NCBI GenBank assembly: GCA_914767715.1
Contig: OU612067.1
Coordinates: 32,522,162-32,586,161, forward strand
Length of the DNA stretch: 64,000 bases
Reading direction: 5' to 3'
Source of the DNA: Membranipora membranacea
Lineage: Eukaryota > Bryozoa > Gymnolaemata > Cheilostomatida > Membraniporidae
The notes beneath the pieces are model-generated. The model did not search any database. It had not been told where the DNA came from and saw only the letters and a list, made by a program, of their open reading frames with translations. Below, in pieces: positions 1-64,000 of the stretch; position 1 is the stretch's first letter, and each line of letters opens with the position of its first letter. The position numbers and the translations under genes were made by a program.

Positions 1-23
1 AATAGCGAGCCCCAGCAAGCAAA

Positions 24-90
24 CAACAGCAAGCCAGCAACAGCAAGCCAGCAACAGCAAGCCAGCAACAGCAAGCCAGCAACAGCATTA
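24..90. repeat. 14-bp tandem repeat (AACAGCAAGCCAGC)n
   Basis: About four and a half head-to-tail copies of a 14-bp unit, AACAGCAAGCCAGC, at the left edge of the window. The array may extend beyond the edge. No coding sense was found. Confidence 0.85.
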
Positions 91-1660
91 CTCCCTGGTA
101 GAACTTACCAATTTTATCTTTAACTGTAATAGTTTGGCTGCTCCCAGCGTATGTTGTGCAAGGAGTCTTTTATTTATCTTATTTAAGTCATTTTTCTATT
201 CTCCATTTTTTTGAATTTATTTAAATTTTTTTTTTTTTTTTTTTTGAAAAGGTGTCTTAGAAATACATATTTTTGAGAGTAACATCTTTAGAGACAGGCG
301 TAAGTGTGGACTTTTCGTGTGAATTCAATATGAATTTGACTACAAGGGGAATAACCACCAATATGTAGTAACTACGTTACCAGGGAGGTGACTCCACTCT
401 CCATCAATTGGTAACATAACTCTGACCAGTCAAGTCATCTCAGGACCAAAAATCTTATAATGGAATCCCTTGGATATAATGGTGTTGCATCAAGGAGTAA
501 CAGGGTACTCCTTGGTTGAATCACTCTTGGTTGAGTGATCATCAATGAGCTAGTTCACTGCCTACATTATTATCATAATGATGAATAGATTCAACCTGAG
601 TTGAATTTGAAAGTTTTTCTAGCCAGTCTTCACTATCAAATCAATGAGAATACTTTCTTCCAGTTCCAGTATATGTTCTCAATATGCATTAAATACCTGG
701 TTAGTAGCTGCGGCTAGTTTTGAGTGTGTAGCTGGCATGGTGAGTTGACAGAGTTGACTCTAGATTAAATAAATTGACAGAGTTGTTTTCTTTCAAGACC
801 GGCGTGGTGACCGGATGTAGATTGAAAGCCTCCTGTAACCAACTAAGTAGCTTAGCTAAGTAACTATAAGCTTCCCTGTTGGTAAATGAGATAATTGAGA
901 ATAAATGTTTTTGATTATAAACACTTCATTTTTCTGTCCACTATAAAGGAGGCTGTATACTGACCTCAGCTTCTCAGTCACATCGAATTAGTAGTTTGTA
1001 CATCAGCAATGACTAGTGTAGTGATATGACTTTAACTTTGACCTTGTGTAATAATGTAAGCAGATGAAAAAATGCCTGTCAGCGTGTATATATACCTAGG
1101 GGGCAAGTGGTAAGCCTAACCAATGCTCATATAATAACCTGATCTAACGCTGGCCTAACCTAGAATAAAAATGAGACTTTGTATGTTGTCACTAAGACAA
1201 GGAAGTTAAATGTTCTGTTTGCTGCCGCACCACTTACTTTTACACGCTCAATATGCTGATGGGATTGATACAGGGCAGTTGTGCTTAGAACTCATAGACA
1301 ATTAAGATATCAAACTCATACTTGCAGCTATATGTAGTAAATATCATAAACGTCTTGTCTGTTACTGATACCAGGCAAATGGATCCAACTGATGCCAAGG
1401 AAACTGCTGAACTATGGCCATTCTAAAGTAATTCATAGGTCTGTTGCTAGTTATTCTGAAACTGGTATACTTTTTTAGGTTGTTTATTTTAGGTAGAGTG
1501 TTGGTGACTTTTCACCAGTCTGAGCATAAAAAAAAGAAATTTAATAATTTATTGGCTTTCATAACAGATTGAACACTATTGCTTATCTATGTGCGCAAAG
1601 ACTGTGGTGAAGAATTTGATATTATCCTTGATTGCTACTTGATTGGTATCACACAATTAA
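91..1660. other. Non-coding stretch at the left edge of unit 1
   Basis: No convincing exon or RNA gene was seen. It contains a poly-T run near 226-245. A short motif at about 788-826 (CCGGCGTGGTGACCGG and flanks) recurs at about 37,440-37,478. Positions about 850-1,080 match about 32,440-32,680 at high identity, marking the left part of the duplicated unit. Confidence 0.6.
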
Positions 1661-2024
1661 TTAATTAAGTTATTCAGTACAAGGATCTAAGTGAAATTCA
1701 TTCGAAGATATGACAGACAGATAGCTAGTCACCACACTACCACCAAACATGTCTGTGCCCAAAAAAATGCCCACTTTCAAACAAATATTTCTGGGTCTAA
1801 CAAATCGTTGCCAGCTGCTGATATTTGATCACTATTTATAGTCTCAGTTTTGTCCCTGACAGGAGGCTGCTGAAGGATGCTATTGAATATAACATACCTG
1901 CAGCCCAGACGTGTCTACTTCACTACTCATTGGTCTTCACTTTTGAGCTACTGTCATGACCATTCATACATTATTATGCAGTTGCTGGAGCGAAAACATC
2001 ATCTGAGACTGGATGTGATGAAGG
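1660..2024 (+). other. Duplicated host sequence, left flank of the LINE insertion
   Basis: This stretch matches about 34,240-34,598 in unit 2. There, the sequence continues directly into what lies at about 5,310 in unit 1. It therefore marks the pre-insertion host sequence on the left side of the LINE. An open frame overlaps it but is interrupted in the other copy, so no gene is called. Confidence 0.6.
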
Positions 2025-2246
2025 ATAAGTTTGTATGGACCCAGGATATGAACATATATGTGCGGTATAATGAAAGAGCCAACCGCATCCTTATCACTTG
2101 TGTAAATGATCTTGACAAGCTTCAGGAGAACTCTACGTCTGAAACCAATCAGTCAGCACCTATACTAAGACCTCGCAAACAACAGAGCACATCCGGCTAG
2201 GCCAAACCTTCTATAAGCTTGTTACCAGATGGTCGCATCATTCTGA

Positions 2247-3272
2247 ATGTTAAGTATTGTCCATCTAAATATAAGATCTTTGCCTAAACATTTTGATGAG
2301 TTCAGACTAACTCCTGATTTGGTCAATAATGACATAATCTGTTTTTCGGAAACTTGGTTTAGTGGCTCTCATTATGACAACAATTTTCAACTACCTGGTT
2401 ATGTATTGATTCGTAAGGATAGGGGTTTGACTTCACGTGGTGGCGGGCTGGCTGTTTATGTTAAACAAAACATAAAATTCGACAAAGTTGATTTGACTTC
2501 ACATGGTGGGACCGAAGTTCTATGCATCGAAATTGTTATTGCTGAGTCTAGATTTTGTTTGGTCCTTGTTTACAATCCACCTTGTGTTGAAAGCACCGAT
2601 GTTTCCTGTAATTTTGAAAAGCTATTGGATGCTCACAATTTACGAAAGCCAACTGTAATTATAGGTGATTTTAACATTGACTGGTCCGGTAATTCACAAA
2701 CGAAAGAAAATCTTGAAACCCTCATGAGACTTCATCAATATGAACAGCTCGTTAGAGAGTATACTAGATGTTTTAAAGATTCAAATACTACGATTGACTT
2801 ACTTTTCTCAAATGTTCAAAATTTAGTACCTGAACACAAGGTTATAAAAAGTGATATTAGTGATCATTTTGCAATTCAAATGAAAGTTAATCTTAGAAAG
2901 CCTAAGGCTGGCTTTTCTTATGTCACCAAGCGAGATTTCGGAAATTTTGATGATCTTGAGTTTTTTAATAGTGCGAAATCTCTCGATTTTAATATTGTAG
3001 AGAATGTTCATTGTGTTCACGAAGCAGCAGATATTTTAGAATCAAAAATAGAATTATTGGTGGAGCAGTTTGCACCATTTAAAACCCAACGCTCAAAGCA
3101 GAAAAACAATCATTGTTGGAAGTGTCCAGTGGCATCTAAACTAACAAGCCTTAAAAAAGATGCATTTCAAAAGTTTGTTGAGACGGGATTTGATAAAAAT
3201 TCTACTGCCTGGGAGCATTATCGTTTAATCCGTAACAAGGCAACAAACGCAGTAAGAGATGCCAAAAAGTGA
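2247..3272 (+). pseudogene. LINE ORF2, endonuclease (EEP/APE) domain, ends at premature TGA
   Basis: N-terminal part of the LINE ORF2. The exonuclease-endonuclease-phosphatase fold is recognised by HLNIRSLPKHFDEF at the start, an FSETW block near residue 32, the RGGGLAVYV block near residue 64, IGDFNIDW near residue 138 and the SDISDHFAI motif near residue 202 (catalytic Asp and His). This enzyme nicks target DNA to prime reverse transcription. The frame ends at TGA (3,270-3,272), and the same frame continues directly into the RT segment at 3,276. The stop is thus a single point lesion, consistent with CGA to TGA decay. Confidence 0.9.
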
Positions 3273-3275
3273 GCA

Positions 3276-4178
3276 ATGAGAGCAGTTCTTAATGATAAAA
3301 CATTAGACCAATGGCAAAAAATCAAAATTTTCCAAGGTAAAAATTTTCAAGGCAATAATGTCAATAATGTCATTCAAGAAATTGAATCTGAAAATTGCAC
3401 CACTTCTGAAAGCCCAGTGATCGCTGAATGTCTAAATAGGTATTTTTCTAGCATTGGTGCCAATCTCAATGAAGAGGCTAAACTATTGTCCAACAAAAGT
3501 TACTCAGGCTTTGATAATGATAAAGCTTTCAGTTTTCCAAAATTTGCTTTTCAAGAAATTACATCGAGTGAGGTGTCTAAATATCTGCACACATTGAAAT
3601 CACGTAAAACTGGGGGATTAAACCAGATCCCTGCCTTTATTTATAAAATCCTAGAGCCTTTGATTCTGAATCCATTGACACATATTGTTAATCTGAGCCT
3701 TAAATGTCACGAGTTTCCAGATGTGTGGAAAAAAGCCTTAGTAATTCCAATTTTCAAAAGTGGCAAGAAAAGTTTGCCAAATAATTATAGACCAATTTCG
3801 CTATTGCCAATACTAAGTAAAGTCCTAGAAAAGATAATAAATTACCAAATTCGTGATTACCTGGAAATTAATGATCTAATAGCCTCTCGCCAATTTGGTT
3901 TCAGAAATGGAACATTCACTGATCAAATTTTAACTCAACTAGTCAACAAATTTCGTTCCCTGCTGTCAAAGCACGAGTCAAAATTTGTCACAGTTTCTGC
4001 ACTTGATATCCGTAAAGCTTTTGATTGCGTAAACCATAAGATCTTTGCCAGTAAACTATTAACGAAATTCAATTTCCACTCTAATGCGTCAATTTTGATT
4101 AAAAATTATCTTTCAAGTCGAGAGCAGGCCATGAAAGTTAATGGTTGTGTTGTGTATCTGAATGCAGTCGAGTTATAA
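3276..4178 (+). pseudogene. LINE ORF2, reverse transcriptase N-terminal half
   Basis: Continues in the frame of the endonuclease segment. RT fingers and palm motifs are visible: NNYRPISLLPILSKVLEKII near residues 170-190, QFGFRNG shortly after, and the catalytic motif A as LDIRKAFDCVNHKI near residue 248. The open frame closes at 4,178 only because a one-base shift near 4,143 puts the downstream GVPQGS block into another frame. No functional protein is expected from this copy. Confidence 0.9.
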
Positions 4179-5056
4179 CTGGTGTGCCGCAGGGGTCTGT
4201 ACTTGGACCCCTCCTGTTTATCATGTTTATTAACGATCTGATGGAGCTCAAAAATTGTTATCTATATGCTGATGACTGCCTACTAGTCACCAGTGGGGAA
4301 AACCCAGACATTTCCACAAAACGCATTCATCAAGCATCCAGTTGGTACAGCGAAAATTGCCTTGTTCTAAACAGCGGTAAAACGGATGTCATGACCATTT
4401 CTAATAAACGTAACATCAAACCTCCGGAACTAAAATTTAACAATCTCATTTTCAAACAATCTGACAAAATTGAGTACTTAGGTGTGATTCTTGATAACAA
4501 ATTAAATTTTAAATCTCATACCAGTAAAATTAAACAAAAACTTTATCCAATAGTCACCAACTTTCAACAAAATAGAAAATTCCTGACACCTAAATTAGCT
4601 GAGCTTTGGTACATTGGACTTATACGTTCTAATCTGGAATACAGCTCTCCTGTTTTATTTACCGCAAACGACTATGTCAAAAAAGAATTTTCAAAAATTG
4701 AGAATAGATGTTTGAAAATTATAGACTATAACAGTTCTAAAGATAATACTCGAAAGACCTACAACATCCCTGTGTTAACATTGCGTTTCGAATATTTGTA
4801 TCTGCTGACGTTTTATAAAATTGTTAATAGTTTAGTCCCAATAATTGATACCAATCTGCTCCCCGAGAAATTAACTAGTGAAACTCGGCTTGCTAAAAGT
4901 TCTGGGTTTAGATTATCCAAGGAAAATTTTAGATTTGCTTTAGCTAATTTAGGTGCTCAGAAGTTTAACGAATTACCCAATCATGTTAAGCTGAGTCAAT
5001 CCCTTGCTACATTCAAAAATGCCACTCGGAGCCACGTCCTCAAACTTCTCAATTAA
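4145..5056 (+). pseudogene. LINE ORF2, reverse transcriptase C-terminal half (frameshifted)
   Basis: Carries RT motif B (GVPQGSVLGPLLFIMFINDL) followed by the catalytic YADDCLLV box (two Asp). Downstream thumb and C-terminal parts include EYLGVILDNKLNF and the NELPNHVKLSQSL-like tail typical of the CR1/L2 group. It is frameshifted relative to the preceding segment. The natural C-terminus is the TAA at 5,054-5,056, followed by about 250 bp of 3' UTR. Confidence 0.9.
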
Positions 5057-5308
5057 TGAGTCAGTTCTTATCATTTCATTTTAGCCTGCTGCTACATTGT
5101 TCTAACTTTTCTTTTCCTAGCTATTGTGTATTAACTTGTGTAATGTTTTACTGCTAATTAATGCCTGCGTGTACTTTGTAATTTTACCTGTCATTGTTCT
5201 TGATTTTTAGTTACATTTCTTTTTAATTCTACACCATACTTTCATCAATTTTTCTGTTTTCTGGGTACAAGTCCGAAGCACTTATTCTTCTCCAGAATAA
5301 ACATGGAA

Positions 5309-5675
5309 TATATATATAGAAAGAATGCAGATGTGTTGAAAACTTCAGGTGGTGACGCTAGGAGGCAGATCTATCAAATGACTTGCAGAGATCTCACATC
5401 AACATACAGTTTAACAATCACATGCAGCAAGGGAGTTTTGGAAAAATGGAATTGGAAAACTTTCAACTTTCATCCTTGTGCCAGTAAGACTCATGAATTG
5501 ATCATGAAAATGTGAAAAGGAATCATCGGCAGGTTTTACATTGTCGATGAATCCATAGAAACTGTTTCTTTTATTTGTTTTTGCTACTCAGCAAGTAAGG
5601 CAATATTGAAGTGAACACAACCCATCCCGTTAATATAATCTGAATATATATATATATATATTTATTTATCGTCAG
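5309..5675 (+). other. Duplicated host sequence between LINE and receptor TM exon
   Basis: Matches 34,600-34,758 and then 37,046-37,170 in unit 2; there the R2-like insertion splits it at CGGCAGGTTTTA. The intact, unsplit site here (about 5,528-5,539) is the empty site of that insertion. A 70-codon open frame at 5,303-5,515 is not preserved in unit 2, so it is not called a gene. It ends with a (TA)n run at about 5,644-5,661. Confidence 0.6.
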
Positions 5676-6326
5676 GGAATGTTCCTACCCAGACTGAGAT
5701 CACCCAAGTTGGATTGCCACCCATTGTGCCTATGAGGACAACTACCACATATACGACAACAGCAAACACAAAAGCAGGCAGAACAACCCAGTCTACATCA
5801 AAACCACCATCTTTCAAGACTACTGCATCACCCTCCATAAAAGTCACACAACACACCACTATTGCTGATGAGCAAACAGACACAGCAGATAAGAATATGA
5901 TATGGATCATAATTGGCCTTGTCATTGGAGTCAACTTTGTTTCAATCATCATTTTATTGGTCATCGTGGTCATTAAGAAGCGAAGGTAAGTCTATAGTGT
6001 ATCAAATCCATACTCATAGCCCTTGTTAAAACCACCCAATAAAATAATCAAGAAAACACCATTCCACTCCGACGAGGATACCATACCTTTGCTTTGACTC
6101 AATTAACCATTTTCGACTTTTGATAAACTAAAATATTTCATTGCAGTGGATCTTCTTCACCCAGGCAAAGTAAAGTGACTACACCTGAGATAAAAGAGAA
6201 TGTGATATCATTGACAAGAAATCAACAGTCTGGCTCTGTTGTTAGGTACGAGGTAGAACAGCCCTGACACATCCTGACCATATAAACATCTGCTAATACC
6301 TGTTAAGAGCGATGAAATCTGAAGAC

Positions 6327-6634
6327 TAGTGATTGTCAGATTTTGGCGAGATGGGACGAGACCGAGCAGCAAGAAAATTCGGGAGGAGACCGAGACATAT
6401 TATATCGATACCGATAAAACATTCTTCAGATATCACCATTTAATAGAATGATGGATATTCATCCACTATTCACTAGTGCAATTAGCTAATAGTACATGTT
6501 AAGTTTGATTCAGTTTGTAATATATCATCTAGACATAATGAACTATGTTGAGACCAAGTTTCATCAAATTCTGTCAAGTATTTATATAATCATAGATGCC
6601 TGAAGAAAGCTTTATGTAGTGTTGTAAGCTGGTC

Positions 6635-6673
<39 letters not shown>

Positions 6674-6879
6674 GCTATGTTTTATAATTATATAGTCTCA
6701 ATTTCCTAGGATGTCATATAAATTCCATAGCCTATGGCTGAATTTTGTCCAGGTACAATCATTTATAAGTATCAGTCCCGACATGGAACAAGAGTTGTCT
6801 GTCTCGAGGGGACGAGATACCGTCCCGAGGAGACAAGTCCCGCGGGACCGGGAATTGTCCCGTCCCGTTGCCATTACTA
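6327..6879. mobile_element. hAT-like non-autonomous element (MITE), unit 1 only
   Basis: A 553-bp insertion absent from unit 2 at about 41,835. Ends are imperfect inverted repeats starting TAGTGATTG and ending CCATTACTA. It is flanked by 8-bp direct repeats CTGAAGAC (6,319-6,326) and CAGAAAAC (6,880-6,887); the unit-2 empty site reads CTGAAAAC, one mismatch from each. Eight-bp duplications and this type of terminus fit the hAT superfamily. GC-rich subterminal motifs (GGGACGAGA, GTCCCG) recur at both ends. No transposase is encoded. Confidence 0.75.
6638..6674. repeat. (AAT)n microsatellite
   Basis: About twelve AAT units inside the hAT-like element; no counterpart in unit 2, where the whole element is absent. 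Confidence 0.9.
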
Positions 6880-8737
6880 CAGAAAACCTGACCAACCCTG
6901 AAAGGAATTCAAAAGTTTGCAATATATATTATATGAAATTACTTCACTTCATTTGGGTTGCATGATTCCTTCCGAAATATTGCGCCAGTATATTCGTCTC
7001 CTGCTCCCTCCATCTCAACCGATCTTTCGCCATCTCTGATGCGTCACTCCAGGATATGAAATCAGTACCTGTAAATTGAAAAATTGCATTTCCAATTTTT
7101 TAATTCAGTCCTCAGTCATATATATGATGAAGGAGAAGAGATAGATATAGACTCTAGCAGCCAGCAAACACCACTTCAACAAATCCTTACTACAAACCAA
7201 CACACAGTACTATACTAATGATCATCCAGATTATGAAAACTATAATCTTGAAAGGTAAAATAAAAACTCAGGCTTTGTAGTTGATTAACATGAGCCTTTT
7301 TTTACAAGCCGAAGGTGTCAGCAATCCCTGTGTCAATGACATTGATGGGAGCGATTCATCTAAGACAAGGCTGTATCTACCACTCTCTGCCTGATGATAA
7401 TATTAAATCTAGAGTGATTTCTGGAGAGTTTTCATGGGTGGGGCTCCTATATTAGGATAATATTTAAATTATACCACAACCACAATGAGCCCCGAAATTA
7501 GTCAAAATTCATGTCATAGTCATAATACAAAATTTTTTTAAACATAAGATAAAACTGGAAAGCATCGCTAGAAAATTTTGTGGAATGTGGAAATGTGCCA
7601 AGAGTAAACATCTGGGGAAGAAGTCGAATAAAATGCAATACTTTAATTCTGTAAAAATAGAGTAGGCAGTCTATTATGCAATCGATACGGCAATCTATAT
7701 GGCAGAACCACTTATGCACCTGCCCTCAAAAGGAGACAACTCCTATAATAAAAACTCATTTATATTATTAAAGATCCCATGTATTTCACTCTCTCCACTC
7801 CATGTTTTATCGATTGATACAGAGTGTCACTGTCACACACTCTGCATTGCATTGTGAATGATCTAATTATCTCCATTGAATTTCACAATCGCAAGGAAAA
7901 ACATGGTTAACTGCCTTCTTTATCATTGTAAGCAGAGATTACCAGAATATGATGAGACAAGATGGACCACTGACTTCCCAGAATGAAAATAAATCTACGC
8001 AACCTAACAGAGGTCAAGGTGAGACAAAGATCAATTATTATTGTAATATAATGTAGGCCTCATCTGGAATCATATCATGCGATAGGGATAGATGTTACAA
8101 TCAATAGTCAAACCTTCTCTGTTAATTTCTTGTAGCTCAAGAGAAGTTATCTTACAGAACTCAATAAATCTACTCAGTGCAATCATACGGAAGTACTTTA
8201 TCACTCTTAGCTGCGGTACTACCAGTCACTAAGCTTAGACAAAAACAAAGTTTTTTATTCAACTGTTGTTTAGCGAAATTGACTTTTTGGAATAATCCTC
8301 AATCCAACCTGAAAATGACCAACACTGTTTACCATCCAGAGAGGTGTTTCCGTGTGTGCCAGAGTTAGTGGGAGGAAACGGGACAAGTACATTGGCAATC
8401 CTTAATTCATGGCATCAGCTTTAATTCTTAACATACCAGCTTGGGGTATCAACCTTTGTCAAAAGCCCCATATGTGAAGCCCAAATAATCTAATTAAAAT
8501 ATTTTACTATCGAAGCTTATTTATGCTAACGAAAATGATTATAATATGTAGGTATACCACTTAGGATTCTAACCATTGCCACTGCTATGAAAATCTTTTA
8601 CCTATACATACATTTATTGTCAATCTACAGTCATCTTTAGGAATGTTTTTCATGCAGTGACAGAACAAAAGAACTTAAGCGGAGAGAAAAAGAAAAGATA
8701 CACAAGTAATAAAAATTAATAAGATTTAAAGCGCTTT

Positions 8738-9720
8738 GATTGCTGAGCAATAAACAATCATCCTCATTTTCTTCACTCGAATTAACTGATCATCTCTCTG
8801 TTCCTCCTTCAGCCACTGTTCGTAATCTTGGCGTGATCATGGACTCTAAGTTAGATTTTCATGCTCACGTCAGTGATGTTTGAAAATCATGTGTCTTTCA
8901 ACTAAAACGACTAAAATCAATCAGAACCTTTATTCCTGAAAGCCAGTTTTCCACACTCATACATGCATTCATAACAAGCAGGCTTGATTTCTGTAACTCA
9001 TTCTTCTACGCATTACCTGACAATCTCGTCTCACGTCTCCAAATCATTTAAAATTCCTACGCCAAATGTATTACAGGTACAAACCACTATTCATCACCAA
9101 CTGAAGCCAGGGTTAAACTGCACTGGCTACCCATCAGGTCCAGATCAAAATTCAAAATATCAATCATGGCTCATAAAACCGTCCATCATCCCCATCTTAT
9201 CCCTTCTTACATTTCTCAATCTTTCACAACTTCTAAGCATACCCGAACCAGTCGTTTCAACTTAGCCAACATTCTTGTGAGCAATCTGAAATGTAGACTA
9301 AAATCAGTAGGTGGTAGATCCGTTAATTCCACTTTACCAAATGTATGGAACTCCCTACCATCTTACCTTCGCCATCTCTCTTCCACCTCCTAATTTAAGT
9401 CACATTCAAAAACGCATCTTTTCAGGGAACCTTATACCCCATATATATAGGTTTTATAGTGGATTTTTAGGTGCTGGGCAGTTGCCACTTGTAGGTTTCT
9501 ATTGTTTTATCTTATCTTTCATCTTTTTATCTCATCTCTTTAATTATTTTCATGATAACAAAATTTTAATCAATTTTATTTATTTTACCAGCAACATGCT
9601 TATTCATAGTATATGTTTCTATATTAACCTTTTATAACATGTACAACGCTTAGAAATCATTGATTTTAAACAATTTTATTAAGCGTTTCATAAATAAACT
9701 TTATTATTATTATTATTATC
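8738..9720 (+). mobile_element. 5'-truncated LINE fragment (RT C-terminus), unit 1 only
   Basis: A ~0.98-kb insertion absent from unit 2 near 43,780, where an intervening ~30 bp is retained instead. Despite stops and frame changes it reads through the C-terminal region of an L2/CR1-type RT: LGVIMDSKLDFHAHVSDV, a Phe/Leu-rich LDFCNSFFYALPD block, LHWLPIRSRSKFK, and VWNSLPSYLRHL near the end. The 3' terminus is a (TTA)n-like tail at about 9,703-9,720, as expected for L2/CR1-like LINEs. It sits inside the older - strand LINE fragment, so it is a nested insertion. Confidence 0.8.
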
Positions 9721-10735
9721 TGAATTGGTAAAGAGTTAAAAGTTGTAGTGATTTTTTGTCTTTATTGATCGCTGTGATAATTTAATAGATGTTTGTCTCT
9801 AAAAAAGTTGTTAGAGCTAGCTGGAATAAATCCTTCCAAAAGGAAGTCAGGTGCCATCAAATGCAAAATTTGAAAACCAAAAATACAGGTGAAATGACCA
9901 GCAAGGAGAGGAAAAGGAATCAGACCAAGAGATGTATGTAAATCTCTTGTATGAATTAGATGATACGGTGTGTGGTTGACATTTGCCATTAGGCGGAAAG
10001 CTCTCTTTTGGAGCATAGGAAATTCTTTCAAGAATATATTGTGGTGATAGGTTGCCATATATATGGATGCCATATATCATATGACAAAATACATACTGGA
10101 AATAAAAGTTTCGAGATGACTTACTATCTAGGAATGCCCTGCATTTCACGAATAATGCCAAACTTTTGTTTATTTTGGTGCAAATCTGGTCTCCATGATT
10201 AGCCCATGTAAATGAGTCATTCAAAGTAAAACCAAGGAGTTTGGTATTGACATTTCGATTAAGATTTTTATGGTTAATTTTTAGATCTAAATCTAGAGAT
10301 GTGGCTCTATGAGAGGGTTGTACAAGCATATAGTGAGACTATTTTATGTTTAACAACATCCTATTATTCCTACACCAAATTTCTATCAAGTGAAGATCAG
10401 TATCACATAAATCATTAAGCGTATCAAAGTTGTCAGATTTTGACACGAAAACTGTATCAACAGCGTAGGCAAATGCCTTGGAATGTAATGTGTAGGATAA
10501 AAGACCATTGAAGTATATGAGGAATAAACTTGGTGCCAGAATTGAGCCTTGGGGGACACCAATGTCTATTGGAAGAATTTTGAGCTTCTTGCACCTTGTT
10601 GTGTAGCTACAAATTGTGTCCTATCTGTTAGGAAAGATTTTATGAGAGAGTGCAGTTTGCCCGTTAGACCGTACATTGTCAATTTTCTCAGAAGAATTTT
10701 ATGGTCGACGCAGTCAAAAGCTTTACAATTATATA
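9720..10735 (-). pseudogene. Older LINE RT fragment on the - strand, unit-1 copy
   Basis: Same fragment as 43,688-44,826 in unit 2, but more degraded: the frame is interrupted several times and the 3' end is displaced by the nested LINE at 8,738-9,720. Recognisable pieces are the LLGFTLNDSFTWA block, the KINKSLALFVKCRAFL block and the GLIPFPLLAGHF block near the C-terminus. The catalytic Asp box is damaged, since the alanine before it and the surrounding codons differ from unit 2. Not functional. Confidence 0.8.
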
Positions 10736-11855
10736 GATTAAAATATATAGATTATTGCATTAAATATATGCATTATATATATAAATATATGCAATAAATA
10801 TATGCATTACAATATATATATTACTGCAACATTTGTTTTATTCATCAGTGATATCCTCTAATTTATTCTAAAATTGTTGTTTTTTCCCTTTTTTATTAAC
10901 TTTTCAATTACAAAAACAAAGACTAAATTTTCATCTTTACCTAATCATTCTCTACTTATTTTCACGTGTTCAAAATTATTCCTAGACACTCAAACAAATA
11001 TTGTGCCTTGATTAACGCTAGGGTAGAAGTAGAATGCTGATGATAATAGTTCTTTTACAGCATTTCATAGTGAAAAATAGTTTAGCAATTAAAACCCTAA
11101 CCCTAATTCTCACAATTATTCACTCTCAGTATGTCTTGTGAAGCCATAACAGTTGATGTCTATTTTGGATAGTCTGAGACCCTATCTTGTATAATTAGGA
11201 GTTGTCCCAGGTAAAGAAGGAATCCCTTCTGTTCGAGAAAGACATTGGCTTAAATCTGATACGCAAGAATTATAATTCGCACCTGATGATCAGGAGAGAA
11301 TTGTATCATCTTTAATATCACAGACACCACATATACTGAATCCCTGTCACATGAATTGGCACATATGACGAGTATCCTACTAAAGCCTCTATCCTAGTTC
11401 TGATATGCCTAACCTCTCTTCAAAACTGACACTATGATTCGAGTTTTGTAGAGTAAAACTAAACATTAGGAATTTACACTCGTTTTACAGCCCTCATCTC
11501 AAGACTGCTTATTTCATATCCTTATTTCATATCATATATATTATTGTAACTGCACGTTTGCACATTTAGTAATGGCAACTGTATTAATATAGGGAACAGT
11601 TAGCCACGTCTGTAGCCACACACAAGTCACCACGTCAGTAAGCTGGTTACTTATAATATTTATCCGTAACTCTAGTCTAACTTTTTGCATTATTGTTTCA
11701 GCTGACGCTGGTTTAGTCATTTAGACAATACTATACTATACCGTTCTCAAATTTGAAAATGGATTAATCTGATATTTGTAAGTTTTTTTTCGTGGTAATT
11801 TTGTGTAATAACGTTTCATGTATGTATTATTTATTATGATGCATTAATTTTGCAG
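10736..11855. other. Non-coding, AT-rich stretch
   Basis: Begins with an AT-rich tract of ATATATGCA-like words (10,735-10,825), unusual but without clear period. The rest is conserved with about 44,827-45,939 in unit 2. A short AACCCTAACCCTAA word occurs at about 11,093. No exon with good splice sites was recognised. Confidence 0.5.
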
Positions 11856-11979
11856 TTGCACTATGTTGTCTATGATATGTTTGTCCGTGGTTATATGCAT
11901 CATAATTATGATACTGATATCCGTGATAATGACTGTAATTACTTTGTTTATTTTCAAAGAGCACAAATACAAACAATAG
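11856..11979 (+). CDS. Candidate terminal exon: transmembrane segment with short basic tail (unit 1)
   Basis: After a good acceptor (TTTTGCAG) a frame opens for about 40 codons with one strongly hydrophobic stretch (MLSMICLSVVICIIIM and continuing for about 15 more apolar residues), then FKEHKYKQ and TAG. This reads as the last exon of a type I membrane protein: membrane span plus a seven-residue cytoplasmic tail. Entry phase is 2. The matching exon at 45,940-46,063 is also open, with six substitutions, all amino-acid changing. No partner exon was identified upstream, so the gene it belongs to is unknown, and a chance hydrophobic ORF cannot be excluded. Confidence 0.35.
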
Positions 11980-12879
11980 AAGTTATGAACTCAGAAAGAA
12001 TGTTCTGTTGCTAGTAGCTATATCCAGATAATTGGTCCGAGTACAACCAGGTACACCAAAATAATGATATGATGAGACGATTTTCACCTAGTTAAGATCT
12101 TGTCAGTGTAGTTCATACATTGTGAGGCAGATATCATTGCTCAGTTGTAAAACATTAATCAATCACCTTTCATCTTCCCTTTAGATCCATCAAAAATTGA
12201 AGCATGGTAATTTTGGTGATGACAAAAACTATGAAATGGCTTTGAGCAAGTTATGAGCTATGGCTAGCACTCAGGCATTCAACATGTAACCATCTCATGT
12301 TTGGTGAGTAAATATTGCAGATAAAAAGTGCTGTCAATTTTTACTATTAGCCTAAGTTCCTGTTCTTACTTCAATGCACCTCATAAGGCTCCCAACTATT
12401 AAAGAAACACAAAAAAACTTTCATGCTGTGATTTTGACTGTCCAAGCATTGGTGCACATTTTATAAAGTCAATTATTGCTGCATAATCAACCATCTGGCA
12501 GCAACTGAGAGCAAGCTTAGAGTTGAGTTATGATGTGAAGTAAAGGTGCTTTAGAGAGAGAGAGTGCTTGATTATTCCAGGCATATTTACTAATTCATCC
12601 ATCTGACACAGGTGACAATTCACCAACATTTTTTGTGCGTTATTCTGGTATTCTCTTCGCAGATTCTTTCAACAAAGCGTAAGTCTACAAAAGTACACAG
12701 TACTCACGAGCTTGTAGAGAAAAGAAATTTGACTCATCTTACTCTCCTTGTTCTTCTTCTGACAACCAATAGCACACTTGTATAAGAAATACGATCTATA
12801 TCAGTTTGTTTCGATGCCAACTCCCCATCAGGTCTGCATCATTCATCATGTTGACTAAATTTGAAGTTTTGTTTTACAG
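11980..12879. other. Non-coding stretch before CUB exon (unit 1)
   Basis: Conserved with 46,064-46,616 except that unit 1 has about 350 extra bp (about 12,327-12,674), with no inverted termini or coding signature recognised. It may be an insertion here or a deletion in unit 2. It ends with the pyrimidine-rich acceptor of the CUB exon. Confidence 0.5.
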
Positions 12880-13287
12880 ATGAGAACATAGTCACATTTT
12901 GTGAGCCAAAGAATATAAAAACCATTGACATCAGCACATCAGGGCATCAGAAAGGAGCTCTGATCACTCCAAACTATGACAATGATTCCAAGTTTGTAGT
13001 GAATGGAAGCTGCAGCCTGCACATCTCTCGGATACCCGCCCATTCTTGGTGTGGCATTAATTTCACAAGACTTGATCTTATGAATGGAGGTAGATTAATG
13101 ATACAGTCTGGGGTGAATGGTTACAATGTCGAGATAGGTGATATGACACTCACAAATATGTTCCACATTCCGACACTGAATTATACCCCAACTACAAATG
13201 CAGAATCTAACAGAATAAACTTTCGATTCCTTTCATCCTCAAGAGGTGAAGCTGAGACCTCCAGTAAAATAGCTCTTATTTATAGAG
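12880..13287 (+). CDS. CUB-like domain exon (unit 1)
   Basis: A 408-bp exon bounded by TTTTACAG and a GTATGT donor, entering and leaving in phase 1, the class typical of shuffled extracellular modules. The about 136-residue product starts ENIVTFCEPKN and contains the CUB landmarks GALITPNYDN, a Cys pair around GSCSLHI and SWCGINF, the LDLMNGGRLMIQSG strand region and a closing INFRFLSSS followed by ALIYRG. CUB domains bind ligands outside the cell in receptors and secreted proteases. The unit-2 copy (46,617-47,024) differs by only three bases, all changing residues. The rest of its gene was not located: the next + strand exons recognised downstream are those of the peroxidase. Confidence 0.65.
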
Positions 13288-13851
13288 GTATGTATATGTA
13301 GGTCTCTGTAGATTTCTGCTCCAGTTACTGGCTGTTACAATCTGTCCATGACATCAGATAAGATCCAAAAGCTAATCAGCTATCTTTACAACTGCAACCG
13401 AGCAGTGCATAGCTATTACCATAAACATATAAATACTCTAGACTGGAAACTACTGGCTTAGAGCGTCTTCTCTAATTCAGTGACACAACGTCACTGCGCT
13501 ATTCATTTTTTCACTGTAGTGCATAGGCCAGAATAGGAGTTATGTCCCCATGCATATAATGTAAGAATAAAACACCCTGTTATTTCTGAATATGACCACT
13601 CAAACTTGGTACACCCAATGAATTTTATAGATCATATAGCAATAAAGTATAAAATGTGACCAGTATATTGTGCAATCAAATATTGTCCGTGCAATAACAA
13701 CTTACATTCACTATGGTTCCATGGATCGATTATGTAAGGATTTCGGTAGTAATCGCCCCATGGAAATGGCATTAAAGTCAAATTCCGATTGTGACGAATG
13801 ACTTTTTGGACGCAAATATGCAAACCGTGTTTATTCAACCTATTTCCCTAT

Positions 13852-13955
13852 TGGCGTCGTGGCTGAATGGTTAGCGCGCTTGGACACAACACCTTCAAAG
13901 GGTTTTAACGCGGGAGGCCGGGGTTCAAGTCTCGGCCGTGGAAGATTCTTTTCAT
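13852..13955 (+). ncRNA. tRNA-derived (SINE-like) segment with Pol III A and B boxes
   Basis: TGGCTGAATGGTTAGCGCGC resembles a tRNA A box/D arm, and GGGGTTCAAGTCTCGG a B box/T arm, about 60 bp apart. T-arm pairing is possible, but the flanking acceptor strands do not pair and the middle is too long for a normal anticodon arm. It is therefore a tRNA-derived SINE head or tRNA pseudogene, not a working tRNA. It lies wholly inside the MITE. Confidence 0.55.
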
Positions 13956-13971
13956 GTTTTTCCCATCATGG

Positions 13972-14004
13972 GAATGGTTAGAATCCACTGGATTCTAACC
14001 ATTC
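13972..14004. repeat. Perfect inverted repeat, 16-bp arms, 1-nt loop
   Basis: GAATGGTTAGAATCCA, a single C, then its exact reverse complement. It lies just 3' of the tRNA-like segment within the MITE and would give a very stable hairpin in RNA or single-stranded DNA. Confidence 0.9.
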
Positions 14005-14047
14005 GAACTTGGAGTGAACCACAGAATCGACCCATGGAACCATAGTG

Positions 14048-14700
14048 AATATAGCTGCTTCTGGCCTGAAGAATTTGTAAGAAGAATGGTGTAAACTGCA
14101 TCTGATCTTTTCAAACTGTCAGACATGTAACCGTAAGATGGATAATACTGATGGTCCTTGAGTATGGTTGAAATTCAAATGTATTTTGTCAACTAAAGGC
14201 TTAAAATCTGAGCTCAGAACACTGAGTCTTTGCTCTTTATATCAATTCAGTGATTTTGCATGATAATATTGTTGGAGATTAGCTACTTCTGGATCAATCT
14301 TACTGACATTTTAAACTAGCATAAGCTAGAAATTTTGGTCTTAGATTGACATGGTATTCCTACACATCCCTCCCTGATACACATGTATCAATCTGTGTAA
14401 AAATCAACAAATAATAAGCAGTGGAATATTTCAATAGCGTTGAGGGTTTATAATCTCACATATGACCTAGATGTCTAGTGTTTCCCCAACATTTGGTGGG
14501 TATTCCTCTTGAGACTTTATTTTTGAAGAAAATTAACTGGCAGAACAACAGGTCTCTTCATCGCACAGGAAATAAGATTTGATAAACTACCACAATTAAA
14601 CTCACCTTTTGAGAATAATCCCCTGGCTTGCAACAGGACATGAAAAGAATATTTGATAGGGATAAGAAATTGAACTGTTATCATGGATGATTTAAATGCA
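14048..14700. other. Non-coding stretch (unit 1)
   Basis: Conserved with about 47,450-48,127 in unit 2. An open frame on the - strand (14,517-14,720) is present in both units but has no recognisable domain and runs into the 72-bp repeat. Nothing further seen. Confidence 0.5.
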
Positions 14701-14701
14701 G

Positions 14702-14868
14702 CCCAGACTGGCCCAATCAATCCAAAGAAAACTTAAAAAATTAAGCAAGATTCTTATCGATTCAAAAGATAAGCCCAGACTGGCCCAATCAATCCGAAGA
14801 AAACTTAAAAAATTAAGCAAGATTCTTATCGATTCAAAAAATGGCCCAGACTGGCCCAATCAATCACA
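14702..14868. repeat. 72-bp tandem repeat, expanded in unit 1
   Basis: Unit begins CCCAGACTGGCCCAATCAAT; starts at 14,702, 14,774 and about 14,845 (last copy partial). Unit 2 (48,131 on) has one full unit fewer. The length being a multiple of three produces a repetitive open frame, but nothing supports translation. Confidence 0.9.
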
Positions 14869-14973
14869 TAAATATTGAGTTTAATGTGCATGCTGTAGAG
14901 AAAATAAAAGTGGCAAAAATTGGCCAAATCATTCGGTAATTTAGTGGCTGTATATTTACCGAGACTTATCCTA

Positions 14974-15420
14974 TCAGATATGGCTGATTATAGGGAGGCG
15001 GGTCATTTTGGACCGAATAAGAGTGTTTGCATCCGTTTTCAAAACGGCCTCATGATGAGCGCGGATCCTTACATCACGATCGATTATTTCCCTCACAACG
15101 CTGCTTGCATGCTCAGCACAACTGAATAATGAGAGATGGCCTGACTCTATAATCTTTGATAGACTGTGTAGCCGGGCAAGTTCTGGGAATTTAGGACCCA
15201 AACCTGTTTTAAGCAATGATCTGATTACTCTCTCTGATAAAAGACACACTCTCAAAAGTGCTTCGGAAGGGGTTTTGAGTCCACCACGTTTCTTAAGTTT
15301 GATTAGTGTCGGCATGTCAACTTCCCTCGCTTTGGCCACATCCTCGACACAAAGGCTACAGCTTAGTTGCATCATTCTGGTTATGAAACCTTCTATCAGA
15401 GAAAGAATCATGTACCACAT
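14974..15420 (-). pseudogene. DNA-transposon transposase C-terminal fragment (P/THAP9-like pattern)
   Basis: A 148-codon open frame on the - strand. It shows GFITRMM, a CSLC cysteine pair, then LIKLKKRGGLKTPSEALLRV: the 'Y-x-x-G-[FY]...C-x-x-C...GGL-x-x-PS' pattern seen near the C-terminus of P-element/THAP9-type and related transposases. There is no start region and no catalytic core nearby. The unit-2 copy has a stop where this one reads ALLRV (TTG to TAG). Family assignment is tentative. Confidence 0.5.
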
Positions 15421-15756
15421 TGAGTAATTAATATTATATTTAATCTATTTAAATATGTATTTATGTGTTCAACTGGCTAATTGATATTGACCTGTCTGCT
15501 GTAGATCAAGCCTGAATCTCCACTGTTTTTGCAAGCTACTGCAAAAAAATGTATGGAGTTTTGAAAAGCGCAGTGAATGCGCTAAATTAGGGAGGACCCT
15601 GTTCATGCTTCAATTAACCAGTGGTTTCCAGTCTAAAATATTTTTTATGTTTAAGAGATTACCCCACAGCATGAAAACTTTTATTAAAATTTAAATTGCA
15701 CATATTAAGTATTAAGTTGTTACCTGAATTACAAAAAAGTGATAAGTGAGTTTCTC
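15421..15756. other. Spacer between two transposase remnants
   Basis: On the + strand it hints at a degraded LINE-type C-terminus (KLGRTLFMLQL ... RLPHSMKTFIK, about 15,580-15,695), too short to assign. Otherwise nothing recognised. Confidence 0.3.
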
Positions 15757-16846
15757 TTACGGTATAAGGCACTTTAGAATTTTGTCAGGTATTTGCAGCC
15801 TGCACCCCTTTGAGCAGACCTTATTCTCGATGACGTAGTCTAATACGCTCCCCGTACAGCTGTCGATGGCAGTCATGATGGCTTGTGTGGCACAGAGGCC
15901 CATCTTCTTTCTATTGCCAAACCTTGACGAATTGTAGCGGCTGTCCACTGATATTGCAATCTCCCCCTCCCTCCCCCGCTCAGGCCACATAGTTTGTTAT
16001 CATTTAATTTTTCCCCTGCCAGTCTGCTCAGATCTCTGTTATTTATGTCTGTCATCTCATTGTCCACAAGCTTGGCCAGCTTCTGGCAGTTGGATTGAGC
16101 CAGCGGGGACATGTCAAGTGATGCAAACAGCTGACATGCCCGTGCATGCCAAGGCAGCTATCCTGCACGGCATGCCCAAATTGTTTGTTGATAGCTGCCC
16201 TCTTCGGCCCCCTCCTGCTCTCCTGCGCTGCTTTGTAGAGCGGATAAACTTTGGTAAAGCTGCACCCTTTTGACTCGCATGTTAATGATATGCTGCATGT
16301 TAGGCCTTTCTTTCTTGTGACGCCCCTACCGATGACCCACTCCTGGCAAGTTTCCAATGCCTTGTTGCCCTTCTGGAAGTCCTGCAGCGCATGCAGCATC
16401 ATGTCCATGTTGACCACAAAGTTTCCATCACCCTTAGCCTCATTGCCGTTATCTGACTGCTCTGATTTTTTGTCTTTGCAGGTTGAGCGAGGCCGAAGAA
16501 CTCTCATACCAGCATTCTCTCCTCGAGCTGTTCTCGCCACCAGACGTCTGCAAACAGAAAACCAGCAGATGTCAGTCTACACTCACATATATTTGTATAT
16601 ATATATATATATATATAATTTATTACCTCGTATATGTGACTACACCCGTTGAGAATGAATAAAATCTGGTCAAAGCCAATAAAACATCAGTTTCATGCGT
16701 CAAGTCAAGCTCACCCATTTTTCTCCTCAATGATACGCCTATATTGGCTGCTCTCGAGTCTCACCGTCCTGCGGCTGCATTGTGGGCTAAACACTTGTGT
16801 CGCTATTCTATCATCCCCTGGCCGAAATCCCTTAAGTTTATGGCAT
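15757..16846 (-). pseudogene. Mutator-like transposase, N-terminal part, broken (unit 1)
   Basis: Two exons on the - strand: 16,715-16,846 (Met start, basic RTVRLESSQYRRIIEE block) and 16,547 down to 15,757, separated by an intron containing a (TA)n run. The product contains CTCESKGC-like cysteines, AAINKQFGHAVQDSCLG, then IAISVDSRYNSS and GSVLDYVIENKVCSKGC, resembling the DG-x-Y-N ... G...NK-x-C pattern of invertebrate Mutator-like transposases. Unit-1 lesions: a 27-bp deletion after the start gives an early stop (ATG CCA TAA), and frameshifts lie near 16,140 and 15,975. The catalytic C-terminal part is absent. Unit 2 is broken at different places. Confidence 0.55.
16597..16618. repeat. (TA)n run in transposase intron
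   Basis: Short TA microsatellite within the intron of the Mutator-like pseudogene; about 8 bp longer in unit 2 (49,956-49,980). Confidence 0.8.
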
Positions 16847-17308
16847 GATTATAGGCAAGCTACCTTGCAGTCGAAACGCATTCTTACATATTTTGCGGTA
16901 TTCTTGGTATTCTAATGGCTCATGCAACCCACGGTTACCCGTAAATGGGAGTTGCTTGCTCGGGTATCAAGAGCAGGCAACTCCTTATGTGGTAAAGGCA
17001 AAATATATACTGAAACATACATGGTAGAGTCTGCTGTTGACCTCAGTATTACTTTTTTCCAAATAGGTTTCCGAATGAAGGCACGTTGTTACCGAGAGAG
17101 CAATTATCAGATGGTCATATTTCTGAAACTACTGAAAATAGATGGCTGAAAAAGTAAGCGAATACTCATGGAGTGCCTGTGTCTAAAACATGTCTGGACA
17201 TGTCTGTAATGCCCTGATCGTCATAAAATCCCGGTTTCTTGTAGGACACATGCTCTAGCTCACTAGGACAGCATATTTATGTCATTGGCAATCGCCATGC
17301 TCACTATT

Positions 17309-18254
17309 AGGTAATACACCTGTAATTAGGTGAAGGTCAACTTGTTGCACCCATCCTCCAAAATAAAATGACTAGTATGCTGAAGACAAATCAGGACCCA
17401 GGCAAGCTGATAGTACTGCAGTCAGTAATATTGAGGCATGAAAATGTTGCCTGTTGTATTTGCAATTGAAATTTTGGTGATTTGAGGTTTTAAATAATTT
17501 TAGCAAAATCAATTTGGGGCGCTTTATGCAGACAAGTCAGTTGAGGCAAAATTGGCTGGAAAACCTGTAAAAATGCACTTGCTCCGTTTGATTGAGCGCC
17601 AAAAAAATTTTACAACCGTTTTCCTTTCAATACTCTCAAGTATGTCAGAGCAGAAGCAGACCATCGTTTTGAGTGGTCTGGTTAAAGAATTGAAAGAAGC
17701 TGAAGCAGGCTTTTGGAGGTGAGAAGTCAACATAATTTGCATGTAAAGCAATGGGGAAATAAATAGAGGTGTTGGACCTAATAGGTAATATACCTGTAAT
17801 TAGGTGAAGGTCAACTTGTTGCACCCATCCTCCATAATAAAATGACTAGTATGCTGAAGACAAATCAGGACCCAGGCAAGTTGATAGTACTGCAGTCAGT
17901 AAAATTGAGGCATGTAAATGTTGCCTGTTGTATTTGCAATTGAAATTTTGGTGATTTGAGGTTTTAAATAATTTTAGCAAAATCAATTTGGGGCGCTTTA
18001 TGCAGACAAGTCAGTTGAGGCAAAATTGGCTGGAAAACCTGTAAAAATGCACTTTCTCCGTTTGATTGAGCGCCAAAAAAATTTTACAACCGTTTTCCTT
18101 TCAATACTCTCAAGTATGTCAGAGCAGAAGCAGACCATCGTTTTGAGTGGTCTGGTTAAAGAATTGAAAGAAGCTGAAGCAGGCTTTTGGAGGTGAGAAG
18201 TCAACATAATTTGCATGTAAAGCAATGGGGAAATGAATAGAGGTGTTGGACCAT
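17309..18254. repeat. 474-bp tandem duplication (two copies in unit 1, one in unit 2)
   Basis: The sequence starting at GTAATA...CCTGTAATTAGG recurs exactly 474 bp later (17,311 and 17,785). Unit 2 has a single copy at 50,697-51,170. All three copies are nearly identical and preserve the same open frame on both strands. The extra copy arose after, or was lost during, the segmental duplication. Confidence 0.9.
17504..17720 (+). CDS. Candidate exon inside the 474-bp repeat (unknown helical protein)
   Basis: Between a possible acceptor (TAATTTTAG) and a good donor (TTTTGGAG|GTGAGA) a + strand frame is open for about 71 codons, with segments ALYADKSVEAKLAGKP, MHLLRLIERQKNF and SGLVKELKEAEAGFWR. 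The composition (Leu/Glu/Lys) suggests amphipathic helices. It is preserved in all three copies (also about 17,978-18,194 and 50,895-51,111). No family was recognised; it could be an exon of a host gene or of a transposon. The opposite strand also carries an 88-codon open frame, so coding is not proven. Confidence 0.3.
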
Positions 18255-19248
18255 AGTCACTCACAGTTTATTTTTGCAATATTTATTGACTTATTTCTTA
18301 GCCTGAAATTTCAATATCTTTGTGCGGATTTATGGGTATGGCACCCTTCATCCATATAATCAATGTATAACAAGAAATGCGGCTATGAAAATTAGATTCA
18401 ACCAATGATATCTTATTAGAATTTTAAATGAAGATATCAATGACAAGACTCATGACACTGCGGATTGTCTACCTAATCACAAAAAGAGGACAACTAACAC
18501 ATTTTGAAAAATAGATACTTGCATAAATCAAAGGGAGGGCATTAACAGGCATTAATGATGGACAAAACTAGAAAGTAGATACCCTCAACAGGTCATACAT
18601 GACAAGATGGCAGATAAAAAAACAGGAGGTCTCCGCCGACAAACACCCAACATGGAGTACCACTCTGCATCTGTTTGTCATTTTTCTAAGCTAAAACTTG
18701 AGTGTTCATTTATTATGAATTGCATCGTTTAACCTGATTTTACATATTATATTGTTATATTGGCATATCTTATAGGTGCATTCATAACTCACTTAACTAC
18801 AACTCAATCCTCAACACTGCTGCTGCCTGGCATGTAATTTTACAGATCTGTCCCACTCAGTGATATCAATGAACTCCCTCGAAGAGGGAGTTCATTGGTG
18901 ATATTTCCTATCACAACTGCATTATTGCTGTCAGATTATTGGGGTCATTATTTTTAACGAGTATTTATTATGTGAGTGTGGCATGTTTTAGCCTTGATTA
19001 ACATTTTCAGGATGTGGCCTCTGATATGGCGTTCCATTATACCATTAACATGTGTGAATATTATGTCGTATTTATTCACTGCTGAAAATTCATAATGGTT
19101 TTATCCTTTCCTCATCGCTCAGCTCAGTCAACAAACATTATGATTTACAACGCAGACCAATCAATTTGCTCTCTTACACCATAGAAATTTATTTAGCAGC
19201 AAGCAGCCTGGACTATGGACTGAAAAAGGATGATCAATCCGTCGCTAC
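18255..19248. other. Non-coding stretch with one hairpin (unit 1)
   Basis: Conserved with about 51,171-52,167. Apart from the hairpin at 18,863-18,904, no exon, RNA gene or mobile element end was recognised. Confidence 0.5.
18863..18904. repeat. Inverted repeat, 13-bp perfect inner arms plus 5-bp outer arms
   Basis: ATATC-AATGAACTCCCTC, loop GAA, GAGGGAGTTCATT-GGT-GATAT. A strong 3-nt-loop hairpin with a small asymmetric bulge, preserved base for base in unit 2 (51,782-51,823). Confidence 0.85.
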
Positions 19249-19388
19249 TACCGTAAAACCTCACCTATAAGTCACCGGACTTATAAGTGAATCACCCCCC
19301 TCAGAAAAAATAAAAATGCTCCAGTTATAAGACACCCCACAGCTATAAGACACCCCACAGCTATAAGACACCGTGTCTTATAAGTGAA

Positions 19389-19541
19389 TCATATCAGTAG
19401 TTGATGTTTGGAAGCTCTCCATCTTTGAATCAAGCGTCTATTAATGTTCAATTCCCTTGCAGTCTTGTCAAGGTTGTTATTCTTTTCAACTGTTCTCAAT
19501 ACTTCAAGTTTCTGCTGAATGGTGTATGAGGTTCTCGGCAT
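19389..19541 (-). CDS. Remnant helix-turn-helix (CENP-B/psq type) of pogo-like transposase, 50 aa
   Basis: Starts MPRTSYTIQQKLEVLR, continues KTARELNINRRLIQRWR and stops after HQLLI. This is the N-terminal HTH of pogo/Tigger/CENP-B-type proteins, which binds the transposon ends. The full transposase (DDE domain, several hundred residues) is absent: the frame ends at TGA within the element. The frame is intact and identical in protein sequence in unit 2 (52,308-52,460). It could act as a DNA-binding mini-protein if expressed, but no promoter evidence is seen. Confidence 0.65.
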   Translation of the reverse strand: MPRTSYTIQQKLEVLRTVEKNNNLDKTARELNINRRLIQRWRASKHQLLI

Positions 19542-19652
19542 GTTTTCTTTATTTTGAAAGACTGTGAGAGAGATATGATATGCTGATTGTTGAAAAATTT
19601 GAATTTAGTGGCACACATTCACTCACTACAAATGAGTAGTTTTGGGGAAAAA

Positions 19653-19725
19653 GCTGCCCTCAGTGAGTTTTGAACACACAACTTCATGATTACAAGTCGC
19701 ACACTTTACCACTGAGCTATTCAGC
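19653..19725 (-). ncRNA. tRNA-Thr-like segment inside the pogo-like element
   Basis: On the - strand: a TAGCTCAGTGGTAAAGTG D-arm/A-box, a CTTGTAA anticodon loop (TGT, Thr), and GTGTTCAAAACTCAC as T arm/B box. The outer four acceptor pairs (GCTG/CAGC) form, but the inner acceptor and the anticodon stem have mismatches. Likely a tRNA pseudogene or tRNA-derived insert. The unit-2 copy (52,572-52,643) lacks one T in the T loop. Confidence 0.5.
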
Positions 19726-19858
19726 TTCGGTGATTGTAATAGGTTTTAGTCCAAGCTAAATATAAAAATGCTTCAAATGATAGTCGGGTCTATATGCTAC
19801 TCTCTTACAGCCGCCTTCACTTATAAATCGCGCGATCTATAGGTGAGGGATAACGGTA

Positions 19859-20479
19859 CAAAAAATTAGTTATTACCACCCACAATTAAAAGCCTAAGTT
19901 GCTAGTCCAAAGTGGGCGGGATCAGCTATATAAATTGGCCATAGCGGCCCTTCAACGGGCATCCAAATTCACACTGAGGGAAAACTCACCCCAGCTAAGA
20001 TTAAGGTAAACAACAAAGAAAATTTGTAACATCAGGCTGGTCACACTGGGAATTTTCATAGGGAGGTGTGATTTAATGATGTAGGAAACCTGAATTTTGA
20101 TCACTAGCCCGTAAGTGTAAACTTTTAAATTAACTAGATTTGCATATCATTTTAAGAGAATTTTATTATAATGTCATATTATAATCATACAATCAAGATA
20201 TAATCATGTCATATTCTTGTCAAACTTTCAAGATTGACAGTTCTTCCATAGTAAGCTGACAAGAGTTCACGACTGAGAGTGCCCAGACCGTCTGTAAGAT
20301 TCGATCCAGTTTTTGTCATGCGCAAAATACCCGAATCACCCTTAAAAAGCGGCGGTGAGAAATAACCCTAAGCTGTATTTAGAGACCTGTCTAGGTTTAT
20401 TGTCAAACCACTGCTGCCACACAGCCAAATGTGTGCTTATAGAAATCTGTGTCACTCAAAACTAATGTAATGAGGCAGC
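19859..20479. other. Non-coding stretch (unit 1)
   Basis: Conserved with 52,775-53,397. No exon, RNA or repeat structure recognised. Confidence 0.45.
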
Positions 20480-20730
20480 AATCTCAGCATTGTCACCTAT
20501 TGAGCAAATAATTTGCACAAGCTAATTGTCAAAATTAGGGTATGAAATTAATTATCTACCGCATCGGGTGACGTAGTTACCGTCTTACTAGTGCACACTG
20601 TACACGTCATCACAGAGTAAGGATATATCCTTACTCTGTGACGTCATAAGCTGGTGTATAGATTTCATGCCCTGATTTTGCAGATCAGTTTGCGCAAATT
20701 ATTTGTTCATTAGGTTACAATTATCAGATT
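20480..20730. mobile_element. Foldback/MITE-like element with ~65-bp imperfect inverted ends (unit 1)
   Basis: The left arm (AATCTCAGCATTGTCACC, then CAAATAATTTGCACAAG and AGGGTATGAAAT) is mirrored on the right (ATTTCATGCCCTGATTTTG, GCGCAAATTATTTG, ATTAGGTTACAATTATCAGATT). The center holds a perfect 32-bp palindrome. No coding capacity. Present at the same site in unit 2 (53,398-53,648). Confidence 0.75.
20610..20641. repeat. Perfect 32-bp palindrome adjoining a TGACGTCA site
   Basis: TCACAGAGTAAGGATA followed directly by its reverse complement, no loop. The right edge overlaps TGACGTCA (20,638-20,645), a consensus CRE/ATF-type site, and the left edge abuts CGTCA. Whether it binds a factor is unknown. 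It is the core of the foldback element and identical in unit 2 (53,528-53,559). Confidence 0.9.
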
Positions 20731-21487
20731 TTAGTCTCGATCAATTATCTTTGAGCTATGCAGAATTCAATGTGCACAAACTTGCATGAGTGGCAGCAGT
20801 AGTTTAAGTCTATATTCATTTATGGTTACAAATAACATCGTTTGATTATCACAATTTCAAACACCAGTTTGTAACATAAATGGAGACCTGAGGTTGCCTG
20901 TCAAATATAAAAGTTCCTCAAACAAGCTAAATTGATTATTAACTTTCCTAATAAACCACAAAGTATCCTAAATTTTACGATCAGTTTTAACTGCCTATAA
21001 ATAAAATGTTGAAGCTGCCCGTTTTATGTTACGTTTTTCCTGCGCCTTCGGTGTTTATCTATATATGACCTCTTTCATCCGCTGTTTGTATATCACCCTG
21101 CGCCTTTGCTGTTTAGTTTTTATAATCATGAGTAATTCATAGAAATATTTCTGTATTATCCACACTTGTATTTGCACAACCATAGCCTTAGTGCATAATT
21201 TATGTGAATTTTATCAATTGATAGAGAAGACCGTTTGACAATCAAACTGGACATCTAGGATGTTCTATAGCACTGTAACCCAAGTCACTTTCCTTTGTTG
21301 CCGTCGTCAATCATCATCACTGGCGGGCATATGAGCTTGTACTTTGAACAAATCGGAACACTTTTATTATCACATGATCAGCTTAGCTTATATCCTGTTT
21401 CACTCTCATTAAGTGTGGTACATGTTAGTCAGGGACCCAGGCTAAATATTATTATTACATTATACAGCTTGTGTGCCATAGGAAGGT
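20731..21487. other. Non-coding stretch (unit 1)
   Basis: Conserved with about 53,649-54,410. No supported gene; the open frames across it are short and lack domains. Confidence 0.45.
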
Positions 21488-21703
21488 CTTTGCCTAGTAA
21501 AACCTACAAGACACATGCTAAGCCGCTTGGGTGTGAGAGATCTATGTTTATTTTTGTAAATATTTTTTTTAATTGAAAGGTACATGCCAGTAGCTCTTTG
21601 CCTAGTACAACCTACATGACACATGCTAAGCTTCTTGGGTGTGAGAGTTCTATGTTTATTTTTGCAAATAGTTTTTTTAATTGAATGGTACATGCCAGTA
21701 GCT
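21488..21703. repeat. 108-bp tandem duplication (two copies in unit 1, one in unit 2)
   Basis: TGCCTAGTA...CCTACA...ACACATGCTAAGC recurs at 108-bp spacing (21,491 and 21,599), ending CCAGTAGCTCTTT each time. Unit 2 has one copy (about 54,413-54,517). Confidence 0.85.
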
Positions 21704-21742
21704 CTTTTTTTTAATACTTTATTTAATAAAAAGAGCTACTGG
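21695..21742. repeat. Inverted repeat with perfect 15-bp arms
   Basis: CCAGTAGCTCTTTTT, an 18-nt AT-rich loop, AAAAAGAGCTACTGG. The right-arm copy in unit 2 (54,509-54,556) has one mismatch. Confidence 0.85.
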
Positions 21743-22223
21743 CCGTTTCACAGATCATATTAATATCAATAATCAAACCTATAGACATCTTGACATACAG
21801 TATTCATGATATTGATATTTTATGGTTATAAATTACTTTATTGAAATACGTTATGAACCTATTATTATTAAATTATTTAATATTTATTACTAAATATTGT
21901 TGAATTGTTTCAGATCTCAAATAGCAGTCCGTAACATAAGTATAGGCCCTAAGTTGTCCGATAGTTATAATAAAATGTCCCCCATCAATCTCAACTGGCG
22001 TTAAGATTACCTAATAAACCACAAAGTGCAACCTTGATCCTTATCCTGCAGCTTACCAGGTTACAATGGCTTATAAATAAAATATTGAAGCTGCCAGTTT
22101 CATGCAACATTCATCCTGTGCCGCTACTATCTGCTTATAAGTTCTTGCGATATTCTACTCCGGTATATAGGTCACATTTACTCTGGTGCAGACTTACTTT
22201 ATTTGCGCTCATGTTCATATATG

Positions 22224-22293
22224 AAAGTGTCAGCGGCCTACTGACATAACTTTAAAGTGTCAGCGGCCTACTGACATAAATTTAAAGTGTCAA
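22224..22293. repeat. 30-bp tandem repeat, 2.4 copies
   Basis: The unit AAAGTGTCAGCGGCCTACTG plus ACATAACTTT occurs twice and partially a third time; each unit contains a GTCAG...CTGAC mini-hairpin. Same in unit 2 at about 55,038-55,107. Confidence 0.8.
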
Positions 22294-23148
22294 GGGGTAT
22301 TATTTCAATGGATGATGCACTCTTAAGTCTGCATGCATATGATCACAAATTAAATCTATGCTGTAATTCTGATAGCTTGAGTAACTTTATAACTTCCGTG
22401 ATTGGAAAAAAGCAGATAATCTCCATTATCCATAATGAAATATATCAAATATGATAAATTGAAAATTCATAGTTTCACGCTCGCACAATCCAGGTGTATG
22501 TTCTTCAGTAACATTTATATTCGTTGTGTTTGCTGTAACGCATACTTGCATGAAGGGCACATTTTATAAAAAATCAATTCCTAATTCAGTTTTTCTATTC
22601 ACCTTTGTAAAATTATTAATCCATGTATATTTTATTCATTTCTAAACAAAAAATAAATCAGTCTACTGGAAACAGATTTTGGTATCAATAAAATCCGTGC
22701 TAAACTTTACAGCCACAAGTCAACAAGATTGTTCTTACCACCTATAGGTTAGATAGATTTCAATTTACGCAGATTTTCAGGAAAATTGACCTATACATAA
22801 TCCAATATGACTGTCAAAAAAGTGCTTTATTTATTGGTGATTGATGCTTTATTCTCTAAGCTAGAGCTAATGTTGAAATATTGACAAGAGAATTCAACCT
22901 TGCATGGCATATTTATTATAGAAAAATTGCATTTCCACAATATTTTCTGAATTATGACGCTGCGTTAAAATGCTCAATTTTTCTAATTAGTTGTACAAAA
23001 TCGTGATTTAGGTTGCCAGAAATGGCAATGAGTTGATTGGTAGTTTTCTTCTTTTCTTATACAATCAACCCTATATCTAGACTTGCCAATGCAAGAGCAT
23101 TTTGAATTTATTACCTGAAGTTTATAAATGAAGTTGCCATAGACCTTT
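22294..23148. other. Non-coding stretch (unit 1)
   Basis: Conserved with about 55,108-55,963. No supported exon or RNA gene. Confidence 0.4.
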
Positions 23149-23307
23149 TTAAATCCGCTCAGCACATCTCAATACAACCTGTTCATCAATTCCTATGGAA
23201 CATGTTTTGTGACTGTCCTTTTGACCCAAGTTTGTCTGCAGTTGAGATATCAAGATAATTTTACAAATAAATATCAAAATGGAGAAATAAAAGAAAATGT
23301 TGCCCAT
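23149..23307 (-). CDS. Candidate small secreted protein or signal-peptide exon, 52 aa (unit 1)
   Basis: After a good acceptor-like TTATTGCAG on the - strand, ATG (in ACCATGGGC, a strong Kozak context) opens a 52-codon frame: a hydrophobic leader MGNIFFYFSILIFICKI, then a polar stretch with TCSIGIDEQVVLRC. The leader looks like a signal peptide, and the E-x-V-x-L-x-C pattern recalls the start of an Ig-type domain, which would make this a first exon. The frame ends at TAA; alternative donors lie near. Identical protein in unit 2 (55,964-56,122). No following exons were found. Confidence 0.25.
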   Translation of the reverse strand: MGNIFFYFSILIFICKIILISQLQTNLGQKDSHKTCSIGIDEQVVLRCAERI

Positions 23308-23315
23308 GGTCCCAC

Positions 23316-24282
23316 CTGCAATAACTGAAAATGTCAAGAATTGTCTAAGCTTGTGTATTAGATAGAAATGGGAATACTATTTCAACCAAATGTGTGACCC
23401 TAAGGTGTGCACACCAAATCCCTTGTTCGATTGAGTTTATGGCTGTGCGCGCAAAGATATTTTTGGTTACAGCCACCCAACAACTCATTTGGGTTTGTCT
23501 CAAAAATGATTTGCTCCAACATTGTCAGATGACATCCACCGACTGTTACACAATGCTATAGATTTTAAAGGAATCAGACGGTATTTTTCAGTTTTTACCT
23601 GCAATAATTATTGTTTCAGTTTTGTGAGGGCATAAAGATTACAATGATACAGTGCCATGATATATGAATACAGGAAAGTAAAAGTAACAGTTTAATAACC
23701 GTACCCATAAGCCAATTTCGAGTATCCCAAAAACAGATGGTGACAATATTCAACTTGTTACACACTTACCAGTCCATCACCGTTTGTTTTTGTTTATTCT
23801 ATTAGTAATTACCAGTACGGCAATTGTAGTCCGAGTGCAATCTACTGTCTGACGCGTCACATCTGTCATGTTGCTTATATTATGTCAAGCACAATGAGAT
23901 AAGAGAGTTTTGTGTAACACCACAATATTCTACATCTCCTCGTTACTTGAAGTTAAAAGTATGGATCTAACTGTATCTTTATTTCCTCCATTTTCTTTTG
24001 CGTCACAAACTAGATTCACTCTCGACGTTAATTCCAATTTTTTGTGGCAAAGGGTGTTCTGGTTATCTCAATTGTACACAAACACAACTTACAATATTGC
24101 TCAAGATGTGAATGTCCCTTGCGTCACAACCCTCTCATAAAAATAATGATCTTGCCCAGTTGGAATCACCATATTATTCCATTTTTTAAAAATACCACTT
24201 TTAGGATAAGTTTCCATAAGTATAGCTTAAAGATTAATGTTTATTAGTGTTGATCTATCAGGATTGATGCTGAACTCCATAC
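23316..24282. other. Non-coding stretch (unit 1)
   Basis: Conserved with about 56,131-57,097. A + strand frame of 76 codons (23,910-24,140) is open in both units with one change (Thr/Ala), but it lacks a domain or clear splice context, so it is not called. Confidence 0.4.
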
Positions 24283-24665
24283 CAACCAATCGGATTAAAA
24301 ATTACGAAACAAGCCATGTCCGTGTCTGCTTCCATATCCTCCTAAAACAGCATCACCTAATAATAGCGTCCTCTAACCGGAGAAAAACATGTACTGTGAC
24401 CTCATTTGTAACCTTGTTTTTTTGCCATGAGGATTATGAACACTATTTCGCAATTCAACTGTCAAGATATAGTTATCCAATTGGATTAAAAATTACGAAA
24501 CAAGCCATGTCCGTGTCTGCTTCCATATCCTCCTAAAACAGCATCATCTAATAATAGCGTCATCTAACCGGAGAAAAACATGTACTGTGACCTCATTTGT
24601 AACCTTGTTTATTTGCCATGAGGATTATGAACACTATTTCGCAATTCAACTGTCAAGATATAGTT
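24283..24665. repeat. 191-bp tandem duplication (unit 1)
   Basis: CCAATCGGATTAAAAATTACG and everything after it recurs 191 bp later (24,292 and 24,483). Both copies contain TGCTTCCATATCCTCC and CGCAATTCAACTGTCAAG. The same two copies are present in unit 2 (57,098-57,480), so this predates the segmental duplication. Confidence 0.9.
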
Positions 24666-24792
24666 ATGCTTTGCTCCCTCTCTCTGAATATTACAAGACT
24701 TCCCATAATGATGGTTTACCTATCCTAGGGATCATGTTTACATCCCCATAACACTTCAACTGCCTTCTGTGTATTTAGGGGGTAGTCATGGG

Positions 24793-24830
24793 TATATAAG
24801 ACACAATATCCTTTGACAAACCATCAGTTC
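24793..24830 (+). promoter_or_regulatory. TATA box and initiator-like site of the peroxidase gene (unit 1)
   Basis: TATATAAG at 24,793-24,800, with an initiator-like ATCAGTTC about 30 bp downstream (near 24,824). This is about 240 bp before the peroxidase ATG and on its strand. The same arrangement in unit 2 starts at 57,608. Assignment is by position and motif only. Confidence 0.55.
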
Positions 24831-25034
24831 CAGCACAGTATTTGCTAAGGTAGGACTGAACAAGGTATTGAGCCAGTAGTGTAACATCAATTTTTTACAA
24901 GCGGAAAAGCGTCTCAAATTGTGTCCCACAAACTAAGTGAGAATTTTGTGTGACAATTGTATCACGCTGCAATATTTACAGAAAGATTGACAGAGCTATA
25001 ATCACCACAAGTGACTGAGAAACAAGGCAGAAGT

Positions 25035-28000
25035 ATGAGGTTCTTCTATCATATGTTACTAGTTGTTGTGATATGTGCTCCTAACATCCTGGCTGTAACC
25101 ACTAAACAGGTAGGTATTTTGATACATAATTTAATATTCAGTATTAAAACCAAATATTGTACAACTAATTCTTTTTGGCTGCTCGTTGATAAACCAACAA
25201 AGGGAGGGTCTATTGAAAGCAGGAAGGAAAGTTTTCTTAGACGGGGAAAGGCGGGGCGCTGTCTTCTATGCAAGAAATGTTCAAAGGTTTCTAAAATTTT
25301 TTAAATAATTAATATAGGGTAGGAAAGAAATATCAAAGCTTGCAATTATTCAAGCAAAACTTTATTAGAGATCATGACTTGCTATAGAAAAAAATAGGTA
25401 CTGTCAGCTGCATCCCAACGTTTACATCATACATGATCAGAGAGGACAATTTCTGAGTCTGTACATAATCTTTCCCAAAAAGAGTTCTGAATTTTTCACT
25501 ACGATAATCTTGCAAAGCTCTTGCAGAGCTAGCTGCCTTGCTGAAATAAAACACTCTGAGTAGCCTTTCATGATCTAACTTTAGCTCATTACATATTCAT
25601 CAGGATAAGGCGCTCGGTGCTGTGTGCCAAGGTATAATAGATGAGACACCAGCTTTAATCCGAGGCCTTGTTAGACTGATATTCCATGACTGTGTAAGCG
25701 GATGTGACGGGTGTATAGATACGTCCCTTACTGAGTCAACATACGGTGATGTAGTTAGTGCAGGTAAAGCCTTTATAGCTCAGGTTTTAATTTGGCCATA
25801 ATGGCCAGAAGTTGACATTGCACAAAAACATTATAAAAATGTCCTAGGATGTAAAGTTTTCTCCTTCCAAGTCTCTTCTCATCTTGGTTATCCTCAGTCC
25901 ATCTTGTGTATATGGAAAATGTGCATAGCCAATGATTGATTTGATCAGTGTGCAGCATAACAGTCAGCGATAATCAAATTTTTGTTAGTGGTAGAGCAAG
26001 AAATAATATTTAATACTTTCTGTTGATATTATATTCTATATCCTATCAGTGTATAATAATTGTTTGGCAGTTTTTAGGTACTGGCCTAACACCATCTTTT
26101 TTGTGCTGGGCCCTTTGCTTTCTCTCACTCTCATTTCAAGAAACTATATTGAATGTGTGATGTGTACTGTAAGCTAGACATCACCAGTAACTCGCTCGAC
26201 ACTACAACGAACGCGCAGCTAAGGAAATCTTCATTCATAAGTTTTAATTATTTTTTCCAGGCTTAGATCGACCAATCGCTTCACTCGATAATGCGTACAC
26301 TCAGTCTGTACTTACATCAAACACAATAAAGGACATCAGTAGAGCTGACTTCTACGCTAAATGTGGCCAGGTGGCAGCTGAGCAGGGCAGACAGAATGCA
26401 GGTTAGAATATTCATTTTTTCACTTGCCCACTCAATTATGTTGATATTATTACAGAACGTTCAGTGTTATTAAAGAATCAAAAACTGGATCAATTTAATA
26501 AAGTATCCGTAAAAAATTCACACGAGAGTACAGAATGAATTCAGATGTGCCGTTTTTGTGCCCATCACAAAACCTGACATACCTGCTAAAAATTTTTGTT
26601 TATGTGACTGACGTGATTATAACTTTCTAATTTCATGAAGGAGGTTCTTCTGCAAAGAATCTACCAATTGTGATGAGATATGGCAGAAAAGATTGTGATG
26701 GGAATCCAAGAGAAAAGGCTGAGGATTTCCCAAATAACAGGATGGGACTACAGGCTGATAGGAAGAATGGCCTAAAAGAAGGAGTACTTGAATGGTGCAG
26801 AAGAGTGTTCAGTTTCACAACAAGGGAATGTGTTGCCATCATGGGTAAATTGCTGAAGCTGAGTGTTCCTTGAGAATCACTACTCTAATAATGAAGCATT
26901 GTAGATGTTAATTTTAAAAAAGTCTCTCTGTTAGCGATCTAAAGGCACAATCTCTGACAAAAAATTGCTTCCTGTTTTCTGCACATTTCAAACATCTAAT
27001 ATCTTTCCACCAGAGTTAGTAAAATAGTTTTCAAAATCATCTGATCTAATGTTAAATTTGCATAGATATAATTTGATTGCATATATTATTACCTGCTTCG
27101 CTGTAAAATCAAGTTTACAGGGCATTTGTCCCTCAACTTGCAAGCATGTTATGCCTTACGTTATGTGCAGTAGCCACTTTACTATAGCAACAGTTCATCC
27201 TCGGCTGTTTGTTGCTGAAGTGTATTTACCGTGTATGTATCACATACCCCTGAATGATGTTCATGGTTTTTCTTGTTATTAATAACAAATATTTCAATCT
27301 TCTAGGGGCTCACACACTTGGCGGAGCGCGACCTCAAAATTCAGGTTATGAGTTCTTGTGGATTCCAGGAGGTCAACTCAACTTGGATAACCAGTTTTAC
27401 ATAGACCTCGCCAGTAAGAACATGAGCTGGGTTCAGGTAGGCGACACTTATTATCCAGCATCAAGCAATTAGTTGGGATTTTTTTTTTGCATCTGCTTTT
27501 CTAGACGGCAGTTTAGGATGCAATTGATGATGAGACAGTGCCCCTTACCCATGTTTGTTATCAGTATCAACTGAAATTGGTATTGGTGACTTTCTGCAGA
27601 CAAGTAGACGGTTGATAAAGTGCCTTCCCAATAAGATTGCCTTCCCTATACACCATTAGGGCTGGCTGTGGGGCTAACTTCAAACGCTGCAATAACTTTT
27701 GAATTTTGATTATTGCAGGTAAACATAGCCGGAGATGAAGCTACTGCAGATGATGCCAGATGGCAGTACACTGTACGCAATAACCTGATGTTAAATACTG
27801 ATATGTGTCTCTTCAAGGATATCTCTCCAGATCATTATGGACTGTGAGTATAGCTGAACTACACCAAAACGTTTTGAAACTTTCAGCATCTTAGTTAACT
27901 GAATAAACACGGTCAAATATATTTACTCTTAAGGTTGTTCTATCTAGGAATTCCCTAGTGGTTCTCACCCTACATCAACTTACAGACATGTATGCATATA

Positions 28001-28427
28001 TGATACAGAGAGAAAAGATTTATGCCAGTTCAATGACCTCTTATGATACAACATAATCAAAATATATCCTTCTTTGCAGCGCTGAGTCCTCGGCTAGCTC
28101 TGCAAAAAGCTCAAAAACAGCAAATTTTGTTCAAATCTATGCAAAGAATAATAAAGTATGGTTAAAGGACTTTGCAAAGGTAGGTGAGAATATTTTCTTC
28201 TTATTAATGATTAATCAAATCCAAAAAGTGGCAAAACTCAACAATGGTCTGATATCATTATCTAATTATTTAATCCGTGTTCACCTGTTACCCGTTACTG
28301 TTGATATTTTATAGCCTAAAAATTCTAAAACAAAATGTTGTCAATTTAACATGTTTATCTGTGATGCTTGCAGGCTTTCACTAAGATGATCGAAAATGGG
28401 AACAAACTGCAACCTATCAGAAAGTAA
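25035..28427 (+). CDS. Secreted plant/fungal-type heme peroxidase, 8 exons, 329 aa (unit 1)
   Basis: Predicted H2O2-dependent heme peroxidase of the plant-type (non-animal) superfamily, exported by a signal peptide (MRFFYHMLLVVVICAPNILA). Exons: 25,035-25,109; 25,604-25,763; 26,261-26,401; 26,641-26,844; 27,306-27,436; 27,719-27,843; 28,080-28,179; 28,374-28,427. All junctions are GT/AG and phases agree. The distal heme site is VRLIFHDC (Arg49, His53), followed by the Cys-rich SGCDGCID. ISRADFYAKCGQVA is the helix-D-like region, and LPIVMRYGRKDC matches the 'P-v-x-x-GR-x-D' block. The proximal site is MGAHTLGGAR (His196), then LDNQFYIDL. The C-terminus LKDFAKAFTKMIENG is the canonical last helix. 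The length fits secreted class II/III enzymes rather than short cytosolic ascorbate peroxidases. Class is unresolved and the substrate unknown. It has its own TATA box and differs from unit 2 at residue 45 (Arg here). Confidence 0.93.
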
Positions 28428-30520
28428 CTGTGGAACCCCCAATAACACCCTACCAACCCTGAAATGACAACTATGAGCTAGATTTGAGAAAAATGCTGAA
28501 AACACTCCCCCCCCCCAATTCAAGATACTTATATTATTTTCTAGATTCTATGCATTACCATTGTTATTTATACAGTGTCTTTGTATATGTTCTGACATTT
28601 CGGCCAGATATTCTATTCAGGCAATGATTAACATCTTGGAATTATCTAGGAATATATATTTTTCATAGTTTATAACATTATTAATATATATTGGTCAACA
28701 AATGTGAATTTCAGTTCTTTTTGAATTAGATGGTGTAGGTAATTATTCACAAACTCTAGTAGTATCTCAATGATATCGTCAATGTCTCTACAATAATTGT
28801 TCTCATCAAACAACATAAATGTGACTATATTCATCTCCTAATAGAATGGGGTTTCTTCATTATACAAAATCTGAGTTCTTCATATGCTTTTCTTATCTGT
28901 CGGAGGTAAAAATTATCCTCAGACTTCTATGTTTGAATAAATCTCCATACTGGTATGATGCCAAATAGAGTTTCCCACTAAACTTTTACTATGAGCAACT
29001 TGAAACCTGTGTACTGCGTTGATTTCCAAATCGCATTGAAAGAGATCAAGGAATGAATAAATTAAATTGAAACGAATGAGATCTGGTCGTTTCTCGCTGC
29101 ATCAGGTTTTTTTTCTCATTCAACCATTGTCTTACCCCTAACCAATTCCAGAACGATATAAGGATAAGTGATCGATGAAATTTAACTCATAACCATGACG
29201 CCTCAATGACTTACCTTGTTACCATGTCAATTGGAGACTGCATGTACAGAAAAAATATATATAAAAAATATATGTATATACAAATATCAATAAATCAAGC
29301 AACAGGCATGAGTTGAAAGGTACCAACTTAAGATGTAACTTGGTACAAGGGATGAAGCTCCTTGCATCCACAAACCGAGTTGCTCTATCTGAACCCCAAA
29401 GACATAATGGGTTGATGGTGTAAATTAGAGATCCCTCTATATTCACTACACAGAGTACTGTACTCACATCCATCATGATCATACCATCCAACCAATTCCA
29501 TCCTGTTAACACAGCGTACAGCATAAAAAAAGCAGAAAAAAGAGAAAAAAACTTGATTTCATTGCTTCAATAGTTTGTTGATTTCACTTGTATTTACAAT
29601 TTTTTTCTTGATTATATTTTAAGATTTCAAGTTAACTTTCGATAAATCTCAATGTTCATCCTATTCTTTATTTAATAGGCAATGTCTTAAAATCCATATC
29701 CTGTGTAAAAAAACTGTGAAAGTTCAAAGTTTAAACCCTAACTGTGAAGCTGCACAGGAGTCCAGGAACTCTGGTTACCTTCAAACACGTATTTCAATGC
29801 ACATTGAAAAGTAGTAAAGAAAATAATCTTCAAGAATGCAAATACAAACAAGCAGCCTGCCATTTTTACACACAAAGCAGGGAGTTCGAGATGTCTCAAT
29901 TTCCCTGAGAGAAGCAAAAGTGACATTGGAATGATCTGACCTCAAAATCAGAAGAATCTTATATTAGCCAAAAGCAAAGATCACATACTGGTTTACTCAA
30001 AAGTATGAGATATTGGTTTTTGCTTGAACAGTTGTGAAATCCCACAACTTTCCAACTAAGATAGGAATATACTGTGCAGGTTGGTTTACCTTGGTATTCT
30101 GGTACATTTATCGTGTATGAGTAAAATATCTACGTATGACTAATAACGTCTCTCAGGTCACATGTTTTGTGTGAGCCTATCCTGTAGATATGTCAGCAAA
30201 TGGATATCACCGCTAAGTCAGTATAAGCTTAGTCACCTTTTTATTTCCCTGTTGATGAATCATAAAAGTATGCAGTATGAACTATGAAGTCATCCTTTTT
30301 TGGTATAAAACAAAGGCTGTGTTTTGACAATAAATTATTAGCTAAACAAAAATGGCTAAAATTGTTTACATAAAATCATTTACAAAAGCAGAGAAAAAAG
30401 GAAAGAAATATTCTCTGATCAGATCATTGAGAAAAAGAGGAATTTTCAGACTGCATGGCGCAACGCCTGCTTTCTTTGGTTGGAGAACTGCGTAAAAGAC
30501 TGACTTTTGCTGATAATTCT
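28428..30520. other. Peroxidase 3' flank and non-coding stretch (unit 1)
   Basis: Conserved with 61,250-63,130. AATAAA words at about 28,936 and 29,056 are possible polyadenylation signals. Unit 1 has about 220 bp (29,207-29,424) absent from unit 2, without recognisable ends. No gene supported. Confidence 0.5.
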
Positions 30521-30529
30521 CTCTACATG

Positions 30530-31390
30530 TTTTTAGAATTTCAGGTGTTGGTGAGATTGTACACCAAGCAGTCTACTTTCCTCATTCTCAACAACAGGAT
30601 CGTTTGAGATGGTGAGAGCATCACAATGTTTTGTCTTTTTTAAGGCGAATATGATGCGGGACGATTTGGCAATATACAATATTATGTAGTTTTCTACACA
30701 CCTGTTGGCGGCATAACTGGCTGCTGTTTGGAAGTGCATATTGTTTGCCTGTTTGCTTTGTGTGCAGTACAGTTGGCAATGGTGACCTGTTCTGCTTTTG
30801 CGCTGTTGATTATTGTGGTTTTGTCAATATACTTGATAGTAATAGTGTTTCGTGTGGTATCAAATCATGAACAAAAACATTCCATAATAACGGTGCGAAA
30901 ATAGTATCCTGCGGCTACCGATTCGAGGCTGTTAAGATGGTGATATACTACCTTTTATCGTACTTTCTTTATTCTGTTACTGAGAAAGTCTTTGACTAGC
31001 AGAACTATATATAATGCTGGTGATTCCTTCAGCTCCTGAAGTTTCTCAATGGGGATGTCAGGCCTCATGCTATTCAAAGCTTTGCTGAGGTCAAGGAGGG
31101 CCTGCCTGCGCACCCACACAAACTTTATTGTCTAGTGATGTTGAGACATGGTTTGTGAGACTTACCAGTGCACTGTGGTGCCAACTCCTGAAGTCTGTGC
31201 ATACTTGTCTCTCTTGGTGGGAATTTGGTGTTTGATAAGTTTTGATATTGTCTGCCGTTATCTTTCCAAGATGAGAAAAACAAGGAAATAATATATCCGA
31301 AAGTCTTCGAAGGTTTTTTGGCGATTTTACCCTGTTTGTCGGAGTAATATCTGCATTTCTTCTCCAATGAAGGAGATTCCCCAACTTAAC
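30530..31390 (-). pseudogene. Degraded non-LTR reverse transcriptase fragment (unit 1)
   Basis: Reading the - strand across several frames: a TLVSLTNHVSTSLDN block, a motif-A-like LLDLSKALNSM (unit 2: LLDFSKAFNSM) followed by RPDIPIEKLQELKE, then KYVDNTTI in place of the catalytic Y-x-DD box (second Asp replaced by Asn), and SRLLGVQSHQHLKF as the post-palm block. Multiple stops and frame changes. It lies at the right edge of both units. Confidence 0.65.
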
Positions 31391-32439
31391 GCGCGTCGTT
31401 GATCCTAGATGCTAGGAGCTAATTATGTGGGCATTATTCTTGGAGATCCCGGTAGGGAAATCTGATGATTTTGTCGCTTTATTAGTCTTGATGTTAATAG
31501 TAGACGCAAGACTTTGTATTCCTCAACTTTTGGCATTGTTTCAGCAGTTGGTATCTCAGGGTGAAGGTGAACGTACAGTGTGTTTCTTAGAAGTAGGCTT
31601 TTAACACCTCAGTAAAACTGTTTATCGTCAATGTGAGTCATCTTGGCAATTGAGCAGTTTGAAGAATCCTGCTCATCAGTGATATTTTTGGAATTGAGCC
31701 ACCAATTATTTTAGCCTGTCACAGACTGGTTTGTGTCTTTATTTGTCAGTTTTCTCTTTTCCATGAGTAGTTCATGTGTCAAAAGTTTTCAAAAGAATTT
31801 TTTATCTGGCTCACCATTGTTATGGCCCTCTATTAGTGGTGTAAATAGGGCAGGTTTGGTACTTGGATTTTCTTCAATGGACAGTGCTTGTCCAATATGG
31901 AGTTGAGTACCTGTACGTCGACTAAACTTCAAGAGCACAGAGCAAGTATAAAATCTTGCATATCATCATCATTCACCAATGATATCTGTATCCAAACTTA
32001 AAACATTGCAACTCAAATATTTTACTGCTCGATATGTCATGCTCAGATGAAGTCATACAGCTTCAATAATATGAGAGTTATCCAGTCTTGTGAGAAGAGC
32101 AGATAACTGTAAGTAAGTATGTAAACTGATCTTTGCCTGTATGTACATTATAAACTCACTAACACAGTGTCAGAGTGTTTGGGCATCCAATGCTGATCAG
32201 GAAATGTACTGGTGTTAGTATGTTCTATTTTTTTGCATGTTAAAGTCTCATTAGAGAGGGTAGGAAAATATAAAAGTGTTGGAAGGCTCCCTATTGATCT
32301 GGAGCAACTTTTACATACAAGGAAAACTTATGCTGACGCTAAATTTCTTTTTATCGATAAATGTCTTTTCTAGGTCTGTTTTAATGTCTAGATTCTGTCA
32401 CTGGTATACAAGGAGGGCAATCATGGCTGCTGTGTAGTA
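31391..32439. other. Spacer between the two duplicated units
   Basis: No counterpart elsewhere in the window. No exon, RNA gene or element end recognised. Confidence 0.5.
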
Positions 32440-32693
32440 CATAAGCTAAGTAACTATTAGCTTCTCTGTTGGTAAATGAGATAATTGATAATAAATGTTT
32501 TTGATTATAAACACTTCATTTTTCTGTTCAATATAAAGGAGGCTGTATACTGACCTCAGCTTCTCAGTCACATAGACTTAGTAGTTTGTACATCAGCAAT
32601 GACTAGTGTAGTGATATAACTTTAACTTTGACCTTGTGTAATAATGTAAGCAGATGAAAAAATGCCTGTCAGTGTGATTGCAACTTTATTCAC

Positions 32694-33326
32694 AAATTGG
32701 GTGGATAGGGTTTGACAGTTGTTCTGGTAGAGTTTTTTTTATCCTGATCAAATTGGTAATATTTAACCTTTCACTAGATTGCACAATAGACAGGCAATAG
32801 CCAAAAACGCTGCCGACAAAAAGGAAAGACATAAAAAAATGATGATATAATTTCAAAAAATCCAAAATCTGTAATAGCCTGTCAGAATTAGGGTATATTC
32901 AAGTTATAAAGGGTCTTCTATCATAAACAGCTGAGAAATGGTTGCAACACCCCCTTATAGCACCTATATATGACCATCATTAAAGCGAAACTGATTTTTT
33001 TATGTTGCTGCCTCCTGGAAAACTGGCTTCGGATGATCGTATAAATCTGAATTTTTTTATGTTGCTACGATAGCCGACCTATGAAGTTGGTCAACAATGG
33101 TAATGATATTATATAAATTATGAAAACTCTTAGATGCACTAATTCTGACAGGCTCTTTCGGATCCTGGATGTTTCGAAACCAATCATGATTTTTTTATCA
33201 CTTTCCCTTTTTTCTGAATTGTTTTTGGCAATAAGCCACCTGCTGTGCAATCTAGTTTAAGGTATTATGCTATCAACATGAAAAACTCTATCAGAAACAA
33301 CCTGTCAAACCCTATCCACCCAATTT
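32694..33326. mobile_element. Long-inverted-repeat (foldback) element, ~633 bp, unit 2 only
   Basis: The ends AAATTGGGTGGATAGGGTTT and AAACCCTATCCACCCAATTT are exact inverted repeats. Imperfect complementarity continues inward for roughly 200 bp on each side, including ACTAGATTGCACA/TGTGCAATCTAGT, CAAAAA and GCCTGTCAGAATTAG/CTAATTCTGACAGGC. The corresponding point in unit 1 (after about 1,080) lacks it. No transposase. The superfamily cannot be named because the target duplication is unclear. Confidence 0.8.
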
Positions 33327-33567
33327 TGTAAAATGGATGTGAAAGAAGGAGGAGGCTGCCACTGGACTGACCAATTGACAAGATATGTTTGATAAGCTGC
33401 ACAGCCATGCAGATAGCAGTCAAAAATATCATAAATGTATTTTAGATTCATGAATGAGATGTTTATTACGCAACAAATTGCCAATGGCCAAACTAAATTT
33501 AATCATCATGTTTCCTCCAGCTAAATTCCTTCTTAACAAAATTTGTAAAATGTTTCCTTTATTTCAG

Positions 33568-33969
33568 TTGCCCATGTGATGGATGAAATGTGCCGGCCAG
33601 TTCGAATAGACACTCCAGCTGATAGTCAAGGTTTTATAGTCAGTCATAAATAGTTTGACTTTGGTACAACTAGATACAGAAGTGGACGAGTGAGAACTAA
33701 CTCTCTTTCTCTGGTGGCCGGTGAGCAGGCGAGAGTTGATATAAAATTTCACTATATCAATCTAAAACCTGATACAAGTGGAGGATGTGACACTCTCTTA
33801 AAATTTGATAGCGTGAAAGGATATACAAATCATTATAAATTTGAGCTCTGCGCACAAACAACTACCAAGGTAGAATGGGATTGCCATCTGTATCCTTACA
33901 ATGATGAGAAAAAACTAACATTCGAAAGTCGTTCTCTAACAGGAATTGGATTCTTGTTAGAATACAAAG
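33568..33969 (+). pseudogene. CUB-like exon with one in-frame stop (unit 2, upstream of receptor TM exon)
   Basis: Bounded by TTATTTCAG and donor GTAAAG, phase 1 in and out. It begins VAHVMDEMCRPVRIDTP, then SQGFIVSH, and after a TAG (33,651-33,653) continues with FDFGTTRYRSGRVRTN, ARVDIKFHYINLKP, GCDTLLKF, YKFELCA and the closing LTGIGFLLEYKG. Spacing and the C-terminal strand fit a CUB domain. Phase 1 at its end matches the phase-1 start of the stalk/TM exon at 41,072, so the two could splice together across the intervening insertions. The single stop makes it a pseudo-exon unless skipped. No equivalent exon lies at this place in unit 1. Confidence 0.55.
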
Positions 33970-33987
33970 GTAAAGAAATATCATTTT

Positions 33988-34200
33988 TTTCTTTCTTATA
34001 ATGTAACATATTATAGGGGGAAAAAATATGGGGCGCTTCACGCATTTGTAACCGAAAGTGACGATCAACACCACTGTATATTTTGTTTGGCAGACAGGGT
34101 ACTTGCCATAGTATTAGATGTTGTTAAATCTAGTGCAGAATTGACGAACAAATGAACACCATCACCAGGAAAATGCTAGAATTTCCACAATGGACGACAC
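33988..34200 (+). repeat. ~215-bp dispersed repeat, copy a
   Basis: TTTCTTTCTTATAATGTAAC..., ATGGGGCGCTTCACGCATTT, GTGACGATCAAC and GCAGACAGGGTACTTGCC through ACAATGGACGAC. Copies b (37,180-37,393) and c (37,738-37,914) are highly similar. A frame YGALHAF...ADRVLAIVLDVV is open or nearly open in all three. Origin unknown. Confidence 0.85.
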
Positions 34201-34758
34201 TTTATTTCACAAGAACAATCCACCAATTATTGACCTGTTCTAATGAATTTCCAGCCAGGATCAAGGATCTAAGTCAATTTCATTGGAAGATATGACATAC
34301 AGATAGCTAGTCACCGCACTACCACTAAACATGTCTGTGCCCATAAATGCCAAGTTTCAAACAAATATTTCTGGGTCTAACAAATCTTTGCCAGCTGCTG
34401 ATATTTGATCATTAAAATCTCAGTTTTGTCCCTGACAGGAGGCTGCTGAAGGATGCTATTGAATATAACATACCTGGCTGCCAGGTCCTGTATACTTCAC
34501 TACACATTGGTCCTCACTTTTGAGTTATTGGCATGACCTTCCATACATTATTATGCAGTTGCTGGAGAGAAAACATCATCTGAGACTGGTTGTGATGAAG
34601 GATTCATAAAGAATGCAGATTTGGTGAAATTTCTAGGTGGTGACACTAGTAGGCGGATTTATCAGATGACTTGCAGAGATCTCACAACAACTTACTTATG
34701 CCAGTAAGACGCATGAATTAATCGTGAAAATGTGAAAATGAGTCATCGGCAGGTTTTA
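34201..34758 (+). other. Duplicated host sequence (matches 1,660-2,024 and 5,309-5,539 of unit 1)
   Basis: Shows the unit without the unit-1 LINE: the junction near 34,598 (GAAGGATTCATAAAGAATGC) is that LINE's empty site. It ends at the left copy of the 12-bp target duplication of the R2-like element. Confidence 0.7.
34747..34758. repeat. 12-bp target-site duplication, left copy
   Basis: CGGCAGGTTTTA, repeated at 37,046-37,057 on the other side of the R2-like element. The single-copy empty site is in unit 1 at about 5,528-5,539. Confidence 0.9.
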
Positions 34759-37045
34759 GAGATGATGATGAGAAGAGAGAGGATGAGATACAACATACAG
34801 TGGTGCGCGTACCACTGCACAACACACAGGTCTTCAGCTAGAAACCATGAGTCAAGCGCTGTTTCGAGGCCTTCTCTAGTACAACCTCCTCATGGCCGGC
34901 CCCAGCAGCATGAAGCCACCCCTGTGTGTTGATGAGCATCTCAATCAATCTCATCGATCCCTCAGTGCATTTTGTCAGTTTCGGTGGTTTGACATAATTG
35001 GTGTGTTTACGCTGTTGCGCAACCAGGGAGGCTGCCAACTCGTCATTGTTTCAGTGTAACAATGTTCGCCCCATCACTCTCATGCTTATACTCTAAGCCA
35101 AACCAGTGCAGGGAGGTTTGCCTTCCTTCAACTCATTGGCGCGACATTGCTAATCGTCAAGGCACCCGCCCCTCGTGCCATAGTTCACTACTCAAATTCA
35201 CCACATTTAGCATAGTACAACTCATACACAAGTCAGAGAGATGACTTGTTTGCGCTACAGCCAGTGGGCTGACTGTGATCTCCTGTCTTGCTCTGCCTGC
35301 CTTTTAGGCGATGGCCAAGCTTTTAATCCTATGTTTGTAATGCCTTAGATCTAACTCAGACTCACTCTGGTTTTTCACCCTGCAGAGTTTAAACTACTTT
35401 AATTTGAGTATTAAAGGCATAATCCCGCGTAGCCTTCTACCCAGCTCAGTTTGCTAATCATCACTTAATCCCCTCAATCTAATCCTTACAAGGATTATAA
35501 ACAAAGGAATTAAATGTGTGTTAAACCCCAGCTTACAAGCAATAGGATTACTTAGCTTTTGTCTTCACACAGTGCTGTTGCCAAATCCATGCAGATGCGC
35601 TTTCTGCCTCATGTACTATGCTTTTTGTGGCTTGTTTGAGTTCTCTGCCCGACAGCCCAACTCTAGTCAGAAATTTGGTAGCTGATCTAGCCATGAATCC
35701 ACGGCAGCCAACTTCCACTGCGAATAACTCGCAATTCCAACCTTTGTCTTGGCATTGTGTCACCAGATCTTCGTATCTTGTCAGTTTTCTCTCATGCGCG
35801 TTTGAGAGATTTTCTTCCCAAGGCACCGTCAATTCCATCAGTATTAGTGCTTTTTCTTTGTCAGACCAGACAATTAAGTCTGGTCTTTTGTTCGTGATCA
35901 CAATATGCTGTGGCATGCTGAGCTGCTCTGTGAGGTCGCATCTCACCTGCCATTCTCCGCTGTTCATCAATCCCTTTTTGCGCAAAATCTTTTCACGCGC
36001 TTCACCTCCAGCATTAGCATATTCACACTTCTCCGTGACATATTTACACAACACTTACAGGACTTGATTATGCCTATATGTGTATCTTCCAAGGCTCTGT
36101 GGGCAATTCGACAGAATATATCGAAGTGTGCCCTTGGCCGAGCACTCGGCCCACTTCGAGTTCTCGGTCAAATTCCAGCGTTCCAGGTTCGCCGGGGTCG
36201 GTAGTTGATCATAAGCTGCACCAACCAGAAAGCTGATCCTTTGTGGCTCCATCGACCACATTTCTGTCCATTTGAGCTGACGCTGCTCAACAGACTCCCA
36301 ACAAGTCCACCTGCCTTGTTGGGCTTGGCCTACAGCTTGTGTCTGGCGGCGCGCCTCTTCCATCTTGCGCACCTCATCAACTACCATCTCCCGTCTAACC
36401 TTTGGGCTTTCCTTTGAGAACCACCGGTTTGCTTCCCAGCCGATGCCATGACGTGCAGTTGTCACAGCACCCACAATCTCACTTATCTCCAGTCGAGATT
36501 TGGCATCTCTGACAGTCGCTGTGACAGACCACTTTTTACCAGTGTCAAGTGTTGGAGCACATTCCCTTATCACCTGGTCTGGTGACTCGTTCAACATCAT
36601 ATCCAGTCTCGCCTTTGATGTTTTGTACTCTTCCACAAGCGATTTCATAGGTAGTGAAAGAGTAAACGAACTGGCATACAGTGCATTAGTGTTGAAGCTC
36701 CTTGGAACTCCGAGCCACTTGCGCATGTGCTTGTTAATCATTTGCTCCATTCTCTCAACTGGTGTAAGCGGAATATCATAAACTGTCAGAGGCCACAGAA
36801 TTTGAGGCATGAGTGCAAAGTTGAGAATCCAGGCTTTGTATTTACCAGACAGTGCACATTTTTCAATCGCATCCAACCCTGTAATGAGTTGCTTTTTCAC
36901 CTCGTTTCCGCGGAACCTGTCTGTGATTGGTAAACTATACCATCTTCCTAAGCTCTTCACAGGCTGCTCTGCAAGGGTGGGAATACGCTCTGTTCCTATG
37001 AAGTAGGTATTTGGTACAGGTTTGCCTTTACACAAAGACAGGGAC
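34759..37045 (-). mobile_element. 5'-truncated R2-like LINE (restriction-like-endonuclease type), unit 2 only
   Basis: A 2,287-bp insertion on the - strand flanked by the 12-bp direct repeat CGGCAGGTTTTA. It holds the end of the RT, a zinc-knuckle-like region, a PD-(D/E)xK-type nuclease domain, and about 0.8 kb of 3' UTR. That UTR contains a near-palindrome, CAGTGGTGCGCGTACCACTG, and a GAT-rich 3' end. 5' truncation and the target duplication indicate target-primed reverse transcription. Clade (R2, Hero, NeSL or similar) is not resolved. Confidence 0.85.
35548..37035 (-). pseudogene. R2-like RT C-terminus plus restriction-like endonuclease ORF with one stop
   Basis: One continuous - strand frame from 37,035 to 35,548, interrupted by a single TAA at 36,055-36,057. 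The first part has IPTLAEQPVKSLGRWY (post-RT thumb), KYKAWILNFALMPQILWPLTVYDIP and RKWLGVPRSF. Next comes a degenerate zinc knuckle: CSAKGTLRYILSNCP, where the usual His is Tyr, followed by GRYTYRHNQVL. The part after the stop carries the nuclease core RPDLIVWSDKEKALILMEL (PD...E), VPWEENL, Lys-Tyr residues and VEVGCRGF. The truncated copy lacks RT catalytic motifs and cannot be autonomous. Confidence 0.85.
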
Positions 37046-37179
37046 CGGCAGGTTTTACACTGTAGATGAATCCATAGAAACTGTTTCTTTTATTTGTTTT
37101 TGCTTCTCAGCAAGTAAGGCAATATTGAAATGAACACAATCCATCCCACTAATATAATCTTAATATATATATATATTTT

Positions 37180-37393
37180 TTTTCTTTCTTATAATGTAAC
37201 ATCATATAGGGGAAAAAAATATGGGGCGCTTCACGCATTTGTAAACGAAAGTGACGATCAACGCCACTGTATATGTTGTTGGGCAGACAGGGTACTTGCC
37301 ATAGTATTAGATGTTGTTAAATCTGGTGCAGAATTGATGAACAAATGAACACCATCACCAGAAAATTATTAGCATTTCCACAATGGACGACAT
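37180..37393 (+). repeat. ~215-bp dispersed repeat, copy b
   Basis: Full-length match to copy a (33,988-34,200), ending ACAATGGACGAC. It lies next to the AT-rich tract where the unit-2 sequence leaves the unit-1 alignment (about 37,170). Confidence 0.85.
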
Positions 37394-37498
37394 AGGTTAG
37401 TGATAGGGAGGTGGGAGGGAAATTGACAGACTTATTCTTTTTCAAGACCGGCGTGGTGACCGGATGTAGATTGAAAGAAAGAATATGTGAGTAGCTGT

Positions 37499-37592
37499 GA
37501 ACAGTAGTTTTAAGAAAGCCTATCATTGGCTGAGAACAGTAGTTCTAAGAAAGCCTATCATTGGCTGAGAACAGTAGTTCTAAGTTTACCTT
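37499..37592. repeat. 35-bp tandem repeat, ~2.6 copies
   Basis: Unit begins GAACAGTAGTTCTAAGAAAG and ends CTATCATTGGCTGA; starts at 37,499, 37,534 and 37,569. Just left of it, at about 37,430-37,485, the ATTCTTTTTCAA/TTGAAAGAAAGAAT inverted repeat encloses the CCGGCGTGGTGACCGG motif also found at about 797. Confidence 0.8.
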
Positions 37593-37737
37593 ACCAATAA
37601 GTTGTCCTTAGTTGGTTGAGGGAGGGCAACTTTTTATTCAGTTGACCTGGATTATTTGTCATGTCTTGGGACTGATTGCCAAGACAAGGGAGGTGTTATA
37701 AGGGCAGAAAAAAATCTCTTTTGTACCAAAAACCTTA

Positions 37738-37914
37738 TTTCTTTCTTTCTCATAATGTAACATATTATAGGGGAAAAAAATATGGGGCGCTTCACGCATT
37801 TGTAACCGAAAGTGACGATCAACGCCACTGTATATGTTGTTTGGCAGACAGGGTACTTGCCATAGTATTAGATGTTGTTTAATCTGGTGCAGAATTGACG
37901 AACAAATGAACACC
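37738..37914 (+). repeat. ~215-bp dispersed repeat, copy c (cut off by the YR retrotransposon)
   Basis: Matches copies a and b up to GAACAAATGAACACCA and then ends abruptly where the tyrosine-recombinase element begins, suggesting that element inserted into this repeat. Confidence 0.8.
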
Positions 37915-37989
37915 AAACCAATTGTATTGAGCGAGGCACACCTAGCAAGCTCAGAACAATTGTTTCGCCAAAAATGCACCTTAGTTTAT

Positions 37990-38790
37990 CAAGATATATT
38001 TCTTGAAGGCATCGGATGACCACCTGCCAAAAGATCTTATTCTTGAGTCAGACCAGCCCTGAATGCTAGCCCAGTTAGTGCCACCTCGTCTCAGTGAGTG
38101 AGGAGTGACCCAACCCTCTATTTTTGAATCCTTTAGGACATCACTGAACTCTTTTCTGAACTCTGCTGTTGTGACTTCAAACTAAGGGCTGCTTCTGGAG
38201 GGTTTCAAGTGTTTTAAATACCTCTTAACGAGGCGAACTGGCATGTCTTTCCCCCTACTGCTTTAGTCATAATGCTTGCTGACTCTGCAGAATTCTTGAA
38301 AGAACTAATGTGCACTTCCATGGCACCCTTGCTAAAACACACATCGCCAAAAGACATATGATGCCCTGCTGAGGATATACAATACTCGCTAGGCGTAAGA
38401 ATCCATAAAAAGCACAAGATACCATGGCAGAAAAGCGCCTCCCATCTATACTCCCCAAGACCTGCTCTGCCTTAGTGATCAGAGTATGTAGTTGGTCAAG
38501 AGATATCGCCTGTGTTTTCTTTTGAGTTCTACCCTGTGAGTTTTTATACCCCTCAATATTAACTTTAGTTTATGAGTAGCAAAGGTAACCTCACTGTTCT
38601 GTTATACGCAAAAGAATTTTACTGCTGACACATGTGACAGCATTGCACTGTGTTTCTTTCCTTCTTGTGCCATGTTTGTGACCCACAACTCCATTGACGA
38701 AGTAGAGAATTTTTTGAGCTTGTGCTCAGAGCAGAACATTTTGTATTGGTTGTAAAATCGATCGTAAGACTTCTTTGAGCCCTCGGACAA
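37990..38790 (-). pseudogene. Tyrosine recombinase of the Ngaro/DIRS-like element
   Basis: The N-terminal SAM-like domain (KKSYDRFYNQYKMFC, WVTNMAQEGK) is at 38,790-38,602. A middle part with LRLASIVYPQQG-like residues follows in other frames (38,458-38,214). The C-terminal catalytic box is HSLRRGGTNWA (His-x-x-Arg, about 38,104-38,075), FGRWSSDAF and KKYI (catalytic Tyr, about 37,993-38,004). This integrase cuts and rejoins DNA via the Tyr. Frames are broken at least twice. Confidence 0.8.
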
Positions 38791-39048
38791 AGACTTGTCT
38801 AAGAAGCCCCTCGCCTTAGCTTAGCCCTCAGACCTGAAATAAATAGTGAAGGGAATCTTTTATGTATCATGAGAACGTACTTGTATTTCTAAAATAAACA
38901 TTGCACAATAATAATTAATGTCATGTGTTGCTTTGACCTTCTCACCCCCGCGCTTCACGTCCTTGGGCTCAAAGGTTAATTTTGTGCTTATGATTAGAAA
39001 AGAGAAATAGTTATTATTATTTGTCACCTTACGACCAGTATATATCTT

Positions 39049-40077
39049 TTACCCTACTTGGACACAGGTGTACCGGAAAGCTAGTTGGACAGGCAGCCAT
39101 GGTGGGAAATGGAGTTTAAATTCTCTGATTTTATTTCTGGACAACAAATCTGCAGCAATGTTCTCTAATCCTGGGATATGTCTGGCCACTAGGAGAATAT
39201 TTTGTTGCATGCATAGGAGCGCCAAAAGGTGTAGTAGCTTTCTCACAACAGCATATTTACAATACAGATGTTCTAAAATAGAGACTAGGGCCCCATTATC
39301 TGTCCTGTCCTCAACCACTGAATTTGCAAATTTTTCCTTCCACATGTGCACTGCTACGAATATTGGGAACAGCTCTAGGACTGTGATGTTTAAGTTTGTC
39401 CAAAGCTCATCTGGCCACATCCCATGGAACCAGGTGTTTCCCCAATAACCCCCATATCCTATTGATCCTGAAGCATCAGTGACCAGAGTGAAGTCTACAG
39501 CCCCTGCCACAAGATATTGGAACTGTTTACCGGGTGCTAAATAAGACAGATAATCTCTCCATACAACCAAATCAGATCTGGTCTCACAAGATATATGCCG
39601 CATGTGATTTTGATCAGATGACATGATACCCTTTAGACTGCCATACACACTACTGAGGTATGCACGGCCTGCTACTACAATCTGGGAAAGATGGCAAAGT
39701 TTACCTAGTAGTCTTTGCCAATATTTTACTCGCTGACGATCTTTAGATAGAAATGCATTGATGTGATTTAGGGCATCTGCTACCTTAGCTTGAGGAATAA
39801 ATAGACTCCCCTGTGCAGAATCTATCCCTATCCCTAGAAAGACAATTGATCTTGTAGCTTCTTCTGTTTTGTGAGCAGAAACAGGTACCTCTACATCCCT
39901 GCACACCCCTAAGATCCTATGGAGCACATCATTACAAGCATTCGCCCCAGAGGCAACAATGAGAAAATCATCTAGATAGTTAAAAATGCGACAATTGTGA
40001 TTTTGTATAGTGATGAAGAGCCATCGGAGCATATCACTTATCCTTTGGAAAATCTTGCAGCTGCTCCCTGCCCCCAT
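39049..40077 (-). pseudogene. RT palm (YLDD) and RNase H of the Ngaro/DIRS-like element
   Basis: Begins MGAGSSCKIFQRISDML, with the catalytic FNYLDDFLIV near residue 35, FLGIGIDS and a KLCHLSQIV connection. RNase H shows LVTDASGSIGYGGYWG (first Asp), VLELFPIF (Glu), EDRTDNGALVSIL (Asp) and ARHIPGLENIAADLLSR (His, Asp). These are the Ty3-like RT/RH features used by YR elements. Open for 342 codons, but the upstream half of the RT is out of phase behind a TAA near 40,098. Confidence 0.9.
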
Positions 40078-40079
40078 AG

Positions 40080-40634
40080 GTAATCTAGTATCAATGTAGT
40101 ATTAGCCATCTACCTTCATACCTAAGAACTGCCATTCTGATTTGGTGATGGAAACCATTCGATATGCATCTGATATATCAAGTTTGGCAAAATAGGCCTG
40201 GTCATGTTTGTTGAGTGATGTGTTACTACATCTCTTATGTTACAATATTTAACCTCATGGTTATGCGAGGGAATATTATCATTTACTGATGTTCCGTGTG
40301 GAGCTGATAGATCAAATATCATGCGCCATTTTTCAGAGTTAGCTTTTGGAATGACAAAGATTGGGGAAATCATCATGTCCTGAATGGGAAGTTTTTCAAA
40401 AGGTCCAATGATGCGGCCAAAGTCTGCTTCGGCGTGAAGTTTTTTTATGAGATGTTCTTGGTTCCTGCTTTTTTCTTTAACTGTTGCCACTACTTGAGGA
40501 CTGTGGCAAAGGTCAAGTTTGAACCCATTTCTGAAACCATTGGCGATGTACTGCAAGTCAGGAAAGGCCTCGATCATTCCCAGTAATTTTTTTACACAAG
40601 AAAAGAAAATCGTAAACATGTCGTTAATCAGCAT
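40080..40634 (-). pseudogene. RT fingers region of the Ngaro/DIRS-like element
   Basis: Carries ADFGRIIGPFEKLPI, SPIFVIPKANSEKWRMI and DLSAPHGTSVND (RT fingers), then after a frameshift YFAKLDISDAYRMV (motif A, first catalytic Asp) and WQFLGMKVDG up to a TAA. Together with 39,049-40,077 it makes one RT domain, broken by one shift and one stop. Confidence 0.85.
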
Positions 40635-40647
40635 GGTAACAAAATTT

Positions 40648-40760
40648 CATCTATTTGTGTGATTTACAATCTTTCACAGAATGACTACCCCTACACTGTT
40701 TACACTCGTGCTTATAACGACAATTTGTTCTGTTACACCCAAATGCTTGGTACGCAGATA
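40648..40760 (-). pseudogene. gag C-terminal zinc finger of the Ngaro/DIRS-like element
   Basis: On the - strand: FGCNRTNCRYKHECKQC followed by GSHSVKDC and a stop. The clustered C...C...H-x-C-x-x-C...H...C pattern is the nucleic-acid-binding finger at the end of gag in DIRS/Ngaro elements. The upstream frame has a stop within 15 codons. Confidence 0.7.
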
Positions 40761-40790
40761 GCCTAACTCAATGGGAATCTCCTAGAACAC

Positions 40791-41071
40791 ATACCTTCAC
40801 AAAAGATGATGATGCCTACAATAGAAATGTTACCCATGACATACAGATATGTAATCCTTCTAATGATAGCCCTATGTTTTAGTAATTAAGTTGATTAGTG
40901 GGATCATGCAGGTAGGAGATGGCAAGTACCCTTCTTCAGCAGATACGTGCTTCCTATCAGTTTATTTAAAAATTTTTTATGTGCTTTCTTAGTCCAGAGT
41001 CGACGGTGACCAGGCACCAACTTGCACTAGCTGTTGTCAGCACTAGCACTAGCACTAGCTTTTATTGTCAG
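40791..41071. other. Right flank of the YR element
   Basis: No coding sense. It contains three CACTAG units at about 41,039-41,058 just before the acceptor of the receptor TM exon. The unit-1 alignment resumes at about 41,061. Confidence 0.5.
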
Positions 41072-43462
41072 GGAATGTTCCTACCCAGACTGAGATCACC
41101 CAAGATGAATTGCCACCCATTGTGCCTATGAGGACAACTACCGCAGGGACCAAATATACAACAACAGCAAACACAAAAGCAGGCAGAACAACCCAGTCTA
41201 CATCACAACCGCCATCATTCCAGACTACTGAGCGATTGACAGTATCACCCTCCATAAAAGTCACACAAGACACTACTATTGCTGATGAGCAAACAGACAC
41301 AGCAGATAAGAAAAAGATATGGATCATAATTGGCCTTGTCATTGGAATCATCTTTGTTGCAATCATCATTATATTGGTCATCGTTGTCATTAAGAAACGA
41401 AGGTAAGTTTATAGTGTATCAAATCCATGCTCTATAGTCCTTGTTAAAACCACCCAATAAACTAATCAAAAAAACACCATTCCACTCCGACGAGGATACC
41501 ATACCTTTGCTTTGACTCAATTAACCATTTTCGACTTTTGATAAACTAAAATATTGATATATATATACTTTTATTGTCATTCTACATCATCTTTAGGAAT
41601 GTTTCATTGCATTTAGGAATTTCAATTCATTTAGGAATTTCATTGCAGAGGATCTGCTTCATCCAGGCAAACTAGAGTGACTACACCTGAGATAAAAGAG
41701 AATGTGATATCATTGACAAGAAATCAACAGTCTGGCTCTGTTGGTAGGTATGAGGTAAAACTGCCCTAACACATACTGACCATATAAACATCTGCTAATA
41801 CCTGTTAAGAGCGATGAAATATAAATTATTCACTGAAAACCTGACCAACCCTGAAAGGAATTCAAAAGTTTGCAATATATACTATATGAAATTACTTCAC
41901 TTCATTTAGGCTGCATGATTCCTTCTGGAATATTGCGCCAGTGTATTAGTCTCCTGCTCCCTCCATCTTGACCGATCTTTTGCCATCTCTGCTGCTTCAC
42001 TCCAGGGTATGAAATCAGTACCTGTAAATTGAAAAATTGCATTTCCAACTTTTTATTTCAGCCCTCAGTCATATATATGATGAAGGAGAGGAGATAGATA
42101 TAGACTCTAGCAGCCAGCAAACACCACTTCAACAAATCCTTACTACAAGCCAGCACACAGTATCACACATGGATATTAATGATCATCCAGATTATGAAAA
42201 CTATAATCTTGAAAGGTAAAATAGAAACTCAGGCTTTGTAGTTGATTAACATGAGCCTTACAAGCCGAGGGTTTCAGCAATCCCTGTCAATGACATTGAT
42301 GGGAGCGATTCATCTAAGACAAGGCTGTATCTACCGCTCTCTGCCTGATGATAATATTAAATCTAGAGTGATTTCTAGAGAGTTTTCATGGGTGGGGCTC
42401 CTATATTAGGATATGATAACTCTACCACAACCAATGAGATCGATAATTAGTCACAATTCATGTAATAGTCATAATTCAATTTTTTTGTAAACATGAGATG
42501 AAACTGGAAAGCATTGCTAGAAAATTTTGTGGAATATGGAAATGTGCCAAGAGTAAACATCTGGGAATAAAATTCAATACTTTAATTCTGTAAAAATAGA
42601 AAAGGCAGTCGATTATGCAATCGATACGGCAATCTATATGGCAGAACCCCTCATACCCCTGTCCTCAAAATGAAACACTCCTATAATAAAAATTCATTTA
42701 TATTATTAAAGATCTCATGTATTTCACTCTCTCTACTCCTTGTTTTATCGATTGATACAGATTGTCACTGTCACACTCTGCATCTCATTGTGAATGATCT
42801 AATTATCTCCATTGAATTTCACAATCGCAAGCAAATACATGGTTAACTGCCTTCTTTATCATTGCAAGCAGAGATTACCAGAATATTATGAGATAAGATG
42901 GACGACTGACTCCCCAGAATGAAAATAAATCTACACAACCTAACAGAGGTCAAGGTGAGACAAAGATCAATTATTATTGTAATATAATGTAGGCCTCATC
43001 TGGAATCATATCATGCGATAGATGTTACAATCAATAGTGAAACCTTCTCTGTTAATTTTTTGTAGCTCAAGAGAAGTTATCTTACAGAACTCAATAAATC
43101 TACTCAGTACAATCATACGGAAGTACTTTATTACTCTTAGCTGCGGTACTACCAGTCACTAAGTTTAGACAAAAACAATGTTTTTTATTCAACTGTTGTT
43201 TAATGGAATTGACTTTTTAGAATAATCTTACCTTCAAGTCATGAATTCAGATGGTTTTTGTTTCTCCTTATTTGCAGCGACATATGAGACATCGCACACA
43301 ATTCCACCAACAGATCAGAACCATATCTACTCCTCGCTCAATCCAACTATAAATGACTTACACTGTTTACCATTCAGAGAGGTGTTTGCGGGTGTGCCAG
43401 AGTTAGTGGGAGGAAACGAGACAAGTACATTGGCAACCCTTGTTTCATGGCATCAGCTTTAA
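41072..43462 (+). pseudogene. Receptor-like gene, 3' exons: stalk, TM, tyrosine tail, alternative last exons (unit 2)
   Basis: Exons: 41,072-41,402 (NVPTQTEIT..., Thr/Ser/Pro-rich probable O-glycosylated stalk, TM helix IWIIIGLVIGIIFVAIIIIL, then IKKRR), 41,649-41,743, 42,062-42,215, 42,872-42,954. Two mutually exclusive last exons are both in phase: 43,066-43,097 (QEKLSYRTQ, stop) and 43,278-43,462 (YETSHTI, HIYSSLNPTI, ending VSWHQL). The tail holds IYDEGEE, YENYNLE, DYQNI and IYSSL. The Y-x-N motifs are the type bound by Grb2-class SH2 domains when phosphorylated, and Y-x-x-L occurs in the long tail. A TAA in the fourth exon (42,894-42,896; CAA in unit 1) would cut the tail short. The upstream CUB exon (33,568) is phase-compatible. 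Product name and ligand unknown. Confidence 0.65.
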
Positions 43463-43687
43463 TTCTTAACACACCAGCTTGGGGTATCAACCTTTGTCAA
43501 AAGTCCCATATGTGAAGCCCAAATAATCTTATTAAAATATTTTACTATCGAAGCTTATTTATGCTAACGAAAATGATTATAATATGTAGGTATACCACTT
43601 AGGATTCTAACCATTGCCACTACGATGCAAATCTTTTACCTATATATACATTTATTGTCAATCTACAGTCATCTTTAGGAATGTTTT

Positions 43688-44826
43688 TCATGCAGTTACA
43701 GAACAAAAAAACTTAAGCGGAGAGCAAAAGAAAAAATACACAAGTAATAAAAATTTATAGGACTTAAAGCGCTTTGATAGTTGTTGTTCAAAATGAGTAA
43801 GTTTGGTTTCTGAGCATATCTGAATTGGTAAAGAGTTAAAAGTTGTAGTGATTTTTTGTCTTAATTGATCGCTGTGATAATTTAATAGATCTTTGTCTCT
43901 AAAAGAGTTTTTAGAGCTAGCTGGAATAAATCCTTCCAAAAGGAAGTCAGGTGCCATCAAATGCAAAATTTGAAAACCAAAAATACAGGTGAAATGACCA
44001 GCAAGGAGAGGAAAAGGAATCAGACCAAGAGATGTATGTAAATCTCTTGTATGTATTAGATGATACGGTGTGTGGTTGACATTTGCTATTAGGCGGAAAG
44101 CCCTCTTTTGGAGCAAGTATATTCTTTCAAGAATATATTGTGGTGATAGGTTACCATATATGCGGATGCCATATATCATATGACAAAAGACATACTGGAA
44201 ATAAAAGTTACGAGATGACCTACTATCTAGGAATGCCCTGCATTTCACGAATAATGCCAAACTTTTGTTTATTTTGGTGCAAATCTGGTCTACATGATCA
44301 GCCCATGTAAATGAGTCATTCAAAGTAAAACCAAGGAGTTTGGTATTGACATTTCGATTAAGTTTTTTATGGTCAATTTTTAGATCTAAATCTAGAGATG
44401 TGGCTCTATGAGAGGGTTGTAGAAGCATATAGTGAGATTTTTTTATGTTTAACAACATCCTATTATTCCTACACCAACTTTCTATCAAGTGAAGATCAGT
44501 ATCATATAAATCATTAAGTGTATCAAAGTTGTCGGATTTTGACACAAAAACTGTATCATCAGCGCAGGCAAATGCCTTGGAATGTAATGTGTAGGATAAA
44601 AGACCATTGAAGTATATGAGGAATAAACTTGGTGCCAGAATTGAGCCTTGGGGGACACCAATGTCTATTGGAAGAATTTTCAGAGCTTCTTGCACCTTGT
44701 TGTGTAGCTACAAATTGTGTCCTATCTGTTAGGAAAGATTTTATGAGAGAGTGCAGTTTGCCCGTTAGACCGTACATTGTCAATTTCCTCAAAAGGATCT
44801 TATGGTCGACGCAGTCAAAAGCTTAA
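43688..44826 (-). pseudogene. 5'-truncated LINE RT fragment (unit 2)
   Basis: The - strand starts abruptly inside RT motif A ([13 protein letters not shown] at about 44,820). It frameshifts once near 44,690 and is then open for 335 codons: [20 protein letters not shown] (motif B), [12 protein letters not shown] (catalytic Asp pair, Cys before it), KLLGFTLNDSFTWADHVDQI, KINKSLALFVKCRAFL and GLIPFPLLAGHF. Truncation inside the RT marks it as a dead-on-arrival copy. The same fragment in unit 1 (9,720-10,735) is shorter and more mutated. Confidence 0.85.
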
Positions 44827-45939
44827 CAATTATATAGATTAAAATATATAGATTATTGCATGAAATATATGCGTTTATTACATACATATATGCAATAAAT
44901 ATATGCATTACAATAAAAAAAGATTACTGCAACATTTGTTTTATTCATCAGTGATATCCTCTAATTTATTCTAAAATTGTTGTTTTTTCCCTTTTTTATT
45001 AACTTTTCAATTACAAAAACAAACAATAAATTTTCACCATTACCTATTCATTCTCTACTTATTAGTAGACACTCAAACAAATATTGTGCCTTGATTAACG
45101 CTAGGGTAGAAGTAGAATGCTGATGATAATAGTTCTTTTACAGTATTTCATAGTGAAAAATAGTTTAGCAATTAAAACCCTAACCCTAATTCTCACAATT
45201 ATTCACTCTCAGTATGTCTTGTGAAACCACAACAGTTGATGTCTATTTTGGATAGTCTGAGACCCTATCTTGTATAATTAGGAGTTGTCCCAGGTAAAGA
45301 AGGAATCCCTTCTGTTCGAGAGAGACATTGGCTTAAATCTGATACACAAAAATTCTAATTCGCACCTGATGATCAGGAGAGAATTGTATCATCTTTAATA
45401 CCACAGACACCACATACACTGAATCCCTGTCACATGAGTTGGCACATATGACGAGTATCCTACTAAAGCCTCTATCCTAGTTCTGATATGCCTAACCTCT
45501 CTTCAAAACTGACACTATGATTCGAGTTTTGTAGAGTAAAACTAAACATTAGGAATTTACACTGGTTTTACAGCCTTCATCTCAAGACTGCTTATTTCAT
45601 ATCCTTATTTCATATCATATATATTGTTGTAACTGTACGTTTGCACATTTAGTAATGGCAATTGTATTATTATAGGGAACAGTTAGCCACGTCTGTAGCC
45701 ACACACAAGTCACCACGTCAGTAAGCTGGTTACTTATAATATTTATCAGTAACTCTAGTCTAACTTTTTGCATTATTGTTTCAGCTGACGCTGGTTTAGT
45801 CATTTATACAATACTATACTATACCGTTCTCAATTTTGAAAATTGATTAATCTGATATTTGTAAGTAATTTTTTGGCGGTAATTTTGTGTAATAACGTTC
45901 CATGTATGTATTATTTATTATGATGCATTATTTTTGCAG
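44827..45939. other. Non-coding stretch (unit 2)
   Basis: Counterpart of 10,736-11,855; nothing further recognised. The ATATATGCA-rich tract near 44,835-44,905 is shorter here. Confidence 0.45.
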
Positions 45940-46063
45940 TTGCACTATGTTGTCTATGAAATGTTTGTCCGTGGTTATATGCATCGTAATGATGATAATG
46001 CTATCCGTGACAATGACTGTAATTACTTTGTTTATTTTCAAAGAGCACAAATACAAACAATAG
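45940..46063 (+). CDS. Candidate terminal TM exon (unit 2)
   Basis: Partner of 11,856-11,979. Same acceptor and stop; the hydrophobic stretch is MLSMKCLSVVICIVMMIMLSV, with the same FKEHKYKQ end. Relative to unit 1 the changes are I to K, I to V, I to M, L to M, I to L and I to T, with no silent change seen. The Lys sits before the core of the helix, so a membrane span remains plausible. Confidence 0.35.
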
Positions 46064-46616
46064 CAGTTATGAACTCAGAAAGAATGTTCTGTTGCTAGTA
46101 GCTATATCCAGATAATTGGTCAGAGTACAACCAGGTACACCAAAATAATGATATGATGAGACGATTTTCGCCTAGTTGAGATCTTGTCAGTGTAGTACAT
46201 ACATTGTGAGGCAGATATCATTGCTCAGTTGTATAACATTAATCAATCACCTTTTATCTTCCCTTTAGATCCATCAAAAATTGAAGCATGGTAATTTTGG
46301 TGATGACAAAAACTATGAAAATGCTTTGAGCAAGTTATGAGCTATGACTAACACTCAGGCATTCAATGTGTAACCATTTCATGTTTGGTGAGTAAATATT
46401 GCAGATAAAAGCGTAAGTCTACAAATAAAGTAAACAGTACTCACGATCTTGCAGAGAAAAGAAACTTGACTCATCTTACTCTCCTTGTTCTTCTTCTGAC
46501 AACCAATAGCACACTTTTATAAGAAATACGATCTATATCAGTTTGTTTCGATGCCAACTCCCCATCAGGTCTGCATCATTCATCATGTTGACTAAATTTG
46601 AAGTTTTGTTTTACAG
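46064..46616. other. Non-coding stretch before CUB exon (unit 2)
   Basis: Counterpart of 11,980-12,879, lacking about 350 bp near 46,408. No gene seen. Confidence 0.45.
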
Positions 46617-47024
46617 ATGAGAACATAGTCACATTTTGTGAGCCAAAGAATATAAAAAACATTGACATCAGCACATCAGGGCATGAGAAAGGAACTCTGA
46701 TCACTCCAAACTATGACAATGATTCCAAGTTTGTAGTGAATGGAAGCTGCAGCCTGCACATCTCTCGGATACCCGCCCATTCTTGGTGTGGCATTAATTT
46801 CACAAGACTTGATCTTATGAATGGAGGTAGATTAATGATACAGTCTGGGGTGAATGGTTACAATGTCGAGATAGGTGATATGACACTCACAAATATGTTC
46901 CACATTCCGACACTGAATTATACCCCAACTACAAATGCAGAATCTAACAGAATAAACTTTCGATTCCTTTCATCCTCAAGAGGTGAAGCTGAGACCTCCA
47001 GTAAAATAGCTCTTATTTATAGAG
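46617..47024 (+). CDS. CUB-like domain exon (unit 2)
   Basis: Partner of 12,880-13,287, with the same boundaries and phase 1-1. It differs from unit 1 by T to N, Q to E and A to T within the first 30 residues and is otherwise identical in nucleotide sequence. CUB features (TPNYDNDS, SWCGINF, GGRLMIQSG, ALIYRG) are kept. The gene it belongs to could extend past the right edge of the window. Confidence 0.65.
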
Positions 47025-48128
47025 GTATGTATATGTAGGTCTCTGTAGATTTCTGCTCCAGTTACTGGCTGTTACAATCTGTCCATGACATCAGATAAGA
47101 TCCAAAAGCTAATCAGCTATCTTTACAACTGCAACCGAGCAGTGCATAGCTATTACCATAAACATATAAATACTCTAGATTGGAAACTACTGGCTTAGAG
47201 CGTCTTCTCTAATTCAGTGACACAACGTCACTGAGCTATTCATTTTTTCACTGTAGCGCATAGGCCAGAATAGGAGTTATGTCCCCATACATGTAATGTA
47301 AGAATAAAACACCCTGTTATTTCTAAATATGACCACTCAAACTTGGTACACCCAATGAATTTTATAGATCATATAGCAATAAAGTATAAAATGTGACCAG
47401 TATATTGTGCAATCAAATATTGTCCGTGCAATAACAACTTACATTATAGCTGCTTCTGGCCTGAAGAATTTGTATGAAAAATGGTGTAAATTTAAGTTTT
47501 TGCTCAGCATTTTCACTTAATTAACTGCATCTGATCTTTTCAAACTGTCAGACATGTAACCGTAAGATGGATAATACTGATTGTCCTTGAGTATGGTTGA
47601 AATTCAAATGTATTTTGTCAACTAAAGGCTTAAAATCTGAGCTCAGAACACTGAGTCTTTGCTCTTTATATCAATTCAGTGATTTTGCATGATAATATTG
47701 TTGGAGATTAGCTACTTCTGGATCAATCTTACTGACATTTTAAACTAGCATAAGCTAGAAATTTTGGTCTTAGATTGACATGGTATTCCTACACATCCCT
47801 CCCTGATACACATGTATCAATCTGTGTAAAAATCAACAAATAATAAGCAGTGGAATATTTCAATAGCGTTGAGGGTTTATAATCTCACATATGACCTAGA
47901 TGTCTAGTGTTTCCCAAACATTTGGTGGGTATTCCTCTTGAGACTTTATTTTTGAAGAAAATTAACTGGCAGAACAACAGGTCTGTTCATCGCACAGGAA
48001 ATAAGATTTGATAAACTACCACAATTAAACTCACCTTTTGAGAATAATCCCCTGGCTTGCGACAGGACATGAAAAGAATATTTGATAGGGATAAGAAATT
48101 GAACTGTTATCATGGATGATTTAAATGC
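47025..48128. other. Non-coding stretch (unit 2)
   Basis: Counterpart of 13,288-14,700 without the MITE. The empty insertion site (TTACATTATAGC) is near 47,440-47,452. Unit 2 has about 35 extra bp near 47,490. No gene recognised. Confidence 0.5.
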
Positions 48129-48130
48129 AG

Positions 48131-48222
48131 CCCAGACTGGCCCAATCAATCCAAAGAAAACTTCAAAAATTAAGCAAGATTCTTATCGATTCAAAAAATG
48201 GCCCAGACTGGCCCAATCAATC
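48131..48222. repeat. 72-bp repeat, shorter allele (unit 2)
   Basis: One full and one partial copy of the unit that has an extra full copy in unit 1 (14,702-14,868). Confidence 0.85.
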
Positions 48223-48330
48223 ACATAAATATTGAGTTTAATGTGCATGCTGTAGAGAAAATAAAAGTGGCAAAAATTGGCCAAATCATTCGGTAATTTA
48301 GTGGCTGTATATTTACCGAGACTTATCCAA

Positions 48331-48777
48331 TCAGACATGGCTGATTATAGGGAGGCGGGTCATTTTGGACCGAATAAGAGTGTTTGCATCCGTTTTCAAA
48401 ACGGCCTCATGATGAGTGCGGATCCTTACATCACGATCGATTATTTCCCTCACAACGCTGCTTGCATGCTCAGCACAACTGAATAATGAGAGATGGCCTG
48501 ACTCTATAATCTTTGATAGACTGTGTAGCCGGGCAAGTTCTGGGAATTTAGGACCCAAACCTGTTTTAAGCAATGATCTGATTACTCTCTCTGACAAAAG
48601 ACACACTCTCTAAAGTGCTTCGGAAGGGGTTTTGAGTCCACCACGTTTCTTAAGTTTGATTAGTGTCGGCATGTCAACTTCCCTCGCTTTGGCCACATCC
48701 TCGACACAAAGGCTACAGCTTAGTTGCATCATTCTGGTTATGAAACCTTCTATCAGAGAAAGAATCATGTACCACAT
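48331..48777 (-). pseudogene. P/THAP9-like transposase C-terminal fragment (unit 2)
   Basis: Partner of 14,974-15,420, interrupted by a TAG near 48,611 where unit 1 has Leu. Residues on both sides (GGLKTPSEA, LLKTGLGPKFPEL) are unchanged. Tentative family call as for unit 1. Confidence 0.45.
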
Positions 48778-49114
48778 TGAGTAATTAATATTATATTTAA
48801 TCTATTTAAATATGTATTTATGTGTTCAACTGGCTAATTGATATTGACCTGTCTGCTCGTAGATCAAGCCTGAATCTCCACTGTTGTTGCAAGCTACTGC
48901 AAAAAAATGTATGGAGTTTTGAAAAGCGCAGTGAATGCACTAAATTAGGGAGGACCCTGTTCATGCTTCAATTAACCAGTAGTTTCCAGTCTAAAATATT
49001 TTTTATGTTTAAGAGATTACCCCACAGCATGAAAACTTTTATTAAAATTTAAATTGCGCATATTAAGTATTAAGTTGTTACCTGAATTACAAAAAAGTGA
49101 TAAGTGAGTTTCTC

Positions 49115-49955
49115 TTACGGTATAAGGCACTTTAGAATTTTGTCAGGTATTTGCAGCCTGCACCCCTTTGAGCAGACCTTATTCTCGATGACGTAGTCTA
49201 ATACGCTCCCCGTACAGCTGTCGATGGCAGTCGTGATGGCTTGTGTGGCACAGAGGCCCATCTTCTTTCTATTGCCAACCCTTGACGAATTGTAGCGGCT
49301 GTCCACTGATATGGCAATCTCCCCCTCCCTCCCCCCGCTCAGGCAACATAGTTTGTTATCATTTAATTTTTCCCCTGCCAGTCTGCTCAGATCTCTGTTA
49401 TTTATGTCTGTCATCTCATTGTCCACAAGCTTGGCCAGCTTCTGGCAGTTGGATTGAGCCAGCGGGGACATGTCAAGTGATGCAAACAGCTGATATGCTC
49501 CGTGCATGCCAAGGCAGCTATCCTGCACGGCATGCCCGAATTGTTTGTTGATAGCTGCCCTCTTCGGCCCCTCCTGCTCTCCTGCGCTGCTTTGTAGAGC
49601 GGATAAACTTTGATAAAGCTGCACCCTTTTGACTCGCATGTTAATGATATGCTGCATATTAGGCCTTTCTTTCTTGTGACGCCCATACCGATGACCCACT
49701 CCTGGCAAGTTTCCAATGTCTTGTGGCCCTTCTGGAAGTCCTGCAGCGCATGCAGCATCATGTCCATGTTGACCACAAAGTTTCCCACACCCTTAGCCTC
49801 ATTGCCGTTATCTGACTGCTCTAATTTTTTGTCTTTGCAGGTTGAGCGAGGCCGAAGAACTCTCATACCAGCATTCTCTCCTCGAGCTGTTCTCGCCACC
49901 AGACGTCTGCAAACAGAAAACCGGCAGATGTCAGTCTACACTCACATATATTTGT

Positions 49956-49988
<33 letters not shown>

Positions 49989-50235
49989 CCTCGTATATGT
50001 GACCACACCCGTTGAGAATGAATAAAATCTGGTCAAAGCCAATAAAACATCAGTTTCATGCGTCAAGTCAAGCTCACCCATTTTTCTCCTCAATGATACG
50101 CCTATATTGACTGCTCTCGAGTCTCACCGTCCTGCGGCTGCATTGTGGGCTAAACACTTGTGTCGCTATTCTATCATCCCCTGGCCGAAATCCCTTAAGT
50201 TTATTTGCGATTTGATTTTTATTTAAACGTGGCAT
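49115..50235 (-). pseudogene. Mutator-like transposase, N-terminal part, broken (unit 2)
   Basis: Exon 1 is 50,078-50,235 with an intact start (MPRLNKNQIANKLKGF, a stretch deleted in unit 1). Exon 2 runs from 49,906 down to 49,115. A one-base loss in a C run near 49,570 shifts the frame; unit 1 is intact at that point, whereas unit 1 is shifted near 16,140 where unit 2 is intact. The conserved ISVDSRYNSSRVG and GSVLDYVIENKVCSKGC blocks remain. The C-terminal catalytic part is missing. Confidence 0.55.
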
Positions 50236-50696
50236 GATTATAGGCAAGCTACCTTGCAGTCGAAACACATTCTTACATATTTTGCGGTATTCTTGGTATT
50301 CTAATGGCTCATGCAACCCACGGTTACCTGTAAATGGGAGTTGCTTGCTCGGGTATCAAGAGCAGGCAACTCCTTATGTGGTAAAGGCAAAATATATACT
50401 GAAACATACATGGTAGAGTCTGCTGTTGACCGCAGTATTACTTTTTTCCAAATAGGTTTCCGAATGAAGGCACGTTGTTACCGAGAGAGCAATTATCAGA
50501 TGGTCATATTTCCAAAACTACTGAAAATAGATGGCTGAAAAAGTAAGCGAATACTCATGGAGTGCCTGTGTCTAAAACATGTCTGGACATGTCTGTAATG
50601 CCCTGATCGTCATAAAATCCCGTTTTCTTGTAGGACACATGCTCTAGCTCACTAGGACAGCATATTTATGTCATTGGCAATCGCCATGCTCACTAT

Positions 50697-51170
50697 TAGG
50701 CAATATACCTGTAATTAGGTGAAGGTCAACTTCTTGCACCCATCCTCCAAAATAAAATGACTAGTATGCTGAAGACAAATCAGGACCCAGGCAAGTTGAT
50801 AGTACTGCAGTCAGTAATATTGAGGCATGTAAATGTTGCCTGTTGTATTTGCAATTGAAATTTTGGTGATTTGAGGTTTTAAATAATTTTAGCAAAATCA
50901 ATTTGGGGCGCTTTATGCAGACAAGTCAGTTGAGGCAAAATTGGCTGGAAAACCTGTAAAAATGCACTTGCTCCGTTTGATTGAGCGCCAAAAAAATTTT
51001 ACAACCGTTTTCCTTTCAATACTCTCAAGTATGTCAGAGCAGAAGCAGACCATCGTTTTGAGTGGTCTGGTTAAAGAATTGAAAGAAGCTGAAGCAGGCT
51101 TTTGGAGGTGAGAAGTCAACATAATTTGCATGTAAAGCAATGGGGAAATAAATAGAGGTGTTGGACCATA
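50697..51170. repeat. Single copy of the 474-bp unit (unit 2), with candidate exon 50,895-51,111
   Basis: Unduplicated counterpart of 17,309-18,254. The + strand frame (ALYADKSVEAKLAGKP to EAEAGFWR, then a GTGAGA donor) is open here too. Confidence 0.7.
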
Positions 51171-52167
51171 GTCACTCACAGTTTATTTTTGCAATATTTA
51201 TTTACTTATTTCTTAGCCTGAAATTTCAATATCTTTGTGCGGATTTATGGGTATGGCACCCTTCATCCATATAATCAATGTATAACAAGAAATGCGGCTA
51301 TGAAAATTAGATTCAACCAATGATACCTTATTAGAATTTTAAATGAAGATATCAATGACAAGACTCATGACACTGCGGATTGTCTACCTAATCACAAAAA
51401 AAAAGAGGACAACTAACACATTTTGAAAAATAGTAACTTGCATAAATCAAAGGGAGGGCATTAACAGGCATTAATGATGGACAAAACTAGAAAGTAGATA
51501 CCCTCAACAGGTCATACATAACAAGATGGCAGATAAAAAAACAGGAGGTCTCCGCCGACAAACACCCAACATGGAGTACCACTCTGCATCTGTTTGTCAT
51601 TTTTCTAAGCTAAAACTTGAGTGTTCATTTATTATGAATTGCATCGTTTAACCTGATTTTACATATTATATTGTTATATTGGCATATCTTATAGGTGCAT
51701 TCATAACTCACTTAACTACAACTCAATCCTCAACACTGCTGCTGCCTGGCATGTAATTTTACAGATCTGTCCCACTCAGTGATATCAATGAACTCCCTCG
51801 AAGAGGGAGTTCATTGGTGATATTTCCTATCACAACTGCATTATTGCTGTCAGATTATTGGGGTCATTATTTTTAACGAGTATTTATTATGTGAGTGTGG
51901 CATGTTTTAGCCTTGATTAACATTTTCAGGATGTGGCCTCTGATATGGCGTTCCAATATACCATTAACATGTGTGAATATTATGTCGTATTTATTCACTG
52001 CTGAAAATTCATAATGGTTTTATCCTTTCCTCATCGCTCAGCTCAGTCAACAAACATTATGATTTACAACGCAGACCAATCAATTTGCTCTCTTACACCA
52101 TAGAAATTTATTTAGCAGCAAGCAGCCTGGACTATGGACTGAAAATGGATGATCAATCCGTCGCTAC
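51171..52167. other. Non-coding stretch with hairpin 51,782-51,823 (unit 2)
   Basis: Counterpart of 18,255-19,248; the hairpin is identical. Nothing else seen. Confidence 0.45.
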
Positions 52168-52307
52168 TACCGTAAAACCTCACCTATAAGTCACCGGACT
52201 TATAAGTGAATCACCCCCCTCAGAAAAAATAAAAATGCTCCAGTTATAAGACACCCCACAGCTATAAGACACCCCACAGCTATAAGACACCGTGTCTTAT
52301 AAGTGAA

Positions 52308-52460
52308 TCATATCAGTAGTTGATGTTTGGAAGCTCTCCATCTTTGAATCAAGCGTCTATTAATGTTCAATTCCCTTGCAGTCTTGTCAAGGTTGTTATT
52401 CTTTTCAACTGTTCTCAATACTTCCAGTTTCTGCTGAATGGTGTATGAGGTTCTCGGCAT
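52308..52460 (-). CDS. Remnant pogo-type HTH, 50 aa (unit 2)
   Basis: Protein identical to 19,389-19,541; the one base difference noticed (in the Leu-Glu codons of KLEVLR) is silent. Same stop. Expression unproven. Confidence 0.6.
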   Translation of the reverse strand: MPRTSYTIQQKLEVLRTVEKNNNLDKTARELNINRRLIQRWRASKHQLLI

Positions 52461-52571
52461 GTTTTCTTTATTTTGAAAGACTGTGAGAGAGATATGATAT
52501 GCTGATTGTTGAAAAGTTTGAATTTAGTGGCACACATTCACTCACTACAAATGAGTAGTTTTGGGGAAAAA

Positions 52572-52643
52572 GCTGCCCTCAGTGAGTTTGAACACACAAC
52601 TTCATGATTACAAGTCGCACACTTTACCACTGAGCTATTCAGC
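52572..52643 (-). ncRNA. tRNA-Thr-like segment (unit 2)
   Basis: Partner of 19,653-19,725, one T shorter in the T loop. A and B boxes are still visible (GCTCAGTGGTAAAG, GTGTTCAAACTC). A tRNA pseudogene or SINE-like insert. Confidence 0.45.
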
Positions 52644-52774
52644 ATCGGTGATTGTAATAGGTTTTAGTCCAAGCTAAATATAAAAATGCTTCAAATGATA
52701 GTCGCGTCTATATGCTACTCTCTTACAGCCGCCTTCACTTATAAATCGCGCGATCTATAGGTGAGGGATAACGG

Positions 52775-53397
52775 TACAAAAAATTAGTTATTACCACCCA
52801 CAATTAAAAGCCTAAGTTGCTAGTCCACAGTGGGCGGGATCAGCTATATAAATTGGCCATAGCGGCCCTTCAACGGGCATCCGAATTCACACTGAGGGAA
52901 AACTCACCCCAGCTATGATTAAGGTAAACAACAAAGAAAGTTTGTAACATCAGGCTGGTCACACTGGGAATTTTCATAGGGAGGTGTGATTTAATGATGT
53001 AGGAAACCTGAATATTGATCACTAGCCCGTAAGTGTAAACGTTTAAATTAACTAGATTTGCATATTATTTTAAGAGAATTTTATTATAATGTCATATTAT
53101 AATCATACAATCAAGATGTAATCATGTCATGTTCTTGTCAAACTTTCCAGATTGACAGTTCTTCCATAATAAGCTGACAAGAGTTTACGACTGAGAGTGC
53201 CCAGACCGTCTGTAAGATTTGATCCAGCTTTTGTCATGCGCAAAATACCCGAATCACCCTTAAAAAGCGGCGGTGAGAAATAACCCTAAGCTGTATTTAG
53301 AGACCTGTCTAGGTTTATTGTCAAACCACTGCTGCCACACAGCCAAATGTGTGCTTATAGAAATCTGTGTCACTCAAAACTAATGTAATGAGGCTGC
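52775..53397. other. Non-coding stretch (unit 2)
   Basis: Counterpart of 19,859-20,479; nothing recognised. Confidence 0.4.
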
Positions 53398-53648
53398 AAT
53401 CTCAGCATTGTCACCTATTGAGCAAATAATTTGCACAAGCTGATTGTCAAAATTAGGGTATGAAATTAATTATCTACCGCATCGGGTGACGTAGTTACCG
53501 TCTTACTAGTGCACACTGTACACGTCATCACAGAGTAAGGATATATCCTTACTCTGTGACGTCATAAGCTGGTGTATAGATTTCATGCCCTGATTTTGCA
53601 GATCAGTTTGCGCAAATTATTTGTTCATTAGGTTACAATTATCAGATT
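53398..53648. mobile_element. Foldback/MITE-like element with 32-bp perfect palindrome (unit 2)
   Basis: Partner of 20,480-20,730. The palindrome at 53,528-53,559 is unchanged, while the arms carry a few substitutions. The adjoining TGACGTCA is kept. Confidence 0.75.
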
Positions 53649-54410
53649 TTAGTCTCGATCTATTATCTTTGAGCTATGCAGAATTCAATGTGCACAAATT
53701 TGCATGAGTGGCAGCAGTAGTTTAAGTCTATGATTCATTTATGGTTACAAATAACATCGTTTGATTATCACAATTTCAAACAAGGCCAGTTTGTAACATA
53801 AATGGAGACCTGAGGTTGCCTGTCAAATATAAAAGTTCCTCAAACAAGCTAAATTGATTATTAACTTTCCTAATAAACCACAAAGTATCCTAAATTTTAC
53901 GATCAGTTTTAACTGCCTATAACTAAAATGTTGAAGCTGCCCGTTTTATGTTACGTTTTTCCTGCGCCTTCGGTGTTTATCTATATAAATGACCTCTTTC
54001 ATCCGCTGTGTGTATATCACCCTGCACCTTTGCTGTTTAGTTGTTATAATCAAGAGTAATTCATAGAAATATTTCTGTATTATCCACACTTGTATTTGCA
54101 CAACCATAGCCTTAGTGCATAATTTATGTGAATTTTATCAATTGATAGAGAAGACCGTTTGACAATCAAACTGAACATCTAGGATGTTCTATAGCACTGT
54201 AACCCAAATCACTTTCCTTTGTTGCCGTCGTCGATCATCATCACTGGCGGGCATATGAGCTTGTAATTTGAACAAATCGGAACACTTTTATTATCACATG
54301 ATCAGCTTAGCTTATATCCTGTTTCACTCTCATTAAGTGTGGTACATGTTAGTCAGGGACTCAGGCTAAATTATTATTACATTATACAGCTTGTGTGCCA
54401 TAGGAAGGTC
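53649..54410. other. Non-coding stretch (unit 2)
   Basis: Counterpart of 20,731-21,487; nothing recognised. Confidence 0.4.
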
Positions 54411-54508
54411 TTTGCCTAGTACAACCTACATGACACATGCTAAGCTTCTTGGGTGTGAGAGTTCTATGTTTATTTTTGCAAATAGTTTTTTTAATTGAAT
54501 GGTACATG

Positions 54509-54556
54509 CCAGTAGCTCTTTTTTTTAATACTTTATTTAATAAAAAGAGCTTCTGG
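54509..54556. repeat. Inverted repeat (unit 2), one mismatch in 15-bp arms
   Basis: Partner of 21,695-21,742; right arm AAAAAGAGCTTCTGG. The preceding 108-bp unit is single here. Confidence 0.8.
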
Positions 54557-55037
54557 CCGTTTGACAGATCATATTAATATCAATAATCAAACCTATAGAC
54601 ATCTTGACATACAGTATTCATGATATTGATATTTTATGGTAATAAATTACTTTATTGTAATACGTTATGAACCTATTATTATTAAATTATTTAATATTTA
54701 TTACTAAATATTGTTGAATTGTTTCAGATCTCAAATAGCAGTCTGTAACATAATTATAGGCCCTAAGTTGTCCGATAGTTATAATAAAATGTCCCCCATC
54801 AATCTCAACTGGCGTTAAGATTACCTAATAAACCACAAAGTGCAACCTTGATCCCTATCCTGCAGCTTACCAGGTTACAATGGCTAATAAATAAAATATT
54901 GAAGCTGCCAGTTTCATGCAACATTCATCCTGTGCCGCTACTATCTGTTTATAAGTTCTTGCGATATTCTACTCCGGTATATAGGTCACATTTACTCTGG
55001 TGCAGACTTACTTTATTTGTGCTCATGTTCATATATG

Positions 55038-55107
55038 AAAGTGTCAGCGGCCTACTGACATAACTTTAAAGTGTCAGAGGCCTACTGACATAAATTTAAA
55101 GTGTCAA
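55038..55107. repeat. 30-bp tandem repeat (unit 2)
   Basis: Partner of 22,224-22,293, with one substitution in the second unit (CAGAGGCC). Confidence 0.8.
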
Positions 55108-55963
55108 GGGGTATTATTTCAATGGATGATGCACTCTTAAGTCTGCATGCATATGATCACAAATTAAATCTATGCTGTAATTCTGATAGCTTGAGTAACT
55201 TTATAACTTCCGTGATTGGAAAAAAAGCAGATAATCTCCATTATCCATAATGAAATATATCAAATATGATAAATTGAAAATTCATAGTTTCACGCTCGCA
55301 CAATCCAGGTGTATGTTCTTCAGTAACATTTATATTCGTTGTGTTTGCTGTAACGCATACTTGCATCAAGGGCACATTTTATAAAAAATCAATTCCTAAT
55401 TCAGTTTTTCTATTCACCTTTGTAAAATTATTAATCCATGTATATTTTGTTCATTTTTAAACAAAAAATAAATCAGTCTACTGGAAACAGATTTTGGTAT
55501 CAATAAATTCCGTGCCAAACTTTACAGCCACAAGTCAACAAGATTGTTCTTACCACCTATAGGTTAGGTAGATTTCAATTAACGCAGATTTTCAGGAAAA
55601 TTGAACTATACATAATCCAAGATGACTGTCAAAAAAGTGCTTTATTTATTGGTGATTGATGCTTTATTCTCTAAGCTAGAGCTAATGTTGAAATATTGAC
55701 AAGAGAATTCAACCTTGCATGGCATATTTATTATAGAAAAATTGCATTTCCACAATATTTTCTGAATTATGACGCTGCGTTAAAATGCTCAATTTTTCTA
55801 ATTAGTTGTACAAAATCGTGATTTAGGTTGCCAGAAATGGCAATGAGTTGATTGGTAGTTTTCTTCTTTTCTTATACAATCAACCCTATATCTAGACTTG
55901 CCAATGCAAGAGCATTTTGAATTTATTACCTGAAGTTTATAAATGAAGTTGCCATAGACCTTT
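55108..55963. other. Non-coding stretch (unit 2)
   Basis: Counterpart of 22,294-23,148; nothing recognised. Confidence 0.4.
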
Positions 55964-56122
55964 TTAAATCCGCTCAGCACATCTCAATACAACCTGTTCA
56001 TCAATTCCTATGGAACATGTTTTGTGACTGTCCTTTTGACCCAAGTTTGTCTGCAGTTGAGATATCAAGATAATTTTACAAATAAATATCAAAATGGAAA
56101 AATAAAAGAAAATGTTGCCCAT
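55964..56122 (-). CDS. Candidate small secreted protein or signal-peptide exon (unit 2)
   Basis: Partner of 23,149-23,307 with identical translation. Same leader, same TCSIGIDEQVVLRC block and same TAA. Identity alone is weak evidence because the whole unit is nearly identical. Confidence 0.25.
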   Translation of the reverse strand: MGNIFFYFSILIFICKIILISQLQTNLGQKDSHKTCSIGIDEQVVLRCAERI

Positions 56123-56130
56123 GGTCCCAC

Positions 56131-57097
56131 CTGCAATAACTGAAAATGTCAAGAATTGTCTAGGCTTGTGTATTAGATAGAAATGGGAATACTATTTCAA
56201 CCAAATGTGTGACCCTAAGGTGTGCACACCAAATCCCTTGTTCGATCGAGTTTATGGCTGTGCGCGCAAAGATATTTTTGGTAACAGCCACCCAACAACT
56301 CATTTGGGTTTGTCTCAAAAATGATTTGCTCCAACATTGTCAGATGACATCCACCGACTGTTACACAATGCTATAGATTTTAAAGGAATCAGACGGTATT
56401 TTTCAGTTTTTACCTGCAATAATTATTGTTTCAGTTTTGTGAGGGCATAAAGATTACAATGATACAGTGCCATGATATATGAATACAGGAAAGTAAAAGT
56501 AACAGTTTAATAACCGTACCCATAAGCCAATTTCGAGTAACCCAAAAACAGATGGTGACAATATTCAACATGCTACACACTTACCAGTCCATCACCGTTT
56601 GTTTTTGTTTATTCTACTAGTAATTACCAGTACGGCAATTGTAGTCCGAGTGCAATCTACTGTCTGACGCGTCACATCTGCCATGTTGCTTATATTATGT
56701 CAAGCACAATGAGATAAGAGAGTTTTGTGTAACACCACAATATTCTACATCTCCTCGTTACTTGAAGTTAAAAGTATGGATCTAACTGTATCTTTATTTC
56801 CTCCATTTTCTTTTGCGTCACAAACTAGATTCGCTCTCGACGTTAATTCCAATTTTTTGTGGCAAAGGGTGTTCTGGTTATCTCAATTGTACACAAACAC
56901 AACTTACAATATTGCTCAAGATGTGAATGTCCCTTGCGTCACAACCCTCTCATAAAAATAATGCTCTTGCCCATTTGGAATCACCATATTATTCCATTTT
57001 TTAAAAATACCACTTTTAGGATAAGTTTCCATAAGTATAGCTTAAAGATTAATGTTTATTAGTGTTGATCTATCAGGATTGATGCTGAACTCCATAC
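56131..57097. other. Non-coding stretch (unit 2)
   Basis: Counterpart of 23,316-24,282; nothing recognised. Confidence 0.4.
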
Positions 57098-57480
57098 CAA
57101 CCAATCGGATTAAAAATTACGAAACAAGCCATGTCCGTGTCTGCTTCCATATCCTCCTAAAACAGCATCACCTAATAATAGCGTCATCTAACCGGAGAAA
57201 AACATGTACTGTGACCTCATTTGTAACCTTGTTTTTTTACCATGAGGATTATGAACACTATTTCGCAATTCAACTGTCAAGATATAGTTATCCAATTGGA
57301 TTAAAAATTACGAAACAAGCCATGTCCGTGTCTGCTTCCATATCCTCCTAAAACAGCATCATCTAATAATAGCTTCATCTAACCGGAGAAAAACATGTGC
57401 TGTGACCTCATTTGTAACCTTGTTTATTTGCCATGAGGATTATGAACACTATTTCGCAATTCAACTGTCAAGATATAGTT
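57098..57480. repeat. 191-bp tandem duplication (unit 2)
   Basis: Partner of 24,283-24,665, both copies retained. Confidence 0.9.
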
Positions 57481-57607
57481 ATGCTTTGCTCCCTCTCTCT
57501 GAATATTACAAGACTTCCCATAATGATGGTTTACCTATCCTAGGGATCATGTTTACATCCCCGTAACACTTCAACTGCCTTCTGTGTATTTAGGGGGTAG
57601 TCATGGG

Positions 57608-57645
57608 TATATAAGACACAATATCCTTTGACAAACCATCAGTTC
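57608..57645 (+). promoter_or_regulatory. TATA box and initiator-like site of the peroxidase gene (unit 2)
   Basis: TATATAAG at 57,608-57,615, ATCAGTTC about 30 bp on; unchanged from unit 1 over this core. Confidence 0.55.
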
Positions 57646-57849
57646 CAGCACAGTATTTGCTAAGGTAGGACTGAACAAGGTATTGAGCCAGTAGTGTAAC
57701 ATCAATTTTTTACAATCGGAAAAGCGTCTCAAATTTTGTCCCACAAACTAAGTGAGAATTTTGTGTGACAATTGTATCACGCTGCAATATTTACAGAAAG
57801 ATTGACAGAGCTATAATCACCACAAGTAACTGAGAAACAAGGCAGAAGT

Positions 57850-60800
57850 ATGAGGTTCTTCTATCATATGTTACTAGTTGTTGTGATATGTGCTCCTAAC
57901 ATCCTGGCTGTAACCACTAAACAGGTAGGTATTTTGAAACATAATTTAATATTCAGTATTAAAACCAAATATTGTACAACTAATTCTTTTTGGTTGCTCG
58001 TTGATAAACCAACAAAGGGAGGGTCTATTGAAAGCAGGAAGGAAAGTTTTCTTAGACGGGGAAAGGCGGGGCGCTGTCTTCTATGCAAGAAATGTTCAAA
58101 GGTTTCTAAAAGTTTTTGAAATAATTAATATAGGGTAGGAAAGAAATATCAAAGCTTGCAATTATTCAAGCAAAACTTTATTAGAGATCATGACTTGCTA
58201 TAGAAAAAAATAGGTACTGTCAGCTGCATCCTGACATTTACATCATACATGATCAGAGAGGACAATTTCTGAGTCTGGAAATAATCTTTCCCAAAAAGAG
58301 TTCTGAATTTTTCACTACGATAATCTTGCAAAGCTCTTGCAGAGCTAGCTGCCTTGCTGAAATAAAACACTCTGAGTAGCCTTTCATGATCTAACTTTAG
58401 CTCATTACATATTCATCAGGATAAGGCGCTCGGTGCTGTGTGCCAAGGTATAATAGATGAGACACCAGCTTTAATCCCAGGCCTTGTTAGACTGATCTTC
58501 CATGACTGTGTAAGCGGATGTGACGGGTGTATAGATACGTCCCTTACTGAGTCAACATACGGTGATGTAGTTAGTGCAGGTAAGGCCTTTATAGCTCAGG
58601 TTTTAATTTGGCCATAATGGCCAGAAGTTGACATTGCACAAAAACATAATAAAAAAGTCCTAGGATGTAAAGTTTTCTCCTTCCAAGTCTCTTCTCATCT
58701 TGGTTATCCTCAGTCCATCTTGTGTATATGGAAAATGTGCATAGCCAATAATTGATTTGATCAGTGTGCAGCATAACAGTCAGCGATAATCGAATTTTTG
58801 TTAGTGGTAGAGCAAGAAATAATATTTAATACTTTCTGTTGATATTATAATCTATATCCTATCAGTGTATAATAATTGTTTGGCAGTTTTTAGGTAGTGG
58901 CCTAACACCATCTATTATGTGCTGGGCCATTTGCTTTCTCTCACTCTCATTTCACGAAACTATATTGAATGTGTGATGTGTACTGTAAGCTAGACATCAC
59001 CAGATGGGGTAACTCGCTCGACACTACAACGAACGCGCAGCTAAGGAAATCTTCATTCATAAGTTTTAATTATTTTTTCCAGGCTTAGATCGACCAATCG
59101 CTTCACTCGATAATGCGTACACTCAGTCTGTACTTACATCAAACACAATAAAGGACATCAGTAGAGCTGACTTCTACGCTAAATGTGGCCAGGTGGCAGC
59201 TGAGCAGGGCAGACAGAATGCAGGTTAGAATATTCATTTTTTCACTTGCCCACTCAATTATGTTGATATTATTACAGAACATTCAGTGTTATTAAAGAAT
59301 CAAAAACTGGATCAATTTAATAAAGTATCCGTAAAAAATTCACACGAGAGTACAGAATGAATTCAGATATGCCGTTTTTGTGCCCATCACAAAACCTGAC
59401 ATACCTGCTAAAAAATTTTGTTTATGTGACTGATGTGATTATAACTTTCAAATTTCATGAAGGAGGTTCTTCTGCAAAGAATCTACCAATTGTGATGAGA
59501 TATGGCAGAAAAGATTGTGATGGGAATCCAAGAGAAAAGGCTGAGGATTTCCCAAATAACAGGATGGGACTACAGGCTGATAGGAAGAATGGCCTAAAAG
59601 AAGGAGTACTTGAATGGTGCAGAAGAGTGTTCAGTTTCACAACAAGGGAATGTGTTGCCATCATGGGTAAATTGCTGAAGCTGAGTGTTCCTTGAGAATC
59701 ACTACTCTAATAATGAAGCATTGTAGATGTTAATTTTAAAAAAGTCTCTCTGTTAGCGATCTAAAGGCACAATCTCTGACAAAAAATTGCTTCCTGTTTT
59801 CTGCACATTTCAAACATCTAATATCTTTCCACCAGAGTTAGTAAAATAGTTTTCAAAATCATCTGATCTAATGTTAAATTTGCATAGATATAATTTGATT
59901 GCATATATTATTACCTGCTTCGCTGTAAAATCAAGTTTACAGGGCATTTGTCCCTCAACTTGCAAGCATGTTATGCCTTACGTTATGTGCAGTAGCCACT
60001 TTACTATAGCAACAGTTCATCCTCGGCTGTTTGTTGCTGAAGTGTATTTACCGTGTATGTATCACATACCCCTGAATGATGTTCATGGTTTTTCTTGTTA
60101 TTAATAACAAATATTTCAATCTTCTAGGGGCTCACACACTTGGCGGAGCGCGACCTCAAAATTCAGGTTATGAGTTCTTGTGGATTCCAGGAGGTCAACT
60201 CAACTTGGATAACCAGTTTTACATAGACCTCGCCAGTAAGAACATGAGCTGGGTTCAGGTAGGCGACACTTATTATCCAGCATCAAGCAATTAGTTGGGA
60301 TTTTTTTTTTGCATCTGCTTTTCTAGACGGCAGTTTAGGATGCAATTGATGATGAGACAGTGCCCCTTACCCATGTTTGTTATCAGTATCAACTGAAATT
60401 GGTATTGGTGACTTTCTGCAGACAAGTAGACGGTTGATAAGGTGCCTTCCCAATAAGATTGCCTTCCCTATACACCATTAGGGCTGGCTGTGGGGCTAAC
60501 TTCAAACGCTGCAATAACTTTTGAATTTTGATTATTGCAGGTAAACATAGCCGGAGATGAAGCTACTGCAGATGATGCCAGATGGCAGTACACTGTACGC
60601 AATAACCTGATGTTAAATACTGATATGTGTCTCTTCAAGGATATCTCTCCAGATCATTATGGACTGTGAGTATAGCTGAACTACACCAAAACGTTTTGAA
60701 ACTTTCAGCATCTTAGTTAACTGAATAAACACGGTCAAATATATTTACTCTTAAGGTTGTTCTATCTAGGAATTCCCTAGTGGTTCTCACCCTACATCAA

Positions 60801-61249
60801 CTTACAGACATGTATGCATATATGATACAAAGAGAAAAGATTTATGCCAGTTCAATGACCTCTTATGATACAACATAATCAAAATATATCCTTCTTTGCA
60901 GCGCTGAGTCCTCGGCTAGCTCTGCAAAAAGCTCAAAAACAGCAAATTTTGTTCAAATCTATGCAAAGAATAATAAAGTATGGTTAAAGGACTTTGCAAA
61001 GGTAGGTGAGAATATTTTCTTCTTATTAATGATTAATCAAATCCAAAAAGTGGCAAAACTCAACAATGGTCTGATATCATTATCTAATTATTTAATCCGT
61101 GTTCACCTATTACCCGTTACTGTTGATATTTTATAGCCTAAAAATTCTAAAACAAAATGTTGTCAATTTAACATGTTTATCTGTGATGCTTGCAGGCTTT
61201 CACTAAGATGATCGAAAATGGGAACAAACTGCAACCTATCAGAAAGTAA
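57850..61249 (+). CDS. Secreted plant/fungal-type heme peroxidase, 8 exons, 329 aa (unit 2)
   Basis: Exons: 57,850-57,924; 58,420-58,579; 59,083-59,223; 59,463-59,666; 60,128-60,258; 60,541-60,665; 60,902-61,001; 61,196-61,249. Every splice site, the signal peptide, distal Arg49/His53, proximal His196 and the C-terminal helix are as in unit 1. The only residue difference seen is position 45, Pro here versus Arg in unit 1 (ALIPGLVRLIFHDC), four residues before the distal Arg. One silent change lies in the same exon (Ile51). The introns carry many more differences than the exons. Both copies are expected to give active secreted enzymes with the same role; the effect of Pro45 on helix B is unknown. 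Confidence 0.93.
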
Positions 61250-63130
61250 CTGTGGAACCCCCAATAACACCCCACCAACCCTGAAATGACAACTATGAGC
61301 TAGATTTGAGAAAAATGCTGAAAACACTCCCCCCCCCCCAATTCAAGATACTTATATTATTTTCTAGATTCTATGCATTACCATTGTTATTTATACAGTG
61401 TCTTTGTATATGTTCTGACATTTCGGCCAGATATTCTATTCAGGCAATGATTAACATCTTGGAATTATCTAGGAATATATATTTTTCATAGTTTATAACA
61501 TTATTAATATATATTGGTCAACAAATGTGAATTTCAGTTCTTTTTGAATTAGATGGTGTAGGTAATTATTCACAAACTCTAGTAGTATCTCAATGATATC
61601 GTCAATGTCTCTACAATAATTGTTCTCATCAAACAACATAAATGTGACTATATTCATCTCCTAATAGAATGGGGTTTCTTCATTATACAAAATCTGAGTT
61701 CTTCATATGCTTTTCTTATCTGTCGGAGGTAAAAATTATCCTCAGACTTCTATGTTTGAATAAATCTCCATACTGGTATGATGCCAAATAGAGTTTCCCA
61801 CTAAACTTTTACTATGAGCAACTTGAAACCTGTGTACTGTGTTGATTTCCAAATCGCATTGAAAAAGATCAAGGAATGAATAAATTAAATTGAAACGAAT
61901 GAGATCTGGTCGTTTCTCGCTGCATCGGGTTTTTTTTCTCATTCAACCATTGTCTTACCCCTAACCAATTCCAGAACGATATAAGGATAAGTGATCGATG
62001 AAATTTAACTCACAACCATGACGCCTCAAATTAGAGATCCCTCTATATTCACTACACAGAGTATTGTACTCACATCCATCATGATCATACCACCCAACCA
62101 ATTCCATCCTGTTAACACAGCGTACAGCATAAAAAAAGCAGAAAAAAGAGAAAAAAACTTGATTTCATTGCTTCAATAGTTTGTTGATTTCACTTGTATT
62201 TACAATTTTTTTCTTGATTATATTTTAAGATTTCAAGTTAACTTTCGATAAATCTCAATGTTCATCCTATTCTTTATTTAATAGGCAATGTCTTAAAATC
62301 CATATCCTGTGTAAAAAAACTGTGAAAGTTCAAAGTTTAAACCCTAACTGTGAAGCTGCACAGGAGTCCAGGAACTCTGGTTACCTTCAAACACGTATTT
62401 CAATGCACATTGAAAAGTAGTAAAGAAAATAATCTTCAAGAATGCAAATACAAACAAGCAGCCTGCCATTTTTACACACAAAGCAGGGAGTTCGAGATGT
62501 TTCAATTTCCCTGAGAGAAGCAAAAGTGACATTGGAATGATCTGACCTCAAAATCAGAAGAATCTTATATTAGCCAAAAGCAAAGATCACATACTGGTTT
62601 ACTCAAAAGTATGAGATATTGGTTTTTGCTTGAACAGTTGTGAAATCCCACGACTTTCCAACTAAGATAGGAATATACTGTGCAGGTTGGTTTACCTTGG
62701 TATTCTGGTACATTTATCGTGTATGAGTAAAATATCTACGTATGACTAATAACGTCTCTCAGGTCACATGTTTTGTGTGAGCCTATCCTGTAGATATGTC
62801 AGCAAATGGATATCACCGCTAAGTCAGTATAAGCTTAGTCACCTTTTTATTTCCCTGTTGATGAATCATAAAAGTATGCAGTATGAACTATGAAGTCATC
62901 CTTTTTTGGTATAAAACAAAGGCTGTGTTTTGACAATAAATTATTAGCTAAACAAAAATGGCTAAAATTGTTTACATAAAATCATTTACAAAAGCAGAGA
63001 AAAAAGGAAAGAAATATTCTCTGATCAGATCATTGAGAAAAAGAGGAATTTTCAGACTGCGTGGCGCAACGCCTGCTTTCTTTAGTTGGAGAACTGCGTA
63101 AAAGACGACTTTTGCTGATAATTCTCTCTA
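61250..63130. other. Peroxidase 3' flank and non-coding stretch (unit 2)
   Basis: Counterpart of 28,428-30,520, lacking the ~220-bp block present in unit 1 (junction near 62,030). No gene supported. Confidence 0.5.
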
Positions 63131-63134
63131 CATG

Positions 63135-64000
63135 TTTTTAGAATTTCAGGTGTTGGTGAGATTGTACACCAAGCAGTCTACTTTCCTCATTCTCAACAAC
63201 AGGATCGTTTGAGATGGTGAGAGCATCACAATGTTTTGTCTTTTTTAAGGCGAATATGATGCGGGACGATTTGGCAATATACAATATTATGTAGTTTTCT
63301 ACACACCTGTTGGCGGCATAACTGGCTGCTGTTTGGAAGTGCATATTGTTTGCTTGTTTGCTTTGTGTGCAGTACAGTTGGCAATGGTGACCTGTTCTGC
63401 TTTCGCGCTGTTGATTATTGTGGTGTTGTCAACATACTTGATAGTAATAGTGTTTCGTGTGGTATTTAATCATGAGCAAAAACATTCCATAATAACGCTG
63501 CGGAAATAGTATCCTGCGGCTACCGATTCGAGGCTGTTAAGATGGTGATGTACTACCTTTGTATCGTACTTTCTATTCTCTTTTACTGAGAAAGTCTTTG
63601 ACTAGCAGAACTAATGCTGGTGGTTCCTTCAGCTCCTGAAGTTTCTCAATGGCGATGTCAGGCCTCATGCTATTAAAAGCTTTGCTGAAGTCAAGGAGGG
63701 CCTGCCTGCACACCTACACAGACGTTATTGTCTAGTGATGTAGAGACATGGTTTGTGAGACTTACCAGGGTATCTGTGGTGCCAACTCCTGAAGTCTGTG
63801 CATACTTGTCTCTCATGGTGAGAATTTTGTGTTCGATAAGTTTTGATATTGTCTGCCGTTATCTTTCCAAAATGATAAAACAAGGAAATATATCCGAAAG
63901 TCTTCGAAGGTTTTTGGCGATTTTACCCTGTTTGTAAGAGTAATCTCTACAATGAAGGAGATTCCCCAATTTAACGAGTGTCGTTGATCCTAGATGCTAG
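63135..64000 (-). pseudogene. Degraded non-LTR reverse transcriptase fragment (unit 2, runs to the edge)
   Basis: Partner of 30,530-31,390, slightly better kept: LLDFSKAFNSMRPDIAIEKL reads cleanly, and KYVDNTTI still has Asn in place of the second catalytic Asp. Frames are broken; no function expected. Confidence 0.65.

Follow-up and report, generated by a model that had tools for sequence, protein, structure and literature searches.

Intact plant-type haem peroxidase genes of a multigene family in the genome of the bryozoan Membranipora membranacea

Introduction

Plant-type peroxidases are often labelled non-animal. Published work describes those of animals as rare, with their electron donor untested. 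The closest described systems are putative ascorbate peroxidases that form a unikont/metazoan clade and are, for the most part, predicted to be secretable (Zamocky et al. 2014, PMC4232752). In that account, the signal-peptide table of the clade has one sponge and one ecdysozoan entry, and the ascorbate peroxidase (APX) of Hydra viridis falls within the clade. In Hydra magnipapillata, two PF00141 transcripts, both termed 'putative ascorbate peroxidase', are listed with the genes of the basal disc (PMC5080974). Animal (peroxidase-cyclooxygenase) peroxidases are described as a separate superfamily (PMC4420034), and their extracellular oxidase roles are possibly alike.

Here we describe two PF00141 genes, c1 and c2, in a 64,000-nucleotide stretch of the Membranipora membranacea genome (the window). 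We consider it likely that they encode secreted, catalytically complete haem-b peroxidases belonging to a large, native and old multigene family. As far as descriptions allow comparison, they resemble the members of the published clade (AqAPx, CaroAPx1 and Hydra viridis APX; PMC4232752) in the PF00141 domain, the animal host and, putatively, secretion.

Results and discussion

The gene structure, intactness and residue set of both copies are shown by the sequence, as follows.

25035..28427, + strand: peroxidase copy c1, 8 exons, 329 aa
57850..61249, + strand: peroxidase copy c2, 8 exons, 329 aa, R45P relative to c1
25035-25109, 25604-25763, 26261-26401, 26641-26844, + strand: c1 exons 1-4
27306-27436, 27719-27843, 28080-28179, 28374-28427, + strand: c1 exons 5-8
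57850-57924, 58420-58579, 59083-59223, 59463-59666, + strand: c2 exons 1-4
60128-60258, 60541-60665, 60902-61001, 61196-61249, + strand: c2 exons 5-8
25035..25109, + strand: c1 exon 1, hydrophobic N-terminus, putative signal peptide; phase-0 end
25604..25763, + strand: c1 exon 2, distal motif VRLIFHDCVSGCDGC (R49, F52, H53, C55, C59, D60, C62)
27306..27436, + strand: c1 exon 5, proximal motif GAHTLGGARPQNSGYEFLW (H196, N205, W212)
27719..27843, + strand: c1 exon 6, MLNTDMCLFKD, with the proximal Asp, D265
Active-site residues of c1: distal R49, F52, H53; proximal H196, W212, D265

The positions proposed for the two genes in an earlier note on this DNA proved exact to the base, and both motifs it named, VRLIFHDC and MGAHTLGGAR, are found in the encoded protein. 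Each coding sequence is 990 nt long (329 aa and a stop), with GT..AG borders in seven of seven introns of either copy. Comparison of c1 with c2 shows 2 differences in 990 coding bases, of which one changes the protein (R45P), and 27 in 2403 intron bases (1.1%). The protein matches the Pfam model PF00141 with 67.7 bits and an E-value of 1.8e-18 (curated cut-off 27), which places it in the superfamily and excludes a chance match.

The N-terminus of c1 is strongly hydrophobic (9-residue mean hydropathy 3.43 at residues 7-15), and no later segment is comparable; the highest 19-residue mean past residue 30 is 1.03. The signal peptide claimed earlier is thus a putative one, and the protein is probably secreted. 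Secretion is not a distinguishing mark, as had been proposed, because predicted-secreted metazoan PF00141 enzymes have already been described from a sponge, an ecdysozoan and Hydra (PMC4232752).

We aligned the active-site columns to CcP, APX, LiP and HRP under two MAFFT settings. R49, F52, H53, H196 and W212 were placed by both settings and D265 by one of the two; the latter was recovered again in an alignment with further paralogs. The distal His-Arg and proximal His-Asp that define the superfamily are present (H53, R49, H196, D265). The proximal Trp of the class I His-Asp-Trp is also present (W212), and F52 occupies the position of the class I distal Trp. Proximal Phe is a class III feature; c1 has W212 there, in a column where HRP is poorly aligned (T196). 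The four disulfides of class III are not reproduced, with cysteines at two of the eight positions, C44 and C49. Class II combines a distal with a proximal Phe; c1 has F52, but W212 in the column of LiP F193. In addition, c1, c2 and a third copy, c0, have Ser77 where HRP (N70) and CcP (N82) have a distal Asn to orient the distal His, so formation of compound I may be slower.

Among the four class references, phmmer scores were 41.8 bits for CcP, 25.5 for APX, 12.2 for HRP and -0.4 for LiP. Yeast CcP (class I) also accounts for all 60 of the matches listed to solved proteins (the best 60 of 97); an engineered chain is the best, at 47 bits, against the 41.8 of the wild type. It shares with c1 the proximal His-Asp-Trp and an NSGYE motif, whereas c1 differs from it in the distal Phe for Trp, the signal-like N-terminus, the cysteines past the distal His and the Ser for distal Asn. 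The likeness to HRP C (class III) lies in the FHDC...GCD distal motif and the cysteine pair at C44/C49. HRP D43, G48 and D50, the distal Ca2+ positions, correspond to D54, G58 and D60 of c1, and the T171 and D230 positions match too; unlike HRP C, however, c1 has the proximal Trp and a cysteine at none of the six other disulfide positions, and D222 is not aligned. LiP H8 (class II) is alike in its distal Phe and in secretion (putative in c1), but has Phe where c1 has the proximal Trp, and its pairwise score amounts to essentially none. Judged by these residues, c1 and c2 are neither class II nor class III enzymes; they join a distal side with Phe and FHDC..GCD to a class I His-Asp-Trp on the proximal side. 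The earlier description as class II/III-like therefore suits the distal half, while the proximal pocket is class I-like, and the proximal residues rule out a plain assignment to class II or III.

'Duplicated', the term of the earlier note, is right for the c1/c2 pair and understates the rest. The intact copy c0 (329 aa) lies about 37.4 kb upstream, and the same cluster includes two upstream paralogs, d1 and d2, that have lost the equivalents of R49 and H196. Paralogs of this type, which lack catalytic residues, are probably non-enzymatic secreted proteins. Genome-wide, the family comprises about 29 loci on five chromosomes; a search with the c1 protein gave 95 exon matches on these 5 chromosomes (E<=0.01). 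The PF00141 profile found only 2 places in the same genome, none of them in the window (E<=0.001), which shows that exon-by-exon profile searches can overlook such genes. We built models for 19 further paralogs, dropped 4 and kept 15, of which 4 contain in-frame stops. H196 and W212 are kept in all 15 and R-F-H in 14. In a tree the family separated from the outside references (SH-aLRT 90.7, UFBoot 94), which, with four such references, speaks to separation from those four and not to origin. Section 15 of PMC4232752, on the metazoan clade, makes no mention of a large family with members lacking the active site.

A direct duplication covers most of the window, with an offset of 32.6-35.4 kb (32.8 kb at the peroxidase genes) and an identity between blocks of 85-99%, varying by piece.

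1680..33897, no strand: first duplicated block, with c1; outer limits of collinear aligned pieces
34262..64000, no strand: second duplicated block, with c2; continues to about 67630 (window-relative)

The c1/c2 pair might be an assembly artefact, with two haplotypes joined in a row instead of separate genes, and the intron difference between them is within what heterozygosity could yield. However, block identity is patchy, c0, a third copy, diverges by 3.2% in its introns, and the family forms tandem clusters at other sites in the genome as well, which makes an artefact unlikely. A foreign source was weighed in the same way, as PF00141 occurs mainly in plants, fungi and bacteria. Yet the window sits in a 35-Mb contig of a 339-Mb assembly with 11 chromosome-size contigs, and the 14.7-kb mitochondrial contig uses the invertebrate code (TGA=Trp, AGR=Ser, ATA=Met); contamination is therefore excluded. 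AGR is read as Arg in cnidarians and demosponges, so AGR=Ser with ATA=Met disfavours such a host; glass sponges have AGR=Ser too, and the code is probably that of a bilaterian. The haemocyanin model PF14830, a mollusc marker, gave no match, nor did any control, so this result carries no weight. The chromosome-scale assembly and the spread of the family over five chromosomes likewise rule contamination out, the paralogs are multi-exon and highly diverged, and among the neighbours are an exon of a PF07885 channel and a TPR gene that scores over the cut-off of the NPHP3 model. That the genes are contaminants, or came by recent lateral transfer out of a plant, alga or fungus, is thus highly improbable, and the claim of an intact plant-type haem peroxidase in a true animal genome stands. 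Scans of prokaryote and viral contigs, which were weak and used few short patterns, confirmed no relatives. Ancient lateral transfer may lie at the origin of the family.

Two other readings concern what the proteins do. Between c0 and c1, dN (0.021) is roughly equal to dS (0.024), giving a dN/dS of 0.89, and for c0 and c2 the ratio is 1.05, so purifying selection on these copies is not demonstrated. Together with the replaced distal Asn and the loss of R49 and H196 equivalents in d1 and d2, this would suit c-type genes that are relaxed, non-functional relics. We regard that as quite improbable, since all three copies retain full open frames, every splice site and R49, F52, H53, H196, W212 and D265, and c0 and c1 diverge less in exons (21/990, 2.1%) than in introns (76/2376, 3.2%). 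The proteins could instead be secreted ascorbate peroxidases proper, scavenging H2O2 with ascorbate as donor. Metazoan relatives carry that name in print, where conserved basic residues are spoken of for ascorbate peroxidases (PMC4232752), and APX is the second-best of the four references in phmmer. The column of the ascorbate-binding Arg of APX, however, holds N205 in c0 and c1, with c2 identical there; the 15 further paralogs have Ala or Asn in it, apart from one gap. This Arg is R172 in APX numbering. N205 disfavours such an enzyme, which we consider unlikely.

For the preferred reading, a catalytically complete secreted peroxidase, we infer export, haem binding, activity, substrate and role from these features. 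The most likely function is that of a secreted H2O2-dependent one-electron oxidase in defence or cross-linking. The enzyme would enter the secretory pathway and hold its haem through H196, hydrogen-bonded to D265 and next to W212. R49 and H53 would split H2O2 to yield compound I, and extracellular small phenols or protein tyrosines would then be oxidised by single-electron steps. Such chemistry could serve oxidative defence, or could cross-link matrix, mucus or egg coats. More tentatively, a large family of secreted effectors may have grown, in a bilaterian, out of the metazoan plant-type peroxidases, a branch called 'minor' and 'rare'. Complete enzymes, with a class III-like distal and a class I-like proximal pocket, would serve there beside diverging secreted pseudo-peroxidases without the haem-ligand His, as a system of oxidative defence or matrix hardening parallel to the animal peroxidases. 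The unusual part is this expansion with pseudo-peroxidases, the secreted metazoan enzymes themselves being known. Tandem clusters of intact enzymes and pseudo-enzymes in a chromosome-scale animal genome offer material for learning which substrates are oxidised and whether ascorbate is used, and for studying how a class I-like proximal pocket works when the distal one in front of it is class III-like and carries cysteines.

The genes had also been said to lie among transposons and phase-1 CUB exons. Transposon ORFs are indeed present, with a LINE (endonuclease/RVT) and an HTH of CENP-B/Brinker type above Pfam cut-offs, and a THAP9_C match and an RVT match at 39049-40077 slightly under them. The CUB exons were not confirmed: none of three candidates, one of them at 12855-13298, had a Pfam match at E<=0.05. 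Over the whole window, tRNA and Rfam scans gave no matches, and no TTAGGG-type repeat was found within it. The same tandem repeat precedes both genes.

24286..24667, + strand: 191-bp tandem repeat, two copies; its end lies about 370 bp before the c1 start codon
57101-57482: the same 191-bp tandem repeat ahead of c2

The first duplicated block is broken by unaligned insertions, such as a LINE at 2247-5053.

Intact copies of the peroxidase gene

The earlier models of c1 and c2, the two peroxidase genes of the window, were right: each splices across seven GT..AG introns into a 990-nt frame encoding 329 aa, and the two coding sequences differ at two positions, one of them giving R45P. PF00141 is the sole Pfam domain in the product (E 1.8e-18). 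The N-terminus, with a strong hydrophobic core peaking at residues 7-15, is consistent in sequence with a signal peptide; the protein has no second strongly hydrophobic segment and a single N-glycosylation sequon (N232-M-S). The earlier note, which had described duplicated, intact, secreted plant/fungal-type enzymes, was correct and useful in its observation and over-strong in its framing.

A direct repeat takes up most of the window; its pieces are offset by 32.6-35.4 kb (32.8 kb at the peroxidase genes) and are each 85-99% identical. The fetched flanks hold a third intact copy, c0, and two further paralogs, d1 and d2.

Features of the cluster (window-relative; negative, upstream of the window start)
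-58424..-54776: d1, 8-exon hand model, upstream of c0
-36649..-32968: d2, 8-exon hand model, upstream of c0
-12402..-9020: c0, 8 exons coding for 329 aa; GT..AG at every intron
24286-24667 and 57101-57482: 191-bp unit, two tandem copies, ending ~370 bp upstream of the c1 and c2 start codons
24793 and 57608: TATATAAG element, after the 191-bp repeat, upstream of c1 and c2
25035-28427 (+): c1
57850-61249 (+): c2

Between c0 and c1, 21 of 990 coding bases, 15 residues and 76 of 2376 aligned intron bases differ (Nei-Gojobori dN 0.021, dS 0.024; for c0 and c2, dN 0.020, dS 0.019); between c1 and c2 the introns differ at 27 of 2403 bases, against 2 of 990 in coding sequence. Exons therefore change slightly less than introns, and amino-acid change among the three copies is not clearly constrained. 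Taken by itself, the c1/c2 pair could reflect an artefact of assembly, since its divergence is close to the level that heterozygosity could produce; c0, however, could not easily be accounted for in this way. The exact TATATAAG element was absent from the 300 bp upstream of c0, and a promoter change after duplication is possible.

Host contig and relationships

The window (C3:32522162-32586161) belongs to an assembly of 339,339,785 bases in 18 contigs. Of these, eleven measure 23.4-41.1 Mb and six 10-36 kb; the last, C18, has 14,741 bases. A search of the assembly matched COX1 only on C18. Under table 4, in-frame TGA codons of this COX1 encode Trp, AGA/AGG falls at conserved Ser sites (NNM-FWLLPP, KIF-WLS) and ATA at conserved Met sites (SS-VESG, AHH-F). 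The code is the invertebrate mitochondrial one, which points to a bilaterian host, most probably a protostome. By reading of frames, C18 is a mitochondrial contig with the order ND5-COX1-ND2 on one strand. Neighbours of the peroxidase cluster include a PF07885 ion-channel exon, probably of a K2P channel, a TPR gene over the NPHP3 model cut-off and two more TPR ORFs under cut-off. The contig set, the mitochondrial code and these neighbours exclude contamination; an ancient gene transfer could have taken place.

In a tree of 24 sequences (226 columns, WAG+G4), four references (yeast CcP, soybean APX, LiP H8 and HRP C) clustered together, apart from the 20 animal sequences (SH-aLRT 90.7, UFBoot 94). 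Firm groups were formed by c0 and c1 (95.9/99) and by d1 and d2 (100/100); d1/d2 joined c0/c1 weakly (86.8/30), and most splits in the C3 set were likewise weak. On this alignment the animal sequences are closer to each other than to the four reference enzymes and, because the references number only four, the tree says nothing on origin.

A genome-wide family

When the c1 protein was used as query against its own genome, 122 of the 138 candidates were scored and 95 exon matches passed E<=0.01. Manual grouping turns these into ~29 peroxidase loci, a count of loci rather than working genes and exclusive of two additional weak C9 matches.

Peroxidase loci in the assembly
C3:32.46-32.58 Mb: cluster, 5 genes
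C3:27.09-27.19 Mb: cluster, 11 genes
C9:2.80-2.82 Mb: cluster, 3 genes
C1:22.70 Mb: cluster, 4 genes
C1:0.199 Mb: single locus, from match only
C11:2.19 Mb: single locus
C6:9.907-9.944 Mb: cluster of 4: two e-type loci, a tail and a diverged one

The PF00141 profile, run on the same assembly, hit just two places, both on C6, because the exons are short. With a home-made spliced aligner 19 loci were modelled and 15 kept; L030, a clearly broken gene, L032, L036 and C1c were dropped, and some other loci gave ambiguous models. In-frame stops in 4 of the 15 (L024, L031, L037, C1d) come from misplaced introns or broken genes. The kept models were aligned with c0, c1, d1, d2, the diverged C6 paralog e1 and the four references, leaving out c2 and e2. 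Distal Arg-Phe-His is found in 14 of 15 kept paralogs (the C1a model is without that exon), proximal His and Trp in all 15 and Asp in 13. Cys stands at C55 and C59 in all 14 paralogs with exon 2, and at C62 in 13 of them.

The distal side, Arg-x-x-Phe-His, is that of classes II and III, and Asp54, Gly58 and Asp60 lie at HRP D43, G48 and D50, with Cys55/Cys59 at HRP C44/C49; the proximal His196, Trp212 and Asp265 are as in class I. Asp265 corresponds to CcP Asp235 by eye (MLNTD vs MLPTD), in the larger family alignment and with one of two settings of the reference alignment, its column being shifted with the other. Asn205 replaces the ascorbate Arg of APX. The distal Asn (CcP N82, HRP N70) is Ser77 in c0-c2; this column has Ser also in L020 and L024, Asn in L019, L021x, L026, L027, L028 and L029, Asp in L025 and C1d, and other residues in L022, L031, L037 and C1b, several at an unsafe exon junction. 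Ser77 is thus probably, if not firmly, derived. By phmmer c1 scored 41.8 bits against CcP, 25.5 against APX, 12.2 against HRP and -0.4 against LiP, and the best 60 of 97 PDB matches were all CcP.

Members without an active site

The predicted d1 (45% identical to c1) and d2 have GT..AG introns with phases as in c1, and signal-like N-termini. Both have Gly in place of R49, and GAGLFKD in place of the proximal GAHTLGG, so the haem-ligand His is lost; d2 additionally has Arg for the distal His. Their exon 6 is 41 nt, against 125 nt, and the MLNTD motif is missing; alignment software still puts Asp in the D265 column, so loss of this Asp rests on the exon comparison. Plant APX relatives without haem residues are known (PMC4232752, in the portion available), so pseudo-enzymes in the superfamily are not new in principle. 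On C6, e1 (6 exons, 373 aa) has Gln for the catalytic Arg and keeps the distal and proximal His; e2, a second e-type copy, is ~11 kb away. A ~11-kb tandem duplication in C6:9922001-9952000 holds both.

Predicted function

In the peroxidase-catalase superfamily, Arg/His-assisted heterolysis of H2O2 yields compound I, which is followed by two one-electron oxidations. The genes c0-c2 have full frames, conserved catalytic residues, a signal-like N-terminus and a native family. Their products would carry out this chemistry outside the cell and would serve in defence or cross-linking; the electron donors would be small phenols or tyrosines, not ascorbate or cytochrome c. Judged from sequence, at least one family member very likely has peroxidase activity; we lean, less strongly, towards extracellular phenol/tyrosine oxidation, and either specific role is tentative at best. 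Taken singly, the gene would probably be a new member of a reported animal branch; family size and the members without an active site are of specialist interest.

In the portions available of the sources cited here, Zamocky et al. 2014 (PMC4232752) give the electron donor of the plant-type peroxidases in animals as untested and propose defence for sponges, and PMC4420034 gives the same account of a 'peculiar minor' clade. Hydra basal-disc genes include two PF00141 'putative ascorbate peroxidase' transcripts, with adhesive polymerisation discussed (PMC5080974); ascorbate peroxidase contigs are reduced in symbiotic green hydra (PMC6019070), and HvAPX1 is linked to oogenesis (PMC3750612). The last source finds APx gene transfer into the coral Acropora digitifera not evidenced, whereas PMC11639872 gives PF00141 for Acropora. 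Red coral skeleton holds a haem peroxidase, its superfamily not given in that portion (PMC7853314). A literature search, not aimed at proving absence, returned no report of an expansion of comparable size.

Other elements near the cluster

Secreted-receptor-like repeated exons (12855-13298, 46598-47038 and 1976-2443 of the fetched stretch L005) are CUB-like by eye; the phase-1 CUB exons of the earlier note were not borne out. Pfam gave these candidates no CUB hit at E<=0.05. Exons for a Thr-rich stalk and transmembrane segment lie in the duplicated block away from them, e.g. 5639-5986. A LINE-like element at 2247-5053, whose endonuclease and reverse transcriptase domains are spread over at least two frames, has no counterpart at the corresponding position in the second block. 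A reverse-transcriptase fragment at 39049-40634 (-), just under the Pfam cut-off, and a tyrosine-recombinase-like ORF (PF00589, E 8.7e-07; L004 5063-5569 (-), ~4.5 kb upstream of the window start) suggest DIRS-type retroelements.
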